From: Denitrovibrio acetiphilus DSM 12809
GTDB taxonomy: Bacteria; Chrysiogenota; Deferribacteres; Deferribacterales; Geovibrionaceae
Length of the DNA stretch: 64,000 nt
Reading direction: 5' to 3'
Assembly: GCF_000025725.1 (NCBI RefSeq)
Contig: NC_013943.1
Span: forward strand, 186,001-250,000
Made by a program: the position numbers and the translations under genes. Positions within the stretch are counted from its first letter, which is position 1. Every line of letters begins with the position of its first letter. Shown here piece after piece: positions 1-64,000 of this stretch. Below the pieces are notes generated by a model. The model made no database searches and was not told the origin of the DNA. It worked only from the letters and a program-made list of their open reading frames with translations.

Positions 1-299
1 CCTATGCCGTCAATTTTGCAGTCGATGTCATGGTCTCCGTCAACAAGACGTATGTTCTTAACCTTTGTTCCGACTTTTACCACTAGGGAAGAACCCTTTA
101 CTTTCAGGTCTTTTATGACAGTTACGCTGTCCCCGTCATTAAGTTCGTTTCCGTTTGCATCCCTGATGATACTTGCTTCTTCAGCTTTGGCGGCTTCTTC
201 GGCTGTCCATTCATGTGCGCATTCGGGGCATATCAGCAGTCCGCGATCTTCGTATGTATATTCTGATTGGCATTTCGGGCAGTTGGGCAGTTCGCTCAT
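1..299 (-). CDS. yjdM: YjdM/PhnA-type zinc-ribbon protein (3' part outside the window)
   Basis: The minus-strand reading from the ATG at 299 begins [20 protein letters not shown], followed by CPECAHEW, so the N-terminus carries two CPxC knuckles of a zinc ribbon. It continues with a KDLKVKGSS...[12 protein letters not shown] block and runs off the left window edge after about 99 codons. The layout matches the small YjdM family (formerly PhnA, about 110 residues), which despite its old name is not phosphonoacetate hydrolase. Biochemical function is not established. About 10 C-terminal residues are probably missing. The plus-strand reading over the same bases is a shadow. Confidence 0.9.
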
Positions 300-617
300 G
301 TTGTTGTCCTTTATTGAATTTTGACGGTAATAGTAGCAAAGGGGCGCGGGAAAAGCAACTATGTGTTTATTTGACTATTTATGCATAAGTGCACTGCAAT
401 AGTCCGATTTACAGCGTGATATTTTTGTGGTCTGTCGGTGGATTTTCAGTGTAAGTAATAAACGGACTTACCAATCATGAAAAAATATGCAGAATAGTTA
501 ATGAATTAAAGTATATTTGATGTAGCTCTATAATAATTTTAACTGTAAAGTGTTTTGACATGCTTACTTTAATGATATAAATTATATTAGATTAAACACG
601 ATTCAGGGAGATTGAAC
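300..617. other. Intergenic region between divergent yjdM and the DAHP synthase gene
   Basis: AT-rich spacer with no convincing ORF. A TTGACA at 555-560 is followed by an AT-rich stretch (TATAAA at 576-581, TATATT near 584) that could act as -10 for the rightward gene, although the spacing is not ideal. A ribosome-binding site AGGGAG lies at 605-610. Confidence 0.4.
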
Positions 618-1673
618 ATGAGCCCAAGTCAACGGATAGAAACAAACAACATTAACGTTTTTGAAGTAACACCCATAATCGAACCGCAGTATCTTAAGCA
701 GGTGTTTCCTATGCCTCTTGACGGCGACGCCTTTGTTGATAAGTCAAGGAACGCTATTAAGGACATTCTGAACGGAAAAGATAAAAGGCTTCTTGCTGTG
801 GTGGGGCCATGTTCCATTCATGACACTAATGCCGCTCTCGAGTATGCGGGACGGCTGAGGGAACTGTCAGAAAAGGTGCAAGACAAAATCCTTATCATTA
901 TGCGTGTTTATTTCGAAAAGCCGAGAACAACAGTCGGCTGGAAAGGACTTATTAATGACCCTGACCTTAACGGGACATATCAGATATCAAAAGGGCTTGG
1001 GATGGCAAGACAGCTTTACTGCTCCATAACAGAGCTTGGACTGCCGATTGCAGCGGAGATGCTCGACCCTATTACACCTCAGTATCTTTCCGACATGATA
1101 AGCTGGGGAGCAATAGGTGCGAGAACCACGGAGTCCCAGACTCACAGAGAGATGGCAAGCGGGCTGTCTTTCCCTGTGGGGTTTAAGAACGGCACTGACG
1201 GCGGGCTGAAAATAGCCATAGATGCTATGTCTGCGGCATGTCGTGAGCATAGTTTCCTTGGTATAAACTATGAAGGTGTAACAGCCATCGTTCATACAAA
1301 AGGTAATCCTGATGTTCATATAGTTCTCAGAGGCGGGAACGATTCTCCTAACTATTACAAAAAAGATATAGAAGAAACAGTTACGCTGCTTTCCGATAAC
1401 CATCTTCCCCCTGCTATCATGGTAGACTGCAGTCATGCAAATTCATACAAAGATCATAAGCGTCAGGGTGAGGTGCTGGACAGTGTCGTAGAGCAGATAA
1501 GAGCAGGTCAGACAGCAATAAAAGGCGTTATGATTGAGAGCAACATATACTGCGGCAACCAGAGCATACCAGATGATCTTTCACAGCTTAAGTATGGAGT
1601 TTCTGTTACAGACAAATGTGTGGATTGGGAAACAACAGAAGAGATGCTCACTGATGCCCACCGAAGGCTCTGA
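618..1673 (+). CDS. aroG: 3-deoxy-7-phosphoheptulonate (DAHP) synthase, class I AroF/G/H type
   Basis: Condenses phosphoenolpyruvate with erythrose 4-phosphate, the first step of the shikimate pathway to aromatic amino acids. The 351-residue protein has the family signatures in order: GPCSIHD near residue 64, RVYFEKPRTTVGWKG near 98, GARTTESQTHREMASGLSFP near 170, and VDCSHANS near 273, which supplies metal- and substrate-binding residues. Length equals the E. coli AroG/F/H isozymes (about 350). The ATG at 618 is preferred over the in-frame TTG at 612 because AGGGAG at 605-610 sits 7 nt upstream. The gene stands alone. Which aromatic amino acid inhibits it cannot be read with confidence. Confidence 0.95.
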   Translation: MSPSQRIETNNINVFEVTPIIEPQYLKQVFPMPLDGDAFVDKSRNAIKDILNGKDKRLLAVVGPCSIHDTNAALEYAGRLRELSEKVQDKILIIMRVYFEKPRTTVGWKGLINDPDLNGTYQISKGLGMARQLYCSITELGLPIAAEMLDPITPQYLSDMISWGAIGARTTESQTHREMASGLSFPVGFKNGTDGGLKIAIDAMSAACREHSFLGINYEGVTAIVHTKGNPDVHIVLRGGNDSPNYYKKDIEETVTLLSDNHLPPAIMVDCSHANSYKDHKRQGEVLDSVVEQIRAGQTAIKGVMIESNIYCGNQSIPDDLSQLKYGVSVTDKCVDWETTEEMLTDAHRRL

Positions 1674-1688
1674 GAGATAAAAAGTTTA

Positions 1689-2066
1689 TCAGTCACTTTG
1701 GTGACTGGATTTTGAAACCGATGCCACAGTGTTTCGACCATTGTATTTTGCTATGTTGAGCGATTTGCTGGTTTTTGCAAGGATTGGCTCTATGTAGTCC
1801 TTCGGACGGGGTGCTTTTACGCCGAAGCTGGTGGTTTGGGCTGGTACGTTCGGTATTTGTATAGATCCTAGAGCTTTACGCAGGATATCTACAATTTCTA
1901 ATGCTTATTCAAGCGATGTCTCCGGTATGAGAACAATAAATTCCTCTCCCCCCCATCTGGCAGCATAATCTGTTGGTCTGATATTTTCCTGGAGCCGTCT
2001 GCCTGTCTGTATGAGAATAGAATCTTCCGTGTGTTTTCCGTGGGTATCGTTTATGCGGTCGAAGAC
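1689..2066 (-). pseudogene. Decayed GGDEF (diguanylate cyclase) domain, C-terminal remnant
   Basis: Reading leftward, the frame gives FDRINDTHG, then ARWGGEEFIVLIPETSLE, a TAA stop, and in the same frame ALEIVDILRKAL...SFGV, then KSLNIAKYNGRNTV and a final TGA at 1689. These are the ordered hallmarks of a GGDEF domain: the INDTHGH helix, the GG(D/E)EF active-site loop (here GGEEF), and the C-terminal AKYNGRN motif. Everything upstream of the FxRIND segment is missing, and an in-frame stop follows the GGEEF strand. It is therefore a 5'-truncated, interrupted relic that cannot make cyclic di-GMP. Truncation occurs just before the palindrome at 2073-2090. Confidence 0.8.
1690..1712. terminator. 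Candidate terminator hairpin shared by convergent genes
   Basis: CAGTCAC (1690-1696), a 4-nt loop, and GTGACTG (1701-1707) followed by GATTTT. It lies 16 nt after the DAHP synthase stop and overlaps the last codons of the minus-strand GGDEF remnant. Confidence 0.5.
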
Positions 2067-2072
2067 ATAGCA

Positions 2073-2090
2073 CCACGCATTTATGCGTGG
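2073..2090. repeat. Short perfect palindrome at the GGDEF truncation point
   Basis: CCACGCAT, a 2-nt loop, ATGCGTGG, followed by ATGAATG. Hairpins of this type occur at the ends of IS200/IS605-family elements. No transposase or TnpB reading frame is present, so an end relic or solo palindrome is only suggested. Confidence 0.4.
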
Positions 2091-2122
2091 ATGAATGAGC
2101 TAATCACAGCTTTAGAGCTTAA

Positions 2123-2211
2123 GTCATTACGAGGGATGTAATGACGAAGCAATCTCAGGATTAACTAATGAGTCCATAGACTGCCACAGCCCTGCGTGCT
2201 TCGCAGTGACG
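2123..2211. repeat. Dispersed-repeat-like inverted pair
   Basis: GTCATTAC (2123-2130) pairs with GTAATGAC (2138-2145). The block then reads GAAGCAATCTC, and 2179-2211 reads GACTGCCAC...GCTTCGCAGTGACG, which is roughly its inverse. This matches the general form of the 'GTCATTGCGAG...GAAGCAATCTC' palindromic repeats found between genes in many bacteria. It carries no coding capacity. Confidence 0.45.
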
Positions 2212-2398
2212 TATTTTGCATATTCTCTATTTGTGACAATGAAGTTGTAACTTCGTGTGTTAAGCACGTGCGAAGCAAGAGAACCACTCTTAAGGCAAAT
2301 GGTGCCGATAACATCTTTCTACTGAAAATACATGAGCGTTTTTGTTTTAGTCTCAGGTAGTACTGATCTGATATAAGACAAAATTTGTCCCCTGTAGG
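2212..2398. other. Non-coding spacer upstream of cydAB
   Basis: No ORF with coding character is visible. The stretch contains further degenerate repeat-like sequence rich in GAAG and CTTC words, up to the cydA promoter. Confidence 0.4.
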
Positions 2399-2428
2399 TT
2401 GACAAACTAATTTTTTAGGAGCTATTAT
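2399..2428 (+). promoter_or_regulatory. Candidate sigma-70-type promoter for cydAB
   Basis: TTGACA at 2399-2404 and TATTAT at 2423-2428 are separated by 18 bp. The start of transcription would fall near 2435, about 40 nt before the cydA ATG and its AGGAGG site at 2463-2468. Confidence 0.5.
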
Positions 2429-2474
2429 TGAGCATTGGCTTGTTATTTCTTCTTAAAATTACAGGAGGCAATCA

Positions 2475-3797
2475 ATGGATGCAATCGCATTATCGAGGCT
2501 TCAGTTTGCATTGACAGCAGGTTTTCACTGGCTCTTTGTCCCTCTTACGCTGGGACTGATCATTCTGGTGGCAATAATGGAAACTATGTATGTCCGCACT
2601 GGGGACAGGATGTATCTCAGGATGACAAAATTCTGGGGGAAGCTGTTTCTGATCAATTTTGCTGTAGGTGTCGTAACTGGGATAACACTTGAGTTTCAAT
2701 TCGGAATGAACTGGGCGGAATACTCTAAGTATGTCGGTGATATTTTCGGTGCACCACTGGCAATAGAGGCGACAGTTGCCTTTTTTCTGGAGTCCACGTT
2801 TCTTGGAGTATGGATTTTCGGCTGGAAAAAAGTAAGCAAAAAAGTACATCTTTTCGCAGTATGGATGGTTGCGCTCGGCTCAAATCTGTCAGCCCTGTGG
2901 ATACTCGTTGCTAATGCATGGATGCAGCATCCTGTGGGGTATGAGCTGAAAAACGGCAGGGCAGAGATGGTCGATTTCGGTGCTCTTATCTTTTCTCCGT
3001 ATGCGTGGACGAAATTTTTTCACGCTGTTTCAAGCGGGTGGGTTGTTGCTTCATTTTTCGTTATGGGTATATCTGCCTATCATCTTCTTAGAAAGAATGA
3101 GATGATGTTTTTCAAGAAAAGTATTAAATACGGTGCTGCTTTTGGGCTTGCCGCCACACTGTTTCTCGCTTTTATAGGCGACTCCAGCGGTATAGAGGTT
3201 GCTAAACACCAGCCTGCGAAGTTTGCTGCTATGGAAGCTTTGTGGGAAACTCAGAAGGGAGCTCCTGAGTATATTCTTGCTGTTCCGGATGTTAAAAACG
3301 AGCGTAATGCACTTGAGATTATTCCGATACCAAAGCTCGCAAGCTTTCTTGCTTTCCATGACTGGAATGCTGAGGTTATAGGGCTGAAAGATTTTGCGCC
3401 TGACATGCGTCCGCCAGTTGTGCTTACTTTTCTGAGTTTCCGCTTTATGGTGGGGCTGGGGACCTTTTTTATATTGGTTACGTTAATGGCTCTCATATAT
3501 TACAAAAAGAAATCTATCGAAAATAAGAGGTGGTTCCTGAAGCTTCTTGTACTCTGTATCCCTCTCCCTTATATCGCTGGAGAGCTGGGCTGGATTGTCG
3601 CTGAAGTTGGAAGGCAGCCATGGATAGTATACGGACTGATGAAAACATCCGACGCTGTCTCTGTTAATCTCACACCTGGGCATGTTATCTTTTCACTGGT
3701 TGGGTTTGTCAGCTTTTACTCTCTTCTTGGGATAATTGACTTTTACCTGCTTGTGAAATATTCAAAAAAAGGTCCTGAAAAGGCTTTGGAGGCATAA
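2475..3797 (+). CDS. cydA: Cytochrome bd ubiquinol/menaquinol oxidase subunit I
   Basis: Quinol-oxidising, oxygen-reducing heme subunit of cytochrome bd in the inner membrane. The 440-residue protein shows haem-ligand candidates His18 (LTAGFHWLF), His183 (KFFHAVSSGW) and Met325 (FRFMVGLG), the proton-channel glutamates in IEATVAFFLESTFLG (98 and 106), and the invariant GRQPWIVYG at 379-387. The Q loop (about 240-315) is of the short type. The start is fixed by AGGAGG six bases upstream of the ATG. Its TAA is followed directly by the ATG of cydB. In a respiratory anaerobe this high-affinity oxidase usually scavenges oxygen. Confidence 0.97.
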   Translation: MDAIALSRLQFALTAGFHWLFVPLTLGLIILVAIMETMYVRTGDRMYLRMTKFWGKLFLINFAVGVVTGITLEFQFGMNWAEYSKYVGDIFGAPLAIEATVAFFLESTFLGVWIFGWKKVSKKVHLFAVWMVALGSNLSALWILVANAWMQHPVGYELKNGRAEMVDFGALIFSPYAWTKFFHAVSSGWVVASFFVMGISAYHLLRKNEMMFFKKSIKYGAAFGLAATLFLAFIGDSSGIEVAKHQPAKFAAMEALWETQKGAPEYILAVPDVKNERNALEIIPIPKLASFLAFHDWNAEVIGLKDFAPDMRPPVVLTFLSFRFMVGLGTFFILVTLMALIYYKKKSIENKRWFLKLLVLCIPLPYIAGELGWIVAEVGRQPWIVYGLMKTSDAVSVNLTPGHVIFSLVGFVSFYSLLGIIDFYLLVKYSKKGPEKALEA

Positions 3798-4838
3798 ATG
3801 GAACTTACTACATTACAGGTTGTATGGTTTGCTCTTTGGGGGCTTTTATGGGCAGTCTACTTTATGCTCGACGGTTTTGATTTCGGTGCGGGCATGCTGA
3901 TGCCTTTTCTTTCTGAGTCTGATTCAGACAGGAGGGTTGTCATAAATACACTTGGTCCCGTGTGGGACGGAAATGAAGTATGGCTTATTACGGCGGGCGG
4001 TGCAACTTTTGCCGCATTTCCCACCACATATGCATATATGTTTAGCTGGCTTTACCTGCCGCTGCTTTTAATATTGTTCAGTCTGATCTTTCGTGGGGTC
4101 GGTTTTGAGTTCAGAGGGAAGAGGGACACTGACCGCTGGCGTCAAGGATGGGATATTACTATCATGACCAGCAGCTTTCTGGCGTCACTGCTTTTTGGGG
4201 TTGCGTTCGGTAATATTTTCAGGGGGATTCCTATTAATATGGCAGACGGTCAGTTTGTCTATGAAGGTAATTTCTTTATGCTTCTTAATCCCTATGCGCT
4301 TCTTACCGGTGTTCTTTTTGTTCTGCTTTTTGCCAGACACGGCGCATTGTGGCTAAGCGTAAAGACTACCGGTTCACTTGCTGAAAGGGCAGAAAACATG
4401 TCCAGAAAACTGTTTATCCCTCTTGTGGCTGTGGCTGTTGCATTTCTTGCTGCAACGTATTTTTCCACGAGGCTTTACGAGAATTATATCGAGATGCCGA
4501 TGTGGTTTGCCGTTATAGTTCTTTGTGTAACGTCTCTCATTGCCTCCGGCACAAGCTCAGGTGTTAAAGCTTTCGGGTTCTCATGCACGACAATACTCCT
4601 CACTGTGTTTACAGGTATTATAGGATTATTTCCTGACCTTTTGCCTTCAAGCATTTCACCGGAATTTTCACTTACGGCGTTTAATACTTCGTCCAGCAGG
4701 TACACTTTGACAGTTATGACAATAGTTGTTGCGATATTTGTTCCGCTGGTGCTGATGTATCAGATATGGACATATTATATCTTTAGAAAACCTGTTTCAC
4801 CGGAAGATGTTGCAGATCCGGAAGTGGAATCTTACTAA
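3798..4838 (+). CDS. cydB: Cytochrome bd oxidase subunit II
   Basis: Second integral membrane subunit of the bd oxidase, 346 residues and strongly hydrophobic. The N-terminal region LWAVYFMLDGFDFGAGML and the following GPVWDGNEVWLITAGGATFAAFP are the conserved CydB signature. It starts on the base after the cydA stop, so translation is coupled. No small cydX-like gene follows; a terminator comes 9 nt later. The cydDC assembly transporter is not in the window. Confidence 0.97.
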   Translation: MELTTLQVVWFALWGLLWAVYFMLDGFDFGAGMLMPFLSESDSDRRVVINTLGPVWDGNEVWLITAGGATFAAFPTTYAYMFSWLYLPLLLILFSLIFRGVGFEFRGKRDTDRWRQGWDITIMTSSFLASLLFGVAFGNIFRGIPINMADGQFVYEGNFFMLLNPYALLTGVLFVLLFARHGALWLSVKTTGSLAERAENMSRKLFIPLVAVAVAFLAATYFSTRLYENYIEMPMWFAVIVLCVTSLIASGTSSGVKAFGFSCTTILLTVFTGIIGLFPDLLPSSISPEFSLTAFNTSSSRYTLTVMTIVVAIFVPLVLMYQIWTYYIFRKPVSPEDVADPEVESY

Positions 4839-4846
4839 GCTGTTCC

Positions 4847-4877
4847 AAGGCTCCTTCCTAATGTTGGAGCCTTTTTT
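4847..4877 (+). terminator. Rho-independent terminator after cydAB
   Basis: AAGGCTCC (4847-4854) and GGAGCCTT (4866-4873) form an 8-bp stem with an 11-nt loop, ending in a T tract. Confidence 0.85.
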
Positions 4878-4962
4878 AATTTGCAGATTGTTATTGAAAG
4901 TGAGTGGCAATCAGATTTTTACTAAAAATATCTTATTCTTTTTATTAAGCCTAAGTGTGTAC

Positions 4963-4979
4963 TTAACCCAAGTTTAACC
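4963..4979 (+). promoter_or_regulatory. Direct-repeat operator candidate upstream of the response-regulator gene
   Basis: TTAACC (4963-4968) is repeated at 4974-4979, an 11-bp offset typical of OmpR/PhoB-family binding sites. It is the most perfect of six similar sites; the others precede the four reductase operons and the torD leader. This implies autoregulation. Confidence 0.55.
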
Positions 4980-5068
4980 TCTTCTGTGGTACTTTTAATC
5001 AAATAAGTTTTAAATCCTATTGTTATTTTCAGGCAGGGATTGCATATTTTATTTAAGAAAAATATACA

Positions 5069-5764
5069 ATGGAAATGGTTATGAGAATATTGCTTGTTGA
5101 GGATGATGTTGATTTAGCAGAAAATATAATTGAGTATTTTCAGATACAGAACTGCAATACAGACTATGCTATGTCTGGGGAGGCAGCTCTGGAACTTCTT
5201 CATGACTATCAGTATGATGCTATTGTACTTGATATAAATTTACCTGGTATTAACGGTTTTGAAGTCTGTAAGGTAATCAGGATGAAGATGCATATGAATG
5301 TCCCTATTGTTATGCTTACGGCACGTTCCATGCTTGAAGACAAACTTGAGGGATTCGAGTCGGGAACAGATGATTTTCTTCCGAAACCCTTTGAGCTTGC
5401 TGAGCTTAAAATGCGAATATTAGCACTGCACAGGAGAGCCAGTCAGGGTATGGCAATGAAGTTCTGCATTGAGGATCTTTGCGTTGATCCCGACAATGGT
5501 ACAGTGACAAGGTCGGAGATGCCTATTATCCTTCCGCCGATATGCTTTACTATACTTCTGAAACTGATAGAAAAATTTCCGGGGATAGCAACAAAAGAGG
5601 AGCTTGAGTACGCTGTCTGGAAAGATGAACCGCCTATGACAGACAGTCTAAAAGTTCACTTCTATACCCTGAGGCAAATGGTTGATAAACCTTTTGGTAA
5701 ACAACTGCTTTACAGCATAAGGGGGAGAGGCTATGCCATTTCTTCCAAGGAACCGGAGCTTTGA
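5069..5764 (+). CDS. OmpR/PhoB-family response regulator
   Basis: DNA-binding response regulator of 231 residues. The receiver domain has the acidic pair EDD at 11-13, the phospho-acceptor Asp55 in VLDINLPG, Thr in MLTAR and the conserved Lys in LPKPF near 106. The C-terminal half (about 130-228) is a winged-helix domain ending in the usual YSIRGRGYAI. Three in-frame ATGs exist (5069, 5075, 5081); 5081 gives the typical start MRILLVEDD and is a good alternative, since no strong ribosome-binding site decides. The sensor kinase gene overlaps its stop codon. Its position before the reductase array and the shared direct repeats make the array its likely target (inference). Confidence 0.93.
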   Translation: MEMVMRILLVEDDVDLAENIIEYFQIQNCNTDYAMSGEAALELLHDYQYDAIVLDINLPGINGFEVCKVIRMKMHMNVPIVMLTARSMLEDKLEGFESGTDDFLPKPFELAELKMRILALHRRASQGMAMKFCIEDLCVDPDNGTVTRSEMPIILPPICFTILLKLIEKFPGIATKEELEYAVWKDEPPMTDSLKVHFYTLRQMVDKPFGKQLLYSIRGRGYAISSKEPEL

Positions 5765-7146
5765 GCTATAAACTGAATCTGAGGAGCAAGATACTGCTGG
5801 CATACATAGGGTATAGCCTGCTGCTCAGCTCGCTCACAGTTGTAGGCGTTATCCTTGCCACGCAGATGAGCGAAACTCGTTCACAGAGAGATCGTATTAA
5901 GGTTGAAGCAGAGTATTATCTCAGCGATTATCTTTCAAGTTTTATTGCGCCTGCTTCTAATTCTTTTAATTCTGCAAGATCCACCTCACCTTTCATTACC
6001 TATTATTATGGAGAGGAGCTTCTTCCGTTGTGGGTAAAGAATAAAGTCCTCGGGCTTCAGCCGGGCACGTATTTTCGTGACAATGACAAGCAGAAATACT
6101 GCATACTAATAAAACGTCTACCTGACGGAGAAAATTTCTATCTGCTTTACAATGTGACACGGCAGAATAGGGGGGCAGAAGCACTTCATTCGCTCCAGAT
6201 GACTATTCTTCTTACTCTTTTGCCTATTCTTATTTTCGGTGTGACTCTGGGGCTTATTACTTCTCATAAAGTTATTGGTCCTGTACTTCGGCTGGAGAAA
6301 TTTATGAGAAAACTGGAGCCAAGACAGAAGCTCCCTGATGATTTTGAAAAAGTATTTAATAAAGACGAGATAGGTTTTCTCGCGGCAACGTTGAAAACAT
6401 CAGTAAATGATATGCAGGACTCTATCGAACGGGAGACTTCTTTTGCAAGAGATGCTTCCCATGAGCTTAGAACACCTATTACTACAATAAAAAATTCACT
6501 CGAACTGCTTGATGAAATGAAGCCGAATCTGACAGTATCCACTCAGAAAGTTCTCAGAAGAATGTCCCGTGCAACATCTAATATGGAGCATCTTGTCAAA
6601 TCTTTTCTTTGGTTATCAAGACAGAACAGACTACATGAATTCAAGAGCACTTCAGTAAATGTCTATGACCTTGTGGAAGAAGTAGTACAGGAGCAGAATT
6701 TTATAATAGAGCAGAAGCCTGTTGTGGTAAAAGTTTTTGATGAGGGGAGTGTGAAGGTAAACACAGAACCCCAGCTCATGAAAATACTTATCGCAAATCT
6801 GATAAGGAACGCCTTTACTTATACAGAGCGGGGATTTGTAGAAATACATATTAAAACCACATGTTTCCAGGTTCGGGACTCCGGGCGGGGAATAAAACCA
6901 GATGGGCTGATGATGATCAAAGACGGCACAAGGAAAGGACATGCTGATGGATTCGGGTTGGGACTGTCCATCGTTAAAAAGTTATGCGCAAATCTTGGCT
7001 GGTCATTCTATATCTGTTCAGAAGTCGGAAAAGGAACGCAGACTAGAATTTGCTATAACCTCAAAGAGCGTTGTGACTGGTGCATAGGGCTGAATATGAA
7101 AACACCGGAAGAGACAGGTGAAGCGAGTAAACTCCGACACGCCTGA
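5761..7146 (+). CDS. Sensor histidine kinase, partner of the preceding response regulator
   Basis: Membrane histidine kinase, 461 residues. Transmembrane segments lie near 10-34 and 148-169 and enclose a periplasmic sensor region of about 110 residues with no recognisable domain. A HAMP-like linker follows (about 170-225), then HisKA with phospho-acceptor His234 in DASHELRTPI, and an ATPase domain with the N box NLIRNAF, DSGRGI and GLGLSIVKKL. The start is a TTG at 5761 overlapping the regulator's TGA (TTGA), with AAGGA nine bases upstream. The signal sensed cannot be read; an oxidised substrate or redox state of the reductase system would fit the context. Confidence 0.93.
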   Translation: MSYKLNLRSKILLAYIGYSLLLSSLTVVGVILATQMSETRSQRDRIKVEAEYYLSDYLSSFIAPASNSFNSARSTSPFITYYYGEELLPLWVKNKVLGLQPGTYFRDNDKQKYCILIKRLPDGENFYLLYNVTRQNRGAEALHSLQMTILLTLLPILIFGVTLGLITSHKVIGPVLRLEKFMRKLEPRQKLPDDFEKVFNKDEIGFLAATLKTSVNDMQDSIERETSFARDASHELRTPITTIKNSLELLDEMKPNLTVSTQKVLRRMSRATSNMEHLVKSFLWLSRQNRLHEFKSTSVNVYDLVEEVVQEQNFIIEQKPVVVKVFDEGSVKVNTEPQLMKILIANLIRNAFTYTERGFVEIHIKTTCFQVRDSGRGIKPDGLMMIKDGTRKGHADGFGLGLSIVKKLCANLGWSFYICSEVGKGTQTRICYNLKERCDWCIGLNMKTPEETGEASKLRHA

Positions 7147-7234
7147 TCCACTATTATCTACGCTCCGCAGAAAGCTATAAGCCTATAATATCTATTTCAG
7201 ATAATTAACAAAACTCTGTACAGTTATCACACAT

Positions 7235-7251
7235 TTTACCTTCGCTTAACC
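7235..7251 (+). promoter_or_regulatory. Direct-repeat operator candidate, operon 1
   Basis: TTTACC (7235-7240) and TTAACC (7246-7251), offset 11 bp. A further conserved GTTAGC follows at a fixed distance, as in operons 2 to 4. The site lies about 90 nt before the barrel ATG. Confidence 0.5.
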
Positions 7252-7340
7252 AATCAGGTGTTAGCATCTGACTAAGGTTGAGGTCGACTTGTTTTGATTA
7301 AAATGAGTTTGACGATCTTCAACATACACAAGGAGGGGAA

Positions 7341-8783
7341 ATGAGTCATTCGTTAAGCAAAGCATTTTTCGCAGTATTAATCCTTGCTTTAACAGTATCA
7401 GTAGCTTATAGCTTCGAGGACGACAGCTACAGCACACCTGATAACTGGAAACAGCACGTGACTGCAGGTCGTATAGTCCAGAGCACCAGCGGTTCAGGAC
7501 TGACCGATGATACTAGTCTTTACACAACTCTTACCACCCGTCTGCGTCTTAAGTCTAATGAATATGCCGAAGACAGCGATGTCTATCAGTACATTCGTAT
7601 GCACACCGATGCAGCAGAAGTAGGTAACGGCACAGTAAAGCTTTCAATCTTCGGACGAATCACCAGCGATATCAACGGAGATTCCGATGAAGACTGGGGA
7701 GACAAAGACTTCTATGCTCAGAGAGACATTCTTGACGCTGACAGCAGCGAAGGAGATCTCGGCGGTCGTCTTTATCAGGGTTATATCCAGGCAGACGGTG
7801 TTATTAAGAACACCAAGATCAGCATTGGGCGTTTTTACCTTGATCACCTTACTACCTATCAGGTAGACGGGCTTGACGCACAGGTAAATGCAACTGATAA
7901 CTTTTCAGTTTATGCCTTCGGTGGTCTTCCGGTAAGCTACTTTTATGATCTTGAAGATTCCTATGTAGCTGGAGCAGGTTTCAGCTATAAGTATATGGAT
8001 AACACTATCTTTAGAGGTGAGTACTCCTACGCAGAAGTAGACGACATTGATGATGATCATACTCAGCTTGAGTTTGTTCAGCTCATCCCTAACGGTTCAT
8101 TAATGCTCGGTTACGAGCTTCTTAATGATGCGGATACTTACAGCGCAGATCTTGATTACCAGATATCCTCCACCGGAACTATCGTTACTCTCGGTTTCGA
8201 GAGACTTAATGATGATATAGAAGGCAGCGACAGCAACTATCTGGTTAACCCTATCACTTATGCCCTGATGGATCAGAGCAAATACAGCAAATACAAAGCA
8301 TCCGTGTATCAGCCTTTTATGAAGTATTTCGTAGCAGGTCTGAGCTATGAGGCTAAGTCTGTAGACGGAGATGAGAACTTCGATAACCGTGACTATCAGA
8401 AGTACGGAGCTAAGTTCGACATCAACGGTCTTATCAGTGATGGAACTTACATCTCTCTTAATGCCGATAAGTGGGCAATTTCTGATACGGATTCCACCGA
8501 CGATAACAACCGCATCATGTACGGTCTTCAGGTTAGCCAGAAGGTTAATGCGGAGGTTGATGTATGGCTTGGTTCATCTTTCAGCAAATACGAGTATGAC
8601 TATCTTACCGATACCCGTAAGGATTCAGTAAGAAGCTACTATGTAGGCGGTCAGTATCAGCCTAGCGAGACCCTCGGAGTTCTTTTAGACGTAAGCCGCG
8701 AAGAGACAGAGTTCTACGATGATGTAGATGATGATCTCAGCGACAGTTACGTGGTAGAGCTTTGGGCTAACATAGCATTCTAG
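7341..8783 (+). CDS. Outer-membrane beta-barrel protein of reductase operon 1
   Basis: 480 residues with a signal peptide (hydrophobic 8-24, cleavage likely at VAYS-FE). The mature part is acidic, rich in alternating hydrophobic/polar strands and aromatic residues, and ends in a C-terminal Phe (ELWANIAF), the usual barrel-assembly signal. No homologue is recognised with certainty. Its place in front of a periplasmic multiheme cytochrome and a DmsA/B pair suggests the role of DmsF/MtrB: a barrel holding the cytochrome so electrons can cross the outer membrane. It is clearly shorter than MtrB (about 700). A diffusion porin for substrate is the alternative. Ribosome-binding site AAGGAGGGG precedes the ATG. 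Copy 1 differs from the others mainly around residues 120-175 (DKDFYAQ instead of DNDYYAQ). Confidence 0.8.
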   Translation: MSHSLSKAFFAVLILALTVSVAYSFEDDSYSTPDNWKQHVTAGRIVQSTSGSGLTDDTSLYTTLTTRLRLKSNEYAEDSDVYQYIRMHTDAAEVGNGTVKLSIFGRITSDINGDSDEDWGDKDFYAQRDILDADSSEGDLGGRLYQGYIQADGVIKNTKISIGRFYLDHLTTYQVDGLDAQVNATDNFSVYAFGGLPVSYFYDLEDSYVAGAGFSYKYMDNTIFRGEYSYAEVDDIDDDHTQLEFVQLIPNGSLMLGYELLNDADTYSADLDYQISSTGTIVTLGFERLNDDIEGSDSNYLVNPITYALMDQSKYSKYKASVYQPFMKYFVAGLSYEAKSVDGDENFDNRDYQKYGAKFDINGLISDGTYISLNADKWAISDTDSTDDNNRIMYGLQVSQKVNAEVDVWLGSSFSKYEYDYLTDTRKDSVRSYYVGGQYQPSETLGVLLDVSREETEFYDDVDDDLSDSYVVELWANIAF

Positions 8784-8793
8784 ATAAGGAGAT

Positions 8794-9252
8794 ATGATGA
8801 AACGAATAATAATCTTAACCATGCTGCTGCTTGCAATATCTCTTGTAGCGTTTGCTGTGACTTCTAATAAGCCAGCGAGCCATGATACTTCATGGATGGA
8901 ACGCCACGGTAATGCAAGTAAGATAGATAAGCAGGAATGTTTAGAGTGTCACGTAGAGCAGGTATCCTGCATTCAGTGCCACCAGGACACACAGCCCCGT
9001 AATCACACTGGCGGCTGGGTGAAGAAAGGTCACGGCTTAGAGGCTAGATGGGACAGGAACAGCTGTCAGACCTGCCACCGTGAGGATTCCTGTATCCAGT
9101 GCCATCAGGAGACCCCTCCTGCAAGTCACCGTCCTGGTTGGAGAGATCCGATCAACAGACATTGTGACAGCAGCTGTCACTACCCAGTACAGGAAACTAC
9201 CTGTTTTACTTGTCATAAGAGTGCTCACGCACCTAATCAGTACACTAAGTAG
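8794..9252 (+). CDS. Periplasmic multiheme c-type cytochrome, operon 1
   Basis: 152 residues with an N-terminal signal peptide (hydrophobic 5-22). Covalent haem motifs CXXCH start at 49, 59, 91, 100 and 137. A sixth, CDSSCH at 124-129, is CX3CH, an unusual spacing. Additional histidines (30, 38, 71, 80, 112, 123) can supply distal ligands, so a bis-His hexaheme protein is likely. It begins 10 nt after the barrel and ends 14 nt before the catalytic gene. By analogy with DmsE/MtrA it would carry electrons between the quinol pool's periplasmic carrier and the reductase, possibly inside the barrel (inference). The protein is identical in operons 1 and 2 and differs only by Asn89 to Ser in operons 3 and 4. 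Confidence 0.9.
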   Translation: MMKRIIILTMLLLAISLVAFAVTSNKPASHDTSWMERHGNASKIDKQECLECHVEQVSCIQCHQDTQPRNHTGGWVKKGHGLEARWDRNSCQTCHREDSCIQCHQETPPASHRPGWRDPINRHCDSSCHYPVQETTCFTCHKSAHAPNQYTK

Positions 9253-9266
9253 ATGGAGCGTAAATA

Positions 9267-12185
9267 ATGAGTTTAAAAGATAAATTACTTAAATCCCAAG
9301 AAGTAACCCGTCGTACCTTCCTTAAGGGTGCGAGTGCAGCCGGAGCTGCAGCGGCGCTTTACGGTTGCGGCGGAGGCGGCGGCGGTAAAACTTACATGGA
9401 AGAGGACGACACTCTTGAAGTGCCGGAAATAAAAGGGACAATCATACCCGGTGGTACTCCTCACAACTGTGGTGGACGTTGTCTCAGCAAATACTATGTT
9501 GAAGACGGTGTGGTAAAAAGAATTGTAACAGACGAAAGAGGCGATAAGACTCTTGAGAATGGTGACGATCCTGAATACCGCTCATGCGTCAGATGCCGTT
9601 CAAGAAAGCAGTGGTTCTACCGTAATGACCGTCTTATGTATCCTCTCAAGCAAACTGGTGAAAGAGGAGATATGGACGGATTCGTAAGAATCTCATGGGA
9701 TCAGGCTTTCACAGAAATTGCCGCTAAAATGCAGGATGTTATCGGCAGATACGGCAGTAAAGGTATCCATTCCATTTACTCCTCCGGTGATGCTTCCGGC
9801 TGGGCAAGCAACTCTCTGCACAGACTTCTTGGTCTTACAGGCGGTTACACATATTACTACTCTAACTACAGCTTCCCTGCTCTTGAGCATGTTGCAAGAT
9901 TTGTAGATGGTAGAAATAATGGTTCTCCATATGGAAACGGCAGACAGGATGCTAAAAATGCAGATTATCTTGTTCTGTGGAGTTTCAACCCTAACGAAGT
10001 AGTATTCGGTACTAACACAAACTGGTACCTTCAGCAGATTAAGGAGAGCGGTGTTCCTGTTATTGCTGTGGACACTCGTGTTTCTAAAACTGTTGCTACA
10101 GCAGCGGATGAATATATCAGCATTATGCCTGGTACAGACGCAGCACTTGTAATGGCTATGATGTATCACATTATGAAAGAGCATCCAGATAAAGTGGATT
10201 CTGCTTTTATTCAGAAATACTGCTACGGTTTCTTCGATACCGGTAACACTACACTTCATGCAGACAGTCCGTCAGCTAACTATGATGTGCCGGACGGCGG
10301 TTCACTTTCTGCTTTTATCATGGGTGATGAAAATGATCTTCTTACAGGTTCAGGTTCTATCCTTGCTGGCTTAAATAACAAATTGTCTATCTACCCTGAC
10401 ACAATAGGTTACAACGTAAACGATGACGATGACCTTTTCGGTAAGACAGTAGGCATCTGGGGACAGGAAGCTAAAACACCTGAGTGGGCAGAAGCGATCA
10501 CTGGTGTTCCTGCTGCTAAAATCAAAGAACTTGCACTCCTTTACATGGACAATAAAGTCACAACATGGATAGGTGGTGGTTACCAGAGACACACAGAATC
10601 TGAGCAAGCTGTATGGATGAACAGAATATTCAGTGTTTTCTCTAAAAACTTTGGTGCGGCCGGTCAGAGTTCAGGACGTAATTCTAACAACGTCACAGCA
10701 TCAACACCTGGAACAGGTATGGGCGCAGGCAATGGCGTAAACCTTGAAAGCGAACTTTATTACCCAAAAAGAGTAACATCGGATCTGAAATATGTACATA
10801 CAGTGCAAAGAGCCAACATGCCTGTTTTTGTTATTCCTGATGCACTTGATAATGCGGGAACTGGAAAATCAAAATGGAATGACGGTCAGGTTAAAAAAAT
10901 TCACGAAGGCTTTGGTAAAATTTTCTTCGTGCCTGGCGGTAACATTATGGTTAACCAGTCCGGTGATGTTAACTATAACTATGACATCTTCACTGACAGA
11001 TCAAAGTGCGAGATGATTGTAAATTTTGACCACTTTATGACACCTTCAGCAGCAATTGCCGACTATATCCTTCCGTCAACAATGCAGGGTGAAAAACCAG
11101 GTGCTGTTAATGCGTGGGGTACAGGTGAAGTTTGTATCAGACTTAATAAAGTTAAAGATATTCCTGGCGAAGTTATGTCTGAATACGATATCTGTGCTGG
11201 TATTGCAAGTAAATTCGGGCTTGAGAGTGACTACTATGACGGCTACTCAACAGGGCAGGAAGGTATGGACGAAAGACTTGAAGCAGGATGGGATTCTGCC
11301 AATCTTTCTGCTAAGTATGGTATGACTTACGATGAATGGGTAGAGAAAGGTATTGCGTCACTTCACAGCACATACAACGAAAACCAATATTACATTCACT
11401 TCGAAGATTTCCGCAATGATCCTGTGAGCAATCCGCTTCAAACACCTACAGGTAAAATAGAAGCTTATTGTCAGGCAATGATGGAAGACTATGAAGCGAG
11501 AAATCACTTTAACATTGATGAAGTTACTGCCGATGCCGGTGGAGAAACAGTGCTTTACGGTACAGGAGAAATATATTCTCCACTTGCTAATACAGAAGGT
11601 AAAACTACAGCCAGAAGATTTGTTTACCCTATCCCTATGTATATACCTCTTATGGAAGGTGTACATGCTATTGACTATACAGATCCTGCTAATGAGTATG
11701 CTCACCCGGATCCACTTGGTACAAACGACAAAGGGTACACATATACTCTTCACACATGGCACCTGATGTATCGTTCACACTCAACGCTGAATAACGTTGC
11801 GTATCTGGATGAATGTCAGAAACAAGATATTAACGGTAACCCTGCGTTCCTCGACCCGAACAGAGATTGGTCTGAAGGAGCTTGGGACGATAATGTCTAT
11901 GAGTCTATATGGCTTAACCCTGCAGATGCTAAAGACATCGGCGTTACTCAGGGGGACAGAGTCCTTATCAGTAACGACAGAGGGAAGATGTATGCATCAG
12001 TTGTTTTAACCAACAGAGTACGTCCGAAAATCATTCATATCGGACAAGGGTCATGGTCCAGCAAAAATTCTGATGGCATAGATGTTGGTGGTAATGCAAA
12101 CACAGTAACCACAGCCCGCCCATCAAGGATTTGTAAAGGTATGACTTCAGCCAATGACTGCAAAGTCAAAATTGAAAAAGCGTAG
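9267..12185 (+). CDS. DmsA-like molybdopterin oxidoreductase, catalytic subunit of operon 1
   Basis: 972 residues. A Tat signal (TRRTFLKG, Arg15-Arg16) is followed by LYGC at 31-34 and a glycine run, so it may be a Tat-exported lipoprotein. The N-terminal Fe-S motif is atypical: Cys68-X3-Cys72 and Cys107-X2-Cys110, with Thr where the first canonical Cys is expected. The molybdenum-binding segment GGYTYYYSNYSFPAL aligns with the GSYSTAQI region of E. coli DmsA and gives Ser202 as the probable Mo ligand, which argues against nitrate, arsenate or selenate reductases. Family motifs include MPGTDAALVMAM, KTPEWAEAITGVPAAKI, KSKWNDGQVK, and the C-terminal cofactor domain HLMYRSHSTLNN...GDRVLISNDRGK. 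It probably reduces an S- or N-oxide; the actual substrate is unknown. Confidence 0.9.
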   Translation: MSLKDKLLKSQEVTRRTFLKGASAAGAAAALYGCGGGGGGKTYMEEDDTLEVPEIKGTIIPGGTPHNCGGRCLSKYYVEDGVVKRIVTDERGDKTLENGDDPEYRSCVRCRSRKQWFYRNDRLMYPLKQTGERGDMDGFVRISWDQAFTEIAAKMQDVIGRYGSKGIHSIYSSGDASGWASNSLHRLLGLTGGYTYYYSNYSFPALEHVARFVDGRNNGSPYGNGRQDAKNADYLVLWSFNPNEVVFGTNTNWYLQQIKESGVPVIAVDTRVSKTVATAADEYISIMPGTDAALVMAMMYHIMKEHPDKVDSAFIQKYCYGFFDTGNTTLHADSPSANYDVPDGGSLSAFIMGDENDLLTGSGSILAGLNNKLSIYPDTIGYNVNDDDDLFGKTVGIWGQEAKTPEWAEAITGVPAAKIKELALLYMDNKVTTWIGGGYQRHTESEQAVWMNRIFSVFSKNFGAAGQSSGRNSNNVTASTPGTGMGAGNGVNLESELYYPKRVTSDLKYVHTVQRANMPVFVIPDALDNAGTGKSKWNDGQVKKIHEGFGKIFFVPGGNIMVNQSGDVNYNYDIFTDRSKCEMIVNFDHFMTPSAAIADYILPSTMQGEKPGAVNAWGTGEVCIRLNKVKDIPGEVMSEYDICAGIASKFGLESDYYDGYSTGQEGMDERLEAGWDSANLSAKYGMTYDEWVEKGIASLHSTYNENQYYIHFEDFRNDPVSNPLQTPTGKIEAYCQAMMEDYEARNHFNIDEVTADAGGETVLYGTGEIYSPLANTEGKTTARRFVYPIPMYIPLMEGVHAIDYTDPANEYAHPDPLGTNDKGYTYTLHTWHLMYRSHSTLNNVAYLDECQKQDINGNPAFLDPNRDWSEGAWDDNVYESIWLNPADAKDIGVTQGDRVLISNDRGKMYASVVLTNRVRPKIIHIGQGSWSSKNSDGIDVGGNANTVTTARPSRICKGMTSANDCKVKIEKA

Positions 12186-12857
12186 GGAGGCTCATAATGG
12201 CTCAGATGGCATTTTACTTCGATCAAAATAGATGTATGGGATGTAACGCCTGTACAGTAGCTTGTAAAGACTGGAACGATGTTCAGCCCGGTCAGGCTAG
12301 ATGGAGACGACTCAGCAATGAAGAATCAGGTTCGTTTCCTGATGTGAAAGTGTTCAATCTTGTGCTTTCATGCAACCACTGTGCTAACCCTGCTTGTACA
12401 GCAGCTTGTCCGGTTGGCGCTATATATAAAAGAGAAGAAGACGGTATAGTAATCGTAAACCGTGATCTCTGTCAGAATATCAAAGCCTGTGCCGTAGCGT
12501 GTCCTTATGGTGCGCCTCAGTTCGGTGATGATGACAGTGAACCGGTAGCCGAAGCTTCATGGGCGGTAGCTCACCCGATGCAGAAATGTACTTTCTGCTG
12601 GGACAGACAGGCAGAAGGTCTTGCACCATCCTGTGTAGCTGCATGCCCTCAGCGTGCGCTTGACTTTGGTACAGTAGCTGAAATAACAGCTAAATATCCG
12701 ACAGCAGTGAAAACTGTAGTTGGTATGCCTCAGTCTGACCTTGATTCTAACGGCAACAAGCTCGAATCAGGCGACACTGTTCCGTCCATTTACTTTAAAC
12801 CAAAGGGTTAATCCCTTTTAACTTTGGCGGGGTACATAACGTGTGCCCCGCCTTTTT
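12177..12857 (+). repeat. 3' constant block, copy 1
   Basis: Shared sequence that resumes three codons before the end of the catalytic gene and runs through the Fe-S gene to the terminator. Corresponding copies begin at 18034, 23771 and 29619. Confidence 0.85.
12197..12811 (+). CDS. DmsB-like electron-transfer Fe-S subunit, operon 1
   Basis: 204 residues without signal peptide, like DmsB, which is co-exported with its Tat partner. Four cysteine groups are visible: 13-23 (CMGCNACTVAC), 59-71 (CNHCANPACTAAC), 92-102 and 131-150 (CTFCWDRQAEG...CVAAC). The third group reads CQNIKACAVAC: Ile95 replaces the cysteine equivalent to DmsB Cys102, so this cluster has three Cys ligands and may be [3Fe-4S]. 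It follows the catalytic gene by 11 nt with GGGAGG upstream. It should pass electrons to the molybdenum subunit. No DmsC membrane anchor follows, so the donor is probably the multiheme cytochrome rather than quinol directly. Confidence 0.92.
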   Translation: MAQMAFYFDQNRCMGCNACTVACKDWNDVQPGQARWRRLSNEESGSFPDVKVFNLVLSCNHCANPACTAACPVGAIYKREEDGIVIVNRDLCQNIKACAVACPYGAPQFGDDDSEPVAEASWAVAHPMQKCTFCWDRQAEGLAPSCVAACPQRALDFGTVAEITAKYPTAVKTVVGMPQSDLDSNGNKLESGDTVPSIYFKPKG

Positions 12858-12860
12858 TTT
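12826..12860 (+). terminator. Rho-independent terminator, operon 1
   Basis: GGCGGGG (12826-12832) pairs with CCCCGCC (12846-12852), then a T8 tract. The same hairpin ends all four operons. Confidence 0.9.
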
Positions 12861-12967
12861 AATATTTTCAGGACTTGATACAACCGAAAAGAGAGATATC
12901 TGATTTTACCTTGGTAAATCTATCTTCGTTTGTATCAGTTTCTGAACTATATTTAGAAACCACCGCA

Positions 12968-13065
12968 CTTGCGAAAATACGCAAGACAAGAATGACCAGA
13001 AAGCAGCAGAAGATGGGGGACGGTTCCTTTGTGTAATCCCTGACATATAGGAATCGTTCTGCTGC
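12968..13065 (+). other. Hairpin-rich spacer between operons 1 and 2
   Basis: Contains CTTGCG/CGCAAG (12968-12985) and a larger hairpin with arms GCAGCAGAA (13003-13011) and TTCTGCTGC (13057-13065), with an inner CGGTTCCT/AGGAATCG stem that includes one G-U pair. It lies after the terminator and before the operator at 13115. A further imperfect pair (TGATACAA...TTGTATCA) lies at about 12878-12945. No ORF is seen. Confidence 0.4.
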
Positions 13066-13114
13066 ATTAAATACCCTCCGATTCTCTCAAAAAAATCACT
13101 TTTCTTAAATACTA

Positions 13115-13131
13115 TTTACCATTTCTTTACT
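13115..13131 (+). promoter_or_regulatory. Direct-repeat operator candidate, operon 2
   Basis: TTTACC (13115-13120) and TTTACT (13126-13131), offset 11 bp, followed at the common distance by GTTAGC. Confidence 0.4.
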
Positions 13132-13211
13132 TTCACAGCGTTAGCTTTGACTGAAGCAAAGCGCTGTCCTAATTTTACAAACAGCCTCTGCTTTTATCAC
13201 AAGGAGGGGAA

Positions 13212-14654
13212 ATGAGTCATTCGTTAAGTAAAGCATTTTTCGCAGTATTAATCCTTGCTTTAACAGTATCAGTAGCCTATAGCTTCGAGGACGACAGCTA
13301 CAGCACACCTGATAACTGGAAACAGCACGTGACTGCAGGTCGTATAGTCCAGAGCACCAGCGGTTCAGGACTGACCGATGATACTAGTCTTTACACAACG
13401 CTTACCACCCGTCTGCGTCTCAAGTCTAACGAATATGCTGAGGACAGCGATGTCTATCAGTACATTCGTATGCACACCGATGCAGCAGAAGTAGGTAACG
13501 GTACCGTAAAGCTTTCAATTTTCGGACGAATCACCAGCGATATCAATGGTGATTCTGATGAAGACTGGGGGGATAACGACTACTATGCCCAGCGGGATAT
13601 TCTTGACGCTGACAGCAGCGAAGGAGATCTCGGCGGTCGTCTTTATCAGGGTTATCTCCAGGCAGACGGTGTTATTAAGAACACTAAGATCAGCATTGGA
13701 CGTTTTTACCTTGATCACCTTACTACCTATCAGGTAGACGGTATTGACGCACAGGTAAATGTAACTGATAACTTTTCAGTTTATGCCTTTGGCGGTCTTC
13801 CGGTAAGCTACTTTTATGATCTTGAAGATTCCTATGTAGCAGGAGCAGGCTTCAGCTATAAGTATATGGATAACACTATCTTCAGAGGTGAGTACTCCTA
13901 TGCCGAAGTAGACGACATTGATGACGATCATACTCAGCTTGAGTTTGTTCAGCTTATCCCTAACGGTTCAGTAATGCTCGGTTACGAGCTTCTTAATGAT
14001 GCGGATACTTACAGCGCAGATCTTGATTACCAGATATCCTCCACCGGAACTATCGTTACTCTCGGTTTCGAGAGACTTAATGATGATATAGAAGGTAGCG
14101 ACAGCAACTATCTGGTTAACCCTATCACTTATGCCCTGATGGATCAGAGCAAATACAGCAAATACAAAGCATCCGTGTATCAGCCTTTTATGAAATATTT
14201 CGTAGCAGGTCTGAGCTATGAGGCTAAGTCTGTAGACGGAGATGAGAACTTCGATAACCGTGACTATCAGAAGTACGGAGCTAAGTTCGACATCAACGGT
14301 CTTATCAGTGATGGAACTTACATCTCTCTTAATGCCGATAAGTGGGCAATTTCTGATACGGATTCCACCGACGATAACAACCGCATCATGTACGGTCTTC
14401 AGGTTAGCCAGAAGGTTAATGCGGAGGTTGATGTATGGCTTGGTTCATCTTTCAGCAAATACGAGTATGACTATCTTACCGATACCCGTAAGGATTCAGT
14501 AAGAAGCTACTATGTAGGCGGTCAGTATCAGCCTAGCGAGACCCTCGGAGTTCTTTTAGACGTAAGCCGCGAAGAGACAGAGTTCTACGATGATGTAGAT
14601 GATGATCTCAGCGACAGTTACGTGGTAGAGCTTTGGGCTAACATAGCATTCTAG
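13212..14654 (+). CDS. Outer-membrane beta-barrel protein of reductase operon 2
   Basis: 480 residues, nearly identical to the copy in operon 1. Differences are a few substitutions: KDF to NDY around residue 121, Ile to Leu near 149, Leu to Ile near 179, Ala to Val near 185, and Leu to Val in NGSVMLG. Signal peptide, acidic strand-rich body and terminal Phe are unchanged. From about residue 260 on, the DNA equals copy 1, whereas the first half equals copies 3 and 4. Role as for operon 1: probable outer-membrane housing for the cytochrome (inference). Confidence 0.8.
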   Translation: MSHSLSKAFFAVLILALTVSVAYSFEDDSYSTPDNWKQHVTAGRIVQSTSGSGLTDDTSLYTTLTTRLRLKSNEYAEDSDVYQYIRMHTDAAEVGNGTVKLSIFGRITSDINGDSDEDWGDNDYYAQRDILDADSSEGDLGGRLYQGYLQADGVIKNTKISIGRFYLDHLTTYQVDGIDAQVNVTDNFSVYAFGGLPVSYFYDLEDSYVAGAGFSYKYMDNTIFRGEYSYAEVDDIDDDHTQLEFVQLIPNGSVMLGYELLNDADTYSADLDYQISSTGTIVTLGFERLNDDIEGSDSNYLVNPITYALMDQSKYSKYKASVYQPFMKYFVAGLSYEAKSVDGDENFDNRDYQKYGAKFDINGLISDGTYISLNADKWAISDTDSTDDNNRIMYGLQVSQKVNAEVDVWLGSSFSKYEYDYLTDTRKDSVRSYYVGGQYQPSETLGVLLDVSREETEFYDDVDDDLSDSYVVELWANIAF

Positions 14655-14664
14655 ATAAGGAGAT

Positions 14665-15123
14665 ATGATGAAACGAATAATAATCTTAACCATGCTGCTG
14701 CTTGCAATATCTCTTGTAGCGTTTGCTGTGACTTCTAATAAGCCAGCGAGCCATGATACTTCATGGATGGAACGCCACGGTAATGCAAGTAAGATAGATA
14801 AGCAGGAATGTTTAGAGTGTCACGTAGAGCAGGTATCCTGCATTCAGTGCCACCAGGACACACAGCCCCGTAATCACACTGGCGGCTGGGTGAAGAAAGG
14901 TCACGGCTTAGAGGCTAGATGGGACAGGAACAGCTGTCAGACCTGCCACCGTGAGGATTCCTGTATCCAGTGCCATCAGGAGACCCCTCCTGCAAGTCAC
15001 CGTCCTGGTTGGAGAGATCCGATCAACAGACATTGTGACAGCAGCTGTCACTACCCAGTACAGGAAACTACCTGTTTTACTTGTCATAAGAGTGCTCACG
15101 CACCTAATCAGTACACTAAGTAG
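14665..15123 (+). CDS. Periplasmic multiheme c-type cytochrome, operon 2
   Basis: Protein identical to the operon 1 cytochrome, including the five CXXCH motifs, the CX3CH motif at 124-129 and Asn89. Spacing to barrel (10 nt) and catalytic gene (14 nt) is also the same. Presumed electron carrier to the operon 2 reductase; because the protein is identical, it is interchangeable between operons 1 and 2. Confidence 0.9.
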   Translation: MMKRIIILTMLLLAISLVAFAVTSNKPASHDTSWMERHGNASKIDKQECLECHVEQVSCIQCHQDTQPRNHTGGWVKKGHGLEARWDRNSCQTCHREDSCIQCHQETPPASHRPGWRDPINRHCDSSCHYPVQETTCFTCHKSAHAPNQYTK

Positions 15124-15137
15124 ATGGAGCGTAAATA

Positions 15138-18041
15138 ATGAGTTTAAAAGATAAATTACTTAAATCCCAAGAAGTAACCCGTCGTACCTTCCTTAAGGGT
15201 GCGAGTGCAGCCGGAGCTGCAGCGGCGCTTTACGGTTGCGGCGGAGGCGGCGGCGGTAAAACTTACATGGAAGAGGACGATACTCTTGAAGTGCCGGAAA
15301 TAAAAGAGGAAGCTGTAATCAGCTCTATACCCAACGACTGCGGCGGCGGATGTATTACAAAATATTATGTCGCTGACGGCGTTATTAAGCGCATTGTCAC
15401 AGACGAAAGAGAAGACCTTGCAATAGACAAAGGGGACAGACCTCAGCTTAGGGCTTGTGTACGCTGTCGTTCAAGAAAGCAGTCTTTCTACCGTAATGAC
15501 CGTGTGATGTATCCTCTCAAGCAGACTGGTGAGAGGGGTGACCTTAATGGATTCGTAAGAATTTCATGGGATCAGGCATACACAGAGATCGCAGCAAAGA
15601 TGGAAGAGATCAAGTCAAATTACGGAGCAGGTTCATATCACAAAATACATGCTGCCGGAGATTTCAGCGGATGGTCATGGTATGGGATAAATAAGCTCCT
15701 TGTTCTGCATAATGAAGGGTACACAAACCACTGGGGGACATACAGCGTTCCGTCTGTTGCATACATTGCGTCTATGATAGAGGGGGGGAGCCACTATGTT
15801 CCTATGGCAAACACAAGACAGGACGTTCTGAATGCAGAGCACCTTGTTTTATGGTCATATAACCCGATGGAAACCATTTATGACACAAACACAGGCTGGT
15901 ATCTTACACAGTGTAAAGAGAAAGGTATACCTGTCACAGTCATAGATACAAGATATTCAAAAACAGCCGCAACAATTGGCGGCGACTATGTAAATATTAT
16001 GCCGAGCACAGACGCTGCCCTTATCTCTGCAATGATATACCATATACTCAAAAATCATTTTGACAAAGTCGATGTAGATTTTATCAACGACTATATGTAT
16101 GGATTTTTTGACAACGGCAATTCTCTTTATCATTCAGATGTTGATGCATCAGCCTATGCTGTACCGGACGGTGGTTCTCTTTCTGCTTTTATCATGGGTG
16201 ATGAAGATGACCTTACAAAAGCAACTGCAGACCACCCTGTTCTTAACAATGCTACATCAATATATCCGAACACAATCGGCTATAACGTAAATGATGATGA
16301 TGTCCTGCACGGTAAAACTGTCCATATCTGGGGACAGAAAGCTAAAACACCTGAGTGGGCGGAGAAGATCACCGGCGTTCCTGCTGACAAGATCAGAGAG
16401 CTTGCGGAAATGTATCTGACTAAAAAAGTAACAACACATGTAGGGCTCGGCTACCAGAGACACACTGAGTCTGAGCAGGCTGTATGGCTTCACCGTGTAC
16501 TTTCTGTTATCACTAAAAACTTTGGTGCTGAGGGGAGATCTCTCGGTATGATAAATGCTGCTAAAACAGGTGCCGCAAGTCCCGCCCCTGCGGATCTTTA
16601 CGTTCCTAATACTGTAGGTATAAGCGGAATTTATGATGAGGACAGAACGACATCTCCTTCTTACATGCCTGCGGCGGAGAAGATCAATGTGCCGGCTTTT
16701 GCCGTGCCGGATGGATTTGATAATGCAGGAACTAGTAAATCAAAATGGAATGACGGTCAGGTGAAAAACCTTCCTGAAAGCTTCGGGAAAGCTGTTTTTG
16801 TTTCAGGTGCTAATATCATGACCAACAATAGTGGTGATGTTAACTACAACTGGGATATTTATAAAGATAAGAGCAAGTGCGAGCTTATTGTCAACTTTGA
16901 GCCTTTTATGACATCAACAGCGGCTATGTCTGACTATATTCTCCCTTCAAAAATGATTGGTGAAAAGCCGACATTTATCACTGGCTGGTTCGGGCTTGAC
17001 ACACTTATCAGGTCTAATGTTGTTACTGACGCACCAGGTGAAGTTCTTGATGAATACACTATATGTGCAGGGATAGCCGAGAAGCTCGGACTGAAAGGTG
17101 ATTATCAGGGAGATTACGAAGTTGGTGAGGAAGGTATGGAAGCCAGACTTCGTAAAGGATGGGATGATGCAGACCTTACAAGCGTTTATGGCATGACATA
17201 TGATGAAATATGTGAAAAAGGTGCCGCCGAGATGCCTGATACGGATGTTCTGCCTATTAATTATAAAGATTTTCGTGATGATCCTGCAAACAATCCGCTT
17301 AAGTCACCTACCGGTAAATTCGAGGCATATTGTCTTGGAGTGATAGAGGGGTATGAGGCGAGATATCACGAGAATATTGACACTGTAACTTCTGATGATG
17401 ATTCCGGAGTTTATACTCTGCCCAATGGCGGTTCAATATTTTCTAAATACCACGGAGACAACACCGGCAGGCGTTTTGTGTATCCTATCCCTATGTATAT
17501 CCCTGCTGTAGAAGGGCGTCATGCGATAGACACAACAGACCCTGATCATGAGCTTGCCCATGACGATCCGGCTGGAGCAGATGGAAACGGGTATAAGTTT
17601 ACTCTGCATAACTGGCACAGTATGTACAGAACTCACTCAACACACAATAATGTTGCATACGCTGCTGAAAATTACAAAAGGAATGCAAGCGGTAACCCTG
17701 CTTTTCTTGATCCGAAAAGAGACTGGACAGAAGGCGTATGGGAAGACGGTATTTATGAGCCTGTGTGGATCAATCCTGTCGATGCTAATGAACTCGGAAT
17801 TCAGGACGGAGACAGAGTTCTGCTGAGTAACGCCCGCGGCAAGGCATATGCTTCTGCCCGTGTTACTAACAGAGTTGCTCACAGGATAGCTTATATGTCA
17901 GAAGGCGGATGGTTTAGCAAAAATAGTGAAGGGATAGATGTGGGAGGGTGTACTAATACTCTGATGACAGCCCGCCCTTCCAGAATTTGTAAAGGGATGA
18001 CTTCCGGTAATGACTGTCGTATTAAAATTGAGAAAGCGTAG
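15138..18041 (+). CDS. DmsA-like molybdopterin oxidoreductase, catalytic subunit of operon 2
   Basis: 967 residues. Residues 1-57 (Tat signal, LYGC, glycine run, acidic linker) are identical to copy 1; from the next residue the sequence diverges strongly. Fe-S motif Cys68-X3-Cys72 (CGGGC) with Cys107-X2-Cys110; Ile occupies the first-Cys position. The Mo-ligand segment is NHWGTYSVPSV, giving Ser203. Other family blocks are present: MPSTDAALISAM, KTPEWAEKITGVPADKI, KSKWNDGQVK, and GDRVLLSNARGKAYA near the C-terminus. It is a full-length, apparently functional enzyme whose substrate pocket should differ from copies 1, 3 and 4. Substrate unknown. Confidence 0.9.
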   Translation: MSLKDKLLKSQEVTRRTFLKGASAAGAAAALYGCGGGGGGKTYMEEDDTLEVPEIKEEAVISSIPNDCGGGCITKYYVADGVIKRIVTDEREDLAIDKGDRPQLRACVRCRSRKQSFYRNDRVMYPLKQTGERGDLNGFVRISWDQAYTEIAAKMEEIKSNYGAGSYHKIHAAGDFSGWSWYGINKLLVLHNEGYTNHWGTYSVPSVAYIASMIEGGSHYVPMANTRQDVLNAEHLVLWSYNPMETIYDTNTGWYLTQCKEKGIPVTVIDTRYSKTAATIGGDYVNIMPSTDAALISAMIYHILKNHFDKVDVDFINDYMYGFFDNGNSLYHSDVDASAYAVPDGGSLSAFIMGDEDDLTKATADHPVLNNATSIYPNTIGYNVNDDDVLHGKTVHIWGQKAKTPEWAEKITGVPADKIRELAEMYLTKKVTTHVGLGYQRHTESEQAVWLHRVLSVITKNFGAEGRSLGMINAAKTGAASPAPADLYVPNTVGISGIYDEDRTTSPSYMPAAEKINVPAFAVPDGFDNAGTSKSKWNDGQVKNLPESFGKAVFVSGANIMTNNSGDVNYNWDIYKDKSKCELIVNFEPFMTSTAAMSDYILPSKMIGEKPTFITGWFGLDTLIRSNVVTDAPGEVLDEYTICAGIAEKLGLKGDYQGDYEVGEEGMEARLRKGWDDADLTSVYGMTYDEICEKGAAEMPDTDVLPINYKDFRDDPANNPLKSPTGKFEAYCLGVIEGYEARYHENIDTVTSDDDSGVYTLPNGGSIFSKYHGDNTGRRFVYPIPMYIPAVEGRHAIDTTDPDHELAHDDPAGADGNGYKFTLHNWHSMYRTHSTHNNVAYAAENYKRNASGNPAFLDPKRDWTEGVWEDGIYEPVWINPVDANELGIQDGDRVLLSNARGKAYASARVTNRVAHRIAYMSEGGWFSKNSEGIDVGGCTNTLMTARPSRICKGMTSGNDCRIKIEKA

Positions 18042-18052
18042 GGAGGCTCATA

Positions 18053-18667
18053 ATGGCTCAAATGGCATTTTACTTCGATCAAAATAGATGTATGGCTTGT
18101 AACGCCTGTACAGTAGCTTGTAAAGACTGGAATGATGTTCAGCCCGGTCAGGCTAGATGGAGACGACTCAGTAATGAAGAATCAGGTTCATTTCCTGATG
18201 TGAAAGTGTTCAACCTTGTGCTTTCATGCAACCACTGTGCTAACCCTGCCTGTACAGCAGCTTGTCCGGTTGGCGCTATATATAAAAGAGAAGAAGACGG
18301 TATAGTAATCGTAAACCGTGATCTCTGTCAGAATATCAAAGCCTGTGCCGTAGCGTGTCCTTATGGTGCGCCTCAGTTCGGTGATGATGACAGTGAACCT
18401 GTAGCCGAAGCTTCATGGGCGGTGGCTCACCCGATGCAGAAATGTACTTTCTGCTGGGACAGACAGGCAGAAGGTCTTGCACCATCCTGTGTCGCTGCAT
18501 GCCCTCAGCGTGCGCTTGACTTTGGTACAGTAGCTGAAATAACAGCTAAATATCCGACGGCAGTGAAAACTGTAGTTGGTATGCCTCAGTCTGACCTTGA
18601 TTCTAACGGCAACAAGCTCGAATCAGGCGACACTGTTCCGTCCATTTACTTTAAACCAAAGGGTTAA
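18053..18667 (+). CDS. DmsB-like electron-transfer Fe-S subunit, operon 2
   Basis: 204 residues, differing from copy 1 only by Gly15 to Ala (CMACNAC). Cysteine groups as in copy 1, including Ile95 in place of a cluster ligand. It should serve as electron-transfer partner of the operon 2 catalytic subunit. Preceded by the same GGGAGG 11-nt junction. Confidence 0.92.
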   Translation: MAQMAFYFDQNRCMACNACTVACKDWNDVQPGQARWRRLSNEESGSFPDVKVFNLVLSCNHCANPACTAACPVGAIYKREEDGIVIVNRDLCQNIKACAVACPYGAPQFGDDDSEPVAEASWAVAHPMQKCTFCWDRQAEGLAPSCVAACPQRALDFGTVAEITAKYPTAVKTVVGMPQSDLDSNGNKLESGDTVPSIYFKPKG

Positions 18668-18681
18668 TCCCTTTTAATTTT

Positions 18682-18713
18682 GGCGGGGTACATAACGTGT
18701 GCCCCGCCTTTTT
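18682..18713 (+). terminator. Rho-independent terminator, operon 2
   Basis: GGCGGGG (18682-18688), CCCCGCC (18702-18708), T5. Confidence 0.88.
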
Positions 18714-18714
18714 A

Positions 18715-18852
18715 CTTCGGTAATAAATACTGTTGGCAGTAATTCCCCCTTGGGTATGATTTTAGGATAGGTTGCAAACGTGTCCGTTTTAGTGGTAAAG
18801 GCGGGCACGTCCTGTCCTATAGCATTTCTGCCAGTTGTGTTTATTATCGAAG
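18715..18852 (+). repeat. Long stepped hairpin element, copy A
   Basis: Three nested stems: outer CTTCGGTAATAAA... with ...TTTATTATCGAAG, a GGCAG/CTGCC step, a middle TAGGATAGG/CCTGTCCTA, and an inner ACGTGTCCG/CGGGCACGT. Most mismatches are G-U pairs if transcribed from the plus strand. It is repeated at 24453-24589. It could be a structured RNA, a processing element or a small palindromic mobile element. Confidence 0.55.
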
Positions 18853-18931
18853 AATAAAAACATATAGTTAATAATATGTTGTTTCGTCTGCCTAGCTATT
18901 GCAGCTTGCTCCCTTCTATATTTTCGTTGTG

Positions 18932-18948
18932 TTTGACTCTTATTTCAC
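18932..18948 (+). promoter_or_regulatory. Direct-repeat operator candidate, operon 3
   Basis: Weakest member: TTTGAC (18932-18937) and TTTCAC (18943-18948), offset 11 bp, followed at the common distance by GTTAAC and CACATAAG. Confidence 0.35.
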
Positions 18949-19033
18949 CTAACGCATGTTAACTTTCACATAAGTAGAGGACAGGGTACCATTAACATAT
19001 GGATAGCCTCTGCTTTTATCACAAGGAGGGGAA

Positions 19034-20476
19034 ATGAGTCATTCGTTAAGCAAAGCATTTTTCGCAGTATTAATCCTTGCTTTAACAGTATCAGTAGCTT
19101 ATAGCTTCGAGGACGACAGCTACAGCACACCTGATAACTGGAAACAGCACGTGACTGCAGGTCGTATAGTCCAGAGCACCAGCGGTTCAGGACTGACCGA
19201 TGATACTAGTCTTTACACAACTCTTACCACCCGTCTGCGTCTTAAGTCCAACGAATATGCTGAGGACAGTGATGTCTATCAGTACATTCGTATGCACACC
19301 GATGCAGCAGAAGTAGGTAACGGAACAGTAAAGCTTTCAATCTTCGGACGCATCACCAGCGATATCAATGGTGATTCTGATGAAGACTGGGGGGATAACG
19401 ACTACTATGCCCAGCGGGATATTCTTGACGCTGACAGCAGCGAAGGAGATCTCGGCGGTCGTCTTTATCAGGGTTATCTCCAGGCAGACGGTGTTATTAA
19501 GAACACTAAGATCAGCATTGGACGTTTTTACCTTGATCACCTTACTACCTATCAGGTAGACGGTATTGACGCACAGGTAAATGTAACTGATAACTTTTCA
19601 GTTTATGCCTTCGGCGGTCTTCCGGTAAGCTACTTTTATGATCTTGAAGATTCCTATGTAGCTGGAGCAGGTTTCAGCTATAGGTATATGGATAACACTA
19701 TCTTCAGAGGTGAGTACTCCTATGCCGAAGTAGACGACATCGATGACGATCATACTCAGCTTGAGTTTGTTCAGCTTATCCCTAACGGTTCAGTAATGCT
19801 CGGTTACGAGCTTCTTAATGATGCGGATACTTACAGCGCAGATCTTGATTACCAGATATCCTCCACCGGAACTATCGTTACTCTCGGTTTCGAGAGACTT
19901 AATGATGATATAGAAGGCAGCGACAGCAACTATCTGGTTAACCCTATCACTTATGCCCTGATGGATCAGAGCAAATACAGCAAATACAAAGCATCCGTGT
20001 ATCAGCCTTTTATGAAGTATTTCGTAGCAGGTCTGAGCTATGAGGCTAAGTCTGTAGACGGAGATGAAAACTTCGATAACCGTGACTATCAGAAGTACGG
20101 AGCTAAGTTCGACATCAACGGTCTTATCAGTGATGGTACTTATATCTCTCTTAATGCGGATAAGTGGGCAATTTCTGATACGGATTCCACCGACGACAAC
20201 AACCGCATCATGTACGGTCTTCAGGTTAGCCAGAAGGTTAATGCCGAGGTTGATGTATGGCTTGGTTCTTCTTTCAGCAAATACGAGTATGACTATCTTA
20301 CCGACACCCGTAAGGATTCAGTAAGAAGCTACTACGTAGGCGGTCAGTATCAGCCTAGCGAGACCCTCGGAGTTCTTTTAGACGTAAGCCGCGAAGAGAC
20401 AGAGTTCTACGATGATGTAGATGATGATCTCAGCGACAGTTACGTGGTAGAGCTTTGGGCTAACATAGCATTCTAG
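19034..20476 (+). CDS. Outer-membrane beta-barrel protein of reductase operon 3
   Basis: 480 residues, equal to copy 2 except for Lys to Arg in FSYRYMDN near residue 218. Same signal peptide and C-terminal Phe. Silent differences group its second half with copy 4. Probable outer-membrane housing or porin of the reductase system (inference). Confidence 0.8.
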   Translation: MSHSLSKAFFAVLILALTVSVAYSFEDDSYSTPDNWKQHVTAGRIVQSTSGSGLTDDTSLYTTLTTRLRLKSNEYAEDSDVYQYIRMHTDAAEVGNGTVKLSIFGRITSDINGDSDEDWGDNDYYAQRDILDADSSEGDLGGRLYQGYLQADGVIKNTKISIGRFYLDHLTTYQVDGIDAQVNVTDNFSVYAFGGLPVSYFYDLEDSYVAGAGFSYRYMDNTIFRGEYSYAEVDDIDDDHTQLEFVQLIPNGSVMLGYELLNDADTYSADLDYQISSTGTIVTLGFERLNDDIEGSDSNYLVNPITYALMDQSKYSKYKASVYQPFMKYFVAGLSYEAKSVDGDENFDNRDYQKYGAKFDINGLISDGTYISLNADKWAISDTDSTDDNNRIMYGLQVSQKVNAEVDVWLGSSFSKYEYDYLTDTRKDSVRSYYVGGQYQPSETLGVLLDVSREETEFYDDVDDDLSDSYVVELWANIAF

Positions 20477-20486
20477 ATAAGGAGAT

Positions 20487-20945
20487 ATGATGAAACGAAT
20501 AATAATCTTAACCATGCTGCTGCTTGCAATATCTCTTGTAGCGTTTGCTGTGACTTCTAATAAGCCAGCGAGCCATGATACTTCATGGATGGAACGCCAC
20601 GGTAATGCGAGTAAGATAGATAAGCAGGAATGTTTAGAGTGTCACGTAGAGCAGGTATCCTGCATTCAGTGCCACCAGGACACACAGCCCCGTAATCACA
20701 CCGGCGGCTGGGTGAAGAAAGGTCACGGCTTAGAGGCTAGATGGGACAGGAGCAGCTGTCAGACTTGCCACCGTGAGGATTCCTGTATCCAGTGCCATCA
20801 GGAGACTCCTCCTGCAAGTCACCGTCCTGGTTGGAGAGATCCGATCAACAGACACTGTGACAGCAGCTGTCACTACCCAGTACAGGAAACCACCTGTTTT
20901 ACTTGTCATAAGAGTGCTCACGCACCTAATCAGTACACTAAGTAG
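20487..20945 (+). CDS. Periplasmic multiheme c-type cytochrome, operon 3
   Basis: 152 residues, identical to operon 1 apart from Asn89 to Ser just before the third haem motif. The five CXXCH and the CX3CH motif are intact. Presumed electron donor to the operon 3 reductase. Confidence 0.9.
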   Translation: MMKRIIILTMLLLAISLVAFAVTSNKPASHDTSWMERHGNASKIDKQECLECHVEQVSCIQCHQDTQPRNHTGGWVKKGHGLEARWDRSSCQTCHREDSCIQCHQETPPASHRPGWRDPINRHCDSSCHYPVQETTCFTCHKSAHAPNQYTK

Positions 20946-20959
20946 ATGGAGCGTAAATA

Positions 20960-23779
20960 ATGAGTTTAAAAGATAAATTACTTAAATCCCAAGAAGTAAC
21001 CCGTCGTACCTTCCTTAAGGGTGCGAGTGCAGCCGGAGCTGCAGCGGCGCTTTACGGTTGCGGCGGAGGCGGCGGCGGTAAAACTTACATGGAAGAGGAC
21101 GATACTCTTGAAGTGCCGGAAATAAAAGGAACTACTGTAATGGGTTCTACTCCTCATAACTGTGGTGGACGCTGCCTCAGTAAATATTATATAACAGATG
21201 GCGTTGTGAAACGTATCGTCACAGACGAAACAGAAGATAAAAACGCCCTTGGTACAACAGCTAATGACCCTCAAAGACGTTCCTGCGTAAGATGCCGTTC
21301 AAGAAAGCAGTGGTTCTACCGTAATGACCGTATTCTGTATCCTCTCAAGCAGACTGGTGAGAGGGGGGATATTAACGGTTTTCAGCGTATATCATGGGAA
21401 CAGGCTTTCAGTGAGATCGGTAATCAGCTTAAAGACATAGCAGACGATCCATCAAAAGGGCCTGAAACACTTTTTAAAGTGTACGCTTCAGCAGATTCAA
21501 CCGGATGGTCAGGCGGTTCTGTAGGCAGGCTTTTCAATATGCTTGGTGGTTCATTGTCATACAGAGACGACTATTCATGGCCTGCTCTTGACCACGTTGC
21601 AACTTTCACCGAAGGTACCGGATACATTCCTTTAGGAAACAGCAGAGGCGATATGGTTAATGCTGAACACATATTCCTCTGGAGTTACAACGGTCTCGAA
21701 GCTGTATGGGGTACACAGTCCGGCTGGTACCTGACACAGGCAAGAGAAAGTGGGATCCCCTTTACTGTTATAGACACAAGGTATTCGCAGACAGCGGCAA
21801 CTCTGGCAGATGAATTTATCAATATTCAGCCTTGTACAGACGGAGCTCTTGCACTCGCTGCTATGTATTATCTCTTAAAAGAGAGAATGGCTGACCTTGA
21901 CGTTGATTTTATCAAAGAGCACGTACACGGCTTTTTCGATGATCCTGCAGCAACCTCATACCATGCGAGCGTTGCAGACGGAACATATGTCGTTCCTAAT
22001 GGTGCATCACTTTCCGCTTATATTTTCGGAACAGATACAACTCTTGTTGATGATGGGTATAACGGCGCTATTTCAATTTATCCTGACACAATAGGCTATA
22101 ATGTACCCGATACAGATCCGTTGTTTGGCAAGAGAGCACCGATTTACGGTCAGACTCCAAAAACACCTGAGTGGGCATCTGCAATAACTGGTGTTCCAGT
22201 AGCTACTATTAAGAAGATCGCAGATACACTTATTGACTCAAAATGTACAATATTAAACGGATCAGGCTTTCAGCGTAACACGGAGTCAGAGCAGATTGTC
22301 TGGCTTATGAGAATTTTGACTGTAGTTACAGAGAACTTCGGAGCAGAAGGGTGCAGTTATGGTATGCAACCATGGAGCTGGGTTGGCGGTCCTTCTACAG
22401 GCATGTCCAGCGGTGTCTCCAACGGCGTGGATGTTTCAGGTTCAATCTATGATACAAGCGAAATGACAACAACAGACTTCTACGCAAACAGCACCTCAAA
22501 CTCAATACCTGTTTTCATATGGCCTGATGCTGTTGAAAACGGCGGGACAGGTAAATCAAGATGGAATGATGGGCAGGTGGCCAATCTTCCGAAAGGTATA
22601 AAGTGTATCTTCAACTTTGCAGGGAACGTGCTTGCGAATCAATCAGGTGATGTCAATCTGCTTAAAGAGATACTCGCAGACAGAAGCAAGTGCGAGCTGC
22701 TAGTTACTGGTGAGCACTTTATGACATCGTCAGCACTTATGTCCGACTATGTTCTTCCATGTTCTATGCAGATGGAAAAACCGGGTGCAGCTACAGGCTG
22801 GTTCAGTGAAGAAGTTACACTCATTAACGAAGTCCTGGAGACTCCAGGAGAGGTTAAAAGTGAATACGACATCTGTGCTGGTATAGCCGGATCATTTGGG
22901 AAAGAGACAGAGTACACTGAAAATAAAACTATGCTCGACAGGCTCAAAGAGGGTTGGGACAGTGGATATGAAAGTGGGCAATTTGACATAACATGGGATG
23001 AATTCCTTGAAGATGGAGTCTGGAAACCGACTCTGCCTATATCAATTCTCTACAAAGATTTCAGAGATGACCCTTCTAACAATCCTCTTAATACACCGTC
23101 AGGTAAATTTGAGGCATATGCTCAGTGGATGATGGAGGATTATCAGGCACGTCGCTATGACAACCATGACACATACGGTTCTCTTGAGCATGGGGGTGTT
23201 ATTAATGATGAGAAGTCTGGTGCATCAACGGATATGAGATTTGTATATCCTATCCCTATGTATATCCCTACTGTGGAAGGTATGCACGCCGACGGCAGCC
23301 ATCCGGACCTTACAGGCAGGGGCGATGAAGGCTATAATTTCCTTCTTCACACATGGCACCTTCAGTATCGTTCACACTCGACACTGAATAACATTGCATA
23401 TCTTGATGAGTGCTACAAACAAGATATAAACGGTAACTCTACATTTCTTGATCCTAACAGAGAAGTTAGCGACGGTGTATGGGACGACAATGTTTATGAA
23501 CCAGTATGGCTTAGCCCTTCGGATGCGAGTAGTCTTGGTGTTGCAACAGGGGACAGAGTCCTTATCAGCAACGGCAGAGGAAGGATGTATGCATCAGTTG
23601 TTGTGACCAACAGAATTGCTTCGAAAATTGTTGGTATAGGACAAGGCGGATGGCATCAGCTTAAAGGCGATATTGATGTTGGAGGGTGTGCGAATACAAT
23701 GACAAGTGCCCGTCCTTCAAGGATTTGTCAGGGTATGACCCTTGCAAATGACTGCCGTGTAAAAATAGTGAAAGCGTAG
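20960..23779 (+). CDS. DmsA-like molybdopterin oxidoreductase, catalytic subunit of operon 3
   Basis: 939 residues, the shortest and apparently most divergent of the four. Residues 1-57 are constant. Fe-S motif Cys68-X3-Cys72 and Cys109-X2-Cys112, with Thr at the missing first-Cys position. Mo-ligand segment SYRDDYSWPALD gives Ser206. Family blocks: QPCTDGALALAAM, KTPEWASAITGVPVATI, KSRWNDGQVA, WHLQYRSHSTLNN and GDRVLISNGRGRMYA. The sequence is full length without frameshift. Substrate unknown; an S- or N-oxide is the conservative guess. Confidence 0.9.
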   Translation: MSLKDKLLKSQEVTRRTFLKGASAAGAAAALYGCGGGGGGKTYMEEDDTLEVPEIKGTTVMGSTPHNCGGRCLSKYYITDGVVKRIVTDETEDKNALGTTANDPQRRSCVRCRSRKQWFYRNDRILYPLKQTGERGDINGFQRISWEQAFSEIGNQLKDIADDPSKGPETLFKVYASADSTGWSGGSVGRLFNMLGGSLSYRDDYSWPALDHVATFTEGTGYIPLGNSRGDMVNAEHIFLWSYNGLEAVWGTQSGWYLTQARESGIPFTVIDTRYSQTAATLADEFINIQPCTDGALALAAMYYLLKERMADLDVDFIKEHVHGFFDDPAATSYHASVADGTYVVPNGASLSAYIFGTDTTLVDDGYNGAISIYPDTIGYNVPDTDPLFGKRAPIYGQTPKTPEWASAITGVPVATIKKIADTLIDSKCTILNGSGFQRNTESEQIVWLMRILTVVTENFGAEGCSYGMQPWSWVGGPSTGMSSGVSNGVDVSGSIYDTSEMTTTDFYANSTSNSIPVFIWPDAVENGGTGKSRWNDGQVANLPKGIKCIFNFAGNVLANQSGDVNLLKEILADRSKCELLVTGEHFMTSSALMSDYVLPCSMQMEKPGAATGWFSEEVTLINEVLETPGEVKSEYDICAGIAGSFGKETEYTENKTMLDRLKEGWDSGYESGQFDITWDEFLEDGVWKPTLPISILYKDFRDDPSNNPLNTPSGKFEAYAQWMMEDYQARRYDNHDTYGSLEHGGVINDEKSGASTDMRFVYPIPMYIPTVEGMHADGSHPDLTGRGDEGYNFLLHTWHLQYRSHSTLNNIAYLDECYKQDINGNSTFLDPNREVSDGVWDDNVYEPVWLSPSDASSLGVATGDRVLISNGRGRMYASVVVTNRIASKIVGIGQGGWHQLKGDIDVGGCANTMTSARPSRICQGMTLANDCRVKIVKA

Positions 23780-23790
23780 GGAGGCTCATA

Positions 23791-24405
23791 ATGGCTCAAA
23801 TGGCATTTTACTTCGATCAAAATAGATGTATGGCTTGTAACGCCTGTACAGTAGCTTGTAAAGACTGGAATGATGTTCAGCCCGGTCAGGCTAGATGGAG
23901 ACGACTCAGTAATGAAGAATCAGGTTCATTTCCTGATGTGAAAGTGTTCAACCTTGTGCTTTCATGCAACCACTGTGCTAACCCTGCCTGTACAGCAGCT
24001 TGTCCGGTTGGCGCTATATATAAAAGAGAAGAAGACGGTATAGTAATCGTAAACCGTGATCTCTGTCAGAATATCAAAGCCTGTGCCGTAGCGTGTCCTT
24101 ATGGTGCGCCTCAGTTCGGTGATGATGACAGTGAACCTGTAGCCGAAGCTTCATGGGCGGTGGCTCACCCGATGCAGAAATGTACTTTCTGCTGGGACAG
24201 ACAGGCAGAAGGTCTTGCACCATCCTGTGTCGCTGCATGCCCTCAGCGTGCGCTTGACTTTGGTACAGTAGCTGAAATAACAGCTAAATATCCGACGGCA
24301 GTGAAAACTGTAGTTGGTATGCCTCAGTCTGACCTTGATTCTAACGGCAACAAGCTCGAATCAGGCGACACTGTTCCGTCTATTTACTTTAAACCAAAGG
24401 GTTAA
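23791..24405 (+). CDS. DmsB-like electron-transfer Fe-S subunit, operon 3
   Basis: 204 residues, same protein as operon 2 (Ala15). Four cysteine groups with Ile95 replacing one ligand of the third. Electron-transfer partner of the operon 3 catalytic subunit. Confidence 0.92.
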   Translation: MAQMAFYFDQNRCMACNACTVACKDWNDVQPGQARWRRLSNEESGSFPDVKVFNLVLSCNHCANPACTAACPVGAIYKREEDGIVIVNRDLCQNIKACAVACPYGAPQFGDDDSEPVAEASWAVAHPMQKCTFCWDRQAEGLAPSCVAACPQRALDFGTVAEITAKYPTAVKTVVGMPQSDLDSNGNKLESGDTVPSIYFKPKG

Positions 24406-24419
24406 TCCCTTTTAATTTT

Positions 24420-24451
24420 GGCGGGGTGCATAACGTGTGCCCCGCCTTTTT
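24420..24451 (+). terminator. Rho-independent terminator, operon 3
   Basis: GGCGGGG (24420-24426), CCCCGCC (24440-24446), T5. Confidence 0.88.
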
Positions 24452-24452
24452 A

Positions 24453-24589
24453 CTTCGGTAATAAATACTGTTGGCAGTAATTCCCCCTTGGTATGATTTT
24501 AGGATAGGTTGCAAACGTGTCCGTTTTAGTGGTAAAGGCGGGCACGTCCTGTCCTATAGCATTTCTGCCAGTTGTGTTTATTATCGAAG
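24453..24589 (+). repeat. Long stepped hairpin element, copy B
   Basis: Second copy of the element at 18715-18852, one base shorter in the left loop; all paired arms are preserved. Confidence 0.55.
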
Positions 24590-24692
24590 AATGCTCAAAC
24601 TCCTATTAACACCTTGATTAGCAATGCTATATAAGATGTTGTCCTTACCTCGTGCCAAAATTCTCAGAAATTTTGTCATTACTTTATTAAGT

Positions 24693-24709
24693 TTTACTGT
24701 GGCTTAACC
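24693..24709 (+). promoter_or_regulatory. Direct-repeat operator candidate, operon 4
   Basis: TTTACT (24693-24698) and TTAACC (24704-24709), offset 11 bp, then GATAAT and TACATAAG at the common distance. Confidence 0.45.
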
Positions 24710-24799
24710 AACCAAGTGATAATTTCTACATAAGCAGGATACCCAATGCCCTTTTCATATCCGAGGGCGTTCCTGCTGCTTTTATCACAAGGAGGGGAA

Positions 24800-26242
24800 A
24801 TGAGTCATTCGTTAAGCAAAGCATTTTTCGCAGTATTAATCCTTGCTTTAACAGTATCAGTAGCTTATAGCTTCGAGGACGACAGCTACAGCACACCTGA
24901 TAACTGGAAACAGCACGTGACTGCAGGTCGTATAGTCCAGAGCACCAGCGGTTCAGGACTGACCGATGATACTAGTCTTTACACAACGCTTACCACCCGT
25001 CTGCGTCTTAAGTCTAACGAATATGCCGAAGACAGCGATGTCTATCAGTACATTCGTATGCATACCGATGCAGCAGAAGTAGGTAACGGAACAGTAAAGC
25101 TTTCAATCTTCGGACGCATCACCAGCGATATCAATGGTGATTCTGATGAAGACTGGGGGGATAACGACTACTATGCCCAGCGGGATATTCTTGACGCTGA
25201 CAACAGCGAAGGAGATCTTGGCGGTCGTCTTTATCAGGGTTATCTCCAAGCAGACGGTGTTATTAAGAACACTAAGATCAGCATTGGACGTTTTTACCTT
25301 GATCACCTTACTACCTATCAGGTAGACGGTATTGACGCACAGGTAAATGTAACTGATAACTTTTCAGTTTATGCCTTTGGCGGTCTTCCGGTAAGCTACT
25401 TTTATGATCTTGAAGATTCCTATGTAGCAGGAGCAGGCTTCAGCTATAAGTATATGGATAACACTATCTTCAGAGGTGAGTACTCCTATGCAGAAGTAGA
25501 TGACATCGATGACGATCATACTCAGCTTGAGTTTGTTCAGCTTATCCCTAACGGTTCAGTAATGCTCGGTTACGAGCTTCTTAATGATGCGGATACTTAC
25601 AGCGCAGATCTTGATTACCAGATATCCTCCACCGGAACTATCGTTACTCTCGGTTTCGAGAGACTTAATGATGATATAGAAGGCAGCGACAGCAACTATC
25701 TGGTTAACCCTATCACTTATGCCCTGATGGATCAGAGCAAATACAGCAAATACAAAGCATCCGTGTATCAGCCTTTTATGAAGTATTTCGTAGCAGGTCT
25801 GAGCTATGAGGCTAAGTCTGTAGACGGAGATGAGAACTTCGATAACCGTGACTATCAGAAATACGGAGCTAAGTTCGACATCAACGGTCTTATCAGTGAC
25901 GGTACTTATATCTCTCTTAATGCGGATAAGTGGGCAATTTCTGATACGGATTCCACCGACGACAACAATCGCATCATGTACGGTCTTCAGGTTAGCCAGA
26001 AGGTTAATGCCGAGGTTGATGTATGGCTTGGTTCTTCTTTCAGCAAATACGAGTATGACTATCTTACCGACACCCGTAAGGATTCAGTAAGAAGCTACTA
26101 CGTAGGCGGTCAGTATCAGCCTAGCGAGACCCTCGGAGTTCTTTTAGACGTAAGCCGCGAAGAGACAGAGTTCTACGATGATGTAGATGATGATCTCAGC
26201 GACAGTTACGTGGTAGAGCTTTGGGCTAACATAGCATTCTAG
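24800..26242 (+). CDS. Outer-membrane beta-barrel protein of reductase operon 4
   Basis: 480 residues from the ATG at 24800, which has the same AAGGAGGGG site as the other copies. An in-frame ATG at 24746 would add 18 residues but precedes the ribosome-binding site and is not used in the other copies. Compared with copy 2 the main difference is Ser to Asn near residue 135 (DADNSEG). Terminal Phe and signal peptide conserved. Role as for the other barrels. Confidence 0.8.
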   Translation: MSHSLSKAFFAVLILALTVSVAYSFEDDSYSTPDNWKQHVTAGRIVQSTSGSGLTDDTSLYTTLTTRLRLKSNEYAEDSDVYQYIRMHTDAAEVGNGTVKLSIFGRITSDINGDSDEDWGDNDYYAQRDILDADNSEGDLGGRLYQGYLQADGVIKNTKISIGRFYLDHLTTYQVDGIDAQVNVTDNFSVYAFGGLPVSYFYDLEDSYVAGAGFSYKYMDNTIFRGEYSYAEVDDIDDDHTQLEFVQLIPNGSVMLGYELLNDADTYSADLDYQISSTGTIVTLGFERLNDDIEGSDSNYLVNPITYALMDQSKYSKYKASVYQPFMKYFVAGLSYEAKSVDGDENFDNRDYQKYGAKFDINGLISDGTYISLNADKWAISDTDSTDDNNRIMYGLQVSQKVNAEVDVWLGSSFSKYEYDYLTDTRKDSVRSYYVGGQYQPSETLGVLLDVSREETEFYDDVDDDLSDSYVVELWANIAF

Positions 26243-26252
26243 ATAAGGAGAT

Positions 26253-26711
26253 ATGATGAAACGAATAATAATCTTAACCATGCTGCTGCTTGCAATATCT
26301 CTTGTAGCGTTTGCTGTGACTTCTAATAAGCCAGCGAGCCATGATACTTCATGGATGGAACGCCACGGTAATGCGAGTAAGATAGATAAGCAGGAATGTT
26401 TAGAGTGTCACGTAGAGCAGGTATCCTGCATTCAGTGCCACCAGGACACACAGCCCCGTAATCACACCGGCGGCTGGGTGAAGAAAGGTCACGGCTTAGA
26501 GGCCAGATGGGACAGGAGCAGCTGTCAGACTTGCCACCGTGAGGATTCCTGTATCCAGTGCCATCAGGAGACTCCTCCTGCAAGTCACCGTCCTGGTTGG
26601 AGAGATCCGATCAACAGACACTGTGACAGCAGCTGTCACTACCCAGTACAGGAAACCACCTGTTTTACTTGTCATAAGAGTGCTCACGCACCTAATCAGT
26701 ACACTAAGTAG
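26253..26711 (+). CDS. Periplasmic multiheme c-type cytochrome, operon 4
   Basis: 152 residues, same protein as operon 3 (Ser89) with six haem-binding motifs, one of them CX3CH. Presumed electron donor to the operon 4 reductase. Confidence 0.9.
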   Translation: MMKRIIILTMLLLAISLVAFAVTSNKPASHDTSWMERHGNASKIDKQECLECHVEQVSCIQCHQDTQPRNHTGGWVKKGHGLEARWDRSSCQTCHREDSCIQCHQETPPASHRPGWRDPINRHCDSSCHYPVQETTCFTCHKSAHAPNQYTK

Positions 26712-26725
26712 ATGGAGCGTAAATA

Positions 26726-29626
26726 ATGAGTTTAAAAGATAAATTACTTAAATCCCAAGAAGTAACCCGTCGTACCTTCCTTAAGGGTGCGAGTGCAGCC
26801 GGAGCTGCAGCGGCGCTTTACGGTTGCGGCGGAGGCGGCGGCGGTAAAACTTACATGGAAGAGGACGATACTCTTGAAGTGCCGGAAATAAAAGGAACAA
26901 TCATACCAAGTACCACCCCTCACAACTGTGGTGGACGTTGTGTCAGTAAGTTTTATGTTGAAGATGGTGTAATCAAGAGAATCGTATCTGATGAAAGAGG
27001 CGATGTTGACCTTAAAGATGGTGACGATCCTGAGTATCGTGCCTGTGTAAGGTGTCACGCTAAAAAGCAGTGGTTCAACCGTAATGACCGCCTTCTTTAT
27101 CCACTCAAACAGACTGGTGAGAGGGGCGATATTAACGGTTTTCAGCGTATCTCATGGGAGCAGGCATATACAGAGATCGCTGCCAAGATGCAGGAGATAA
27201 AAGACACATACGGAAATGAAGCATTCCATAATATGTATGCTTCCGGTGATGCTTCAGGCTGGGGTGGTGCGGCAAATCTCAGGCTTTTGAATCTCTTTGG
27301 CGGGTATACATCATATTATCTCAGCTACAGCTCTCCAACACTTCAGCACGTTGCAAGATTTGTTGAAGGGAAAGGATTTGCAAACCCCTATGGCAACTCA
27401 AGACAGGATGCTCAGTATGCAGATAACATCGTGCTCTGGTCCTGTAACTATCACGAGTCTGTAATCGGTACAAACTCCGGATGGTATCTGTCACAGTTCA
27501 AAGAGATGGGAATTCCTATAACATCAGTTGATGTGAGGTATTCTATGTCAACAGCGACTGTTGCCAGCGATTTTGTTGATGTTGAGCCTGGTACTGATTC
27601 TGCCCTTGTACTTGGAATGATGTATCATCTGCTTACAGACAGACTTGCAGACCTTGATATAGATTTTATTAAAGCTTATGTTTTCGGTTTCTTTGATAAC
27701 GGCAATGATTCCTATCATGTAGATCTGGATACAACAAGATATAAAGTTCCTGACGGTGCTTCTCTCAGTGCTTTCATTATGGGTGATGACAACAGTCTCA
27801 CAACTGTAATGCACGGTGGAGAATCGCTTAACAATGCAACATCAGTATATCCTCAGACTATAGGTTATGAAGTTAATGCTGATGATGAGCTTTACGGTAA
27901 AACAGTAAGCATCTGGGGACAGAAAGCTAAAACACCTGAGTGGGCTGAGAAGATCACCGGTGTTCCTGCTGCTAAAATCCGTCAGATGGCTGACATGTAC
28001 CTTGATACAAAAGTTACTACATGGAGTGGTCTTGGATACAACAGAGGAGCTGAGTCAGAGCAGATTATCTGGCTTCTCCGTATACTTTCTGCCATAACTA
28101 AAAACTTTGGTGTCCATGGTGCAGGATACGGGCGTAACTCTCAGAACGTTTCACCGACACTGCCTAGCAACGGTATGTCCAGTGGTGTTTCTAACGGTGT
28201 TAGCCTTAAAAGCAAAATATATGATGATACAAGACTTACTTCTCCGCTGGATTACGTTCCTACAGGTCAGATGAATAACCTCTCTGTCTTTACTATTCCT
28301 GATGCAGTTGCCAGCGAGGCCACAGGTAAATCCAGATGGAATGACGGTCAGGTTAAGCAGCTTACAACACCTTTTAAAGCTCTGTTTATTGCTGCCGGTA
28401 ACATCATGTATAATCAGCACTCCGGAACTGAATATGCAGGTGAGATCTTCAAAGATAAGAGCAAGCTTGAGCTTATCGTTAACATGGAACCGTTCATGAC
28501 TTCCTCAGCAAGTATATCTGACTATATTCTTCCTTCTACTCTGCCTGGAGAAAAACCAGGTGCTGTAAACGCATGGACCACAGGTGAGGTCGCTATCAAG
28601 ATGAACAAAGTCATCGACAGCCCCGGGGAAGTGATGGACGAGTATACAATTTGCGGTAAAATAGCTGAAAAACTCGGCTTTGGTGCAGATTACTTTGATG
28701 GGTACGCCGAAGGAACAGAGGGTATGGAAACCAGACTGAGAGACGGCTGGGAATCTGCTAACCTTTCTTCCAAATACGGCATGACATATGATGAATGGAG
28801 CGAAAAAGGTATCGCAAGCCTTCACGGAACTTACGATGAACAGTTTATTAACCATCAAGCCTTCCGCGAAGATCCTGTTAATAACCCACTTCAGACACCA
28901 TCTGGTAAATTCGAGGCTTACTGTCTTGGTATGATGGAAGACTATGAAGCCAGATATCATGAAAATGTTGATACTGTGACAGCAGATTCTGACGGTACAG
29001 ACACTCTTTATGGCGGCACACTTTATACTGAATACCATTCAGATTCTAACGCCAGAAGATTCGTCTACCCGATTCCTATGTACATCCCTATGTCTGAAGG
29101 ACGTCACGCAATTGATGCCATAGATCCATCAGATGAGCTTTGCCACGACGACCCGCTCGGTCTTAACGACAAAGGGTACACATTTAACCTGCTTAGCTGG
29201 CACTTGATGTATCGTTCACACTCAACACTGAACAACAACGGTTTCCTGAATGAAGTTTACAAAAAGGACATTAACGGAAACAAAGCATTCATAGATAATG
29301 AGCGTGAATTCACTGACGGCGTATGGGATGAGGATATTTATGAGCCTATCTGGATCAATGCGGCAGATGCAAAAGATGCAGGTGTCACAACAGGTGACAG
29401 AGTGCTTGTAAGCAACGATAGAGGAAAACTCTATGCAACAGCGGTAGTAACACAGAGAACTCCTGTCGGTACAGTCTCAATGGGACAGGGTGGCTGGTTA
29501 CAGCTGAACTCCGAAGGGATAGACATCGGCGGATGTGTGAGTACAGTAACAAGCCCAAGACCTTCAAGGATCTGCAAAGGGAACAACTGTGCGACTGACT
29601 GCCGCGTAAAATTTGAGAAAGCATAG
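26726..29626 (+). CDS. DmsA-like molybdopterin oxidoreductase, catalytic subunit of operon 4
   Basis: 966 residues with the constant 57-residue Tat/LYGC leader. Fe-S motif Cys68-X3-Cys72 and Cys107-X2-Cys110 (CVRCHAKK, against CVRCRSRK in the other copies). Mo-ligand segment YYLSYSSPTLQ gives Ser202. Family blocks: EPGTDSALVLGM, KTPEWAEKITGVPAAKI, KSRWNDGQVK, WHLMYRSHSTLNN, GDRVLVSNDRGKLYA. The EYLG-type linker after the Mo domain (GFGADYFDGYAEG) resembles copy 1 most, suggesting copies 1 and 4 are the closer pair among catalytic parts. Substrate unknown. Confidence 0.9.
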   Translation: MSLKDKLLKSQEVTRRTFLKGASAAGAAAALYGCGGGGGGKTYMEEDDTLEVPEIKGTIIPSTTPHNCGGRCVSKFYVEDGVIKRIVSDERGDVDLKDGDDPEYRACVRCHAKKQWFNRNDRLLYPLKQTGERGDINGFQRISWEQAYTEIAAKMQEIKDTYGNEAFHNMYASGDASGWGGAANLRLLNLFGGYTSYYLSYSSPTLQHVARFVEGKGFANPYGNSRQDAQYADNIVLWSCNYHESVIGTNSGWYLSQFKEMGIPITSVDVRYSMSTATVASDFVDVEPGTDSALVLGMMYHLLTDRLADLDIDFIKAYVFGFFDNGNDSYHVDLDTTRYKVPDGASLSAFIMGDDNSLTTVMHGGESLNNATSVYPQTIGYEVNADDELYGKTVSIWGQKAKTPEWAEKITGVPAAKIRQMADMYLDTKVTTWSGLGYNRGAESEQIIWLLRILSAITKNFGVHGAGYGRNSQNVSPTLPSNGMSSGVSNGVSLKSKIYDDTRLTSPLDYVPTGQMNNLSVFTIPDAVASEATGKSRWNDGQVKQLTTPFKALFIAAGNIMYNQHSGTEYAGEIFKDKSKLELIVNMEPFMTSSASISDYILPSTLPGEKPGAVNAWTTGEVAIKMNKVIDSPGEVMDEYTICGKIAEKLGFGADYFDGYAEGTEGMETRLRDGWESANLSSKYGMTYDEWSEKGIASLHGTYDEQFINHQAFREDPVNNPLQTPSGKFEAYCLGMMEDYEARYHENVDTVTADSDGTDTLYGGTLYTEYHSDSNARRFVYPIPMYIPMSEGRHAIDAIDPSDELCHDDPLGLNDKGYTFNLLSWHLMYRSHSTLNNNGFLNEVYKKDINGNKAFIDNEREFTDGVWDEDIYEPIWINAADAKDAGVTTGDRVLVSNDRGKLYATAVVTQRTPVGTVSMGQGGWLQLNSEGIDIGGCVSTVTSPRPSRICKGNNCATDCRVKFEKA

Positions 29627-29637
29627 GGAGGATTATA

Positions 29638-30252
29638 ATGGCTCAGATGGCATTTTACTTTAATCAAGATAGATGTATGGGTTGTAACGCCTGTACAGTA
29701 GCCTGTAAAGACTGGAACGGTGTAGAACCTGGACAGGCTAGCTGGAGACGATACAGCAATGAAGAATCAGGTACATTTCCTAATGTTGAAGTGTTTAACC
29801 TCGTTCTTTCATGTAACCATTGTGCTAACCCTGCCTGTACAGCAGCTTGTCCGGTTGGCGCTATATATAAAAGAGAAGAAGACGGCATCGTAATCGTAAA
29901 CCGTGATCTCTGTCAGGATATCAAAGCCTGTGCAGTAGCGTGTCCTTATGGTGCGCCTCAGTTCGGCGATGACGACAGTGAACCGGTACCGGAAGCTTCA
30001 TGGGCAGTAGCTCACCCGATGCAGAAATGTACTTTCTGCTGGGACAGACTGGCAGAAGGTCTTAAGCCAGCTTGTGTCGCCGCATGCCCTCAGCGTGCGC
30101 TTGACTTTGGTACAGTAGCTGAAATAACAGCTAAATACCCTACAGCAGTAAAAACTGTAGTTGGTATGCCTCAGTCTGACCTTGATGCCAACGGCAACAA
30201 GCTCGAATCAGGCGACACTGTTCCGTCTATTTATTTTACACCAAAGAGCTAA
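29638..30252 (+). CDS. DmsB-like electron-transfer Fe-S subunit, operon 4
   Basis: 204 residues. The N-terminal 55 residues carry about nine substitutions relative to copies 1-3 (for example NQDRC, NGVEPGQASWRRY, GTFPNVEV), whereas residues 56-200 are almost unchanged. The third cysteine group is CQDIKACAVAC, again with Ile95 instead of a ligand Cys. It is the last structural gene of the array and retains the same upstream junction with GGGAGG. Confidence 0.92.
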   Translation: MAQMAFYFNQDRCMGCNACTVACKDWNGVEPGQASWRRYSNEESGTFPNVEVFNLVLSCNHCANPACTAACPVGAIYKREEDGIVIVNRDLCQDIKACAVACPYGAPQFGDDDSEPVPEASWAVAHPMQKCTFCWDRLAEGLKPACVAACPQRALDFGTVAEITAKYPTAVKTVVGMPQSDLDANGNKLESGDTVPSIYFTPKS

Positions 30253-30270
30253 CAGGCTCTTAACATTTCC

Positions 30271-30302
30271 GGCGGGGTGCATAACATGTGCCCCGCCTTT
30301 TA
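30271..30302 (+). terminator. Rho-independent terminator, operon 4
   Basis: GGCGGGG (30271-30277), CCCCGCC (30291-30297), T4. Confidence 0.85.
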
Positions 30303-30393
30303 ATTGTTCTGTATGTCTTAAATTCGTAGCGAAGATAAAAAGTGTCTATGGCAAACATATTTTCTTGCTCTCGTAGTCATTTTGTAAATATCC

Positions 30394-30430
30394 TTTACCT
30401 TATCTTAACCAAACAAATGTTAGATATAAT
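30394..30430 (+). promoter_or_regulatory. Operator candidate and -10 box upstream of the torD leader
   Basis: TTTACC (30394-30399) and TTAACC (30405-30410), offset 11 bp, then GTTAGA and TATAAT (30425-30430). Transcription would begin near 30437, leaving an untranslated leader of about 275 nt. Confidence 0.5.
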
Positions 30431-30506
30431 ACAAATATATTTGCGGTGGTCTGTTATGCTGCGAAATGGATCGAAAATACACTGTGAATTCGGGAATTAA
30501 TACAGT

Positions 30507-30664
30507 CGGTAGAAATCACCCTGTAGGTATTTTATAACTGATTGGGCTTGTTGATGTGCCCGGAGTACGAGTAAGTAAGCTTCGGGCGCATCCTTACCTC
30601 TAGGACAACGACTTCCGCCTGCATTAATTGCCGAAGAGACAATCCATAGGGTGAAAATTACCCG
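30507..30664 (+). ncRNA. Structured leader RNA or independent small RNA candidate upstream of torD
   Basis: Long imperfect hairpin: CGGTA...TCACCCT (30507-30522) pairs with AGGGTGA...TTACCCG (30648-30664); GATTG (30540-30544) with CAATC (30639-30643); an internal GTAAG/CTTAC arm (30571-30597) holds a GC-TTCG-GGC loop, and GGGC/GCCC lies at 30544-30561. No ORF occupies it. A Moco-type riboswitch or a 6S-like RNA are possibilities that cannot be decided by eye. Confidence 0.4.
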
Positions 30665-30712
30665 ATGAACTAATATACACAAAGTCTTCGGCTGTTGTAT
30701 GTGGGGTGATTT

Positions 30713-31390
30713 ATGGTCACAGGTGTAATTTCAAATATGATGAGAGTGCGGAGTGTTGCATATAGCATATTTTCAAGGGTTTTTGAAAATGTTCCGGACG
30801 AGTGTTCAGACCGCTTCTGTGCTGATACTGCAAAGCATATTTTTGAACTGGCTGATTTGTCAGATAATGAGGACTTTAGATTAGGGGCAGAGATGCTGGA
30901 AGTCTTTTACGGCTCGAAGGAATGTCCGGTTGAGCTTGCCGCCAGCCGTGATGACAGAGCCAGAGACTACACAAGGCTTTTTGTTTTTGGAAAGCTCTCT
31001 GTCCCAATTAATGAGTCAGGGTATACATGCTCTGAGAAAAAATATAACTCAGAAATTGGTGCACTGTCATTTTATTCGTCGCGTTTCTTAAATAGAAATG
31101 TTAGAAACAGAAGTCTGGGTCATATCTCGGCAGAGCTACAGTTTGCGGGACTTCTCAGCCTTAAAGCAGCGGCTTTTATGGATTCTGGTAATTTTGAAGA
31201 AGCCGATAAGTTCGTTGACGAACAGCACCAGTTTAACTTACACCACCTTTCTGGTTGGGCGTCTCAGTTTTGTGATGCTGTAACTGACAGCAGAGATGAT
31301 CTTATAAACAGTTTTTACCCCGCACATGCTTACATGCTTAAGGGCTTTTTGGCTGAAGATATGTTATTTTTGAAAGAATTGATGGAATAG
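30713..31390 (+). CDS. torD: TorD/DmsD-family chaperone for molybdoenzyme maturation
   Basis: 225-residue, mostly helical cytoplasmic protein. Around residues 80-105 it reads DYTRLFVFGKLSVPINESGY, the family pattern (D-x-x-R-L-F, then P-x-x-E/S) of TorD/NarJ-type chaperones that bind Tat leaders and assist cofactor insertion before export. It follows the four reductase operons and is preceded by the same direct-repeat site, so it most likely serves all four catalytic subunits, whose Tat leaders are identical. One chaperone for four enzymes is consistent with the constant leader. The Fe-S protein gene follows 17 nt later. Confidence 0.82.
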   Translation: MVTGVISNMMRVRSVAYSIFSRVFENVPDECSDRFCADTAKHIFELADLSDNEDFRLGAEMLEVFYGSKECPVELAASRDDRARDYTRLFVFGKLSVPINESGYTCSEKKYNSEIGALSFYSSRFLNRNVRNRSLGHISAELQFAGLLSLKAAAFMDSGNFEEADKFVDEQHQFNLHHLSGWASQFCDAVTDSRDDLINSFYPAHAYMLKGFLAEDMLFLKELME

Positions 31391-31407
31391 ACAACACGGA
31401 GCAAGTT

Positions 31408-32415
31408 ATGGGATTGCTGGATAATGTACTTAGCAAATTCAGTGAATCGTTAGTTATAAACAGCGCACTATGCAGCCGTATCAGGCATAAAAAATCGGAA
31501 TGCAGCCGTTGCATGGACTCATGCCCAAATGAGGCTATAGATATAACACGTGCAGGCGGTAAGGTGTTGGTAAGCTGGGAAAGCTGCACAGCCTGCGGTG
31601 AGTGTATCACAGCGTGCCCGAATAGTGTTTTTAGTATAAAACTCGTAGACAAGAACAGAATATATACCGCCATGAAGGAGTGCATTGCCGAAAGCGGAGA
31701 AGCTGTCTTTACCTGTTTGAAAGGGAAAGATGACTGTCGTGCGTTTCTCCCGAGCCTTGCCTATGCCGACAGAAAGCTCCTCGTTAAGGCTGCACTCTGC
31801 GGGGCGGAAAGAATTGTCCTCATGCATGGAGAATGCGGAGATTGCCGTCATTCAAAATGCAGAGAAACATTTGAAAAAGAAATTGATACCGTCAGAAGGA
31901 TTTTTCAACTTGCCGGCGTGGATATAAAGATATCTGTCGAGACCGATGCAGGGAATAAGGATAAAAAGAGAGCAGCGGAAAGGCTTAGGAAAGATGAAAA
32001 AGCCATGAGCAGACGAGAGTTTTTCTCCTTTGTCGGGAACAGGACAAAGCAGTCCGTCGGACAGACTATATACAGTATATCAGAGAATGATCAGGATCGA
32101 AAAAAGACTGTTCTGTTCGCAGAAACAGATAGAGGTAAATCGTTTAGCGAAGACTTAGTTGCTATCGGTGGCGATGCTCTGCCGGGGCTGCTCAGAAAAG
32201 AGGGGCTTCTGCCGTCTGTGTCTATAGATAAAACCACATGCACCAACTGCGCTGTATGCTCACGTATGTGCCCGTTTGGTGTTTTTGAACCTATATATAA
32301 AGAGATCAAAGGACGTCAGAAGGTTATTGATATTCAGATGAATCTTAATGCCTGTACGGGGTGCGGTATATGTGCCATCGCCTGCATGAGTAAGTCTATT
32401 ACCTGTCAAAAATAA
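31408..32415 (+). CDS. Polyferredoxin-like 4x[4Fe-4S] protein co-transcribed with torD
   Basis: 335 residues, no signal peptide or membrane segment. N-terminal cluster motifs CSRCMDSCPNEA (about 32-43) and CTACGECITACPNS (60-73), a central domain with scattered cysteines (FTCLKGKDDC, ALCGAERIVLMHGECGDC), and two C-terminal motifs CTNCAVCSRMCPFG and CTGCGICAIACMSK. The centre resembles the Cys-containing electron-transfer domain of MvhD-like proteins, but this is not certain. Comparable ferredoxins accompany TorD-type genes in other DMSO-reductase-family loci. A role in cytoplasmic electron supply or in enzyme maturation is inferred. Confidence 0.75.
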   Translation: MGLLDNVLSKFSESLVINSALCSRIRHKKSECSRCMDSCPNEAIDITRAGGKVLVSWESCTACGECITACPNSVFSIKLVDKNRIYTAMKECIAESGEAVFTCLKGKDDCRAFLPSLAYADRKLLVKAALCGAERIVLMHGECGDCRHSKCRETFEKEIDTVRRIFQLAGVDIKISVETDAGNKDKKRAAERLRKDEKAMSRREFFSFVGNRTKQSVGQTIYSISENDQDRKKTVLFAETDRGKSFSEDLVAIGGDALPGLLRKEGLLPSVSIDKTTCTNCAVCSRMCPFGVFEPIYKEIKGRQKVIDIQMNLNACTGCGICAIACMSKSITCQK

Positions 32416-32481
32416 AACTGTAAAAAATCCCATTCAATATTTTCCAGTGGATGCCATCATTATTTAATATAGTTATGCCGC

Positions 32482-32510
32482 TTGACTGACTGATGAGTCA
32501 GTCATATAGT
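32482..32510 (+). promoter_or_regulatory. Promoter with embedded perfect inverted-repeat operator, pqi/let operon
   Basis: TTGACT (32482-32487), 17-bp spacer, TATAGT (32505-32510). The arms TGACTGACT (32483-32491) and AGTCAGTCA (32496-32504) are perfectly complementary, 4 nt apart, and cover the -35 box and the whole spacer, the layout of a repressor site, probably TetR-type. Confidence 0.65.
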
Positions 32511-32633
32511 AATGTGTGAGCTGTCCGTGAATGACGCTCTTGTGCTGTTGTAATATAAACTTATTGTGTGGATGAAGATATCTGAAAAATAATGTATTCT
32601 TAGTTTGTAAAACGTAAGGAGTTATCTTAATAC

Positions 32634-33224
32634 ATGGTTACATCCTGTCAAGTGTGCGGTCTGGTTGTTGAGGTTGATACAGAAAATGGGCTGAAGGCGA
32701 GCTGTCCCAGATGTTCATCTGTATTATTCAAAAGCAGCGGCGGTATGCTGAATACACTTCTGCTCGGTATATCGGCACTTATGCTTTCAGTGCCGGCGGC
32801 AACGTACCCTTTTCTGGTCATATACATAAGTGATGAAAAGAGTTCTGCGACTCTCATGCAGACAGCACACATAATGTTCATTGATGGCTTTGGTATCGCC
32901 GGAGCGGTTATCCTTTTTACAGCACTCGTTTTCCCTATGTGCTACCTTATACTTATAGTCTATGTTGCGTTCGGATGCGTGGCAGGGATACGTCTGCCTA
33001 TGGTGTGGAAAGCAGTCAGGGCAATTGATCTTTTTGACTACTTTCAGATGACAGATGTTTTCCTCGTAGGGATCCTTGTCAGTATAGTGAAGCTTATAGA
33101 TATGGCAGAGGTTAGTTTCGGCTCCGGTTTCTATTTTCTGATAGCGATGACAGTTCTGCTGATAAGCGCAGGGAGCTATTACGATAAAAGGTTATTCTGG
33201 TGCAGGGTTCAAAATGCTGAATGA
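32634..33224 (+). CDS. PqiA/LetA-like membrane protein, first of two
   Basis: 196 residues. Starts with a zinc-ribbon-like pair (CQVCG, CPRCSS) followed by four hydrophobic segments, i.e. one PqiA domain. E. coli PqiA and LetA (YebS) carry two such domains in about 420 residues; here the two halves are separate genes. The family forms the inner-membrane part of MCE lipid-transport systems. Ribosome-binding site AAGGAG lies 12 nt upstream of the ATG. The last 11 nt overlap the next gene. Confidence 0.88.
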   Translation: MVTSCQVCGLVVEVDTENGLKASCPRCSSVLFKSSGGMLNTLLLGISALMLSVPAATYPFLVIYISDEKSSATLMQTAHIMFIDGFGIAGAVILFTALVFPMCYLILIVYVAFGCVAGIRLPMVWKAVRAIDLFDYFQMTDVFLVGILVSIVKLIDMAEVSFGSGFYFLIAMTVLLISAGSYYDKRLFWCRVQNAE

Positions 33225-33819
33225 CATAGAAAGTAAAGCTTTTTTGTGTGCTACATGCGGAACCCTTGTTAATGAAGAAGGAGCAGAGGGGGCAGCATGT
33301 CCGGTATGCGGAAGCAGGCTTCAGCGGCGTAAAAAACACAGCCTTCAGCGGACATGGGCACTTACTATCGCTTCTATCATATTATATTTCCCGGCGAACC
33401 TGCTGCCTGTTATGGATGTGCAGGTTATGGGTGACAGCACTAGTAATACTATATTGGGTGGAGTTATACAGTTTTATCAATATGATATGTATTTCATATG
33501 TGCTGTTGTGTTTGTTGCGAGTTTTGTTGTACCGATATTTAAGATGACAGTGCTCTTATACCTGCTGACTACACTCAGGAAGAAATCAGGGCTTAATAAC
33601 GTCCAGAAAACCCGTCTTTACTACATTGTTGAGCATATCGGGAAATGGTCTATGCTTGATGTTTTTGTTGTAGCGATAATGTCCGGTCTGATCAATACCG
33701 GATATATGTTAAATATAACAGGCGGATTGGGGATAGTTTTCTTCTCTGCCGTTGTGATACTGACTATGTGGGCTTCTGGGAGCTTTGACACAAGACTTAT
33801 ATGGGACAAAGGTGACTGA
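33214..33819 (+). CDS. PqiA/LetA-like membrane protein, second of two
   Basis: 201 residues with its own zinc-ribbon pair (CATCG, CPVCG), the conserved YFPANLLPVMDVQVMG segment of PqiA domains and about four membrane segments. It overlaps the previous gene by 11 nt and is followed 1 nt after its stop by the MCE gene, so all three are translationally coupled. Together with the first protein it replaces a two-domain LetA. Confidence 0.88.
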   Translation: MLNDIESKAFLCATCGTLVNEEGAEGAACPVCGSRLQRRKKHSLQRTWALTIASIILYFPANLLPVMDVQVMGDSTSNTILGGVIQFYQYDMYFICAVVFVASFVVPIFKMTVLLYLLTTLRKKSGLNNVQKTRLYYIVEHIGKWSMLDVFVVAIMSGLINTGYMLNITGGLGIVFFSAVVILTMWASGSFDTRLIWDKGD

Positions 33820-33820
33820 T

Positions 33821-36787
33821 ATGACTGATCTGCCGAAAGCAAAGAAAATCTATAAACGACAATTTTCAATAATATGGCTGACACCTATTCTTGCTGTGGG
33901 GATCATAGTTTGGCTGTTGTATAACGGGTATGTTAATTCCGGTAAAGAGATACGTGTTCAATTTGATACAGGTGCAGGGCTGGTTATTGGTAAGACACCT
34001 TTAAAGTATCGTGGGATAACAATAGGCAAAGTCGTTGATTTTGAAATTGCCGACTCTCTTGATAAAGTTGTAGTGGTTATAAAGCTTGACCATGAAGCAG
34101 CAGGTGTAGCAAAAGTAGGGAACAAATTCTGGATCGTCAAGCCTGAGCTCAGTCTTGACCGTGTGACAGGTTTGGAAACTATCATTTCCGGCTCATATAT
34201 AGAGGTTCAGCCTCCCTCTTATGATCTTGCCGATCTGGAGAGCCGTGATGATGAGAGTTTTTTTGTTGGCTTGAAAGCACCCCCCCGCTATGAATTCTCC
34301 GGAGATGTAGTTAATGTTAATCTGATTTCCGAAAGTGACCCGAAACTTTTCAGAGGGATGACAGTTTTTCACAACAGTATTGAAGCAGGACAGATACTTT
34401 CGGTAACATATGATAATAAAAACAATATTTATCTAGTGTCAGCAATGATCAGCTCTGAGTACGGTCAGTATATAAATGAAACAACAAAATTCTGGAATAT
34501 AAGCGGAGTTGATATAAGCCTTGATGCGTCAGGCTTCAACCTTCATACAGTCCCTTTGCTGGGGGCGTTTCAGGGGGGGGTGGCATTTGATGCAGAGACG
34601 ACAGGCAGACGTGCAGAACCCCTTGATGAGTATGACCTCTATGATAATTATGAAGATACTCAGTTAAGCAGAATGTGCATAACCCTTGATATGCCGGACA
34701 GTTATGGAGTGAAATCCGACAGAACGCCTGTTATGTTTAAAGGGGTAAAAGTCGGGCTGGTAAAAGATGTTAAGCTTAATAACGATAGAAGCGGAGCTGT
34801 GGTCAATATAATGCTGATGAAGAAATATCTGGATTTAGCAGCAGAAGGGAGCAGGTTTGTTCTCAGACAGCCGAGTATTTCTGCTAAAGGTGTTGAAAAC
34901 ATAGCTACTGCCGTCACAGGCGTTTATCTGGAAATTATTGCCGGAGCAGGCGAGCCGAAGTATGAATTCACCCTTGCAGAGGAACCTGTTGTGGATGTGC
35001 CGGCAGGCAGCATCCCTATAATCATGACTGCGGATGAAAAAGGTTCTGTCAATTCGGGGTCGGGCATATATTTTAAAGGTGTTCGTGCCGGTGTTGTCAC
35101 AGGATACAGACTGGAAGACAGCAGAGTCATTTTTGATGCTGTCATCTTTAAGGAATTCAGAGAGATTGCGGTGGAGGGGCTGTACTTTTGGGAGGCAGAT
35201 GCTCTGAAGGTGCGAATGAGCGGGGAGGGGGTCAGTATAAAGACGACTCCTGTGGCTCAGATTCTCGAGAGTGCGGTTAAGGCCGGTTTCTTCGGGGCAA
35301 GAGGTAAGAAACCTTTGGAGAGAGACACTGTACTTGCTCTTTATCCCGATGAGGATACAGCAAAAGAGGCATATATTGCTAAACAGGGAATAAGAAAAAT
35401 ATACCTTATAACAGAAGATGCCAGCTCCCTTGCGAAGGGAGCCCCCGTGTTATATAAAGGCTTTAAGGTTGGTGAGCTCGGAAACAGGTTTCTGGATGCT
35501 GACACGGGAAAAGTGCGGATCAGTGCCATGATACAGCCGGAATATAAAAAACTGGTGAATGATAAAACATATTTCTGGAAGCTGGGCGGTTCTTCGGTAA
35601 AGTTCGAAGGATCGGAGATTAAAGTCAGTGCGCCGGATATTAAAGAAATTGTCCTTGGAGGGGTTGAGTTTGATAACGCTGATGCACCTCTGGGAAGTGT
35701 CGGGAGTGTAATCTACGAAGATCACACTGATGCACAGAAAGCTGTTAATGCCGCTCTGTCGGCTGAAAAAGTACGCCTCTATTCAGATAAAGAGACTATT
35801 ACTCCGCTGGGGGCTCCTGTCCTTTACCGTGGGGTTAAAGCCGGAGAAGTCTACAGTACCGGATATGATAAAAAGAAGAAGGCGGCTTATGCGGATGTTA
35901 TTTTATATCGTGAATTTTCAGGTACTTTGACTGATACAACGAGATTCTGGAAGAGCGATTCATTCAGTTTCGAAGCTACCGGAAGAGGTGTGGATATAAA
36001 AGCAGAACCGATTGCATCATATACAACCGGTGCTCTGAATTATGAGTCATTTAAAAAACCTGTCGGCACTGACATTATCTATTCAGACAGAGGTGCAGCA
36101 GAGGCGCCGGATCTTATCCGTGTTGAACTGCAGCTGAGCAATGCTTCAAACCTTAAGCGGAAAGCTCCGGTTCTGTGCAACGGGGTGCAGATTGGCTATG
36201 TGAATACTATTGCCGGAGACATGACAGCGGAGCTTCTTATATACGAAAAATATGCAGACTTTCTGCGTGAAGGAGCTAAATTCTGGATTGAAGATGTTAA
36301 AGTCTCTCTGGAAGGTTTTGAAAATGTTAATTCAATGATATACGGTGCAAAGATAAATATGTTTCCGGGCAGTGGTGAAGCTCTCTTTACTTTTAAAATA
36401 GACGACACTCCTGTCTCCCCTTATTATGGCAGGAAGGGGCTTCGGCTTGTGCTTCGGTCGGACAGCAGGAGCTCTCTTGAGACAGGTTCTCCTGTTTATT
36501 ACAGACAGGTTCCCGCTGGTGGTGTGGAGTGGGTTCGCCTGGCTGATGACGGAAGCCGGGTGGAAGTAGGTATTTTTATAGAGGATAAGTACAGGCACCT
36601 TGTACGTTCTGTATCTGTTTTTGAAAGTGTAAGCGGGATAAATGCCAGATTTGGTTTATTCAGCGGCTTCAGGTTAAAAACAGGTTCTGCAAAATCAATT
36701 CTGATGGGTGGTGTCTCTTTTACAACTGAAAACATGGATGCTCCGGAAGCAGAAGAATCTCAGGTGTTTGAACTGAAAACAGACTAA
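33821..36787 (+). CDS. LetB/PqiB-like protein with eight MCE domains
   Basis: 988 residues: N-terminal membrane anchor (about 16-37) and then repeated MCE domains. Each begins with a variant of 'xPVxYxGxxxGxV': PLKYRGITIGKV, MTVFHNSIEAGQI, PVMFKGVKVGLV, GIYFKGVRAGVV, PVLYKGFKVGEL, PVLYRGVKAGEV, PVLCNGVQIGYV and PVYYRQVPAGGV, i.e. eight. E. coli PqiB has three and LetB seven; stacked hexameric rings form a lipid tunnel across the periplasm. The ATG at 33821 with AAAGGTG six bases upstream is preferred over the upstream ATG at 33785, which lies inside the preceding gene. No PqiC-like lipoprotein follows. Confidence 0.9.
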   Translation: MTDLPKAKKIYKRQFSIIWLTPILAVGIIVWLLYNGYVNSGKEIRVQFDTGAGLVIGKTPLKYRGITIGKVVDFEIADSLDKVVVVIKLDHEAAGVAKVGNKFWIVKPELSLDRVTGLETIISGSYIEVQPPSYDLADLESRDDESFFVGLKAPPRYEFSGDVVNVNLISESDPKLFRGMTVFHNSIEAGQILSVTYDNKNNIYLVSAMISSEYGQYINETTKFWNISGVDISLDASGFNLHTVPLLGAFQGGVAFDAETTGRRAEPLDEYDLYDNYEDTQLSRMCITLDMPDSYGVKSDRTPVMFKGVKVGLVKDVKLNNDRSGAVVNIMLMKKYLDLAAEGSRFVLRQPSISAKGVENIATAVTGVYLEIIAGAGEPKYEFTLAEEPVVDVPAGSIPIIMTADEKGSVNSGSGIYFKGVRAGVVTGYRLEDSRVIFDAVIFKEFREIAVEGLYFWEADALKVRMSGEGVSIKTTPVAQILESAVKAGFFGARGKKPLERDTVLALYPDEDTAKEAYIAKQGIRKIYLITEDASSLAKGAPVLYKGFKVGELGNRFLDADTGKVRISAMIQPEYKKLVNDKTYFWKLGGSSVKFEGSEIKVSAPDIKEIVLGGVEFDNADAPLGSVGSVIYEDHTDAQKAVNAALSAEKVRLYSDKETITPLGAPVLYRGVKAGEVYSTGYDKKKKAAYADVILYREFSGTLTDTTRFWKSDSFSFEATGRGVDIKAEPIASYTTGALNYESFKKPVGTDIIYSDRGAAEAPDLIRVELQLSNASNLKRKAPVLCNGVQIGYVNTIAGDMTAELLIYEKYADFLREGAKFWIEDVKVSLEGFENVNSMIYGAKINMFPGSGEALFTFKIDDTPVSPYYGRKGLRLVLRSDSRSSLETGSPVYYRQVPAGGVEWVRLADDGSRVEVGIFIEDKYRHLVRSVSVFESVSGINARFGLFSGFRLKTGSAKSILMGGVSFTTENMDAPEAEESQVFELKTD

Positions 36788-36836
36788 ATAATATATTGCT
36801 GATAGTTATGCCGGATGCATTACAGATATGTCCGGC

Positions 36837-36872
36837 AAAAAAAAAGGGTCGGTAACACCTTCCCTTTTTTTT
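36837..36872. terminator. Bidirectional terminator
   Basis: An A9 run and GGG (36846-36848), 13-nt loop, CCC (36862-36864) and T8; symmetric, so it can end both the MCE operon and the convergent minus-strand gene. A further stem TGCCGGA/TCCGGCA lies just before it (36809-36837). Confidence 0.75.
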
Positions 36873-36910
36873 CTATCTTGATTTCCCGGCTAATTTATAA
36901 ACATTATATG

Positions 36911-37255
36911 CTAGATTCTGTTACTGGTTCCAAGACGCTCCCGCACCCAACTACACAGGAAACATCCACCGGCACAGCAGTCACGCATGAACCTGACAGC
37001 AAAGCCTGCAATCACCATTACACCTAAAAAGAGAGGCATGGTGAAGATTGTAACCCCAACACCAGATACGATACTGAACATGATCCGGCTGAGTATGGTC
37101 CCCGTAAACTCAGAAGGGATAAAGGTTGTATACATTAGTACCGTATAGATGACGAAAACAGCAGCAATACCTATTTTGCAGCTGAGAATTATATCATATG
37201 CAACCTTAGCCGAGAAGTTATCAAGATATTTTAGCCAAAGTTCTTTACATTTCAT
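36911..37255 (-). CDS. Small membrane protein of unknown function
   Basis: 114 residues with two long hydrophobic segments (about 24-45 and 57-90) and a Cys-rich tail (RDCCAGGCFLCSW). The start at 37255 is chosen over a longer frame because AAGGAGG lies six bases upstream of MKCKELWLKYLDN. No family is recognised. The gene is monocistronic and convergent with the MCE operon. Confidence 0.7.
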   Translation of the reverse strand: MKCKELWLKYLDNFSAKVAYDIILSCKIGIAAVFVIYTVLMYTTFIPSEFTGTILSRIMFSIVSGVGVTIFTMPLFLGVMVIAGFAVRFMRDCCAGGCFLCSWVRERLGTSNRI

Positions 37256-37530
37256 GTTGTGCCTCCTTAAGTAAAATATACAGCATATGTTCATAACAAT
37301 GCAAGTTGAAAATCATAAAATGTAATAAATAATTAATTAATATATATAGATAGTACGGTTTAGTTTATGTTGAGGAATGAAGATAATAATACTTATTGCT
37401 TGCGCAGAGCCGGATTGATATTATGTGTTTCGTGTTTCTGAAGTGAAAACATATAGGTGTGGAAAGTTAACAGGCTGTAGTTTAATATGCTTAAAGTATA
37501 TGCTCAGTATGTTTGTATATTTTTATGTTG
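37256..37530. other. AT-rich intergenic region
   Basis: No ORF, repeat or clear RNA structure is seen between the small membrane-protein gene and the tautomerase gene; it should hold the former's promoter. Confidence 0.4.
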
Positions 37531-37719
37531 TCATTTAATTTTATCCGTGAGTGTCTGACCGCCAACTCCGATATTATCATGTTCATACTCTTCGATGAAG
37601 ACCACAAAAGAGCTGGGGCTGATATTGGTGACTTCTGCTGCTGCCGCTGTTAGTTTTTCGATCAGTTCTTTCTTTTTTTCAACTGTAGTTTTGCTAATTT
37701 GCATTGTGATTACCGGCAT
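37531..37719 (-). CDS. 4-oxalocrotonate tautomerase family protein
   Basis: 62 residues, the standard size of the 4-OT family. It begins MPVITMQIS, so Pro is N-terminal after Met removal and can act as catalytic base; the KKELIEKLTAAAAEV helix and the F-V-F-I-E-E strand follow. Ribosome-binding site GGAG is eight bases upstream. Family members tautomerise enol acids in aromatic degradation, but no such pathway is nearby, so the physiological substrate is unknown. Confidence 0.88.
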   Translation of the reverse strand: MPVITMQISKTTVEKKKELIEKLTAAAAEVTNISPSSFVVFIEEYEHDNIGVGGQTLTDKIK

Positions 37720-37799
37720 CTTCGTTTCTCCTGTTAAAAATGTTTCTGCACTGTGATTATGTTTTACGTATATCTAGTTTATTACTGTTCATATTTGTT

Positions 37800-38708
37800 T
37801 CAGTTCAGTAGCGTTTTGACTTCTGCTATAACAGGCATACCGCTCTGTGCTCCCTGTTTGGTGGTAGAGATAGCCGCAGCGGCATTTGCAAAACGCACAG
37901 CTTCTCTCATGAGCAGTCCTTTCCCCAGAGCGTAGGCGAGCCCAGCATTAAATGTATCCCCTGCTGCTGTTGTATCCTTTACCTCAACCTTGAAACCGTC
38001 GATGTGAATAAGTTCTCCGTTGGTATATATATATGCACCCCTTGCACCGGCTTTCATGACAGCATTTTTAGCGCCTCTTTCTATTAGCTTTTCGCCGGCT
38101 TTGCGGAAATCAGCATCTGTTTCCGGTTTTATTCCCGTCAGAACTTCAGCTTCTGTCTCATTTGGGGTTATGATGTCAACATTACAGAGCAGGCTGTCTG
38201 GAACGTCCGCAGCCGGAGCCGGGTCAAGTATCACTTTTGTTCCGTTCTTCACTGCGATGTCAGCCGCCTGAATTACTGCCTCCATGGGTATCTCAAGCTG
38301 GATGAGGAGAAAGTCGGATCTGCTGATTATATCCTGCTTCTCTGAAACGTATAAGCTGTTAACTTTTCCGTTTGCCCCTGCCACTATTATTATTGAATTT
38401 TCACCTGAGCTGTCCACGCTGATAACGGCTATACCTGTGGATGTGTCTTCTTGTGATACGCACTCGGTGTTAACTCCGGCGTTTGTGAAATACTGCATGT
38501 ATTCGCCGGCATATATATCGTTACCGGTTTTGCCCACCATGCTTACTTTCGCACCGAGCCTCGCAAGCGCCACTGCCTGATTTGCCCCTTTTCCTCCGGG
38601 AAACGTGGCAAAGGAGAGACCGTTTATCGTTTCACCAGGTCTCGGGAAGCGGTCCACCTGTGTCACCAGATCCATGTTTATACTGCCTGTTACACAAAAT
38701 TTACTCAT
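37800..38708 (-). CDS. rbsK: Ribokinase
   Basis: PfkB-family sugar kinase, 302 residues, phosphorylating D-ribose to ribose 5-phosphate. Motifs: GSINMDLV at the N-terminus, FPGGKGANQAVALARLG near 37-52, and the anion-hole/catalytic DTTAAGDTFNAGLAYALG near 243-260. The start at 38708 overlaps the end of the regulator gene by 8 nt; a longer start at 38723 is possible. It forms an operon with the LacI-type gene, divergent from the ribose transporter genes. Confidence 0.93.
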   Translation of the reverse strand: MSKFCVTGSINMDLVTQVDRFPRPGETINGLSFATFPGGKGANQAVALARLGAKVSMVGKTGNDIYAGEYMQYFTNAGVNTECVSQEDTSTGIAVISVDSSGENSIIIVAGANGKVNSLYVSEKQDIISRSDFLLIQLEIPMEAVIQAADIAVKNGTKVILDPAPAADVPDSLLCNVDIITPNETEAEVLTGIKPETDADFRKAGEKLIERGAKNAVMKAGARGAYIYTNGELIHIDGFKVEVKDTTAAGDTFNAGLAYALGKGLLMREAVRFANAAAAISTTKQGAQSGMPVIAEVKTLLN

Positions 38709-39756
38709 GGTTCCCCCATTCATTTCCGCTGTTTAGTTGTTTAACACTTTCCCGCTCTACAACTTCACCGCCTATCATGACCTTTTCATATGGCATTTTG
38801 CTCCCCTCTTTGATCCGCTGGAGCAGTATTTTCACTGCTGTCATGCTGATGCGCTTTTTGGAAACCTTGACGGTTGTCAGAGGAGGCTCCGCCATAGAGC
38901 TCATAGTCAGGTTGTCAAATCCGACCACAGAGATATCGTCTGGTATTTTATAGCCGTGTTCTCTGAGAGCTTTCATGCATCCGAGAGCTATGATGTCGTT
39001 TACACAGAAGAGGGCAGATGGCAGCTTCGGCTTTTTGTCCAGTATTGCGCACATATCCTGATAGGATTTCTCGTATGTTGAATCAACAGAGTATGTATGC
39101 TCTTTTGTGAAATTCATGCCGAGTATCTGCATAGACTTTTCAAAACTGTGCATACGGTGTTCGAAGTTGCTTGTTACGTATGTTCCTGTAACAATTCCAG
39201 CTTCTGTGTGCCCCATCCTGTGCATGTGCGACATGAGGTTAAATACGGATGAGTCGTTGTTCATATCTACGAAGTCATAGGGCATGTACGGATAGAGAAT
39301 GTCTATAAAAACAACTGGGATATGTGCTTTCAGAAAATGCTCAATGTCCTCTTCCTTCAGCTCGGTTGCTAATATGACTGCACCTCTCGCAAATGAGCTG
39401 TTAATGTGTTCTATGAGGCTGTCCGGCTCGAAGCTGTCGAACGCCGTGACCTCAAGGGAATATCCATTACGTTCTGCTTCATTCAGCGCACCGTCGATGT
39501 AGTCTGCGATAAATTCTTTGTGATTCTTATTGAGTATCTGCCCGTGTTTAACGACATTTACAAAGAGAATTGTCTTGTGCTTTCTGTTTAGCCTGCTTGA
39601 TGTGACGCCTTTGTAATTGTTGGTTCTTGCGATTCTGAGTACTTTTTCCCGTGCTTCGGGACCGACACCCGGTCTGCCGTTCAAAACCAGTGATACTGTG
39701 GCAGGGGAGACTTCGGCAAGTTTTGCTATTTCTGTTATTGTGATTTTCTTTTTCAT
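38701..39756 (-). CDS. rbsR: LacI-family transcriptional regulator of the ribose locus
   Basis: 351 residues: N-terminal helix-turn-helix ITEIAKLAEVSPATVSLVLNGRPGVG and a periplasmic-binding-protein-like effector domain with the FCVNDIIALGCMKALREHGYKIPDDISVVGFDN signature. It is placed between rbsK and the divergent rbsDACB genes, so repression relieved by ribose is likely. Palindromes that fit as operators lie in the divergent promoter region at 39878-39913. The symbol is assigned from context. Confidence 0.9.
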   Translation of the reverse strand: MKKKITITEIAKLAEVSPATVSLVLNGRPGVGPEAREKVLRIARTNNYKGVTSSRLNRKHKTILFVNVVKHGQILNKNHKEFIADYIDGALNEAERNGYSLEVTAFDSFEPDSLIEHINSSFARGAVILATELKEEDIEHFLKAHIPVVFIDILYPYMPYDFVDMNNDSSVFNLMSHMHRMGHTEAGIVTGTYVTSNFEHRMHSFEKSMQILGMNFTKEHTYSVDSTYEKSYQDMCAILDKKPKLPSALFCVNDIIALGCMKALREHGYKIPDDISVVGFDNLTMSSMAEPPLTTVKVSKKRISMTAVKILLQRIKEGSKMPYEKVMIGGEVVERESVKQLNSGNEWGNHE

Positions 39757-39877
39757 ATTATTTTAACTAAACTATCTATAGGGTAGTGCGTTATTTTTTG
39801 CGGAAATACTGTCATAAACAAAAATGTCATAGATGTCTATCTCTCCTGCGTCATTATAACATATTTTCATTATCAGC

Positions 39878-39913
39878 AACTAAAATTTTAGTTAAAAATG
39901 CTAAATTTTTTAG
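39878..39913. promoter_or_regulatory. Candidate operators of the ribose regulator
   Basis: Perfect 16-bp palindrome AACTAAAATTTTAGTT (39878-39893) and a second similar CTAAATTTTTTAG (39901-39913), in the 206-bp divergent region; a related TTAACTAAA lies next to the regulator start. Confidence 0.5.
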
Positions 39914-39962
39914 TTGATATCCTGTGTGCCTCTGGTATTCTTTAGGTGTAAGGGGATTGACT

Positions 39963-40361
39963 ATGAAAAAAGGTAAACTGCTCAACAGCCGGATATCATC
40001 TGTCATTTCTGAGATGGGGCATACTGATATGCTTGTTATAGCTGACGCCGGGCTTCCTGTGCCGGAAGGTTCGGAGCGTATCGACCTTGCCGTGACAGCA
40101 GGTGTGCCGGATTTTATGACTGTTCTCAATACTGTTTTAAGCGAGCTTCAGGTAGAGAAATACACTCTCGCTCTGGAGATAAAACAGAAAAATGCCCATA
40201 TGGAAAAGAGCATAGTAAAAGCTCTCGAAAGTGCAGACAGCTCAGAGTATGTTTCCCACGAAGATTTCAAAGAGCTTACTAAAAAAGCGAAAGCTGTTAT
40301 CCGGACAGGTGAGTGTTCGCCATATGCAAACGTGATCCTCTATTCGGGGGTGGTGTTTTGA
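39963..40361 (+). CDS. rbsD: D-ribose pyranase
   Basis: 132 residues. Interconverts the pyran and furan forms of ribose so that ribokinase can use it. Characteristic features: MKKGKLLNSRISSVISEMGHTD with the catalytic His, IADAGLPVP, and the C-terminal RTGECSPYANVILYSGVVF. The ATG at 39963 has AGGGGATTG upstream; the longer reading lacks a site. Its TGA overlaps the rbsA ATG (TGATG). Confidence 0.95.
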   Translation: MKKGKLLNSRISSVISEMGHTDMLVIADAGLPVPEGSERIDLAVTAGVPDFMTVLNTVLSELQVEKYTLALEIKQKNAHMEKSIVKALESADSSEYVSHEDFKELTKKAKAVIRTGECSPYANVILYSGVVF

Positions 40362-41872
40362 TGAGTGTAACTCCTGTTTTAGAAATGAAAAACATCACAA
40401 AGGAATTCCCCGGCGTTAAAGCTCTGGATAATGTTTCGCTCCAGATATTCGCGGGTGAGGTGATGGCTCTTCTTGGTGAAAACGGCGCAGGCAAATCCAC
40501 TCTTATGAAAATTCTCAGCGGTGTCTATACCAAAGATTCCGGTGAAATCTATTACAAAAATATCCCCCTTAATGTTAAAGACCCGAAAGATGCACAGAAC
40601 AAAGGTATAGCGATAATCCATCAGGAGCTTAATCTTGTGCCGGAGCTTACTGTTGGCGAGAATATCTATCTCGGCAGGGAGCCTGTCAATATCTATGGCA
40701 GGATAAAATATAGAGAGATGTATGACCAGTCTGCAAAATATCTTGAAATGCTGGGGGAGGGGAGGATGTCCCCTTCTGCAAAAGTTTCGTCTCTTAGTGT
40801 CGGACAGGCGCAGATAGTAGAGATCGCAAAGGCGCTTTCTATGGATGCCCGTGTGATAATCATGGATGAGCCGACAGATTCGCTGACAGACGTAGAGACA
40901 GAGAACCTTTACCAAGTTATCAGAGAGCTGAAACAGCAGGGGAAAGCCCTTGTTTATATCTCACATAAATTATCAGAAGTTTTTGACATATGCGACAGAG
41001 CAACCGTCCTGCGTGACGGAACTTTCGTAGACATGAAACCAGTCGGCGAGCTCACAGAGGAGTCGATTATACAGCTTATGGTTGGCAGACCTCTATATGA
41101 AAGATACCCGAAATCCAAAGGGGAGTGCGGAGAGAAGGTTTTTGAGGTGAGTGGGCTTACAAATCACAAAATAACTGATGTCAGTTTCAGTGTACGAAGA
41201 GGTGAAGTTCTTGGTATTGCCGGGCTGATGGGCTCGGGCAGGAGCGAGGTTGCAAAATCTATCTTCGGTGCTATGGCTCTCACAAAAGGTACTGTCACCA
41301 TTGACGGCGAAGAGATTAAGATATCTCATCCCTCCAGCGCCATTGCAAAAGGGATATCATATGTTTCTGAGGATAGAAAGCAGCTGGGGCTTATTCTCGA
41401 CATGTCCGTTAAAGAGAATATTACTCTCCCAGCCCTCAAAACATTTCAGAAATTCTTTCGTTTCATCTCTGTTGACGAAGAGATCAAAACATCTGAGCAC
41501 TACATTGAGAAGATGTCTATCAAGACCACAGGACCGATGCAGAAGGTTGTGAACCTCAGCGGAGGTAACCAGCAGAAGGTGGCAATAGGCAAAGGGCTTG
41601 TGACATCGCCGAAGGTGGTTATCCTGGACGAGCCAACAAGGGGTGTTGATGTCGGTGCGAAGAAAGAGATATACGACCTTATAAACGAGCTTAAAGAAAA
41701 CGGTCTTGCCATAATCCTGATATCCTCTGAAATGCCGGAGGTGATGGGGATGAGTGACCGCATTATTGTTATGAGTGCGGGGTGTGTGGCTGGGGAAGTT
41801 TCCAGAGCAGATGCCACACAGGAAAAGATAATGACACTCGCCATGAAGAATCTGACAAAGAGCGCAGTTTAA
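40361..41872 (+). CDS. rbsA: Ribose ABC transporter, ATP-binding protein
   Basis: 503 residues with two nucleotide-binding domains, as usual for sugar RbsA/MglA. First half: Walker A GENGAGKST, signature LSVGQAQIVEIAKAL, Walker B VIIMDEPTDSLT. Second half: degenerate Walker A GLMGSGRSEV, signature LSGGNQQKVAIGKGL and VVILDEPTRGVDVGAKKEI. It powers ribose uptake through RbsC. The start overlaps rbsD's stop, with GGGGGTGG upstream. Confidence 0.95.
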   Translation: MSVTPVLEMKNITKEFPGVKALDNVSLQIFAGEVMALLGENGAGKSTLMKILSGVYTKDSGEIYYKNIPLNVKDPKDAQNKGIAIIHQELNLVPELTVGENIYLGREPVNIYGRIKYREMYDQSAKYLEMLGEGRMSPSAKVSSLSVGQAQIVEIAKALSMDARVIIMDEPTDSLTDVETENLYQVIRELKQQGKALVYISHKLSEVFDICDRATVLRDGTFVDMKPVGELTEESIIQLMVGRPLYERYPKSKGECGEKVFEVSGLTNHKITDVSFSVRRGEVLGIAGLMGSGRSEVAKSIFGAMALTKGTVTIDGEEIKISHPSSAIAKGISYVSEDRKQLGLILDMSVKENITLPALKTFQKFFRFISVDEEIKTSEHYIEKMSIKTTGPMQKVVNLSGGNQQKVAIGKGLVTSPKVVILDEPTRGVDVGAKKEIYDLINELKENGLAIILISSEMPEVMGMSDRIIVMSAGCVAGEVSRADATQEKIMTLAMKNLTKSAV

Positions 41873-41894
41873 TACACTGACGGGGAGCTGTTTG

Positions 41895-42833
41895 ATGAAA
41901 ATTGACTTTAAAGAACTGTTAGTGAGGTTCAGACCTCTGCTGGGGCTGATCATACTCGCAGTCATAATATCACTGATAAATCCGAGGTTTTTGTCTGTAA
42001 ACAACATTCTGAATGTTCTGCGCCAAACGTCAATTAACGCTGTGATAGCCGCGGGGATGACATTCGTAATACTTACCGGAGGTATAGACCTTTCTGTTGG
42101 ATCTATACTTGCCATATGCGGTGCGGTCTCTGCTTTTATGATCGCTGCTGACGCCGGAGTCGCCGTCACACTTTTTACAACATTATCATTGGGGACAATT
42201 CTCGGGGTGCTGGCAGGTATAGCTATAACCAAAGGGAAGGTTCAGCCTTTCATAGCAACCCTTGTGGGGATGACCCTTCTTAGGGGTGCAACTCTTGTCT
42301 TTACTGATGGTAAGCCGATCTCCACAGGGTACGATACTGCCGCTGATATTTATGCATGGTTCGGGACAGGGTACATATTCGGCATACCTGTTCCTGTTTT
42401 TCTCATGATTGCGGTTTTCGGTATCTCTTATTATGTTTTAAAACATACCCGTTTCGGACGATACGTTTACGCTATCGGGGGGAACGAAGAGGCATCTAGA
42501 CTTTCCGGTGTGCGTGTCAGCAGGGTGAAGATAGCTGTTTATGCAATAAGCGGGCTGACCTCTGCTGTTGCAGGTATTATCCTGACATCAAGACTCTCAT
42601 CTGCTCAGCCCACGGCTGGGGCAGGGTATGAGCTTGACGCCATTGCAGCGGTTGTACTTGGCGGGACGAGTCTTGCGGGCGGTGTAGGTACTGTGTTTGG
42701 AACGCTGACAGGTGCGCTTATCATAGGCATACTGAACAATGCGCTGAATCTTATGAATGTTTCGTCCTATTATCAGATGATCGCAAAGGGTTCTGTGATA
42801 CTTATCGCAGTCCTTATGGATAGAAAGAAGTGA
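41895..42833 (+). CDS. rbsC: Ribose ABC transporter, permease
   Basis: 312 residues, very hydrophobic, BPD_transp_2 type. Landmarks: the GMTFVILTGGIDLSVGSILA segment and YAIGGNEEASRLSGVRV, the loop that contacts the ATPase. The ATG at 41895 is preferred to the TTG one codon earlier because GGGGAG ends 7 nt upstream. It lies between rbsA and rbsB. Confidence 0.95.
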   Translation: MKIDFKELLVRFRPLLGLIILAVIISLINPRFLSVNNILNVLRQTSINAVIAAGMTFVILTGGIDLSVGSILAICGAVSAFMIAADAGVAVTLFTTLSLGTILGVLAGIAITKGKVQPFIATLVGMTLLRGATLVFTDGKPISTGYDTAADIYAWFGTGYIFGIPVPVFLMIAVFGISYYVLKHTRFGRYVYAIGGNEEASRLSGVRVSRVKIAVYAISGLTSAVAGIILTSRLSSAQPTAGAGYELDAIAAVVLGGTSLAGGVGTVFGTLTGALIIGILNNALNLMNVSSYYQMIAKGSVILIAVLMDRKK

Positions 42834-42855
42834 CCAATCATAAGAGGAGTCTAAT

Positions 42856-43728
42856 ATGAAGAAGCTATTTGTAATTATACTGGTTGTTGCCTTCGCGGCA
42901 CTTCCGGCTTTCGCAGCAAACAAGACGGTGGGTCTTGTCGTGTCCACATTAAATAATCCTTTCTTTGTCACACTGAAGGATGGGGCAGTTGAAAAAGCGG
43001 GCGAGCTTGGCATAGACCTTGTGGTTCTCGACTCTCAGAATGACCCCGCAAAAGAGATCGCTAATGTTGAAGATCTTCTTTCAAGGGGTGTCGCAGCAAT
43101 ACTTATAAACCCAACAGACTCAGATGCTGTGGGCAATGCTATCAAAATCGCAAACAGAGCAAAAATACCTGTTGTCACACTGGACAGAGGCGCAAACAGG
43201 GGTGAGGTTGTCTCTCATATAGCTTCCGATAATGTTGCCGGCGGTAAAATGGCTGGTGAATATATCATCGAAAAACTCGGCAAAAAAGGGAAAGTTGTTG
43301 AGCTTGAAGGTATCCCGGGCACATCCGCAGCTAGGGACAGAGGCAAGGGTTTTAACTCTGCTGTAAAAGGTACAGGAGTTGAGGTTGTTGCCCGCCAGAC
43401 AGCGGATTTCGACAGAACAAAGGGGCTTAACGTTATGGAGAATATCCTTCAGGCACAGCCGTCAATAGATGCTGTTTTTGCTCATAACGATGAGATGGCT
43501 CTTGGCGCTCTTAAGGCTATTCAGGGGACAGACAGGAAAATTATTGTGGTAGGGTTTGACGCCACTGATGACGCTGTGAAATCTGTCAAAGAGGGTGAGA
43601 TGGCAGCGACTGTTGCTCAGCAGCCGGCTTTTATCGGTGCGAAAGGTGTAGAGATAGCCAAGGCTTTTCTCGAAGGTAAGAAAGTTGAAGCGAACGTCCC
43701 TGTCGGACTGAAACTTATCACTAAATAA
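42856..43728 (+). CDS. rbsB: Ribose-binding periplasmic protein
   Basis: 290 residues, signal peptide of about 20 residues ([20 protein letters not shown]). The mature part begins [22 protein letters not shown], the classic RbsB opening, and contains [18 protein letters not shown] and [21 protein letters not shown] precedes the ATG. It is last in the rbsDACB operon and is followed by a terminator. Confidence 0.95.
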
Positions 43729-43736
43729 ATGCATTC

Positions 43737-43762
43737 GGCGGGGCGTTCTGTCCCGCCATTTT
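43737..43762 (+). terminator. Terminator of the rbs operon
   Basis: GGCGGG (43737-43742) and CCCGCC (43752-43757), then ATTTTA. Confidence 0.7.
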
Positions 43763-43902
43763 ACTTTCTGTAAATTTCGCTTCCTGAGATTATTTCATTT
43801 TAACAAAAAGTTAATTTTTTGTGTAATTTATTTAATCTATGATGTATTTACTGGTTAACTATTATTTGTTTTTATTATAATATGTATCATGGAGGCATAA
43901 CT

Positions 43903-45330
43903 ATGATCATATTTTTTACCAGTGTAGCACTGCTGGTCGCAGGCTACTTTGTTTATGGTGCAGTGGTGGACAGGATTTTTGAACCGGACGAAACGAGACC
44001 CACCCCTGCAGTTACTCACACAGACGGTGTGGATTTTGTGGAGATGAAGGAGTGGAAGATTTACCTCGTTCAGCTTCTTAATATCGCAGGGTTAGGTCCT
44101 ATCTTCGGTCCTATCCTCGGTGCTCTTTACGGCCCGAGTGCTCTTCTCTGGATAGTCTTTGGTACTATTTTCGGCGGAGCAGTGCACGACTATTTCTCCG
44201 GCATGCTCTCAATCAGGAGCGAAGGCAAAAGTATCCCTGACGTTGTCGGGTATAATCTTGGTTATTTTTTCAAACAATTTATGCGTGTTCTTTCCGTGGT
44301 TCTTCTTTTACTTGTCGGTGTTGTTTTTGTTCTCGGACCTGCAAAACTTCTTACAAATATGACCGGTATTTCAGTTCCGATACTTGTAGGTATTATTTTC
44401 GCTTATTATTTCGTAGCAACCATACTTCCTATCGATAAAATCATCGGGAAAGTATATCCGATTTTCGGTGCGGTACTTATCTTTATGGCAGCAGGTCTTA
44501 TTATTGCTCTTATAGCAAAAGGCTATCATTTTTTTCCGGAAAAAACTCTTGCGAACATCAACCCTCAGAAACTCCCTCTGTGGCCTTTGATGTTCATAAC
44601 CATTGCCTGTGGTGCGATAAGCGGCTTTCATGCCACACAATCCCCGCTGATGGCAAGGTGCCTGCCTAATGAAAAGATGGGGAGAAAAGTTTTTTATGGA
44701 GCTATGGTCGGTGAAGGTATTATCGCTCTCGTGTGGGCGACACTTGGACTCAGCTTTTATCAGAATGTCGAGGGGCTGAATGCAGCTCTTGCCATCGGTG
44801 GACCTGCGTACGTTGTAAACGAGATATCTACGACACTTCTCGGAGGTTTCGGTGGTCTGCTTGCTGTGGTGGGTGTTATCATTCTCCCTATCAGTTCCGG
44901 TGACACAGCTTTCCGCAGTGCGAGACTTATTATTGCCGACATGCTGAATTTTGACCAGAAGCCTCACCTGAAGAGACTTATGATATGCGTTCCGCTTTTT
45001 ATCGTGGGATTTCTTATTACAAAGTCAAACTTTGGTGTCATCTGGAGATACTTCGGCTGGGCTAACCAGACTCTTGCGGCTGTTGTCTTATGGTCTGCTG
45101 CTGCATATCTTATTAAGCTGGGCAAGTTCCACTGGATAGCGTCAGTGCCTGCAACATTTATGACTGCGGTTACTGTGACCTACCTTGCATATGCGAAAAT
45201 AGGCTTCGGGCTGGACATACAGATTTCAACTTATATCGGGATTGTTGCGGCTGTAGTTGCAGTTATTGCATTTTTTGTTGCTTTCAGAAAGCGGGTAAGC
45301 ACAGAAGAGGCAGAATCTATAACGGCGTAA
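43903..45330 (+). CDS. cstA: CstA-family transporter (carbon starvation protein A type)
   Basis: 475-residue inner-membrane protein with many hydrophobic helices. The conserved CstA opening is clear: LLNIAGLGPIFGPILGALYGPSALLWIVFGTIFGGAVHDYFSGMLSIRS. Proteins of this family import pyruvate (E. coli BtsT/CstA) or peptides. At about 475 residues it belongs to the shorter subgroup, against 700 in E. coli. The start at 43903 has GGAGG 7 nt upstream, better than the ATG at 43882. It is monocistronic. Confidence 0.9.
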   Translation: MIIFFTSVALLVAGYFVYGAVVDRIFEPDETRPTPAVTHTDGVDFVEMKEWKIYLVQLLNIAGLGPIFGPILGALYGPSALLWIVFGTIFGGAVHDYFSGMLSIRSEGKSIPDVVGYNLGYFFKQFMRVLSVVLLLLVGVVFVLGPAKLLTNMTGISVPILVGIIFAYYFVATILPIDKIIGKVYPIFGAVLIFMAAGLIIALIAKGYHFFPEKTLANINPQKLPLWPLMFITIACGAISGFHATQSPLMARCLPNEKMGRKVFYGAMVGEGIIALVWATLGLSFYQNVEGLNAALAIGGPAYVVNEISTTLLGGFGGLLAVVGVIILPISSGDTAFRSARLIIADMLNFDQKPHLKRLMICVPLFIVGFLITKSNFGVIWRYFGWANQTLAAVVLWSAAAYLIKLGKFHWIASVPATFMTAVTVTYLAYAKIGFGLDIQISTYIGIVAAVVAVIAFFVAFRKRVSTEEAESITA

Positions 45331-45346
45331 AATCGTAAAAAATAGA

Positions 45347-45373
45347 AACGGCGGGGTCTATGGCTCTGCCGTT
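45347..45373. terminator. Weak hairpin between convergent cstA and kinase genes
   Basis: AACGGC (45347-45352) and GCCGTT (45368-45373) with inner pairing, no proper T tract. Confidence 0.4.
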
Positions 45374-45441
45374 CTCTTATCTGAACATGACATACATAGT
45401 TTTACTCAATGTTTATGGAAAAAGCCAGATTGGGGCTGATC

Positions 45442-47352
45442 TCACTGTTCATTATTTTCGGGAAAGGTGACGAGTACTCCTAACCCCTGGTTTGGTATGT
45501 TTTCTAAAGATATTTCCCATCTGTTTTTCTCAACAAGGTCTTTGACTATGGTGAGTCCGAGTCCCGTGTTGCCTTTTTTGGTTGTGTAGAAAGGATTAAA
45601 GAGTTGTTCTGTATCCGCAGCTCCTTTGCCGGAATCGTATATATGAAGTGTCGGAGTGTCTTCTGTTATGCTTGTTTCAGCAAAGATTTCTCCACCGTTT
45701 TTCAGCTCCTGAATGGAGTTTATAGCTATGTTAAAAATTATCTGACGTATTTCCGTTTCGTCGCAGAAAAGGTCGTAGTCGCCCCTGTTTATAATGTTGA
45801 ATCTGATATTATTCTTATCCATTTCCACCGCTAAGAAGTTTTTTACTTCTGAAAGGATAGTGTGTATATTCATGAGTTTTTGCTTTCTGGTTTCACGCCC
45901 GTTAAATTTCGTGATCTTATTTAGAAAATCGGTCAGGTTTTGCATCTGGGAGATGATTTCTGCTATACGCTCATTTCCGGTTTCTGCCTGAAGAGTTCTT
46001 AGAGAATCATATATTGATGCCAGAGGGATCTCCAGCTCCTGTGCAAGCGAAGCTGATATGAGCCCCAGAGATGCCAGTCTGTCTGCGTGTATTAGCTGTG
46101 TATGCATGTCGCGAAGTTCTTTTTCGTACTGCACCTGTTTTTGAGCCATGCCGGATATTTGTTTAATATTTTTTTCTATACGTTCTTCTAGATTGTTGTT
46201 AAGGCTGGCAAGTTTTGTTGTTGTGGTGCGCAGTCCGGTTGCCATCTTATTCATTTCAAGCCCTATTTCATCGAATTCTTTTACGCCGGTGGGCTTGAAA
46301 GGTCTATCCGAAGCCTCAGGGATGAAGAGGATGATGTCTTTTATAAATCTTGTTATCTTGCTTGATACAGTCATTGAGAACACTGCAGCAACGCCTAAGA
46401 TAGTTATAACTGCTATCAGTAGCTTCTGTATGGTAGATGCCATAGGTCCGAATATCTCGTTGTTGGCATAGGTGAGGACAACGCGCCATGTGTTGCCCGT
46501 TTGTTCCGTGTGGAAATTTATAGGCATAACAGAAAGGTACCCATTCCCTGTTTTTGTAAGCTCTTTTGAGGGGGCACTGAAAATTGTTTCGCTGTTGATC
46601 TGAAGCTTTTTGTTGAGTATTTCAGGCTCATTAACGTAAAAGTTACTTCCGTCATAGCCTATATATTGCCCTTTACTGTTCATGAGAAATGCCTTGTCTG
46701 CTCTGTTGCCGGCAAAAGGCAGGATTTTACTAAGGATATAATTACCATCCATATTAACAAGTAATATTCCGCAAAGTTCTTGTTTATCATATACTTTTAT
46801 GCCTATTCGGGCTACTAGCCTCCACGGTGTTTCAACTTTATTGTGTTCGACGTTCAGGTCAAGGTCTGAAACATAGGTCTCATTCAGCTGGGTGTTAAGG
46901 GCCTGGTCAACATAGTAATAGTCTGATTTGTCCTGTAGGTCTTCATTCGCAACCCACTGTAGGTTCTGCTGTCTTCTGTTTAAGCGGAGCTTTTCCATAC
47001 CTCTTGAGTTGAGGAAACGGAGCTGAAGGTATTCCGGATGGCGTATCATTGCACTTTCAAAGTTAGTCTTAACATTATCTAGATTTTCTTCAGAGCTGAT
47101 AAATTGCGTGAATGAGTCATGGTCTCTTATTACTGATAGCTCAAGTGCTGTAGAGATAATCATATCGCTGAGAAAAGAGTCGATAAGACTGAACTGTTCA
47201 GACGTCATCTGTCTTGTGTGGTTGACCATGATATTTTTAACAGCAAAAAAAACAGTAAATGTAAACATCACGGTAGGGATAAGCGCAACCAGAAGGAACG
47301 CCGGGAGCAGTCTCCCTGTAATTGAGTTGAAAAAGCTTTGCTTGTCTTTCAT
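45442..47352 (-). CDS. Sensor histidine-kinase homologue lacking the phospho-acceptor histidine
   Basis: 636 residues. A membrane segment (about 15-38), a large extracytoplasmic Cache-like sensor region (40-305), a second segment (308-332), a HAMP-like and coiled-coil stretch (335-420), then a NtrB-type kinase core. The ATP-binding domain looks intact (NIAINSIQEL, DSGKG, FYTTKKGNTGLGLTIV). In the H box, however, ASLAQELEIPL has Gln438 where ASxAHExxxPL has the phosphorylated His; the codon is CAG at 46039-46041. Unless this is a sequencing error, the protein cannot autophosphorylate normally. No response-regulator gene is adjacent. It faces cstA, but a functional link is not shown. Confidence 0.88.
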   Translation of the reverse strand: MKDKQSFFNSITGRLLPAFLLVALIPTVMFTFTVFFAVKNIMVNHTRQMTSEQFSLIDSFLSDMIISTALELSVIRDHDSFTQFISSEENLDNVKTNFESAMIRHPEYLQLRFLNSRGMEKLRLNRRQQNLQWVANEDLQDKSDYYYVDQALNTQLNETYVSDLDLNVEHNKVETPWRLVARIGIKVYDKQELCGILLVNMDGNYILSKILPFAGNRADKAFLMNSKGQYIGYDGSNFYVNEPEILNKKLQINSETIFSAPSKELTKTGNGYLSVMPINFHTEQTGNTWRVVLTYANNEIFGPMASTIQKLLIAVITILGVAAVFSMTVSSKITRFIKDIILFIPEASDRPFKPTGVKEFDEIGLEMNKMATGLRTTTTKLASLNNNLEERIEKNIKQISGMAQKQVQYEKELRDMHTQLIHADRLASLGLISASLAQELEIPLASIYDSLRTLQAETGNERIAEIISQMQNLTDFLNKITKFNGRETRKQKLMNIHTILSEVKNFLAVEMDKNNIRFNIINRGDYDLFCDETEIRQIIFNIAINSIQELKNGGEIFAETSITEDTPTLHIYDSGKGAADTEQLFNPFYTTKKGNTGLGLTIVKDLVEKNRWEISLENIPNQGLGVLVTFPENNEQ

Positions 47353-47764
47353 AATTAATCTCGCAAAATAATTTATACGATATATAGAATAATAAAGCGT
47401 GCATCTGTTAAATTCAATCTAATCTGTCCGTATTGTGAAATGATACTAGGAAAGTGCCGGGACGCGTATGTTGTTTAATGGTGTTGTATTATAAAAGTTA
47501 ATAAAGCTATTGAAAAAGCGTATTATGCTTTTGTCGGACATGTGTTTTCAGAACTGCGTTTGATCAGTTTTTTGAAATTTACTGATGATAATCTGTAAGA
47601 AGTATATATGTTAAAAAAGTAATACAAAAATGATGATATGATTTTTTGTGTTGGTTAGATAATAGAACAATGTGTCTCTTTTGTATGGAAATGCTATTGT
47701 TACAAAGCACTTGTCAGGAGTTTTCTTTGCTACTATCCTGTGTGTAATAATTTGAGGTGTAATT
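47353..47764. other. Intergenic region upstream of nfnA
   Basis: 412 bp, very AT-rich in its right half, without ORF. It must contain the divergent promoters of the kinase gene and nfnAB. No strong palindrome is seen. Confidence 0.4.
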
Positions 47765-48607
47765 ATGAGTAGAATACTGTCGAAGATACATCTTTCAAAA
47801 GATGTCTTTCAGATGAAGTTACAAGCTCCTAACATAGCCCGTGAACGGAAAGCGGGGCAGTTTGTTATTTTGCAGGCTGATTCGGACTATACAGAGCGTA
47901 TTCCGCTTACTATCGCTGATGCGGATGCAGAAGAAGGGAGCATAACAATCATATTTCAGGTTGTTGGTAAAACTACACTGAATCTTGCCCTGATGAATGA
48001 AGGTGATGTTATTGAAAACGTTCTGGGACCGCTTGGACAGCCCACACATATTGAAAATTTTGGTACAGTGGTTTGTGTTGGCGGGGGGATAGGCGTTGCG
48101 CCGCTGCATCCTATAGCTCAGGCTATGAAGGACGCCGGCAACCGTGTGATTACCATCGTAGGAGCCAGAACTAAAGAGCTTCTGATACTGGAAGACGAGA
48201 TGCGGGCGATCGCAGATGAGTTTATTGTTTGTACTGACGATGGTTCCTACGGGCGCAAAGACCTGGTGACCAAGCCTCTTCAGGAGATATGCGAGTCAGA
48301 GAAACCGGATGTCGCTGTTGTGATCGGACCTCCGGTAATGATGAAGTTCTGTGCTGAAACCACAAGACCCTACGGTATTAAAACCTATGCGTCGCTCAAC
48401 ACCATCATGGTTGACGGAACAGGCATGTGCGGCGGCTGCCGTGTGACAGTGGGTAACGAGACAAAGTTTGTCTGTGTGGACGGGCCGGAGTTTGATGCTC
48501 ATCTGGTGGATTTTGATACTATGATGCTCCGACTCACTTCATTTAAGACGATAGAGCAGAAATCAAACCACGAGTGCCATCTTGAAAAGGCGATAGAAAA
48601 ACTTTAG
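47765..48607 (+). CDS. nfnA: NfnA/SudB-type ferredoxin-NADP(+) reductase small subunit
   Basis: 280 residues. FAD domain with RIPLTIAD, NAD(P)-binding GGGIGVAPLHPIAQAM, and a C-terminal [2Fe-2S] region GMCGGCRVTVGNETKFVCVDGPEFDAHLVDF. This layout is that of the small subunit of NADH-dependent reduced ferredoxin:NADP+ oxidoreductase (electron-bifurcating NfnAB) and of sulfide dehydrogenase SudB. The large subunit follows 12 nt downstream. It would balance NADH, NADPH and ferredoxin pools in the cytoplasm. Confidence 0.9.
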   Translation: MSRILSKIHLSKDVFQMKLQAPNIARERKAGQFVILQADSDYTERIPLTIADADAEEGSITIIFQVVGKTTLNLALMNEGDVIENVLGPLGQPTHIENFGTVVCVGGGIGVAPLHPIAQAMKDAGNRVITIVGARTKELLILEDEMRAIADEFIVCTDDGSYGRKDLVTKPLQEICESEKPDVAVVIGPPVMMKFCAETTRPYGIKTYASLNTIMVDGTGMCGGCRVTVGNETKFVCVDGPEFDAHLVDFDTMMLRLTSFKTIEQKSNHECHLEKAIEKL

Positions 48608-48619
48608 GAGATTGTAACC

Positions 48620-50107
48620 ATGACATATATCCCAGCGGAGAAATTAGAACAGGAGGCTAAGGAGCTTCTTGATAAACTGGATTTTGATAAGATGAAGCCA
48701 AGGGAGAGAATGCAGATTCCTATGCAGGAGATGCCCTCTCAGGAGCCGGCTGTCAGAGCAAAAAATATAGAGGAAGTAGCTCTCGGTTATTACGAAGAGC
48801 AGGTGAAGATAGAGGCAGAGAGATGCCTTCAATGTAAGAATGCACCTTGTATAAAGGGGTGTCCCGTTGGAATCAATATCCCGGGCTTCCTGAAAGCTGC
48901 TGCCGAAGGGGATTATCAGAAGTCTGTTGATATCATAAAAGAATCAAGTATGCTCCCTGCTATATGCGGGCGTGTCTGCCCTCAGGAGACACAGTGCATG
49001 GAGCTTTGCACTGTTGGCAAGGGACTTAAAGATAAAGACAAATCTGTGGCAATAGGACGTGTGGAGCGTTTCGTCGCTGACTGGGAGCGTGAAACAGGGA
49101 AAATGTCTCTGCCGGAGATAGCACCAGCAACAGGCAAAAAAGTTGGTATTGTCGGCTCTGGACCGGCAGGGCTGACCGCAGCAGCAGACATACGCAAAGC
49201 AGGACACGAAGTTGTTCTCTTCGAAGCTTTTCATAAGCTGGGAGGAGTTATGGTCTATGGTATTCCGGAGTTCAGACTGCCGAAGGCTATTCTTGATAAA
49301 GAAGTTGAAAATCTGCTCTCTATGGGTGTGAAGATCGAAAAAAACTTTCTCGTGGGAAGGACAAGAAAGCTCAGCGACCTTTTGGAAAAAGATGGATACG
49401 ATGCACTGTTCATCGGAACCGGTGCGGGGCTACCGAATTTCATGAACATAGAAGGGGAGAATCTCGTTGGTGTATTCAGTGCAAATGAATTTCTCACGAG
49501 AGCAAATCTTATGAAAGCCTATACACCGGATAAGGCTGATACCCCCATATATACCGGAAAGAAGACAGCTGTTATCGGGGGCGGAAACGTGGCTATGGAC
49601 GCAGCAAGAATGGCTCTTCGTGTTGGAGCGGAAGAGGTATATGTTATATATAGGCGCACAGAGAAAGAGATGCCCGCAAGGCGGGAGGAAGTAGTTCATG
49701 CGCAGGAAGAAGGGATTCACTTCAACTTTCTTACAAACCCTAAGCGGGTAATCAGCGATGGTAAAGGGCATGTGGCAGGTATTGAGTGCCTGAGATATGA
49801 GCTTGGCGAACCTGATGATTCCGGCAGGAGACGCCCTGTCGCTATCGAAGGGAGCGAGTTTGTCCTTGAGATGGATTCTGTGATTATGGCTCTCGGTAAC
49901 TCATCCAACCCGCTTATCAGTCAGACAGCAAAAGAGATAAGTGTTAACAAATGGGGCAATATAACTGTAGATGAGGATGGTAAGACCTCTATGGATAGGG
50001 TTTATGCAGGGGGGGATATTGTTCTCGGTGCTGCAACTGTTATCCTTGCTATGGGGGAAGGACGCAGAGCGGCAGAGTCTATCAATAAGCTTTTAGCTTC
50101 AGAATAA
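48620..50107 (+). CDS. nfnB: NfnB/SudA-type large subunit (GltD-like)
   Basis: 495 residues. N-terminal cysteine groups CLQCKNAPCIKGCPVG and CGRVCPQETQCMELC bind two [4Fe-4S] clusters; then FAD-binding GIVGSGPAGLTAAADIRKAGHEV and NADPH-binding AVIGGGNVAMDAARMALRVGA follow, with a C-terminal YAGGDIVLGAATVILAMGEGRRAA. The family also includes the glutamate synthase small chain GltD, but no gltB lies next to it and pairing with nfnA decides the assignment. It ends at a clear terminator. Confidence 0.92.
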   Translation: MTYIPAEKLEQEAKELLDKLDFDKMKPRERMQIPMQEMPSQEPAVRAKNIEEVALGYYEEQVKIEAERCLQCKNAPCIKGCPVGINIPGFLKAAAEGDYQKSVDIIKESSMLPAICGRVCPQETQCMELCTVGKGLKDKDKSVAIGRVERFVADWERETGKMSLPEIAPATGKKVGIVGSGPAGLTAAADIRKAGHEVVLFEAFHKLGGVMVYGIPEFRLPKAILDKEVENLLSMGVKIEKNFLVGRTRKLSDLLEKDGYDALFIGTGAGLPNFMNIEGENLVGVFSANEFLTRANLMKAYTPDKADTPIYTGKKTAVIGGGNVAMDAARMALRVGAEEVYVIYRRTEKEMPARREEVVHAQEEGIHFNFLTNPKRVISDGKGHVAGIECLRYELGEPDDSGRRRPVAIEGSEFVLEMDSVIMALGNSSNPLISQTAKEISVNKWGNITVDEDGKTSMDRVYAGGDIVLGAATVILAMGEGRRAAESINKLLASE

Positions 50108-50121
50108 TTAAAATAATACAG

Positions 50122-50147
50122 GCGGACCTTCTGTGTCCGCTTTTTTT
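50122..50147 (+). terminator. Rho-independent terminator of nfnAB
   Basis: GCGGAC (50122-50127), 7-nt loop, GTCCGC (50135-50140), T7. Confidence 0.85.
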
Positions 50148-50401
50148 CAAGACGTTATAAATCATAAAACTCTATGAACTTCTGCTGGTAACTTGTTTTC
50201 TGTCAACACCTTGTCTTTGCGATCTTATGCCATAGAACCATTAACATTAGAGTGTCAAGTTAAATCAGCATTGTGAGGGTATATACTGTTTGCATGTAGA
50301 TATATTACGAAATATAGAGGTTTTCTTTTAAAAGAAAACAATATGTGTTAATATTTAGTTAATAGGTGCGACAGGCATCGATCTGCTTATGGGAGCTGAA
50401 G

Positions 50402-52438
50402 ATGAAAAGTATTAAGATGAAGTACTCATTATACTTCGGGATACCTCTTGTTGTGATCTTTATTCTGCTTGCTTTTTTTACCGGTGAAAAAGTTAAGAAA
50501 GAGATGCTCGCTGAAGTCCACGGAGCCCTTAAGTCAGAGTCTGAGCTTCTCAGGGAAACAGTTAACCTCTATTATGATCAAACTCTTGGTATAGTTAAAT
50601 CCAATTTTAATCAGATCAGAAATATGGTCTATGCTGACGGTAGTTTTGAAATTGACAATTCTGAAATCAAAGAATTGGAAGTTATACATCAGGGTACAGG
50701 CGAGTCTGATACTGCATTAATTCCAGATATGAAACTTGACAATAAAAGTGTATTTGCTAATTATCCGCTGGTAGATGAGATTGTGGATAAATCTAAGATC
50801 GAGGGGTTGACGGCAACTATCTTTCAGGCTTTTGATAAAGGACTTCTTCGTATATCAACAAATATTCGCAAAGAAGATGGAAGCAGAGCTGTCGGAACTT
50901 ATATCCCTTCTGGCTCTGAAGTATATAAGACAGTAGCAAAAGGAGAAACTTATACTGGCAGGGCAGCAATACTTGGTAAATGGTACTGGACAACTTATGA
51001 ACCTATAATAAAGGATTCGCAGCTGATTGGTGTTTTGTATGTTGGTATAGCCGAAGATGTTCTTATCAAAACTATTCAGCAATCATTCAGTAAAATAGTC
51101 ATAGGTACAACAGGTTATCCGTATATTTTCGACATGAAAGGGACGTATCTGGTGCATCCGGAGAAAGCTGGGCAAAATGATTTTGACATTGTAGACTCAA
51201 AAGGTAAAAAGCACATTCAGGAGATGATTCAGAAAAAGAGCGGAACTTTGAACTACTACAAAGAGGCTGACGGTAAGCATAAAAAGAAAATAGTAGAATT
51301 TGCTCACATTGAAGCACTTGACTGGATTGTTGCTATTGGTTCATACGAAAGTGAATTTCTCATCTATCAGCAGCGTGTTATAAAAGGGCTGGCAGTTATC
51401 CACATCGTCGCTATCGTGCTTTTGATGATAATGGTATTCGCTGTAACAGGAATACTTGCGAAAGATCTGATCTATCTCAGAGACAAGATGGTGGACGAAC
51501 GCGACCTCACAAATAGAATTATCCTGATCAGAGCGGACGAGGTCGGACAGCTGGCATCATACATGAACGCTTTTATTGTAAATTTACAGAAGATAATCAT
51601 ACAGGTAAAGGAGAACGCTCTCAATCTCTCCAGTATAAACAACGAGCTTGCTTCCACAACTGAGGAATTTTCAGTGACCTTTAAAGAGCAGACAGAAGAG
51701 GTGAGTGAAATCAATACTGAGCTTGCATCTGTGAAAGCTCAGTCAGATGTTGTTGAAGCGAACCTGCAAAAAGTGTCGGACCAGACAACCGAAACAATGA
51801 AGAAAACCCTTGTTGGCAGTGAAAAACTTGATAAGTCGCTTGAAGCGATCGAAACTATCAGAAGGCATGTCGAAGACCTTTCGGAAAGTGTCGGCAAGCT
51901 GTCCGCTTCTTCTGATGATATTGGGAATATTGTAAGTGTTATTGACGACATTGCAGACCAGACAAACCTGCTTGCCCTGAATGCCGCTATTGAGGCAGCA
52001 AGAGCAGGGGAAGCAGGCAGAGGTTTTGCCGTTGTTGCGGATGAGGTTCGTAAGCTTGCGGAAAAAACTCAGCTTGCGACAACTGAGATCGGCAACATTA
52101 TAGGTGTACTCCAGAAAGAGACAGGGGTTGTCAACTCAACCATGGGGGAGGCTTCGGGCAGTGTCGCTGTTGGCGTTGAGACAATTGGGGATGCAAAAGA
52201 GACCTTTGATGTTATCGTTGGGGCTATGGACGAGATAAAAACATCCAGCGGGGAGATGGTGATATCCGTGGCTTTGCAGACAGAGTCTCTTATGAGCATC
52301 AGTCAGAAGCTAGAGCATGTTACTGAGAGCATACAGCAGAGCTTTATCGCTGTTTCAAATGTCAACATGACTGTTGCACAGCTTCAGCAGGACGCAAGCG
52401 ACCTGATGGCTATCACAGAAGAGTTTAAGACTGAATAG
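50402..52438 (+). CDS. Methyl-accepting chemotaxis protein with Cache sensor domain
   Basis: 678 residues: membrane segment about 8-25, extracytoplasmic Cache-type region to about 330 (with [13 protein letters not shown] and [22 protein letters not shown], typical of fused-Cache sensors), second segment about 337-360, HAMP and coiled-coil signalling domain. The receptor tip reads [41 protein letters not shown]. It ends EEFKTE without a CheR-binding pentapeptide. The ATG at 50402 with GGGAG six bases upstream is preferred over the ATG at 50366. Ligand unknown. Confidence 0.93.
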
Positions 52439-52460
52439 TTAACCGTGCGGATTATTTCTT

Positions 52461-53240
52461 TTATAAAAAAAACTGCGGTTCTCTTCTCGCATGGCAATTC
52501 TGTACAAGCATTTCTATCCTCTCATTAATCTGAGGGGTGTCAATGTATCTAGCTTTTCTCGGGCAGACTTTAGCACACGCCATGCACATTATGCACAGGT
52601 CAGGGTTTGAGGTCACTTTTTCTGCTATGATCATCGCGCCTGTGGGACAGGCTTTTTTGCATGCACCGCAGATAATACACTTTTCATCATCAGTTTTTGG
52701 TGTTGCCCCCTTCGGGAGCGCCAGCTCCTTGTAAGGGACATTCCCGGGAACATCAGGAATATTCATGTCGCCCTTCTTGACTTTGGAAGCAATGCTTCTG
52801 CCGAAATCAAGAGCATGGGTATCATCCTCTGCGTCGGGTCTGCCTAAGGCTACGGGGTGCCCCGCATCCGCATATGAATGTTCGCCTATGAACGCCCCCG
52901 CTGCAACAGGGATAAAACCTTTATTTTTTAAAATAGACTTTAGCTCAACCAGTGCATCCTCAAACGCTCTGTTGCCGTAAACAACTACTGCTGCTGCCGG
53001 GACATCTGCCCCGGTGATATTTTTCATACGTTCAACGGCGTTCACCTGAACACGTCCGGCATAGACAGGGACACCAAAGAGAACTACTCCGTCGGTGATG
53101 TGAACTTCCGGTCTCGCTTCCGGCCGGGTCAGATCGTGCATTATTATTTCGTAGTCGGGAAAGCCTTTTGATATACTGAGGAGTATCTTTAGGGTGGTTC
53201 CTGTTGGTGAGAAATAGATTATGTGCAGTTTCTTCTTCAT
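52461..53240 (-). CDS. EFR1-type flavodoxin-ferredoxin fusion
   Basis: 259 residues. The N-terminal flavodoxin-like domain starts KLHIIYFSPTGTTLKILLSISKG (FMN phosphate loop SPTGTT) and continues to about 165. The C-terminus has two ferredoxin motifs, CIICGACKKACPTGA and CIMCMACAKVCPRKA. This arrangement defines the EFR1 ferrodoxin family of soluble one- or two-electron carriers. It is encoded on the minus strand together with two further redox genes. Confidence 0.88.
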   Translation of the reverse strand: MKKKLHIIYFSPTGTTLKILLSISKGFPDYEIIMHDLTRPEARPEVHITDGVVLFGVPVYAGRVQVNAVERMKNITGADVPAAAVVVYGNRAFEDALVELKSILKNKGFIPVAAGAFIGEHSYADAGHPVALGRPDAEDDTHALDFGRSIASKVKKGDMNIPDVPGNVPYKELALPKGATPKTDDEKCIICGACKKACPTGAMIIAEKVTSNPDLCIMCMACAKVCPRKARYIDTPQINERIEMLVQNCHARREPQFFL

Positions 53241-53429
53241 GTATAGGCTCCTGTGAGATTAGTTTTGCATCTATTTTATAAAACCCCACCACACTCCGCA
53301 AGGTTTATGACCAAAAGCGGCGTGGGGCAATTCTTCGAACAGCCTATGGTGAATTCCCCGTATGGGTTCTGATTTATAAGAAAGCGTCAGAAGAGGGTGT
53401 TTCAGCCTCTCCTGCGCTCAGTAAGATAC

Positions 53430-54047
53430 TTATTCTTTAACACCTGCTGGCGGTGCAGGGAACTGTTCCCCGGAAGTTTTTATTGATTTTCCCAACCAGT
53501 TGATAACCTGCCCCAGGTGATTCATGTTCCGCATTGCTTCATCATCTTTTAATACCTCACCCTCATTCAGAGCTACGCCTATGTTCCAGTAGATTGAACC
53601 GGGGACAATCATTGACGACATCAGAAACATGTGATTTATAGTGTCGTAAACGTGTGTTGCGCCGCCCCTCCGCACAGCCACAACAGCTGCGCCTATTTTA
53701 CCTTTAAGAAGATGACCATTTGCCTGAGAGACAAATCCGGTACGGTCTAAAAGCCCTTTCATCTCTGAGGTGACGTCTGTGAAATAGGTGGGAGAGCCCA
53801 GTATGACAGCATCTGCTGCAAAGATTTTCTCCAGACAATCATTTATACAGTCAGATTCTATTATGCACCGCTTATTTTTTCTTTCATAGCATTTGCCGCA
53901 TGCTAGGCAGCCTCTTACAGGCTTACCGCCTATTTTAACCAGTTCTGTTTCCCACCCTGCATCGTTGAGAGGGGACAGGACTTTATTAAGCATTGTTTCG
54001 GTGTTGCCGTTTTTGCGTGGACTGCCGCATATAGCTATAGCTTTCAT
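53430..54047 (-). CDS. Flavodoxin-family NAD(P)H-dependent oxidoreductase
   Basis: 205 residues. Begins MKAIAICGSPRKNGNTETML, the phosphate-binding loop of the NADPH-dependent FMN reductase/iron-sulfur flavoprotein group, and has CLACGKCYERKNKRCIIESDC, a compact cysteine cluster that could bind a [4Fe-4S]. It also shows AVILGSPTYFTDVTSEMKGLLDRTG. Exact reaction unknown; likely an FMN-dependent reductase. Confidence 0.85.
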   Translation of the reverse strand: MKAIAICGSPRKNGNTETMLNKVLSPLNDAGWETELVKIGGKPVRGCLACGKCYERKNKRCIIESDCINDCLEKIFAADAVILGSPTYFTDVTSEMKGLLDRTGFVSQANGHLLKGKIGAAVVAVRRGGATHVYDTINHMFLMSSMIVPGSIYWNIGVALNEGEVLKDDEAMRNMNHLGQVINWLGKSIKTSGEQFPAPPAGVKE

Positions 54048-54140
54048 TTTGCCTCCTTATCTTACAAACTTATATTGGCATAGATGTCATTATGTAGCAA
54101 TTTTCAAGTTGAATAATGCGGACTGGAAAACTTACAGTGT

Positions 54141-54174
54141 AAAACAAAAGGGCTGATCCAGTGAGGAACAGCCC
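54141..54174 (-). terminator. Terminator of the minus-strand ferredoxin gene
   Basis: On the minus strand GGGCTG, a 13-nt loop, CAGCCC, then TTTTGTTTT. Confidence 0.75.
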
Positions 54175-54182
54175 GTTTTGGA

Positions 54183-55472
54183 TTATTTTTGTTTTGCTTC
54201 GCTTTTTTCGATAAGTTTCAGCAGATATCTAGATTTGACCTGTTCGGTTGCCATCATGCGCTTTACAGGCGGGAGCTTGAGTATTGCGCCGATCACTGCT
54301 GCCAGAGCTCTGTGTGAAAAGAGTGCTCTGTTGTCAAATATCAGATGCTCTAGACCGCCTCTTTCAACAGCCATCATCACTACTTTATGTACACCTGTTT
54401 CCGGAGTGATGATGCGTTTTTCTCTGGTTTTTAGCTTGAGAGCGTCAGTTTTACACCCCCGCAGACAGACCCCGCAGCCCAGACATGTGCTTTCGTCAAG
54501 CTTTGCTAATTTTTTCTTAGGTTTTGCCGGATCATTTGCCGAGACCATAGCCATAGATTCAACAGGGCAAAGTTCTGCACATTTTCCGCATCCGGTACAT
54601 TTTGCAGCATCTATCTCCGGCAGGAAGAATGATGTGTGAACAGGGTTCATTATTCCGAATTTGCGGGCGGCAATCAGTGCTTCACAGCAGCAGCCGCAGC
54701 AGTTGCATATAAAGCTCACTTCTGTTTTACTGTTTTCGCCGAACTGAACGAGATTGTGCTCGTATGCTTTGTCGAGGAGGTCTGTACATTCGGCTGCATC
54801 GATCTGTCTTGCGTATCCGTGCCGGATGAGTGATGCGCCGACATTGTTAAAGGTCATGCATATGTCCATAGGGGCATCACATGCTTTGCCCATATGCTGC
54901 ATTTTATGGCGGCAGTAACACATGCTGACGCCGATGTGGCTTGCAGTTTTTATAACCTCTGTTGCCCTTTCATAGTCATACACGTACAGGTTGTTATCCT
55001 CGGAGAGGACGTCTTCATTGACAAAAACTCGTCCAAGCTGAGTTTCACCGTTTACGAAAAGATTTTTTATGAAGTCTTCCTCGACGTTCATGTATTGATA
55101 AAAGAGCTGACCGAGAAGGTGCTGGTCGATGTCGCCTCTTGTGCGCATCATGGAGAACTCGAAAAAACCTGCCATTGGAGGTGGCAGAACATACGTCATC
55201 TCACCGTTTTCAATAATGTCGATGATAAGTGCTCTGTCACAGAGAGCGTCAAGCTGTTTTCTTGCATCCAGCTCGCTCATCTTCCATATCTCTGCTGCTT
55301 CCTTTGCTTTGAAAGGCTTGATAGGTATTTGCGCTATCAGGGCAGCTTCTTTCTCTGTCATAAGTATGGATAAAATCTTAAAAAGTGTGTCTGAGGCGGG
55401 AGCTCCCTGCGGAAACCTGTTTAATCTTTCCGCAAGTTCACTGTAGCCTCTTTTTGCTGTTAGATGTGCCAT
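54183..55472 (-). CDS. 4Fe-4S dicluster protein with N-terminal winged-helix-like region
   Basis: 429 residues. Residues 35-110 (KAKEAAEIWKMSELDARKQLDALCDRALI) resemble a winged helix. A central CYCRHKMQHMGKACDAPMDIC stretch and the dense FICNCCGCCCEALIAARKFG supply further cysteines. The C-terminal third has CTGCGKCAELCPVES and CLGCGVCLRGCKTDA ferredoxin motifs. Proteins of this build are found in anaerobes and are usually annotated only as 4Fe-4S proteins. Function unknown; a cytoplasmic electron carrier or redox sensor is possible. Confidence 0.82.
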   Translation of the reverse strand: MAHLTAKRGYSELAERLNRFPQGAPASDTLFKILSILMTEKEAALIAQIPIKPFKAKEAAEIWKMSELDARKQLDALCDRALIIDIIENGEMTYVLPPPMAGFFEFSMMRTRGDIDQHLLGQLFYQYMNVEEDFIKNLFVNGETQLGRVFVNEDVLSEDNNLYVYDYERATEVIKTASHIGVSMCYCRHKMQHMGKACDAPMDICMTFNNVGASLIRHGYARQIDAAECTDLLDKAYEHNLVQFGENSKTEVSFICNCCGCCCEALIAARKFGIMNPVHTSFFLPEIDAAKCTGCGKCAELCPVESMAMVSANDPAKPKKKLAKLDESTCLGCGVCLRGCKTDALKLKTREKRIITPETGVHKVVMMAVERGGLEHLIFDNRALFSHRALAAVIGAILKLPPVKRMMATEQVKSRYLLKLIEKSEAKQK

Positions 55473-55611
55473 ATTTCAACCTCATTGTGGGTTTGAGTAT
55501 AACAAAAATAATTATATGAATGCTAATTAAAAATGAAAAAAAAGAAAATATGCTGCCTGTGTCGATTCAGCATTGTCTCTTTAGATTTAACATAAATTTA
55601 CAATAATTATG

Positions 55612-55655
55612 TTGACTTGGATCTGCTAAAGTCATTATATTGACCGTCGAGTCAA
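55612..55655 (+). promoter_or_regulatory. Promoter and operator of the tetR-RND operon
   Basis: TTGACT (55612-55617), 17-bp spacer, TTATAT (55635-55640), then an inverted repeat TTGAC (55640-55644) ... GTCAA (55651-55655) over the transcription start. This is the expected layout for autorepression by the TetR-type protein. Confidence 0.6.
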
Positions 55656-55691
55656 TTTTTTGAATATTATTATTATGGGTGATTAGAATTC

Positions 55692-56291
55692 ATGGACATT
55701 AAAACCAGAAAAAAAGAGATGATCTGCAATATGATTAAGAGCAACATGGTTGCTATTGTAATATCGCTTATTAATGAAGGTAAGCCTATTACTATGGAGG
55801 ATGTTGCAAACAGGTGCGGGGTTTCCAAAGGGACAATATATAATTATTTCAGCGACAGGAGGTCTCTGCTTGACCATGTACATGCAGAGATTATAAGACC
55901 TCTGAGGGAGATTGGAGAAGAGATTTTTAAAGGGGACATGATGCCTCTGGATAAAATACATGCATTTGTAAATGTAGTTATGGAGATGCCTGATTACGTT
56001 AAAGTATATTTCCGTTTTATAGGAAATGAGAGAACGGTGGCACAGGAGGAGCGGGAAAAATATGAGATGATAACTAAACCTCTATCAGAGATTTGTGCTG
56101 AAGGTATAAAAAGGGGCGAATTTATTAATGTACACCCCAGCATACTGGCAGAGATGATCAACGGGATAGTTGTGGGCACCTTGGGACTTGTGGCTGTTGC
56201 TGATTCTCAGCTGCCTGACAATGAAACAATGAACAAAGATTTTATAAAGCTTATTAATCAAATGGTCATTAAGGAGCGGAGTGATATATGA
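55692..56291 (+). CDS. TetR-family transcriptional regulator of the RND operon
   Basis: 199 residues. N-terminal helix-turn-helix TMEDVANRCGVSKGTIYNYFSDRRSLLDHV; the rest is a helical ligand-binding domain. The stop codon overlaps the ATG of the membrane-fusion gene (ATGA), so it is the first gene of the efflux operon. It is probably a repressor that responds to pump substrates. A related half-site (TGAC...GTCA) occurs in the pqi/let promoter at 32483-32504. Confidence 0.93.
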   Translation: MDIKTRKKEMICNMIKSNMVAIVISLINEGKPITMEDVANRCGVSKGTIYNYFSDRRSLLDHVHAEIIRPLREIGEEIFKGDMMPLDKIHAFVNVVMEMPDYVKVYFRFIGNERTVAQEEREKYEMITKPLSEICAEGIKRGEFINVHPSILAEMINGIVVGTLGLVAVADSQLPDNETMNKDFIKLINQMVIKERSDI

Positions 56292-57442
56292 AATTAAAAT
56301 TATTTGCAGGGATTATAGCTGTCGTGTTAGTGGCAGCAGGCGGTTACTATTATCTACACGCAACGGGGGCAGAGAAGGGTGCCCAGACGGAAGCACAGCA
56401 AAGTCAGCAGCGTCCGGCAACTCCTGTTGATGTCTATACTGTTCGGGCTCAGGATTTGTCTGTGTCTAAGGATCTTTCAGGCAGAACATCCTCTTTCCGG
56501 ATTGCTGAAATCAGACCTCAGGTCAGCGGTATTATCAAAGAAAGACTTTTCACAGAAGGGAGCGTTGTACAAAAAGGCGATCAGCTTTATCAGATAGACC
56601 CTGATACCTATGAAGCTGCTCTTGCCAGTGCGAATGCATCGCTTATGCAGGCAGAGGCATCTTTACTCGCTGCCAAGCCGAAAGCTGAAAGATATGCGGA
56701 GCTTGTGAAGGTAGGTGGTGTCAGCCAACAGGAGTTTGACGATGCAAAAGCAGCCTCCAAACAGGCAGAGGCATCTGTGGCTGTTGCAAAAGCAGCAGTA
56801 AAGACGGCTAGGATAAACCTTGAATACACTAAAGTATTCTCTCCTATATCCGGCAGAATAGGTAAATCAAGTGTAACGGAAGGTGCTCTTGTCACTGCTA
56901 ATCAGACGGCGGCTCTTGCTACTATACAGAACCTTGATCAGATATATGTGGATGTGAATCAGTCCAGTTCAGAGGTTCGCAGGCTCAAAACTGCGATGGC
57001 GGCTTCCGCAGTGAAACCGTCTGTTAAGCTTTATATTGAGGGTGATACAGAACCATATGCCTATGAAGGTGATTTTCAGTTTACAGATATTACTGTTGAT
57101 GAAACAACAGGTATGGTTAATCTCCGTATACTCTTTCCAAACCCCGAGATGGATCTTCTGCCTGGGCTCTTTGTGAAGGCACGGGTTAGCCAGGAAGTTA
57201 TCAAAGGAGCAATCCTCGTTCCTCAGAGGTCTGTGATGAGAAACCCTAACGGCAGTGTGTATGTTTGGGTTGCCGGAGCAGATAACAAAGTTGAGGTTAG
57301 AAATATTGAAATAGCCGATGCTTATGAAGATAAGTGGATAGTTCAGAATGGTATTAAAGACGGCGACAGAGTGCTTGTTAACGGTTTCCAGAAAACCGGT
57401 CCCGGAGCAGTTGTGTCTCCTACAGAAGTTACATCTAACTAA
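56288..57442 (+). CDS. acrA: RND efflux membrane-fusion (periplasmic adaptor) protein
   Basis: 384 residues, AcrA/MexA type. N-terminal membrane anchor (3-24) without a lipobox, biotinyl-lipoyl halves around EIRPQVSGIIKERLFTEGSVVQKGDQLYQID and FSPISGRIGKSSVTEGALV, an alpha-hairpin coiled coil between them, and a beta-barrel ending PGLFVKARV. It links the inner-membrane pump to the outer-membrane channel. Confidence 0.93.
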   Translation: MKLKLFAGIIAVVLVAAGGYYYLHATGAEKGAQTEAQQSQQRPATPVDVYTVRAQDLSVSKDLSGRTSSFRIAEIRPQVSGIIKERLFTEGSVVQKGDQLYQIDPDTYEAALASANASLMQAEASLLAAKPKAERYAELVKVGGVSQQEFDDAKAASKQAEASVAVAKAAVKTARINLEYTKVFSPISGRIGKSSVTEGALVTANQTAALATIQNLDQIYVDVNQSSSEVRRLKTAMAASAVKPSVKLYIEGDTEPYAYEGDFQFTDITVDETTGMVNLRILFPNPEMDLLPGLFVKARVSQEVIKGAILVPQRSVMRNPNGSVYVWVAGADNKVEVRNIEIADAYEDKWIVQNGIKDGDRVLVNGFQKTGPGAVVSPTEVTSN

Positions 57443-57470
57443 TTACATCAGAAAATAGGATAAAAATAGT

Positions 57471-60400
57471 ATGTCCAGATTTTTTATAGAAAGACCCGTT
57501 TTTTCATGGGTCATAGCAATTATAATTATGCTTGCGGGGGTGTTTGCTATCGAGACACTGCCGATAGAGCAATATCCGAAAATTGCACCCCCTAGTGTTG
57601 TTATCAACGCTTCTTACCCGGGTGCATCTGCCGAGACCTTGGAAAACAGTGTAACACAGGTTATCGAACAGAACCTCACAGGTATCGATAATATGCGCTA
57701 CTTTTCTGCCTCCAGTGACTCCTCGGGTAATATGAGCATTACAGTTACGTTCGAGCAGGAAGCTGACCCTGATATTGCGCAGGTTCAGGTTCAGAACAAG
57801 GTGCAGGGGATACTCTCTTCTCTGCCTCAGATTGTTCAGCAGAACGGTGTGACTGTTAATAAATCATCCAGTGGTTTTTTGTTGCTTGTAGGACTTTATT
57901 CAGAAGACGGAAGCATGAATCAGTATGACATCGGTGACTATATTAACAGTAATATGGTTGACCCGATCAGCCGTGTTGTCGGTGTTGGTGATGTTACTGT
58001 CTTCGGACAGGAATATTCTATGCGTATCTGGCTTAATCCGGAAAAGATGCATAGTTACGGAGTTACAGCATCGGATGTTATTTCCGCAGTGGAATCTCAG
58101 AACGCTGATATTGCTGCCGGACAACTTGGGGGAACACCCTCTGTTAAAGGGCAGCAGCTAAACGCAACGATAACCGCTCAGACAAAACTAAGCTCTATTG
58201 AAGAGTTTGAGAATATATTACTGAAGGTGAATACAGACGGTTCCAAACTTCTGCTGAAGGACGTTGCTACAATGGAGCTTGGTGCAGAGAGCTATGATAT
58301 TGTCTCACGTTTTAACGGCAGACCGGCATCAGGGGTGGCTGTGAGTCTTGCATCCGGTGCAAATGCTCTTGATACGGCTGATCATGTTAAAGAAAAGGTT
58401 GAAGAACTTGCCAAATACATGCCTGACGGGCTTAAATATGTATACCCGTATGATACAACTCCATTTGTGAAGATATCCATCGAGGAAGTTGTAAAAACTC
58501 TGCTTGAGGCCATTGTCCTTGTGTTTCTGGTTATGTTTCTGTTTTTACAGAATTTCAGAGCTACACTTATTCCCACTATTGCGGTTCCTGTCGTACTTCT
58601 CGGTACGTTCGGTGTTCTTTCCGCATTTGGCTTCAGCATAAATACTCTGACAATGTTTGCTATGGTTCTTGCTGTCGGTCTTTTGGTGGATGACGCTATT
58701 GTTGTTGTGGAGAACGTTGAAAGGCTTATGAGCGAGGAAGGACTTCCTCCTAAAGAGGCTACGAAGAAATCTATGGATCAGATCACAGGAGCACTCATAG
58801 GTATTGCGCTTGTGCTATCCGCGGTTTTCGTGCCTATGGCTTTTTTCAGCGGTTCTACAGGAGTAATTTACCGTCAGTTTTCCATTACTATTGTTTCAGC
58901 GATGGCTCTGTCGGTGCTTGTTGCTATTATCCTGACTCCTGCATTGTGTTCCACACTGCTTAAACCTGTGGAGAAGGGGCATCAGGAGCGCACTAAAGGC
59001 TTTTTCGGGTGGTTTAACAGAAACTTCAACAAGAGCAGAGATCTGTACAAGAAGAGTGTGGGATATGTTGCAGCAAGAGCAGTTAGATTCATTCTGCTTT
59101 ACGGTGTTATCCTTGCAGCAATGATATTTATGTTTACCAAGATTCCTACATCCTTCCTCCCTGACGAAGACCAGGGGATTATGATGCTGATGCTCAACTC
59201 GCCTGCTGGTTCCACTATGGAGCGCACCAGATCGAATATGGAAGATGTTGAGGAATACTTTCTGACTCAGGAGAAGGATAATATTATAAGTATCTTTACC
59301 GTAACAGGCTTCAGCTTTGCCGGACAAGGGCAGAATACTGGTCTTGGGTTTGTCAAACTGAAAGACTGGGAAGAGAGACCAAATCCTGATCAGTCGGTGC
59401 AGTCCATCTCATCAAGAGCGACACAAAGACTGTGGGCAATGAAGGATGCTATGGTATTCGTTACCTATCCCCCTGCGATAACAGAGCTGGGCAGGTCTTC
59501 TGGTTTCAACATGCAGATACTTGACAGAGGAGGGCAGGGACACGAGGTTCTTGTGGAAGCAAAGCAGGAACTTTTGCAGAAAGCGAGGCAGAATCCAAAA
59601 CTGACCAATATACGTTTCAATGGTCTTGAAGATGTACCCCAGTATAAGCTTGACCTTGATATAGAAAAGGCCAAGTCGCTCGGAATATCTGTTGCGGATA
59701 TAATACAAACGCTTGGTGCTGCATGGGGGTCAGAGTATATTAACGACTTCACTTACGGCGGCAGGATTAAAAAGGTTTATGTTCAGGGTGCGGCTCCATA
59801 CAGGATGCTCCCTGAAGATATTAATAAATGGTATATCAAAAACAGCAGCGGTGAGATGGTTTCTTTTGAAGCTTTTTCTAAAGGATACTGGAAATATGGT
59901 CCGCCGCAGCTTGCACGTTTCAACGGTGTCTCTTCAATGGAGATTCAGGGTGGACCTGTTCAGGGAGTTTCATCCGGTGAAGCGATGGATATTATGGCGC
60001 AGCTAGTAGAGGAGCTTCCCGGCGACGATATCGACCTTGCATGGTCCGGTATATCATATGAGGAGCGTGCAGCCGGCTCACAGACAACGCTTCTGTACGC
60101 TTTGTCGCTGCTTATAGTATTTTTGTGTCTTGCGGCACTTTATGAGAGCTGGTCGATACCGTTTGCTGTTATCCTGATCGTACCACTTGGTATTGTCGGT
60201 GCTGTGGCTGCGACATTGATCTTTAAGATGTCTAACGACGTTTACTTTCAGGTTGGGTTGCTGACAACTATCGGTCTGGCATCAAAGAACGCCATTTTGA
60301 TTGTTGAATTCGCAAAATCTCTTTATGAGAAAGGTCACGGACTTGTTGCTTCAGCGATGATGGCAGCACAGCAGAGGCTTCGACCTATCATTATGACATC

Positions 60401-60620
60401 TATGGCGTTTATCCTTGGTGTTACACCGCTGGCGACTTCATCCGGTGCGGGTTCTGCAAGCCAGAACGCTATTGGTATAGGTGTTATCGGTGGTATGTTT
60501 ACAGCGACATTCCTTGCTATACTGTTTGTACCGATGTTCTTTATTCTTATAGAAAATATGTTTGGCAAGAAGAAGAGCGAAATAAGGAAAACACGCAAAG
60601 GGGTGCGTAATGATAAATAA
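57471..60620 (+). CDS. acrB: RND multidrug efflux pump, inner-membrane transporter
   Basis: 1049 residues, exactly the AcrB size. It starts [24 protein letters not shown] and keeps the TM4 proton-relay pair in [20 protein letters not shown] and the late [15 protein letters not shown] segment. Two large periplasmic loops follow TM1 and TM7. HAE1-family drug/proton antiporter; substrate range cannot be read. The last 11 nt overlap the outer-membrane channel gene. Confidence 0.95.
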
Positions 60621-62016
60621 ACTTATAACGGCAGCATTGCTTTGTATAGCAGTTGCAAGCTGTTCTATGATGCCGGAATATAACCGTCCGGACGTACAGC
60701 TTAACAAAAGCTGGTCAAAAGACGGCAAATATGCTTTGAACAGCGAAGAGGAGAATCCTGCTTCCATAGGCTGGGAAGATTATTTTGAGTCTTCTGTGCT
60801 TAAAAGGATAATCTCCAGAACCCTTAAAAATAACTTTGATATGCGCCTCGCTGTGCTGAATATAGATGCAGCAAAGGCCGCATACAGAATACAGAAGTCA
60901 GAGCTTCTGCCCACTGTATCAGCAAAAGGCGCGGCTTCACGTGAGAGCGTTCCGGCAGACCTGAGCAGTACAGGTAATTCTGTTACCAGCTCAACCTTCT
61001 CTGCTAACCTTGGGGTGACTGCCTATGAGCTGGATTTTTTCGGCAGGGTCAGAAGCCTTAATCAGAAAGCGCTGGAGGCATATTTTGCTACTCAGGAAGC
61101 AAAAACCAGCACCCAGATAGCTCTCATAGCTGAGACAGCATCAGCTTATCTTGAATATATGGCTGATAAAGAGATGCTGAAACTTTCGAAAAAGAACTAT
61201 GACTCGTATAAAGAAACATATGAGCTTGTGAAACGTACATTCGAACTTGGAGATGCAACACAGCTGGAAGTCGCTCAGGCTGAGTCCGCTTATCAGAGTG
61301 CAAAATCCAACGTTGCACAGTACACAAGAGAAGTGGCACAGGATATTAATGCTATGAACCTGCTTGCAGGCGGAAATGTTGAAGACCTGCTTGATGATTC
61401 TGAAAGTATTGAAAGCTTGAGGTTTCTTGGTAACCTGCCTGAGGGTGTGCCCTCAACTGTTTTGCTGAACAGACCGGATATACAGAGTGCTGAGCATTCA
61501 CTGAAAGCTGCAAACGCAGACATAGGTGCTGCCAGAGCTGCGCTTTATCCGACAATAAGCCTGACAGGTGCTTTCGGTGTTGCGAGTAATGAGCTGGATA
61601 ATATTTTAGACAGCGGTGCAAGGTATGCATGGAATTTCACTCCGTCAGTGAGTATACCTATATTTAACCGAGGAGCTCTCAAGGCGAGTCTTGAGACAGC
61701 AAAAGTTAAAGAGAAGATTGCCGCAACTGAGTATGAAAAGGCTTTGCAGACGGCATTTAGAGAAGTTGCAGATCAGCTTGCAGCGAGAAGCACTTATAAG
61801 GAACAGCTTGATGCTCAGGAAGCACTGCTGAAGAGCACAAAAAAAGCATATGATCTTTCTCTGAAAAGATACGAGAATGGCGTGAACAGCTATCTTACGG
61901 TGCTTGATTCGCAGAGGTCACTGGTGTCTGCACAACAAACTGTTGTTGCCACACGTCAGGCATATATGACCAACCTTGTAACTTTATATAAAGTACTTGG
62001 CGGTGGTCAGATATAA
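60610..62016 (+). CDS. Outer-membrane efflux lipoprotein, OprM/NodT family
   Basis: 468 residues. Lipoprotein signal with VASC at 15-18 (acylated Cys18), then [17 protein letters not shown], the OprM-type opening. Two repeats of the TolC fold follow; [36 protein letters not shown] and [23 protein letters not shown] are the characteristic segments. It forms the exit duct of the tripartite pump. Translationally coupled to acrB. Confidence 0.95.
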
Positions 62017-62046
62017 AAACTGCGTCGTAATATAATATAATCACAG

Positions 62047-62076
62047 GGCTCTGCATTATGGTGCAGAGCCTTTTTT
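62047..62076 (+). terminator. Terminator of the RND operon
   Basis: GGCTCTGC (62047-62054), 8-nt loop, GCAGAGCC (62063-62070), T6. Confidence 0.9.
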
Positions 62077-62089
62077 ATGAGTGGATGTG

Positions 62090-62554
62090 TTAGATCATAT
62101 AGTCGAATGAGTTGCTGGATGTTTGTCTGGCCTTTTCAGTTTCGCCGATCATGTCTGCCAGAGTGTTTGAAGATAATACGTCTGCCAATCGTTCGGAAAT
62201 CTTTGTCAGGATAAGTCTGGTTCCGCAAAGTTCATAATCCCTGCACTGGTCGCATTTTTTCTCGCCTGTTTCATGGACTGCGCAGGGGATCAGTGCGATA
62301 TTACCTTCCAAAGCCGAGATTATATCTTTCAGGTTTATCTCATTTGGAGCTAACGCCAGTTTATAGCCTCCCCCTTTGCCTATCCTGCTGGTCAGGAACC
62401 CTTCGTTTTTGAGCGTGAGCAGTATTGTTTCCAGAAATTTTTTTGGTATTCCTTCATTTTCAGCTATGACAGAAATCATAACGTTTCCTTGATTGTGACT
62501 TTCTGCAAGATATTGAAGAGCTTTGAGTGCATAAACAGTTTTCATAGAAAACAT
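62090..62554 (-). CDS. Rrf2-family transcriptional regulator
   Basis: 154 residues. Winged helix with IAENEGIPKKFLETILLTLKNEGFLTSRIGKGGGYKLA, the Rrf2 signature. Downstream, CAVHETGEKKCDQCRDYELCG gives four cysteines that may hold an Fe-S cluster, as in IscR, NsrR or RsrR. The target is unknown; no isc, suf or nitric-oxide gene is next to it. The start is ambiguous between 62554 and the Met three codons later (62545). A run of nine C on the plus strand lies just upstream. Confidence 0.88.
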   Translation of the reverse strand: MFSMKTVYALKALQYLAESHNQGNVMISVIAENEGIPKKFLETILLTLKNEGFLTSRIGKGGGYKLALAPNEINLKDIISALEGNIALIPCAVHETGEKKCDQCRDYELCGTRLILTKISERLADVLSSNTLADMIGETEKARQTSSNSFDYMI

Positions 62555-62562
62555 GGCTGATC

Positions 62563-62575
62563 CCCCCCCCTCCGT
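62563..62575 (-). promoter_or_regulatory. Homopolymer G9 tract between Shine-Dalgarno-like GGAGG and the Rrf2 start
   Basis: Plus-strand C9 at 62563-62571. On the minus strand GGAGG runs into the tract, which ends 8 nt before the ATG at 62554. Length changes would shift the ribosome-binding distance. Confidence 0.45.
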
Positions 62576-62864
62576 TTTTTGTAAAAAAGGATATCTAAAT
62601 GCTCGGTTGTTCAGCCGAAGATAGACAAACCTATTGAATAATCCTATATAACTATAGATGTACTAGAGAATATTTCAACCAAAATTTTGACAAGTACAAT
62701 CAGGTATGAAAATACTTATTGCCTACTGTTTAGCCGGATAAAAATCTCGGGTGATGATTAAGCCGGAAGAGTATAGCATTTCAATTTATGAGAAAAAGCG
62801 GGAGCTGGGAAGGCAAAAGAGAATAAAACAACTGACAGCAATATGATTGGCTGTTTTCGCACTT
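62576..62864. other. Intergenic region between the Rrf2 and SIMPL-protein genes
   Basis: About 290 bp without coding potential or clear structure; it should contain the Rrf2 promoter. Confidence 0.4.
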
Positions 62865-63584
62865 TCAGTCCGACAGATAAAATTCCACAGTTGAGACTAC
62901 CCGGAGTTTTTTGATATGAGGGGTGTTACGGTCTCTGTCATAGATGGTGAACTGCCCCTGCGATGCCGATTTGATCTTGCCGAGTCTGCTGCTGGAGTCT
63001 TCGGCAAACTTGGTTGCGACTTCTCGTGCTTTATTAGTAGCTTCCTCTATCATGGCGGGCTTGACTTCATTAAGCCTCGTGAACAGATATTCGATTCTGT
63101 TGTCGTAATTGTTCCCTGTGAGAGCGATACCGGCTTTGCCGAGCTCGCCTATACGGTTCATTACTTCACGGACTTGTGCGACATTCTTGCTGTAAACTGT
63201 AACAGTTCTTGTTGAGGTATATCTGAACTCAGGAGTCTTTTCGCTGCCGTACATGTTTGCTGTTTTGTCTGTTACAGATGCCAGAGATATTGATATCTCT
63301 TCTGTGGGGACCCCTTGCGATATCAGGAACTGTTTGATCTTGTCAGCGTCGGAGTCCAGCGAAGAATATATGCCTTTCAGTGTATTGTCAGCCACAGTGA
63401 ACTGTATCGGCCATATTATTATGTCTGCCGGGAATTCCTTTTGCGATAAACCTTTTACTTTTACTGTTCGTTCGTATTCTTTAATCTTTACTGCTGAGCT
63501 GCCCAGTGTATAGCCAAGGAAAGCAAGCCCAAGAAATATAAATATGCCGAGAATAAAAGCCTCTTTGCTTCTTGCCCTATTCAT
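62865..63584 (-). CDS. SIMPL-domain (DUF541) protein
   Basis: 239 residues. One N-terminal membrane segment (about 8-28) and then a SIMPL domain: RTVKVKGLSQKEFPADIIIWPIQFTV, tandem beta/alpha units, ALTGNNYDNRIEYLFTRLNEVKPAMIEEATNKAREVATKFAEDS. Family members are periplasmic or surface-associated proteins of poorly known function (E. coli YggE is linked to oxidative stress). Monocistronic or co-transcribed with the next leftward gene; the gap upstream is 43 nt. Confidence 0.88.
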   Translation of the reverse strand: MNRARSKEAFILGIFIFLGLAFLGYTLGSSAVKIKEYERTVKVKGLSQKEFPADIIIWPIQFTVADNTLKGIYSSLDSDADKIKQFLISQGVPTEEISISLASVTDKTANMYGSEKTPEFRYTSTRTVTVYSKNVAQVREVMNRIGELGKAGIALTGNNYDNRIEYLFTRLNEVKPAMIEEATNKAREVATKFAEDSSSRLGKIKSASQGQFTIYDRDRNTPHIKKLRVVSTVEFYLSD

Positions 63585-63627
63585 AGTGTTTTACCTCATT
63601 ATGTGGTTGATAACATATTAAATGTGA

Positions 63628-64000
63628 TCAGAAGGGGAATTTGCTTTTGAGTTTATCCAGAGCGCCTGATCCTGCCTGACCTGAGATTGCTTTTTTGATC
63701 AGGTTGTTTTTTTCGGCGGCGTTGCTGTTTAAACCTGTGAGCTCTTTGAGCTTCAACTTGCTGGAGTCATTGAGAGATAAGCCGGCTATAGCATTTTCTG
63801 AGCCTGCAAATATTTTTGTCATCTCTTCGTTATAGCGTTTCTGTATCTCTCCATTAACCTTCTGAATCTGTTTGGTCAGATACCCTTTGATGTTTCTGCT
63901 GATTATGTCTTGAAGGTTTGTGGATATGTTTATGCTGTAGTTGTCGAGAGTCCCCGATGCGGACAGGTCGGCTGTGAAGTTGTCTACTTTGCCGATGGCG
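63628..64000 (-). CDS. C-terminal part of a larger protein, possibly AsmA/TIGR03545-like (5' end outside the window)
   Basis: The frame stays open to the window edge, giving at least 124 residues from IGKVDNFTADLSASGTLDNYS through NISTNLQDIISRNIKGYLTKQIQKVNGEIQ to ALDKLKSKFPF. The alternating hydrophobic strand followed by an amphipathic helix fits the C-terminus of a large AsmA-like or TIGR03545-type envelope protein, but identity is uncertain. The internal Met at 63822 is not the true start. Confidence 0.6.
   Translation of the reverse strand, partial: AIGKVDNFTADLSASGTLDNYSINISTNLQDIISRNIKGYLTKQIQKVNGEIQKRYNEEMTKIFAGSENAIAGLSLNDSSKLKLKELTGLNSNAAEKNNLIKKAISGQAGSGALDKLKSKFPF

Follow-up and report, generated by a model that had tools for sequence, protein, structure and literature searches.

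Denitrovibrio acetiphilus DSM 12809 carries a single chromosome of 3,222,077 bp, and the stretch analyzed here, hereafter the window, comprises its 64,000 nucleotides from 186,001 to 250,000. The window contains four tandem units on one strand and in one gene order (7341–12811, 13212–18667, 19034–24405, and 24746 (24800)–30252), which bears out the preliminary description of four copies of barrel, multiheme cytochrome, DmsA-like, and DmsB-like genes in a row, here placed at 7341–30252. The units lie head to tail, and each encodes an outer-membrane-type barrel (480 aa), a cytochrome (152 aa), a catalytic subunit A (939–972 aa), and an iron–sulfur subunit B (204 aa), and each has its own promoter region and its own terminator. 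The features of the locus are as follows.

5069–5764, + strand: OmpR/PhoB-type response regulator that may control the array
5761–7146, + strand: sensor histidine kinase, partner of the regulator
7234–7251, + strand: regulatory-like repeat of unit 1, TTTTACCTTCGCTTAACC, 107 bp upstream of barrel 1
7341–8783, + strand: barrel 1, outer-membrane-type beta protein, 480 aa
8794–9252, + strand: hexaheme cytochrome 1 (likely assignment), 152 aa, five CxxCH and one CxxxCH
9267–9434, + strand: constant Tat leader of A1, codons 1–56
9267–12185, + strand: A1 catalytic subunit, DmsA-like molybdoenzyme, head from codon 57
12197–12811, + strand: B1 Fe-S subunit, DmsB-like, 15 Cys
12826–12852, + strand: terminator, unit 1
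13212–14654, + strand: barrel 2
14665–15123, + strand: cytochrome 2
15138–18041, + strand: A2 catalytic subunit; about 79% across the head to its orthologs in G004 and G008
18053–18667, + strand: B2 Fe-S subunit
18682–18708, + strand: terminator, unit 2
19034–20476, + strand: barrel 3
20487–20945, + strand: cytochrome 3
20960–23779, + strand: A3 catalytic subunit; orthologs in five other genomes, 67–73% over the head
23791–24405, + strand: B3 Fe-S subunit
24420–24446, + strand: terminator, unit 3
24800–26242, + strand: barrel 4, start set by alignment to the other copies
26253–26711, + strand: cytochrome 4
26726–29626, + strand: A4 catalytic subunit; no clear ortholog found
29638–30252, + strand: B4 Fe-S subunit, 91–92% to B1–B3
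30271–30297, + strand: terminator, unit 4
30713–31390, + strand: TorD-like chaperone, the sole one adjoining the four units
31408–32415, + strand: multi-cluster ferredoxin-like protein; accessory gene kept beside such units in relatives

The units are a mixture of nearly invariant and strongly divergent parts. Between copies, amino-acid identity is 98.5–99.8% for the barrel and 99.3–100% for the cytochrome, as against 53–63% for A, and the corresponding dS values are 0.06–0.15, 0–0.08, and 1.3–1.8. The B subunits are 99.5–100% identical among copies 1–3, but copy 4 reaches just 91–92%, so that the claim of almost identical chassis proteins stands for the barrels, the cytochromes, and B1–B3 and has to be relaxed for B4. 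The first 56 residues of A are identical in all four copies, one residue short of the shared stretch originally proposed, since residue 57 is Glu in copy 2 and Gly in the other three; divergence sets in at codon 56/57, directly after the Tat leader. Barrel, cytochrome, and the leader part of A (codons 1–56) together make up 2113 bases, of which 75 vary among the four copies. The whole A genes (encoding 972, 967, 939, and 966 residues in copies 1–4) show 60–66% nucleotide identity, with synonymous sites saturated and the drop at codon 57. A second constant block runs from the last few codons of A through B to a strong terminator. Uniform divergence along all genes of each copy was looked for and not found; the borders are sharp. 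That the catalytic subunits differ strongly is a relative statement, given that they are DmsA-like paralogs 53–63% identical to one another.

The promoters lie outside the constant parts, since the 5′ constant block starts 15–20 bp upstream of the barrel ATG, at the ribosome-binding site. They nevertheless share a regulatory-like repeat, found at -98, -102, and -108 in units 2–4, which has 0, 2, 1, and 0 mismatches to TTTNACNNTNNCTTNACC in promoters 1–4. Two or fewer mismatches occur in 2.9% of shuffled promoter regions, a comparison that is descriptive because the consensus was taken from these same four promoters. The spaced repeat at all four promoters looks like a single OmpR-type response-regulator site, and relatives of the regulator/kinase pair adjoin chassis loci in other genomes. 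The repeat is also present near other molybdoenzyme loci of the chromosome (2777721–2777738 and 1732028–1732045), possibly marking a shared regulon; with one mismatch allowed, matches by chance are frequent as well.

The catalytic and iron–sulfur subunits most resemble those of the DMSO reductases. A scores above the cut-offs of PF00384 and PF01568, and TIGR02166 (DmsA/YnfE) is the best subfamily match of A1–A4 (405–468 bits), still below its cut-off of 777.7; B likewise scores 167 bits against TIGR02951 (DmsB), below the cut-off of 214.1. The FS0 motif of A reads C-x3-C … C-x2-C, and its four Cys are expected to hold the FS0 cluster. The Mo-ligand Ser aligns with Ser147 of Rhodobacter DMSO reductase. 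Both landmarks (C68, C72, C107, C110, and S202 in A1) are kept in all four heads, as had been noted. B has 15 Cys where DmsB has 16 cluster Cys, one Cys of the third motif being replaced by Ile, from which we infer that the third cluster is likely [3Fe-4S] or missing. The cytochrome, with five CxxCH motifs, one CxxxCH, and six further conserved His, is likely a hexaheme protein; six heme motifs in 152 aa set it apart from decaheme MtrA-type proteins. No NCBIfam model or PDB relative was found for the barrel, and thus no match to the MtrB family in these searches. Its best Pfam match is OMP_b-brl, hit by 3 of 14 members with E 4e-4 at best. Cytochrome and barrel profiles gave no useful match in the PDB, and no DmsC-type membrane anchor is encoded among the unit genes.

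The system can be set beside several known ones. With DmsABC and YnfEFGH it shares A and B subunits that resemble DmsA/YnfE and DmsB best, the Tat leader, the FS0 Cys, and the Mo-ligand Ser; unlike them, the unit lacks a DmsC anchor, includes a barrel and a hexaheme cytochrome, and has a B short of one cluster Cys. With Shewanella DmsEFAB and the MtrCAB-type porin–cytochrome conduits it shares an outer-membrane-type barrel and a multiheme cytochrome, with a DmsAB-like enzyme encoded alongside, but it differs in its 480-aa barrel, its 152-aa hexaheme cytochrome, its many copies per genome, and its homogenized chassis. Porin–cytochrome (Pcc) clusters are described elsewhere (PMC4245776). An analogy can also be drawn to polymorphic toxins and Rhs proteins, where a constant leader or scaffold precedes a variable C-terminal module with borders set by recombination; here, however, the operon is respiratory, the modules are whole enzymes, and there is no toxin or immunity gene.

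Heads and chassis were compared with those of relatives. In the head tree, A3 groups with sequences from G003, G005, G006, G007, and G011 (100/100) and A2 with those from G004 and G008 (100/100). A1 and A4 have no resolved orthologs in this tree, so that, among the four, it supports an age that crosses genera for A2 and A3 only. Comparison of A2 and A3 with their orthologs in other genera gives dN far below dS. Two further head types also form groups that cross genera, A7 in G004, G005, G006, G008, and G013, and A6, which Denitrovibrio shares with G006. The barrels behave differently: copies 1–4 of D. acetiphilus (G000) and copies 1–5 of G006 each cluster by genome (100/100), and the cytochromes do the same. 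An AU test rejects a single clade for the four D. acetiphilus heads (p = 6e-43) and for four G006 heads (p = 2e-54), values that are nominal because the groups were chosen with the tree already known. The units of G006 are scattered across more than 2 Mb (at 0.31, 2.23, 2.24, 2.48, and 2.50 Mb), and barrel dS is nonetheless 0.04–0.10, as against a head dS of at least 1.6. One head type is found on two chassis: in G006 an A6-type head with its own B6, 81% identical to Denitrovibrio A6 over the head, sits on the common chassis, whereas the barrel paired with A6 in Denitrovibrio shares only 38% identity with barrels 1–4. One G006 unit has its barrel gene broken up into two frames that overlap (L101:3639–5211), probably through a frameshift.

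The division into constant and variable parts, with dispersed units, recurs in three relatives (G006, G023, and G037), the genomes that, together with D. acetiphilus, allow several full chassis to be compared within one genome. For G004, G005, G007, G008, and G016 the evidence consists of shared leaders or of contigs ending at the junction. The drafts G004, G005, G007, and G008 have contigs that stop within or close to leader or chassis sequences, which is what repeats would produce, an observation that is supporting rather than independent proof. Within the phylum, the barrel was found only in this order (27 of 51 genomes; none of five outside the order). The congeners G001 and G002 are without the reductase system, which indicates that it is dispensable. 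D. acetiphilus itself has a fifth chassis (barrel 64%, cytochrome 81%) in which a leader remnant of 59 residues is all that is left of the A gene (L031:4033–6176, chromosomal positions about 2,783,032–2,785,175), followed by a radical SAM gene. A further locus (L029:16672–18174, about 692,671–694,173) encodes an intact B and, as an orphan, only the last 292 residues of an A subunit; transposase genes are found some 11–15 kb upstream of it.

The substitutions within the 2113-bp 5′ block point to how the chassis copies stay alike. Between positions 335 and 690 the variable sites mostly separate copy 1 from copies 2, 3, and 4, which agree; between 1034 and 1857 copies 1 and 2 agree and mostly differ from 3 and 4, which agree in turn. 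The identity runs of pairs 1–2 and 2–3 are longer than in all 5000 permutations. Because the variable sites fall into runs that switch partners, we read the block as a mosaic of gene conversion tracts. The pattern is that of concerted evolution, with paralogs of one species closer to each other than to those of another, and with old orthology retained elsewhere in the operon. As in rRNA and tuf genes, likeness would reflect gene conversion keeping the copies alike within a genome; in contrast to them, homogenized parts here alternate with old, non-homogenized catalytic genes in one operon. A search of the literature on gene conversion or concerted evolution in molybdoenzyme operons, made with narrow terms and covering few subscription journals, found no description.

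The best explanation, and one that we consider likely, is that the array encodes four parallel respiratory reductases on one shared platform, homogenized by gene conversion and carrying older heads. The sequences show that conversion holds the platform (barrel, cytochrome, Tat leader, and, in this family, B for the most part) near-identical within a genome, in a relative even between chassis copies more than 1 Mb apart. They also show that the catalytic bodies are older lineages beyond its reach, at least two of which (A2 and A3) are common to several genera. The Tat system would export A, a probable lipoprotein, together with B. As the unit lacks a DmsC-type membrane subunit, electrons may pass from the quinol pool through the hexaheme cytochrome to A; barrel and cytochrome would cooperate at the outer membrane, as a conduit or as a substrate pore. 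Different heads presumably take different oxidized substrates; as in the DmsA family, S- and N-oxides or similar oxo compounds are the likeliest. Homogenization would keep leader, cytochrome, and barrel matched to one set of partners, so that any head placed after the leader would work at once. The modular character of the array, proposed at the outset, gains from the sharp borders, the recurrence in relatives, the separate histories, and the A6-type head on two chassis; these observations do not extend to the four specificities that the proposal included. To the earlier observation the present analysis adds a cause, conversion of the chassis around old heads, and recurrence in three further genomes.

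If this explanation is correct, exchange of a single module is enough for a bacterium to broaden its respiration, and the parts for export, electron delivery, and the outer membrane stay standard. The array would then be a model from nature for building engineered molybdoenzymes on a common platform and would clearly exemplify gene conversion confined to part of an operon. It would also allow a direct test of the limits that export leader, chaperone, and electron donor set on the evolution of an enzyme.

One competitor, which we regard as rather unlikely, is head capture: recently duplicated chassis into which foreign heads recombined through the matching leader and B flanks, so that the heads would have moved and the chassis stayed in place. 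The head borders do lie at the flanks that such recombination would use, the chassis under A6-type heads is not the same in two species, and a headless chassis and an orphan A C-terminus are both present. Moreover, a cluster of radical SAM, TorD, and Fe-S genes lies beside A1-like heads (G006, G004), A7 (G008, G005), and A3 (G011, G003). Yet the chassis mosaic requires repeated exchange between chassis copies, and a chassis dS of 0.06–0.15 spread over many sites is unlike a single fresh duplication. Head capture and gene conversion may both be active.

Redundancy, in which the four paralogs would have one broad S/N-oxide activity, or overlapping ones, and their number would serve dosage, seems to us doubtful to a similar degree. 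The known substrates of DmsA relatives are S- and N-oxides and some oxyanions. The heads are 53–63% identical and have all catalytic landmarks in common, one regulatory-like site is common to the four promoters, and no acceptor besides nitrate is known for the organism: D. acetiphilus was reported to grow with nitrate alone among the acceptors tried (PMC3035293). Against redundancy, an alignment to Rhodobacter DMSO reductase (1DMR), that is, a comparison of sequences, shows that the heads differ at three positions, T148 (F, V, W, and S in A1, A2, A3, and A4), Y165 (G, Y, a gap, and A), and W322 (G, L, S, and L). These three residues we take to line the pocket of the Rhodobacter enzyme. The equivalents of T148 and W322 are, furthermore, constant within the A2 and A3 ortholog groups. 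Differing pocket-aligned residues favor distinct substrates, and four heads with four substrate specificities are plausible. The aligned positions likewise argue against equivalent active-site pockets, the outcome that had been named as damaging to the proposal; the structure models (pLDDT 36 for the barrel and 53 for A1) are too poor for a fold search or a comparison of pockets.

Two further accounts fare much worse. Recent tandem amplification followed by fast catalytic divergence under diversifying selection would fit the tandem order and the near-identical flanks, but it is very improbable, being rejected by the saturated synonymous sites of the heads and by the AU test, and contradicted for A2 and A3, whose orthologs are found in other genera and differ from them with a dN much lower than dS. 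Strong purifying selection on the chassis proteins alone, for which the conservation of the cytochrome in all relatives might speak, is scarcely credible and the least probable of all, because barrels differ by about 48% between D. acetiphilus and G006, yet by 0–3% within each genome, and because low dS inside genomes rejects pure protein constraint as the cause of the likeness.

A related organization is found in a sister family, f6, which we guess to be Mucispirillaceae. Gene order there (G023 and G037) is A, B, TorD, barrel, cytochrome. Within each of these two genomes barrels are 96–99% and cytochromes 98–100% identical, apart from one diverged outlier copy each; between the genomes the values are 85–87% and 78–80%. 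A, B, and TorD are far apart within one genome (34–49% for A in G023), and three orthologous pairs of heads shared by G023 and G037 are 88–89% identical. In f6, B and TorD change along with the head, which leaves a smaller constant part. G016, with one full chassis only, contributes heads and no test of homogenization.

Thirty distinct f6 leaders are directly followed by a tract of G8–G10, with the body in frame in 10 of 30; in the other 20, another frame is open for at least 499 codons (many of the stretches end there). These leaders were selected by the presence of the tract and are silent on tract-free heads; among the first 17 f6 heads examined without a tract filter, 16 carry one. The control pattern had no match in 15 genomes, and G tracts are common genome-wide in f6. 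Heads with the tract occur in G016, G023, G037, G041, G042, and G045 (L127–L174, e.g., L131:4947). Judged from these reading frames, the tracts at the leader junction probably make the reductases phase-variable; homopolymer sequencing error or ribosomal frameshifting is a possible alternative. More tentatively, and with the odds somewhat against it, one may envisage a plug-in respiration of the Deferribacterales, in which the homogenized outer-membrane chassis and leader would form a socket for exchangeable heads attached at the leader border and in f6, probably gut Mucispirillaceae, poly-G tracts at this border would turn most heads on and off singly, giving each cell a random repertoire. If so, the choice of respiration in the sister family would be a phase-variable trait.

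The surroundings of the array deserve brief mention. A radical SAM protein accompanies TorD and the multi-cluster ferredoxin beside these reductases in many relatives (radical SAM loci at L031:6363–7679, L029:18220–19452, L102, L106, L110, L116, L119, L122, and L123), and the window has TorD and the ferredoxin without the radical SAM protein. Rfam and tRNA scans of the window returned no matches. Downstream, at 32634–36787, the translations, inspected by eye, show a PqiA-like pair as well as a protein of 1000 aa in which MCE-like segments are repeated.
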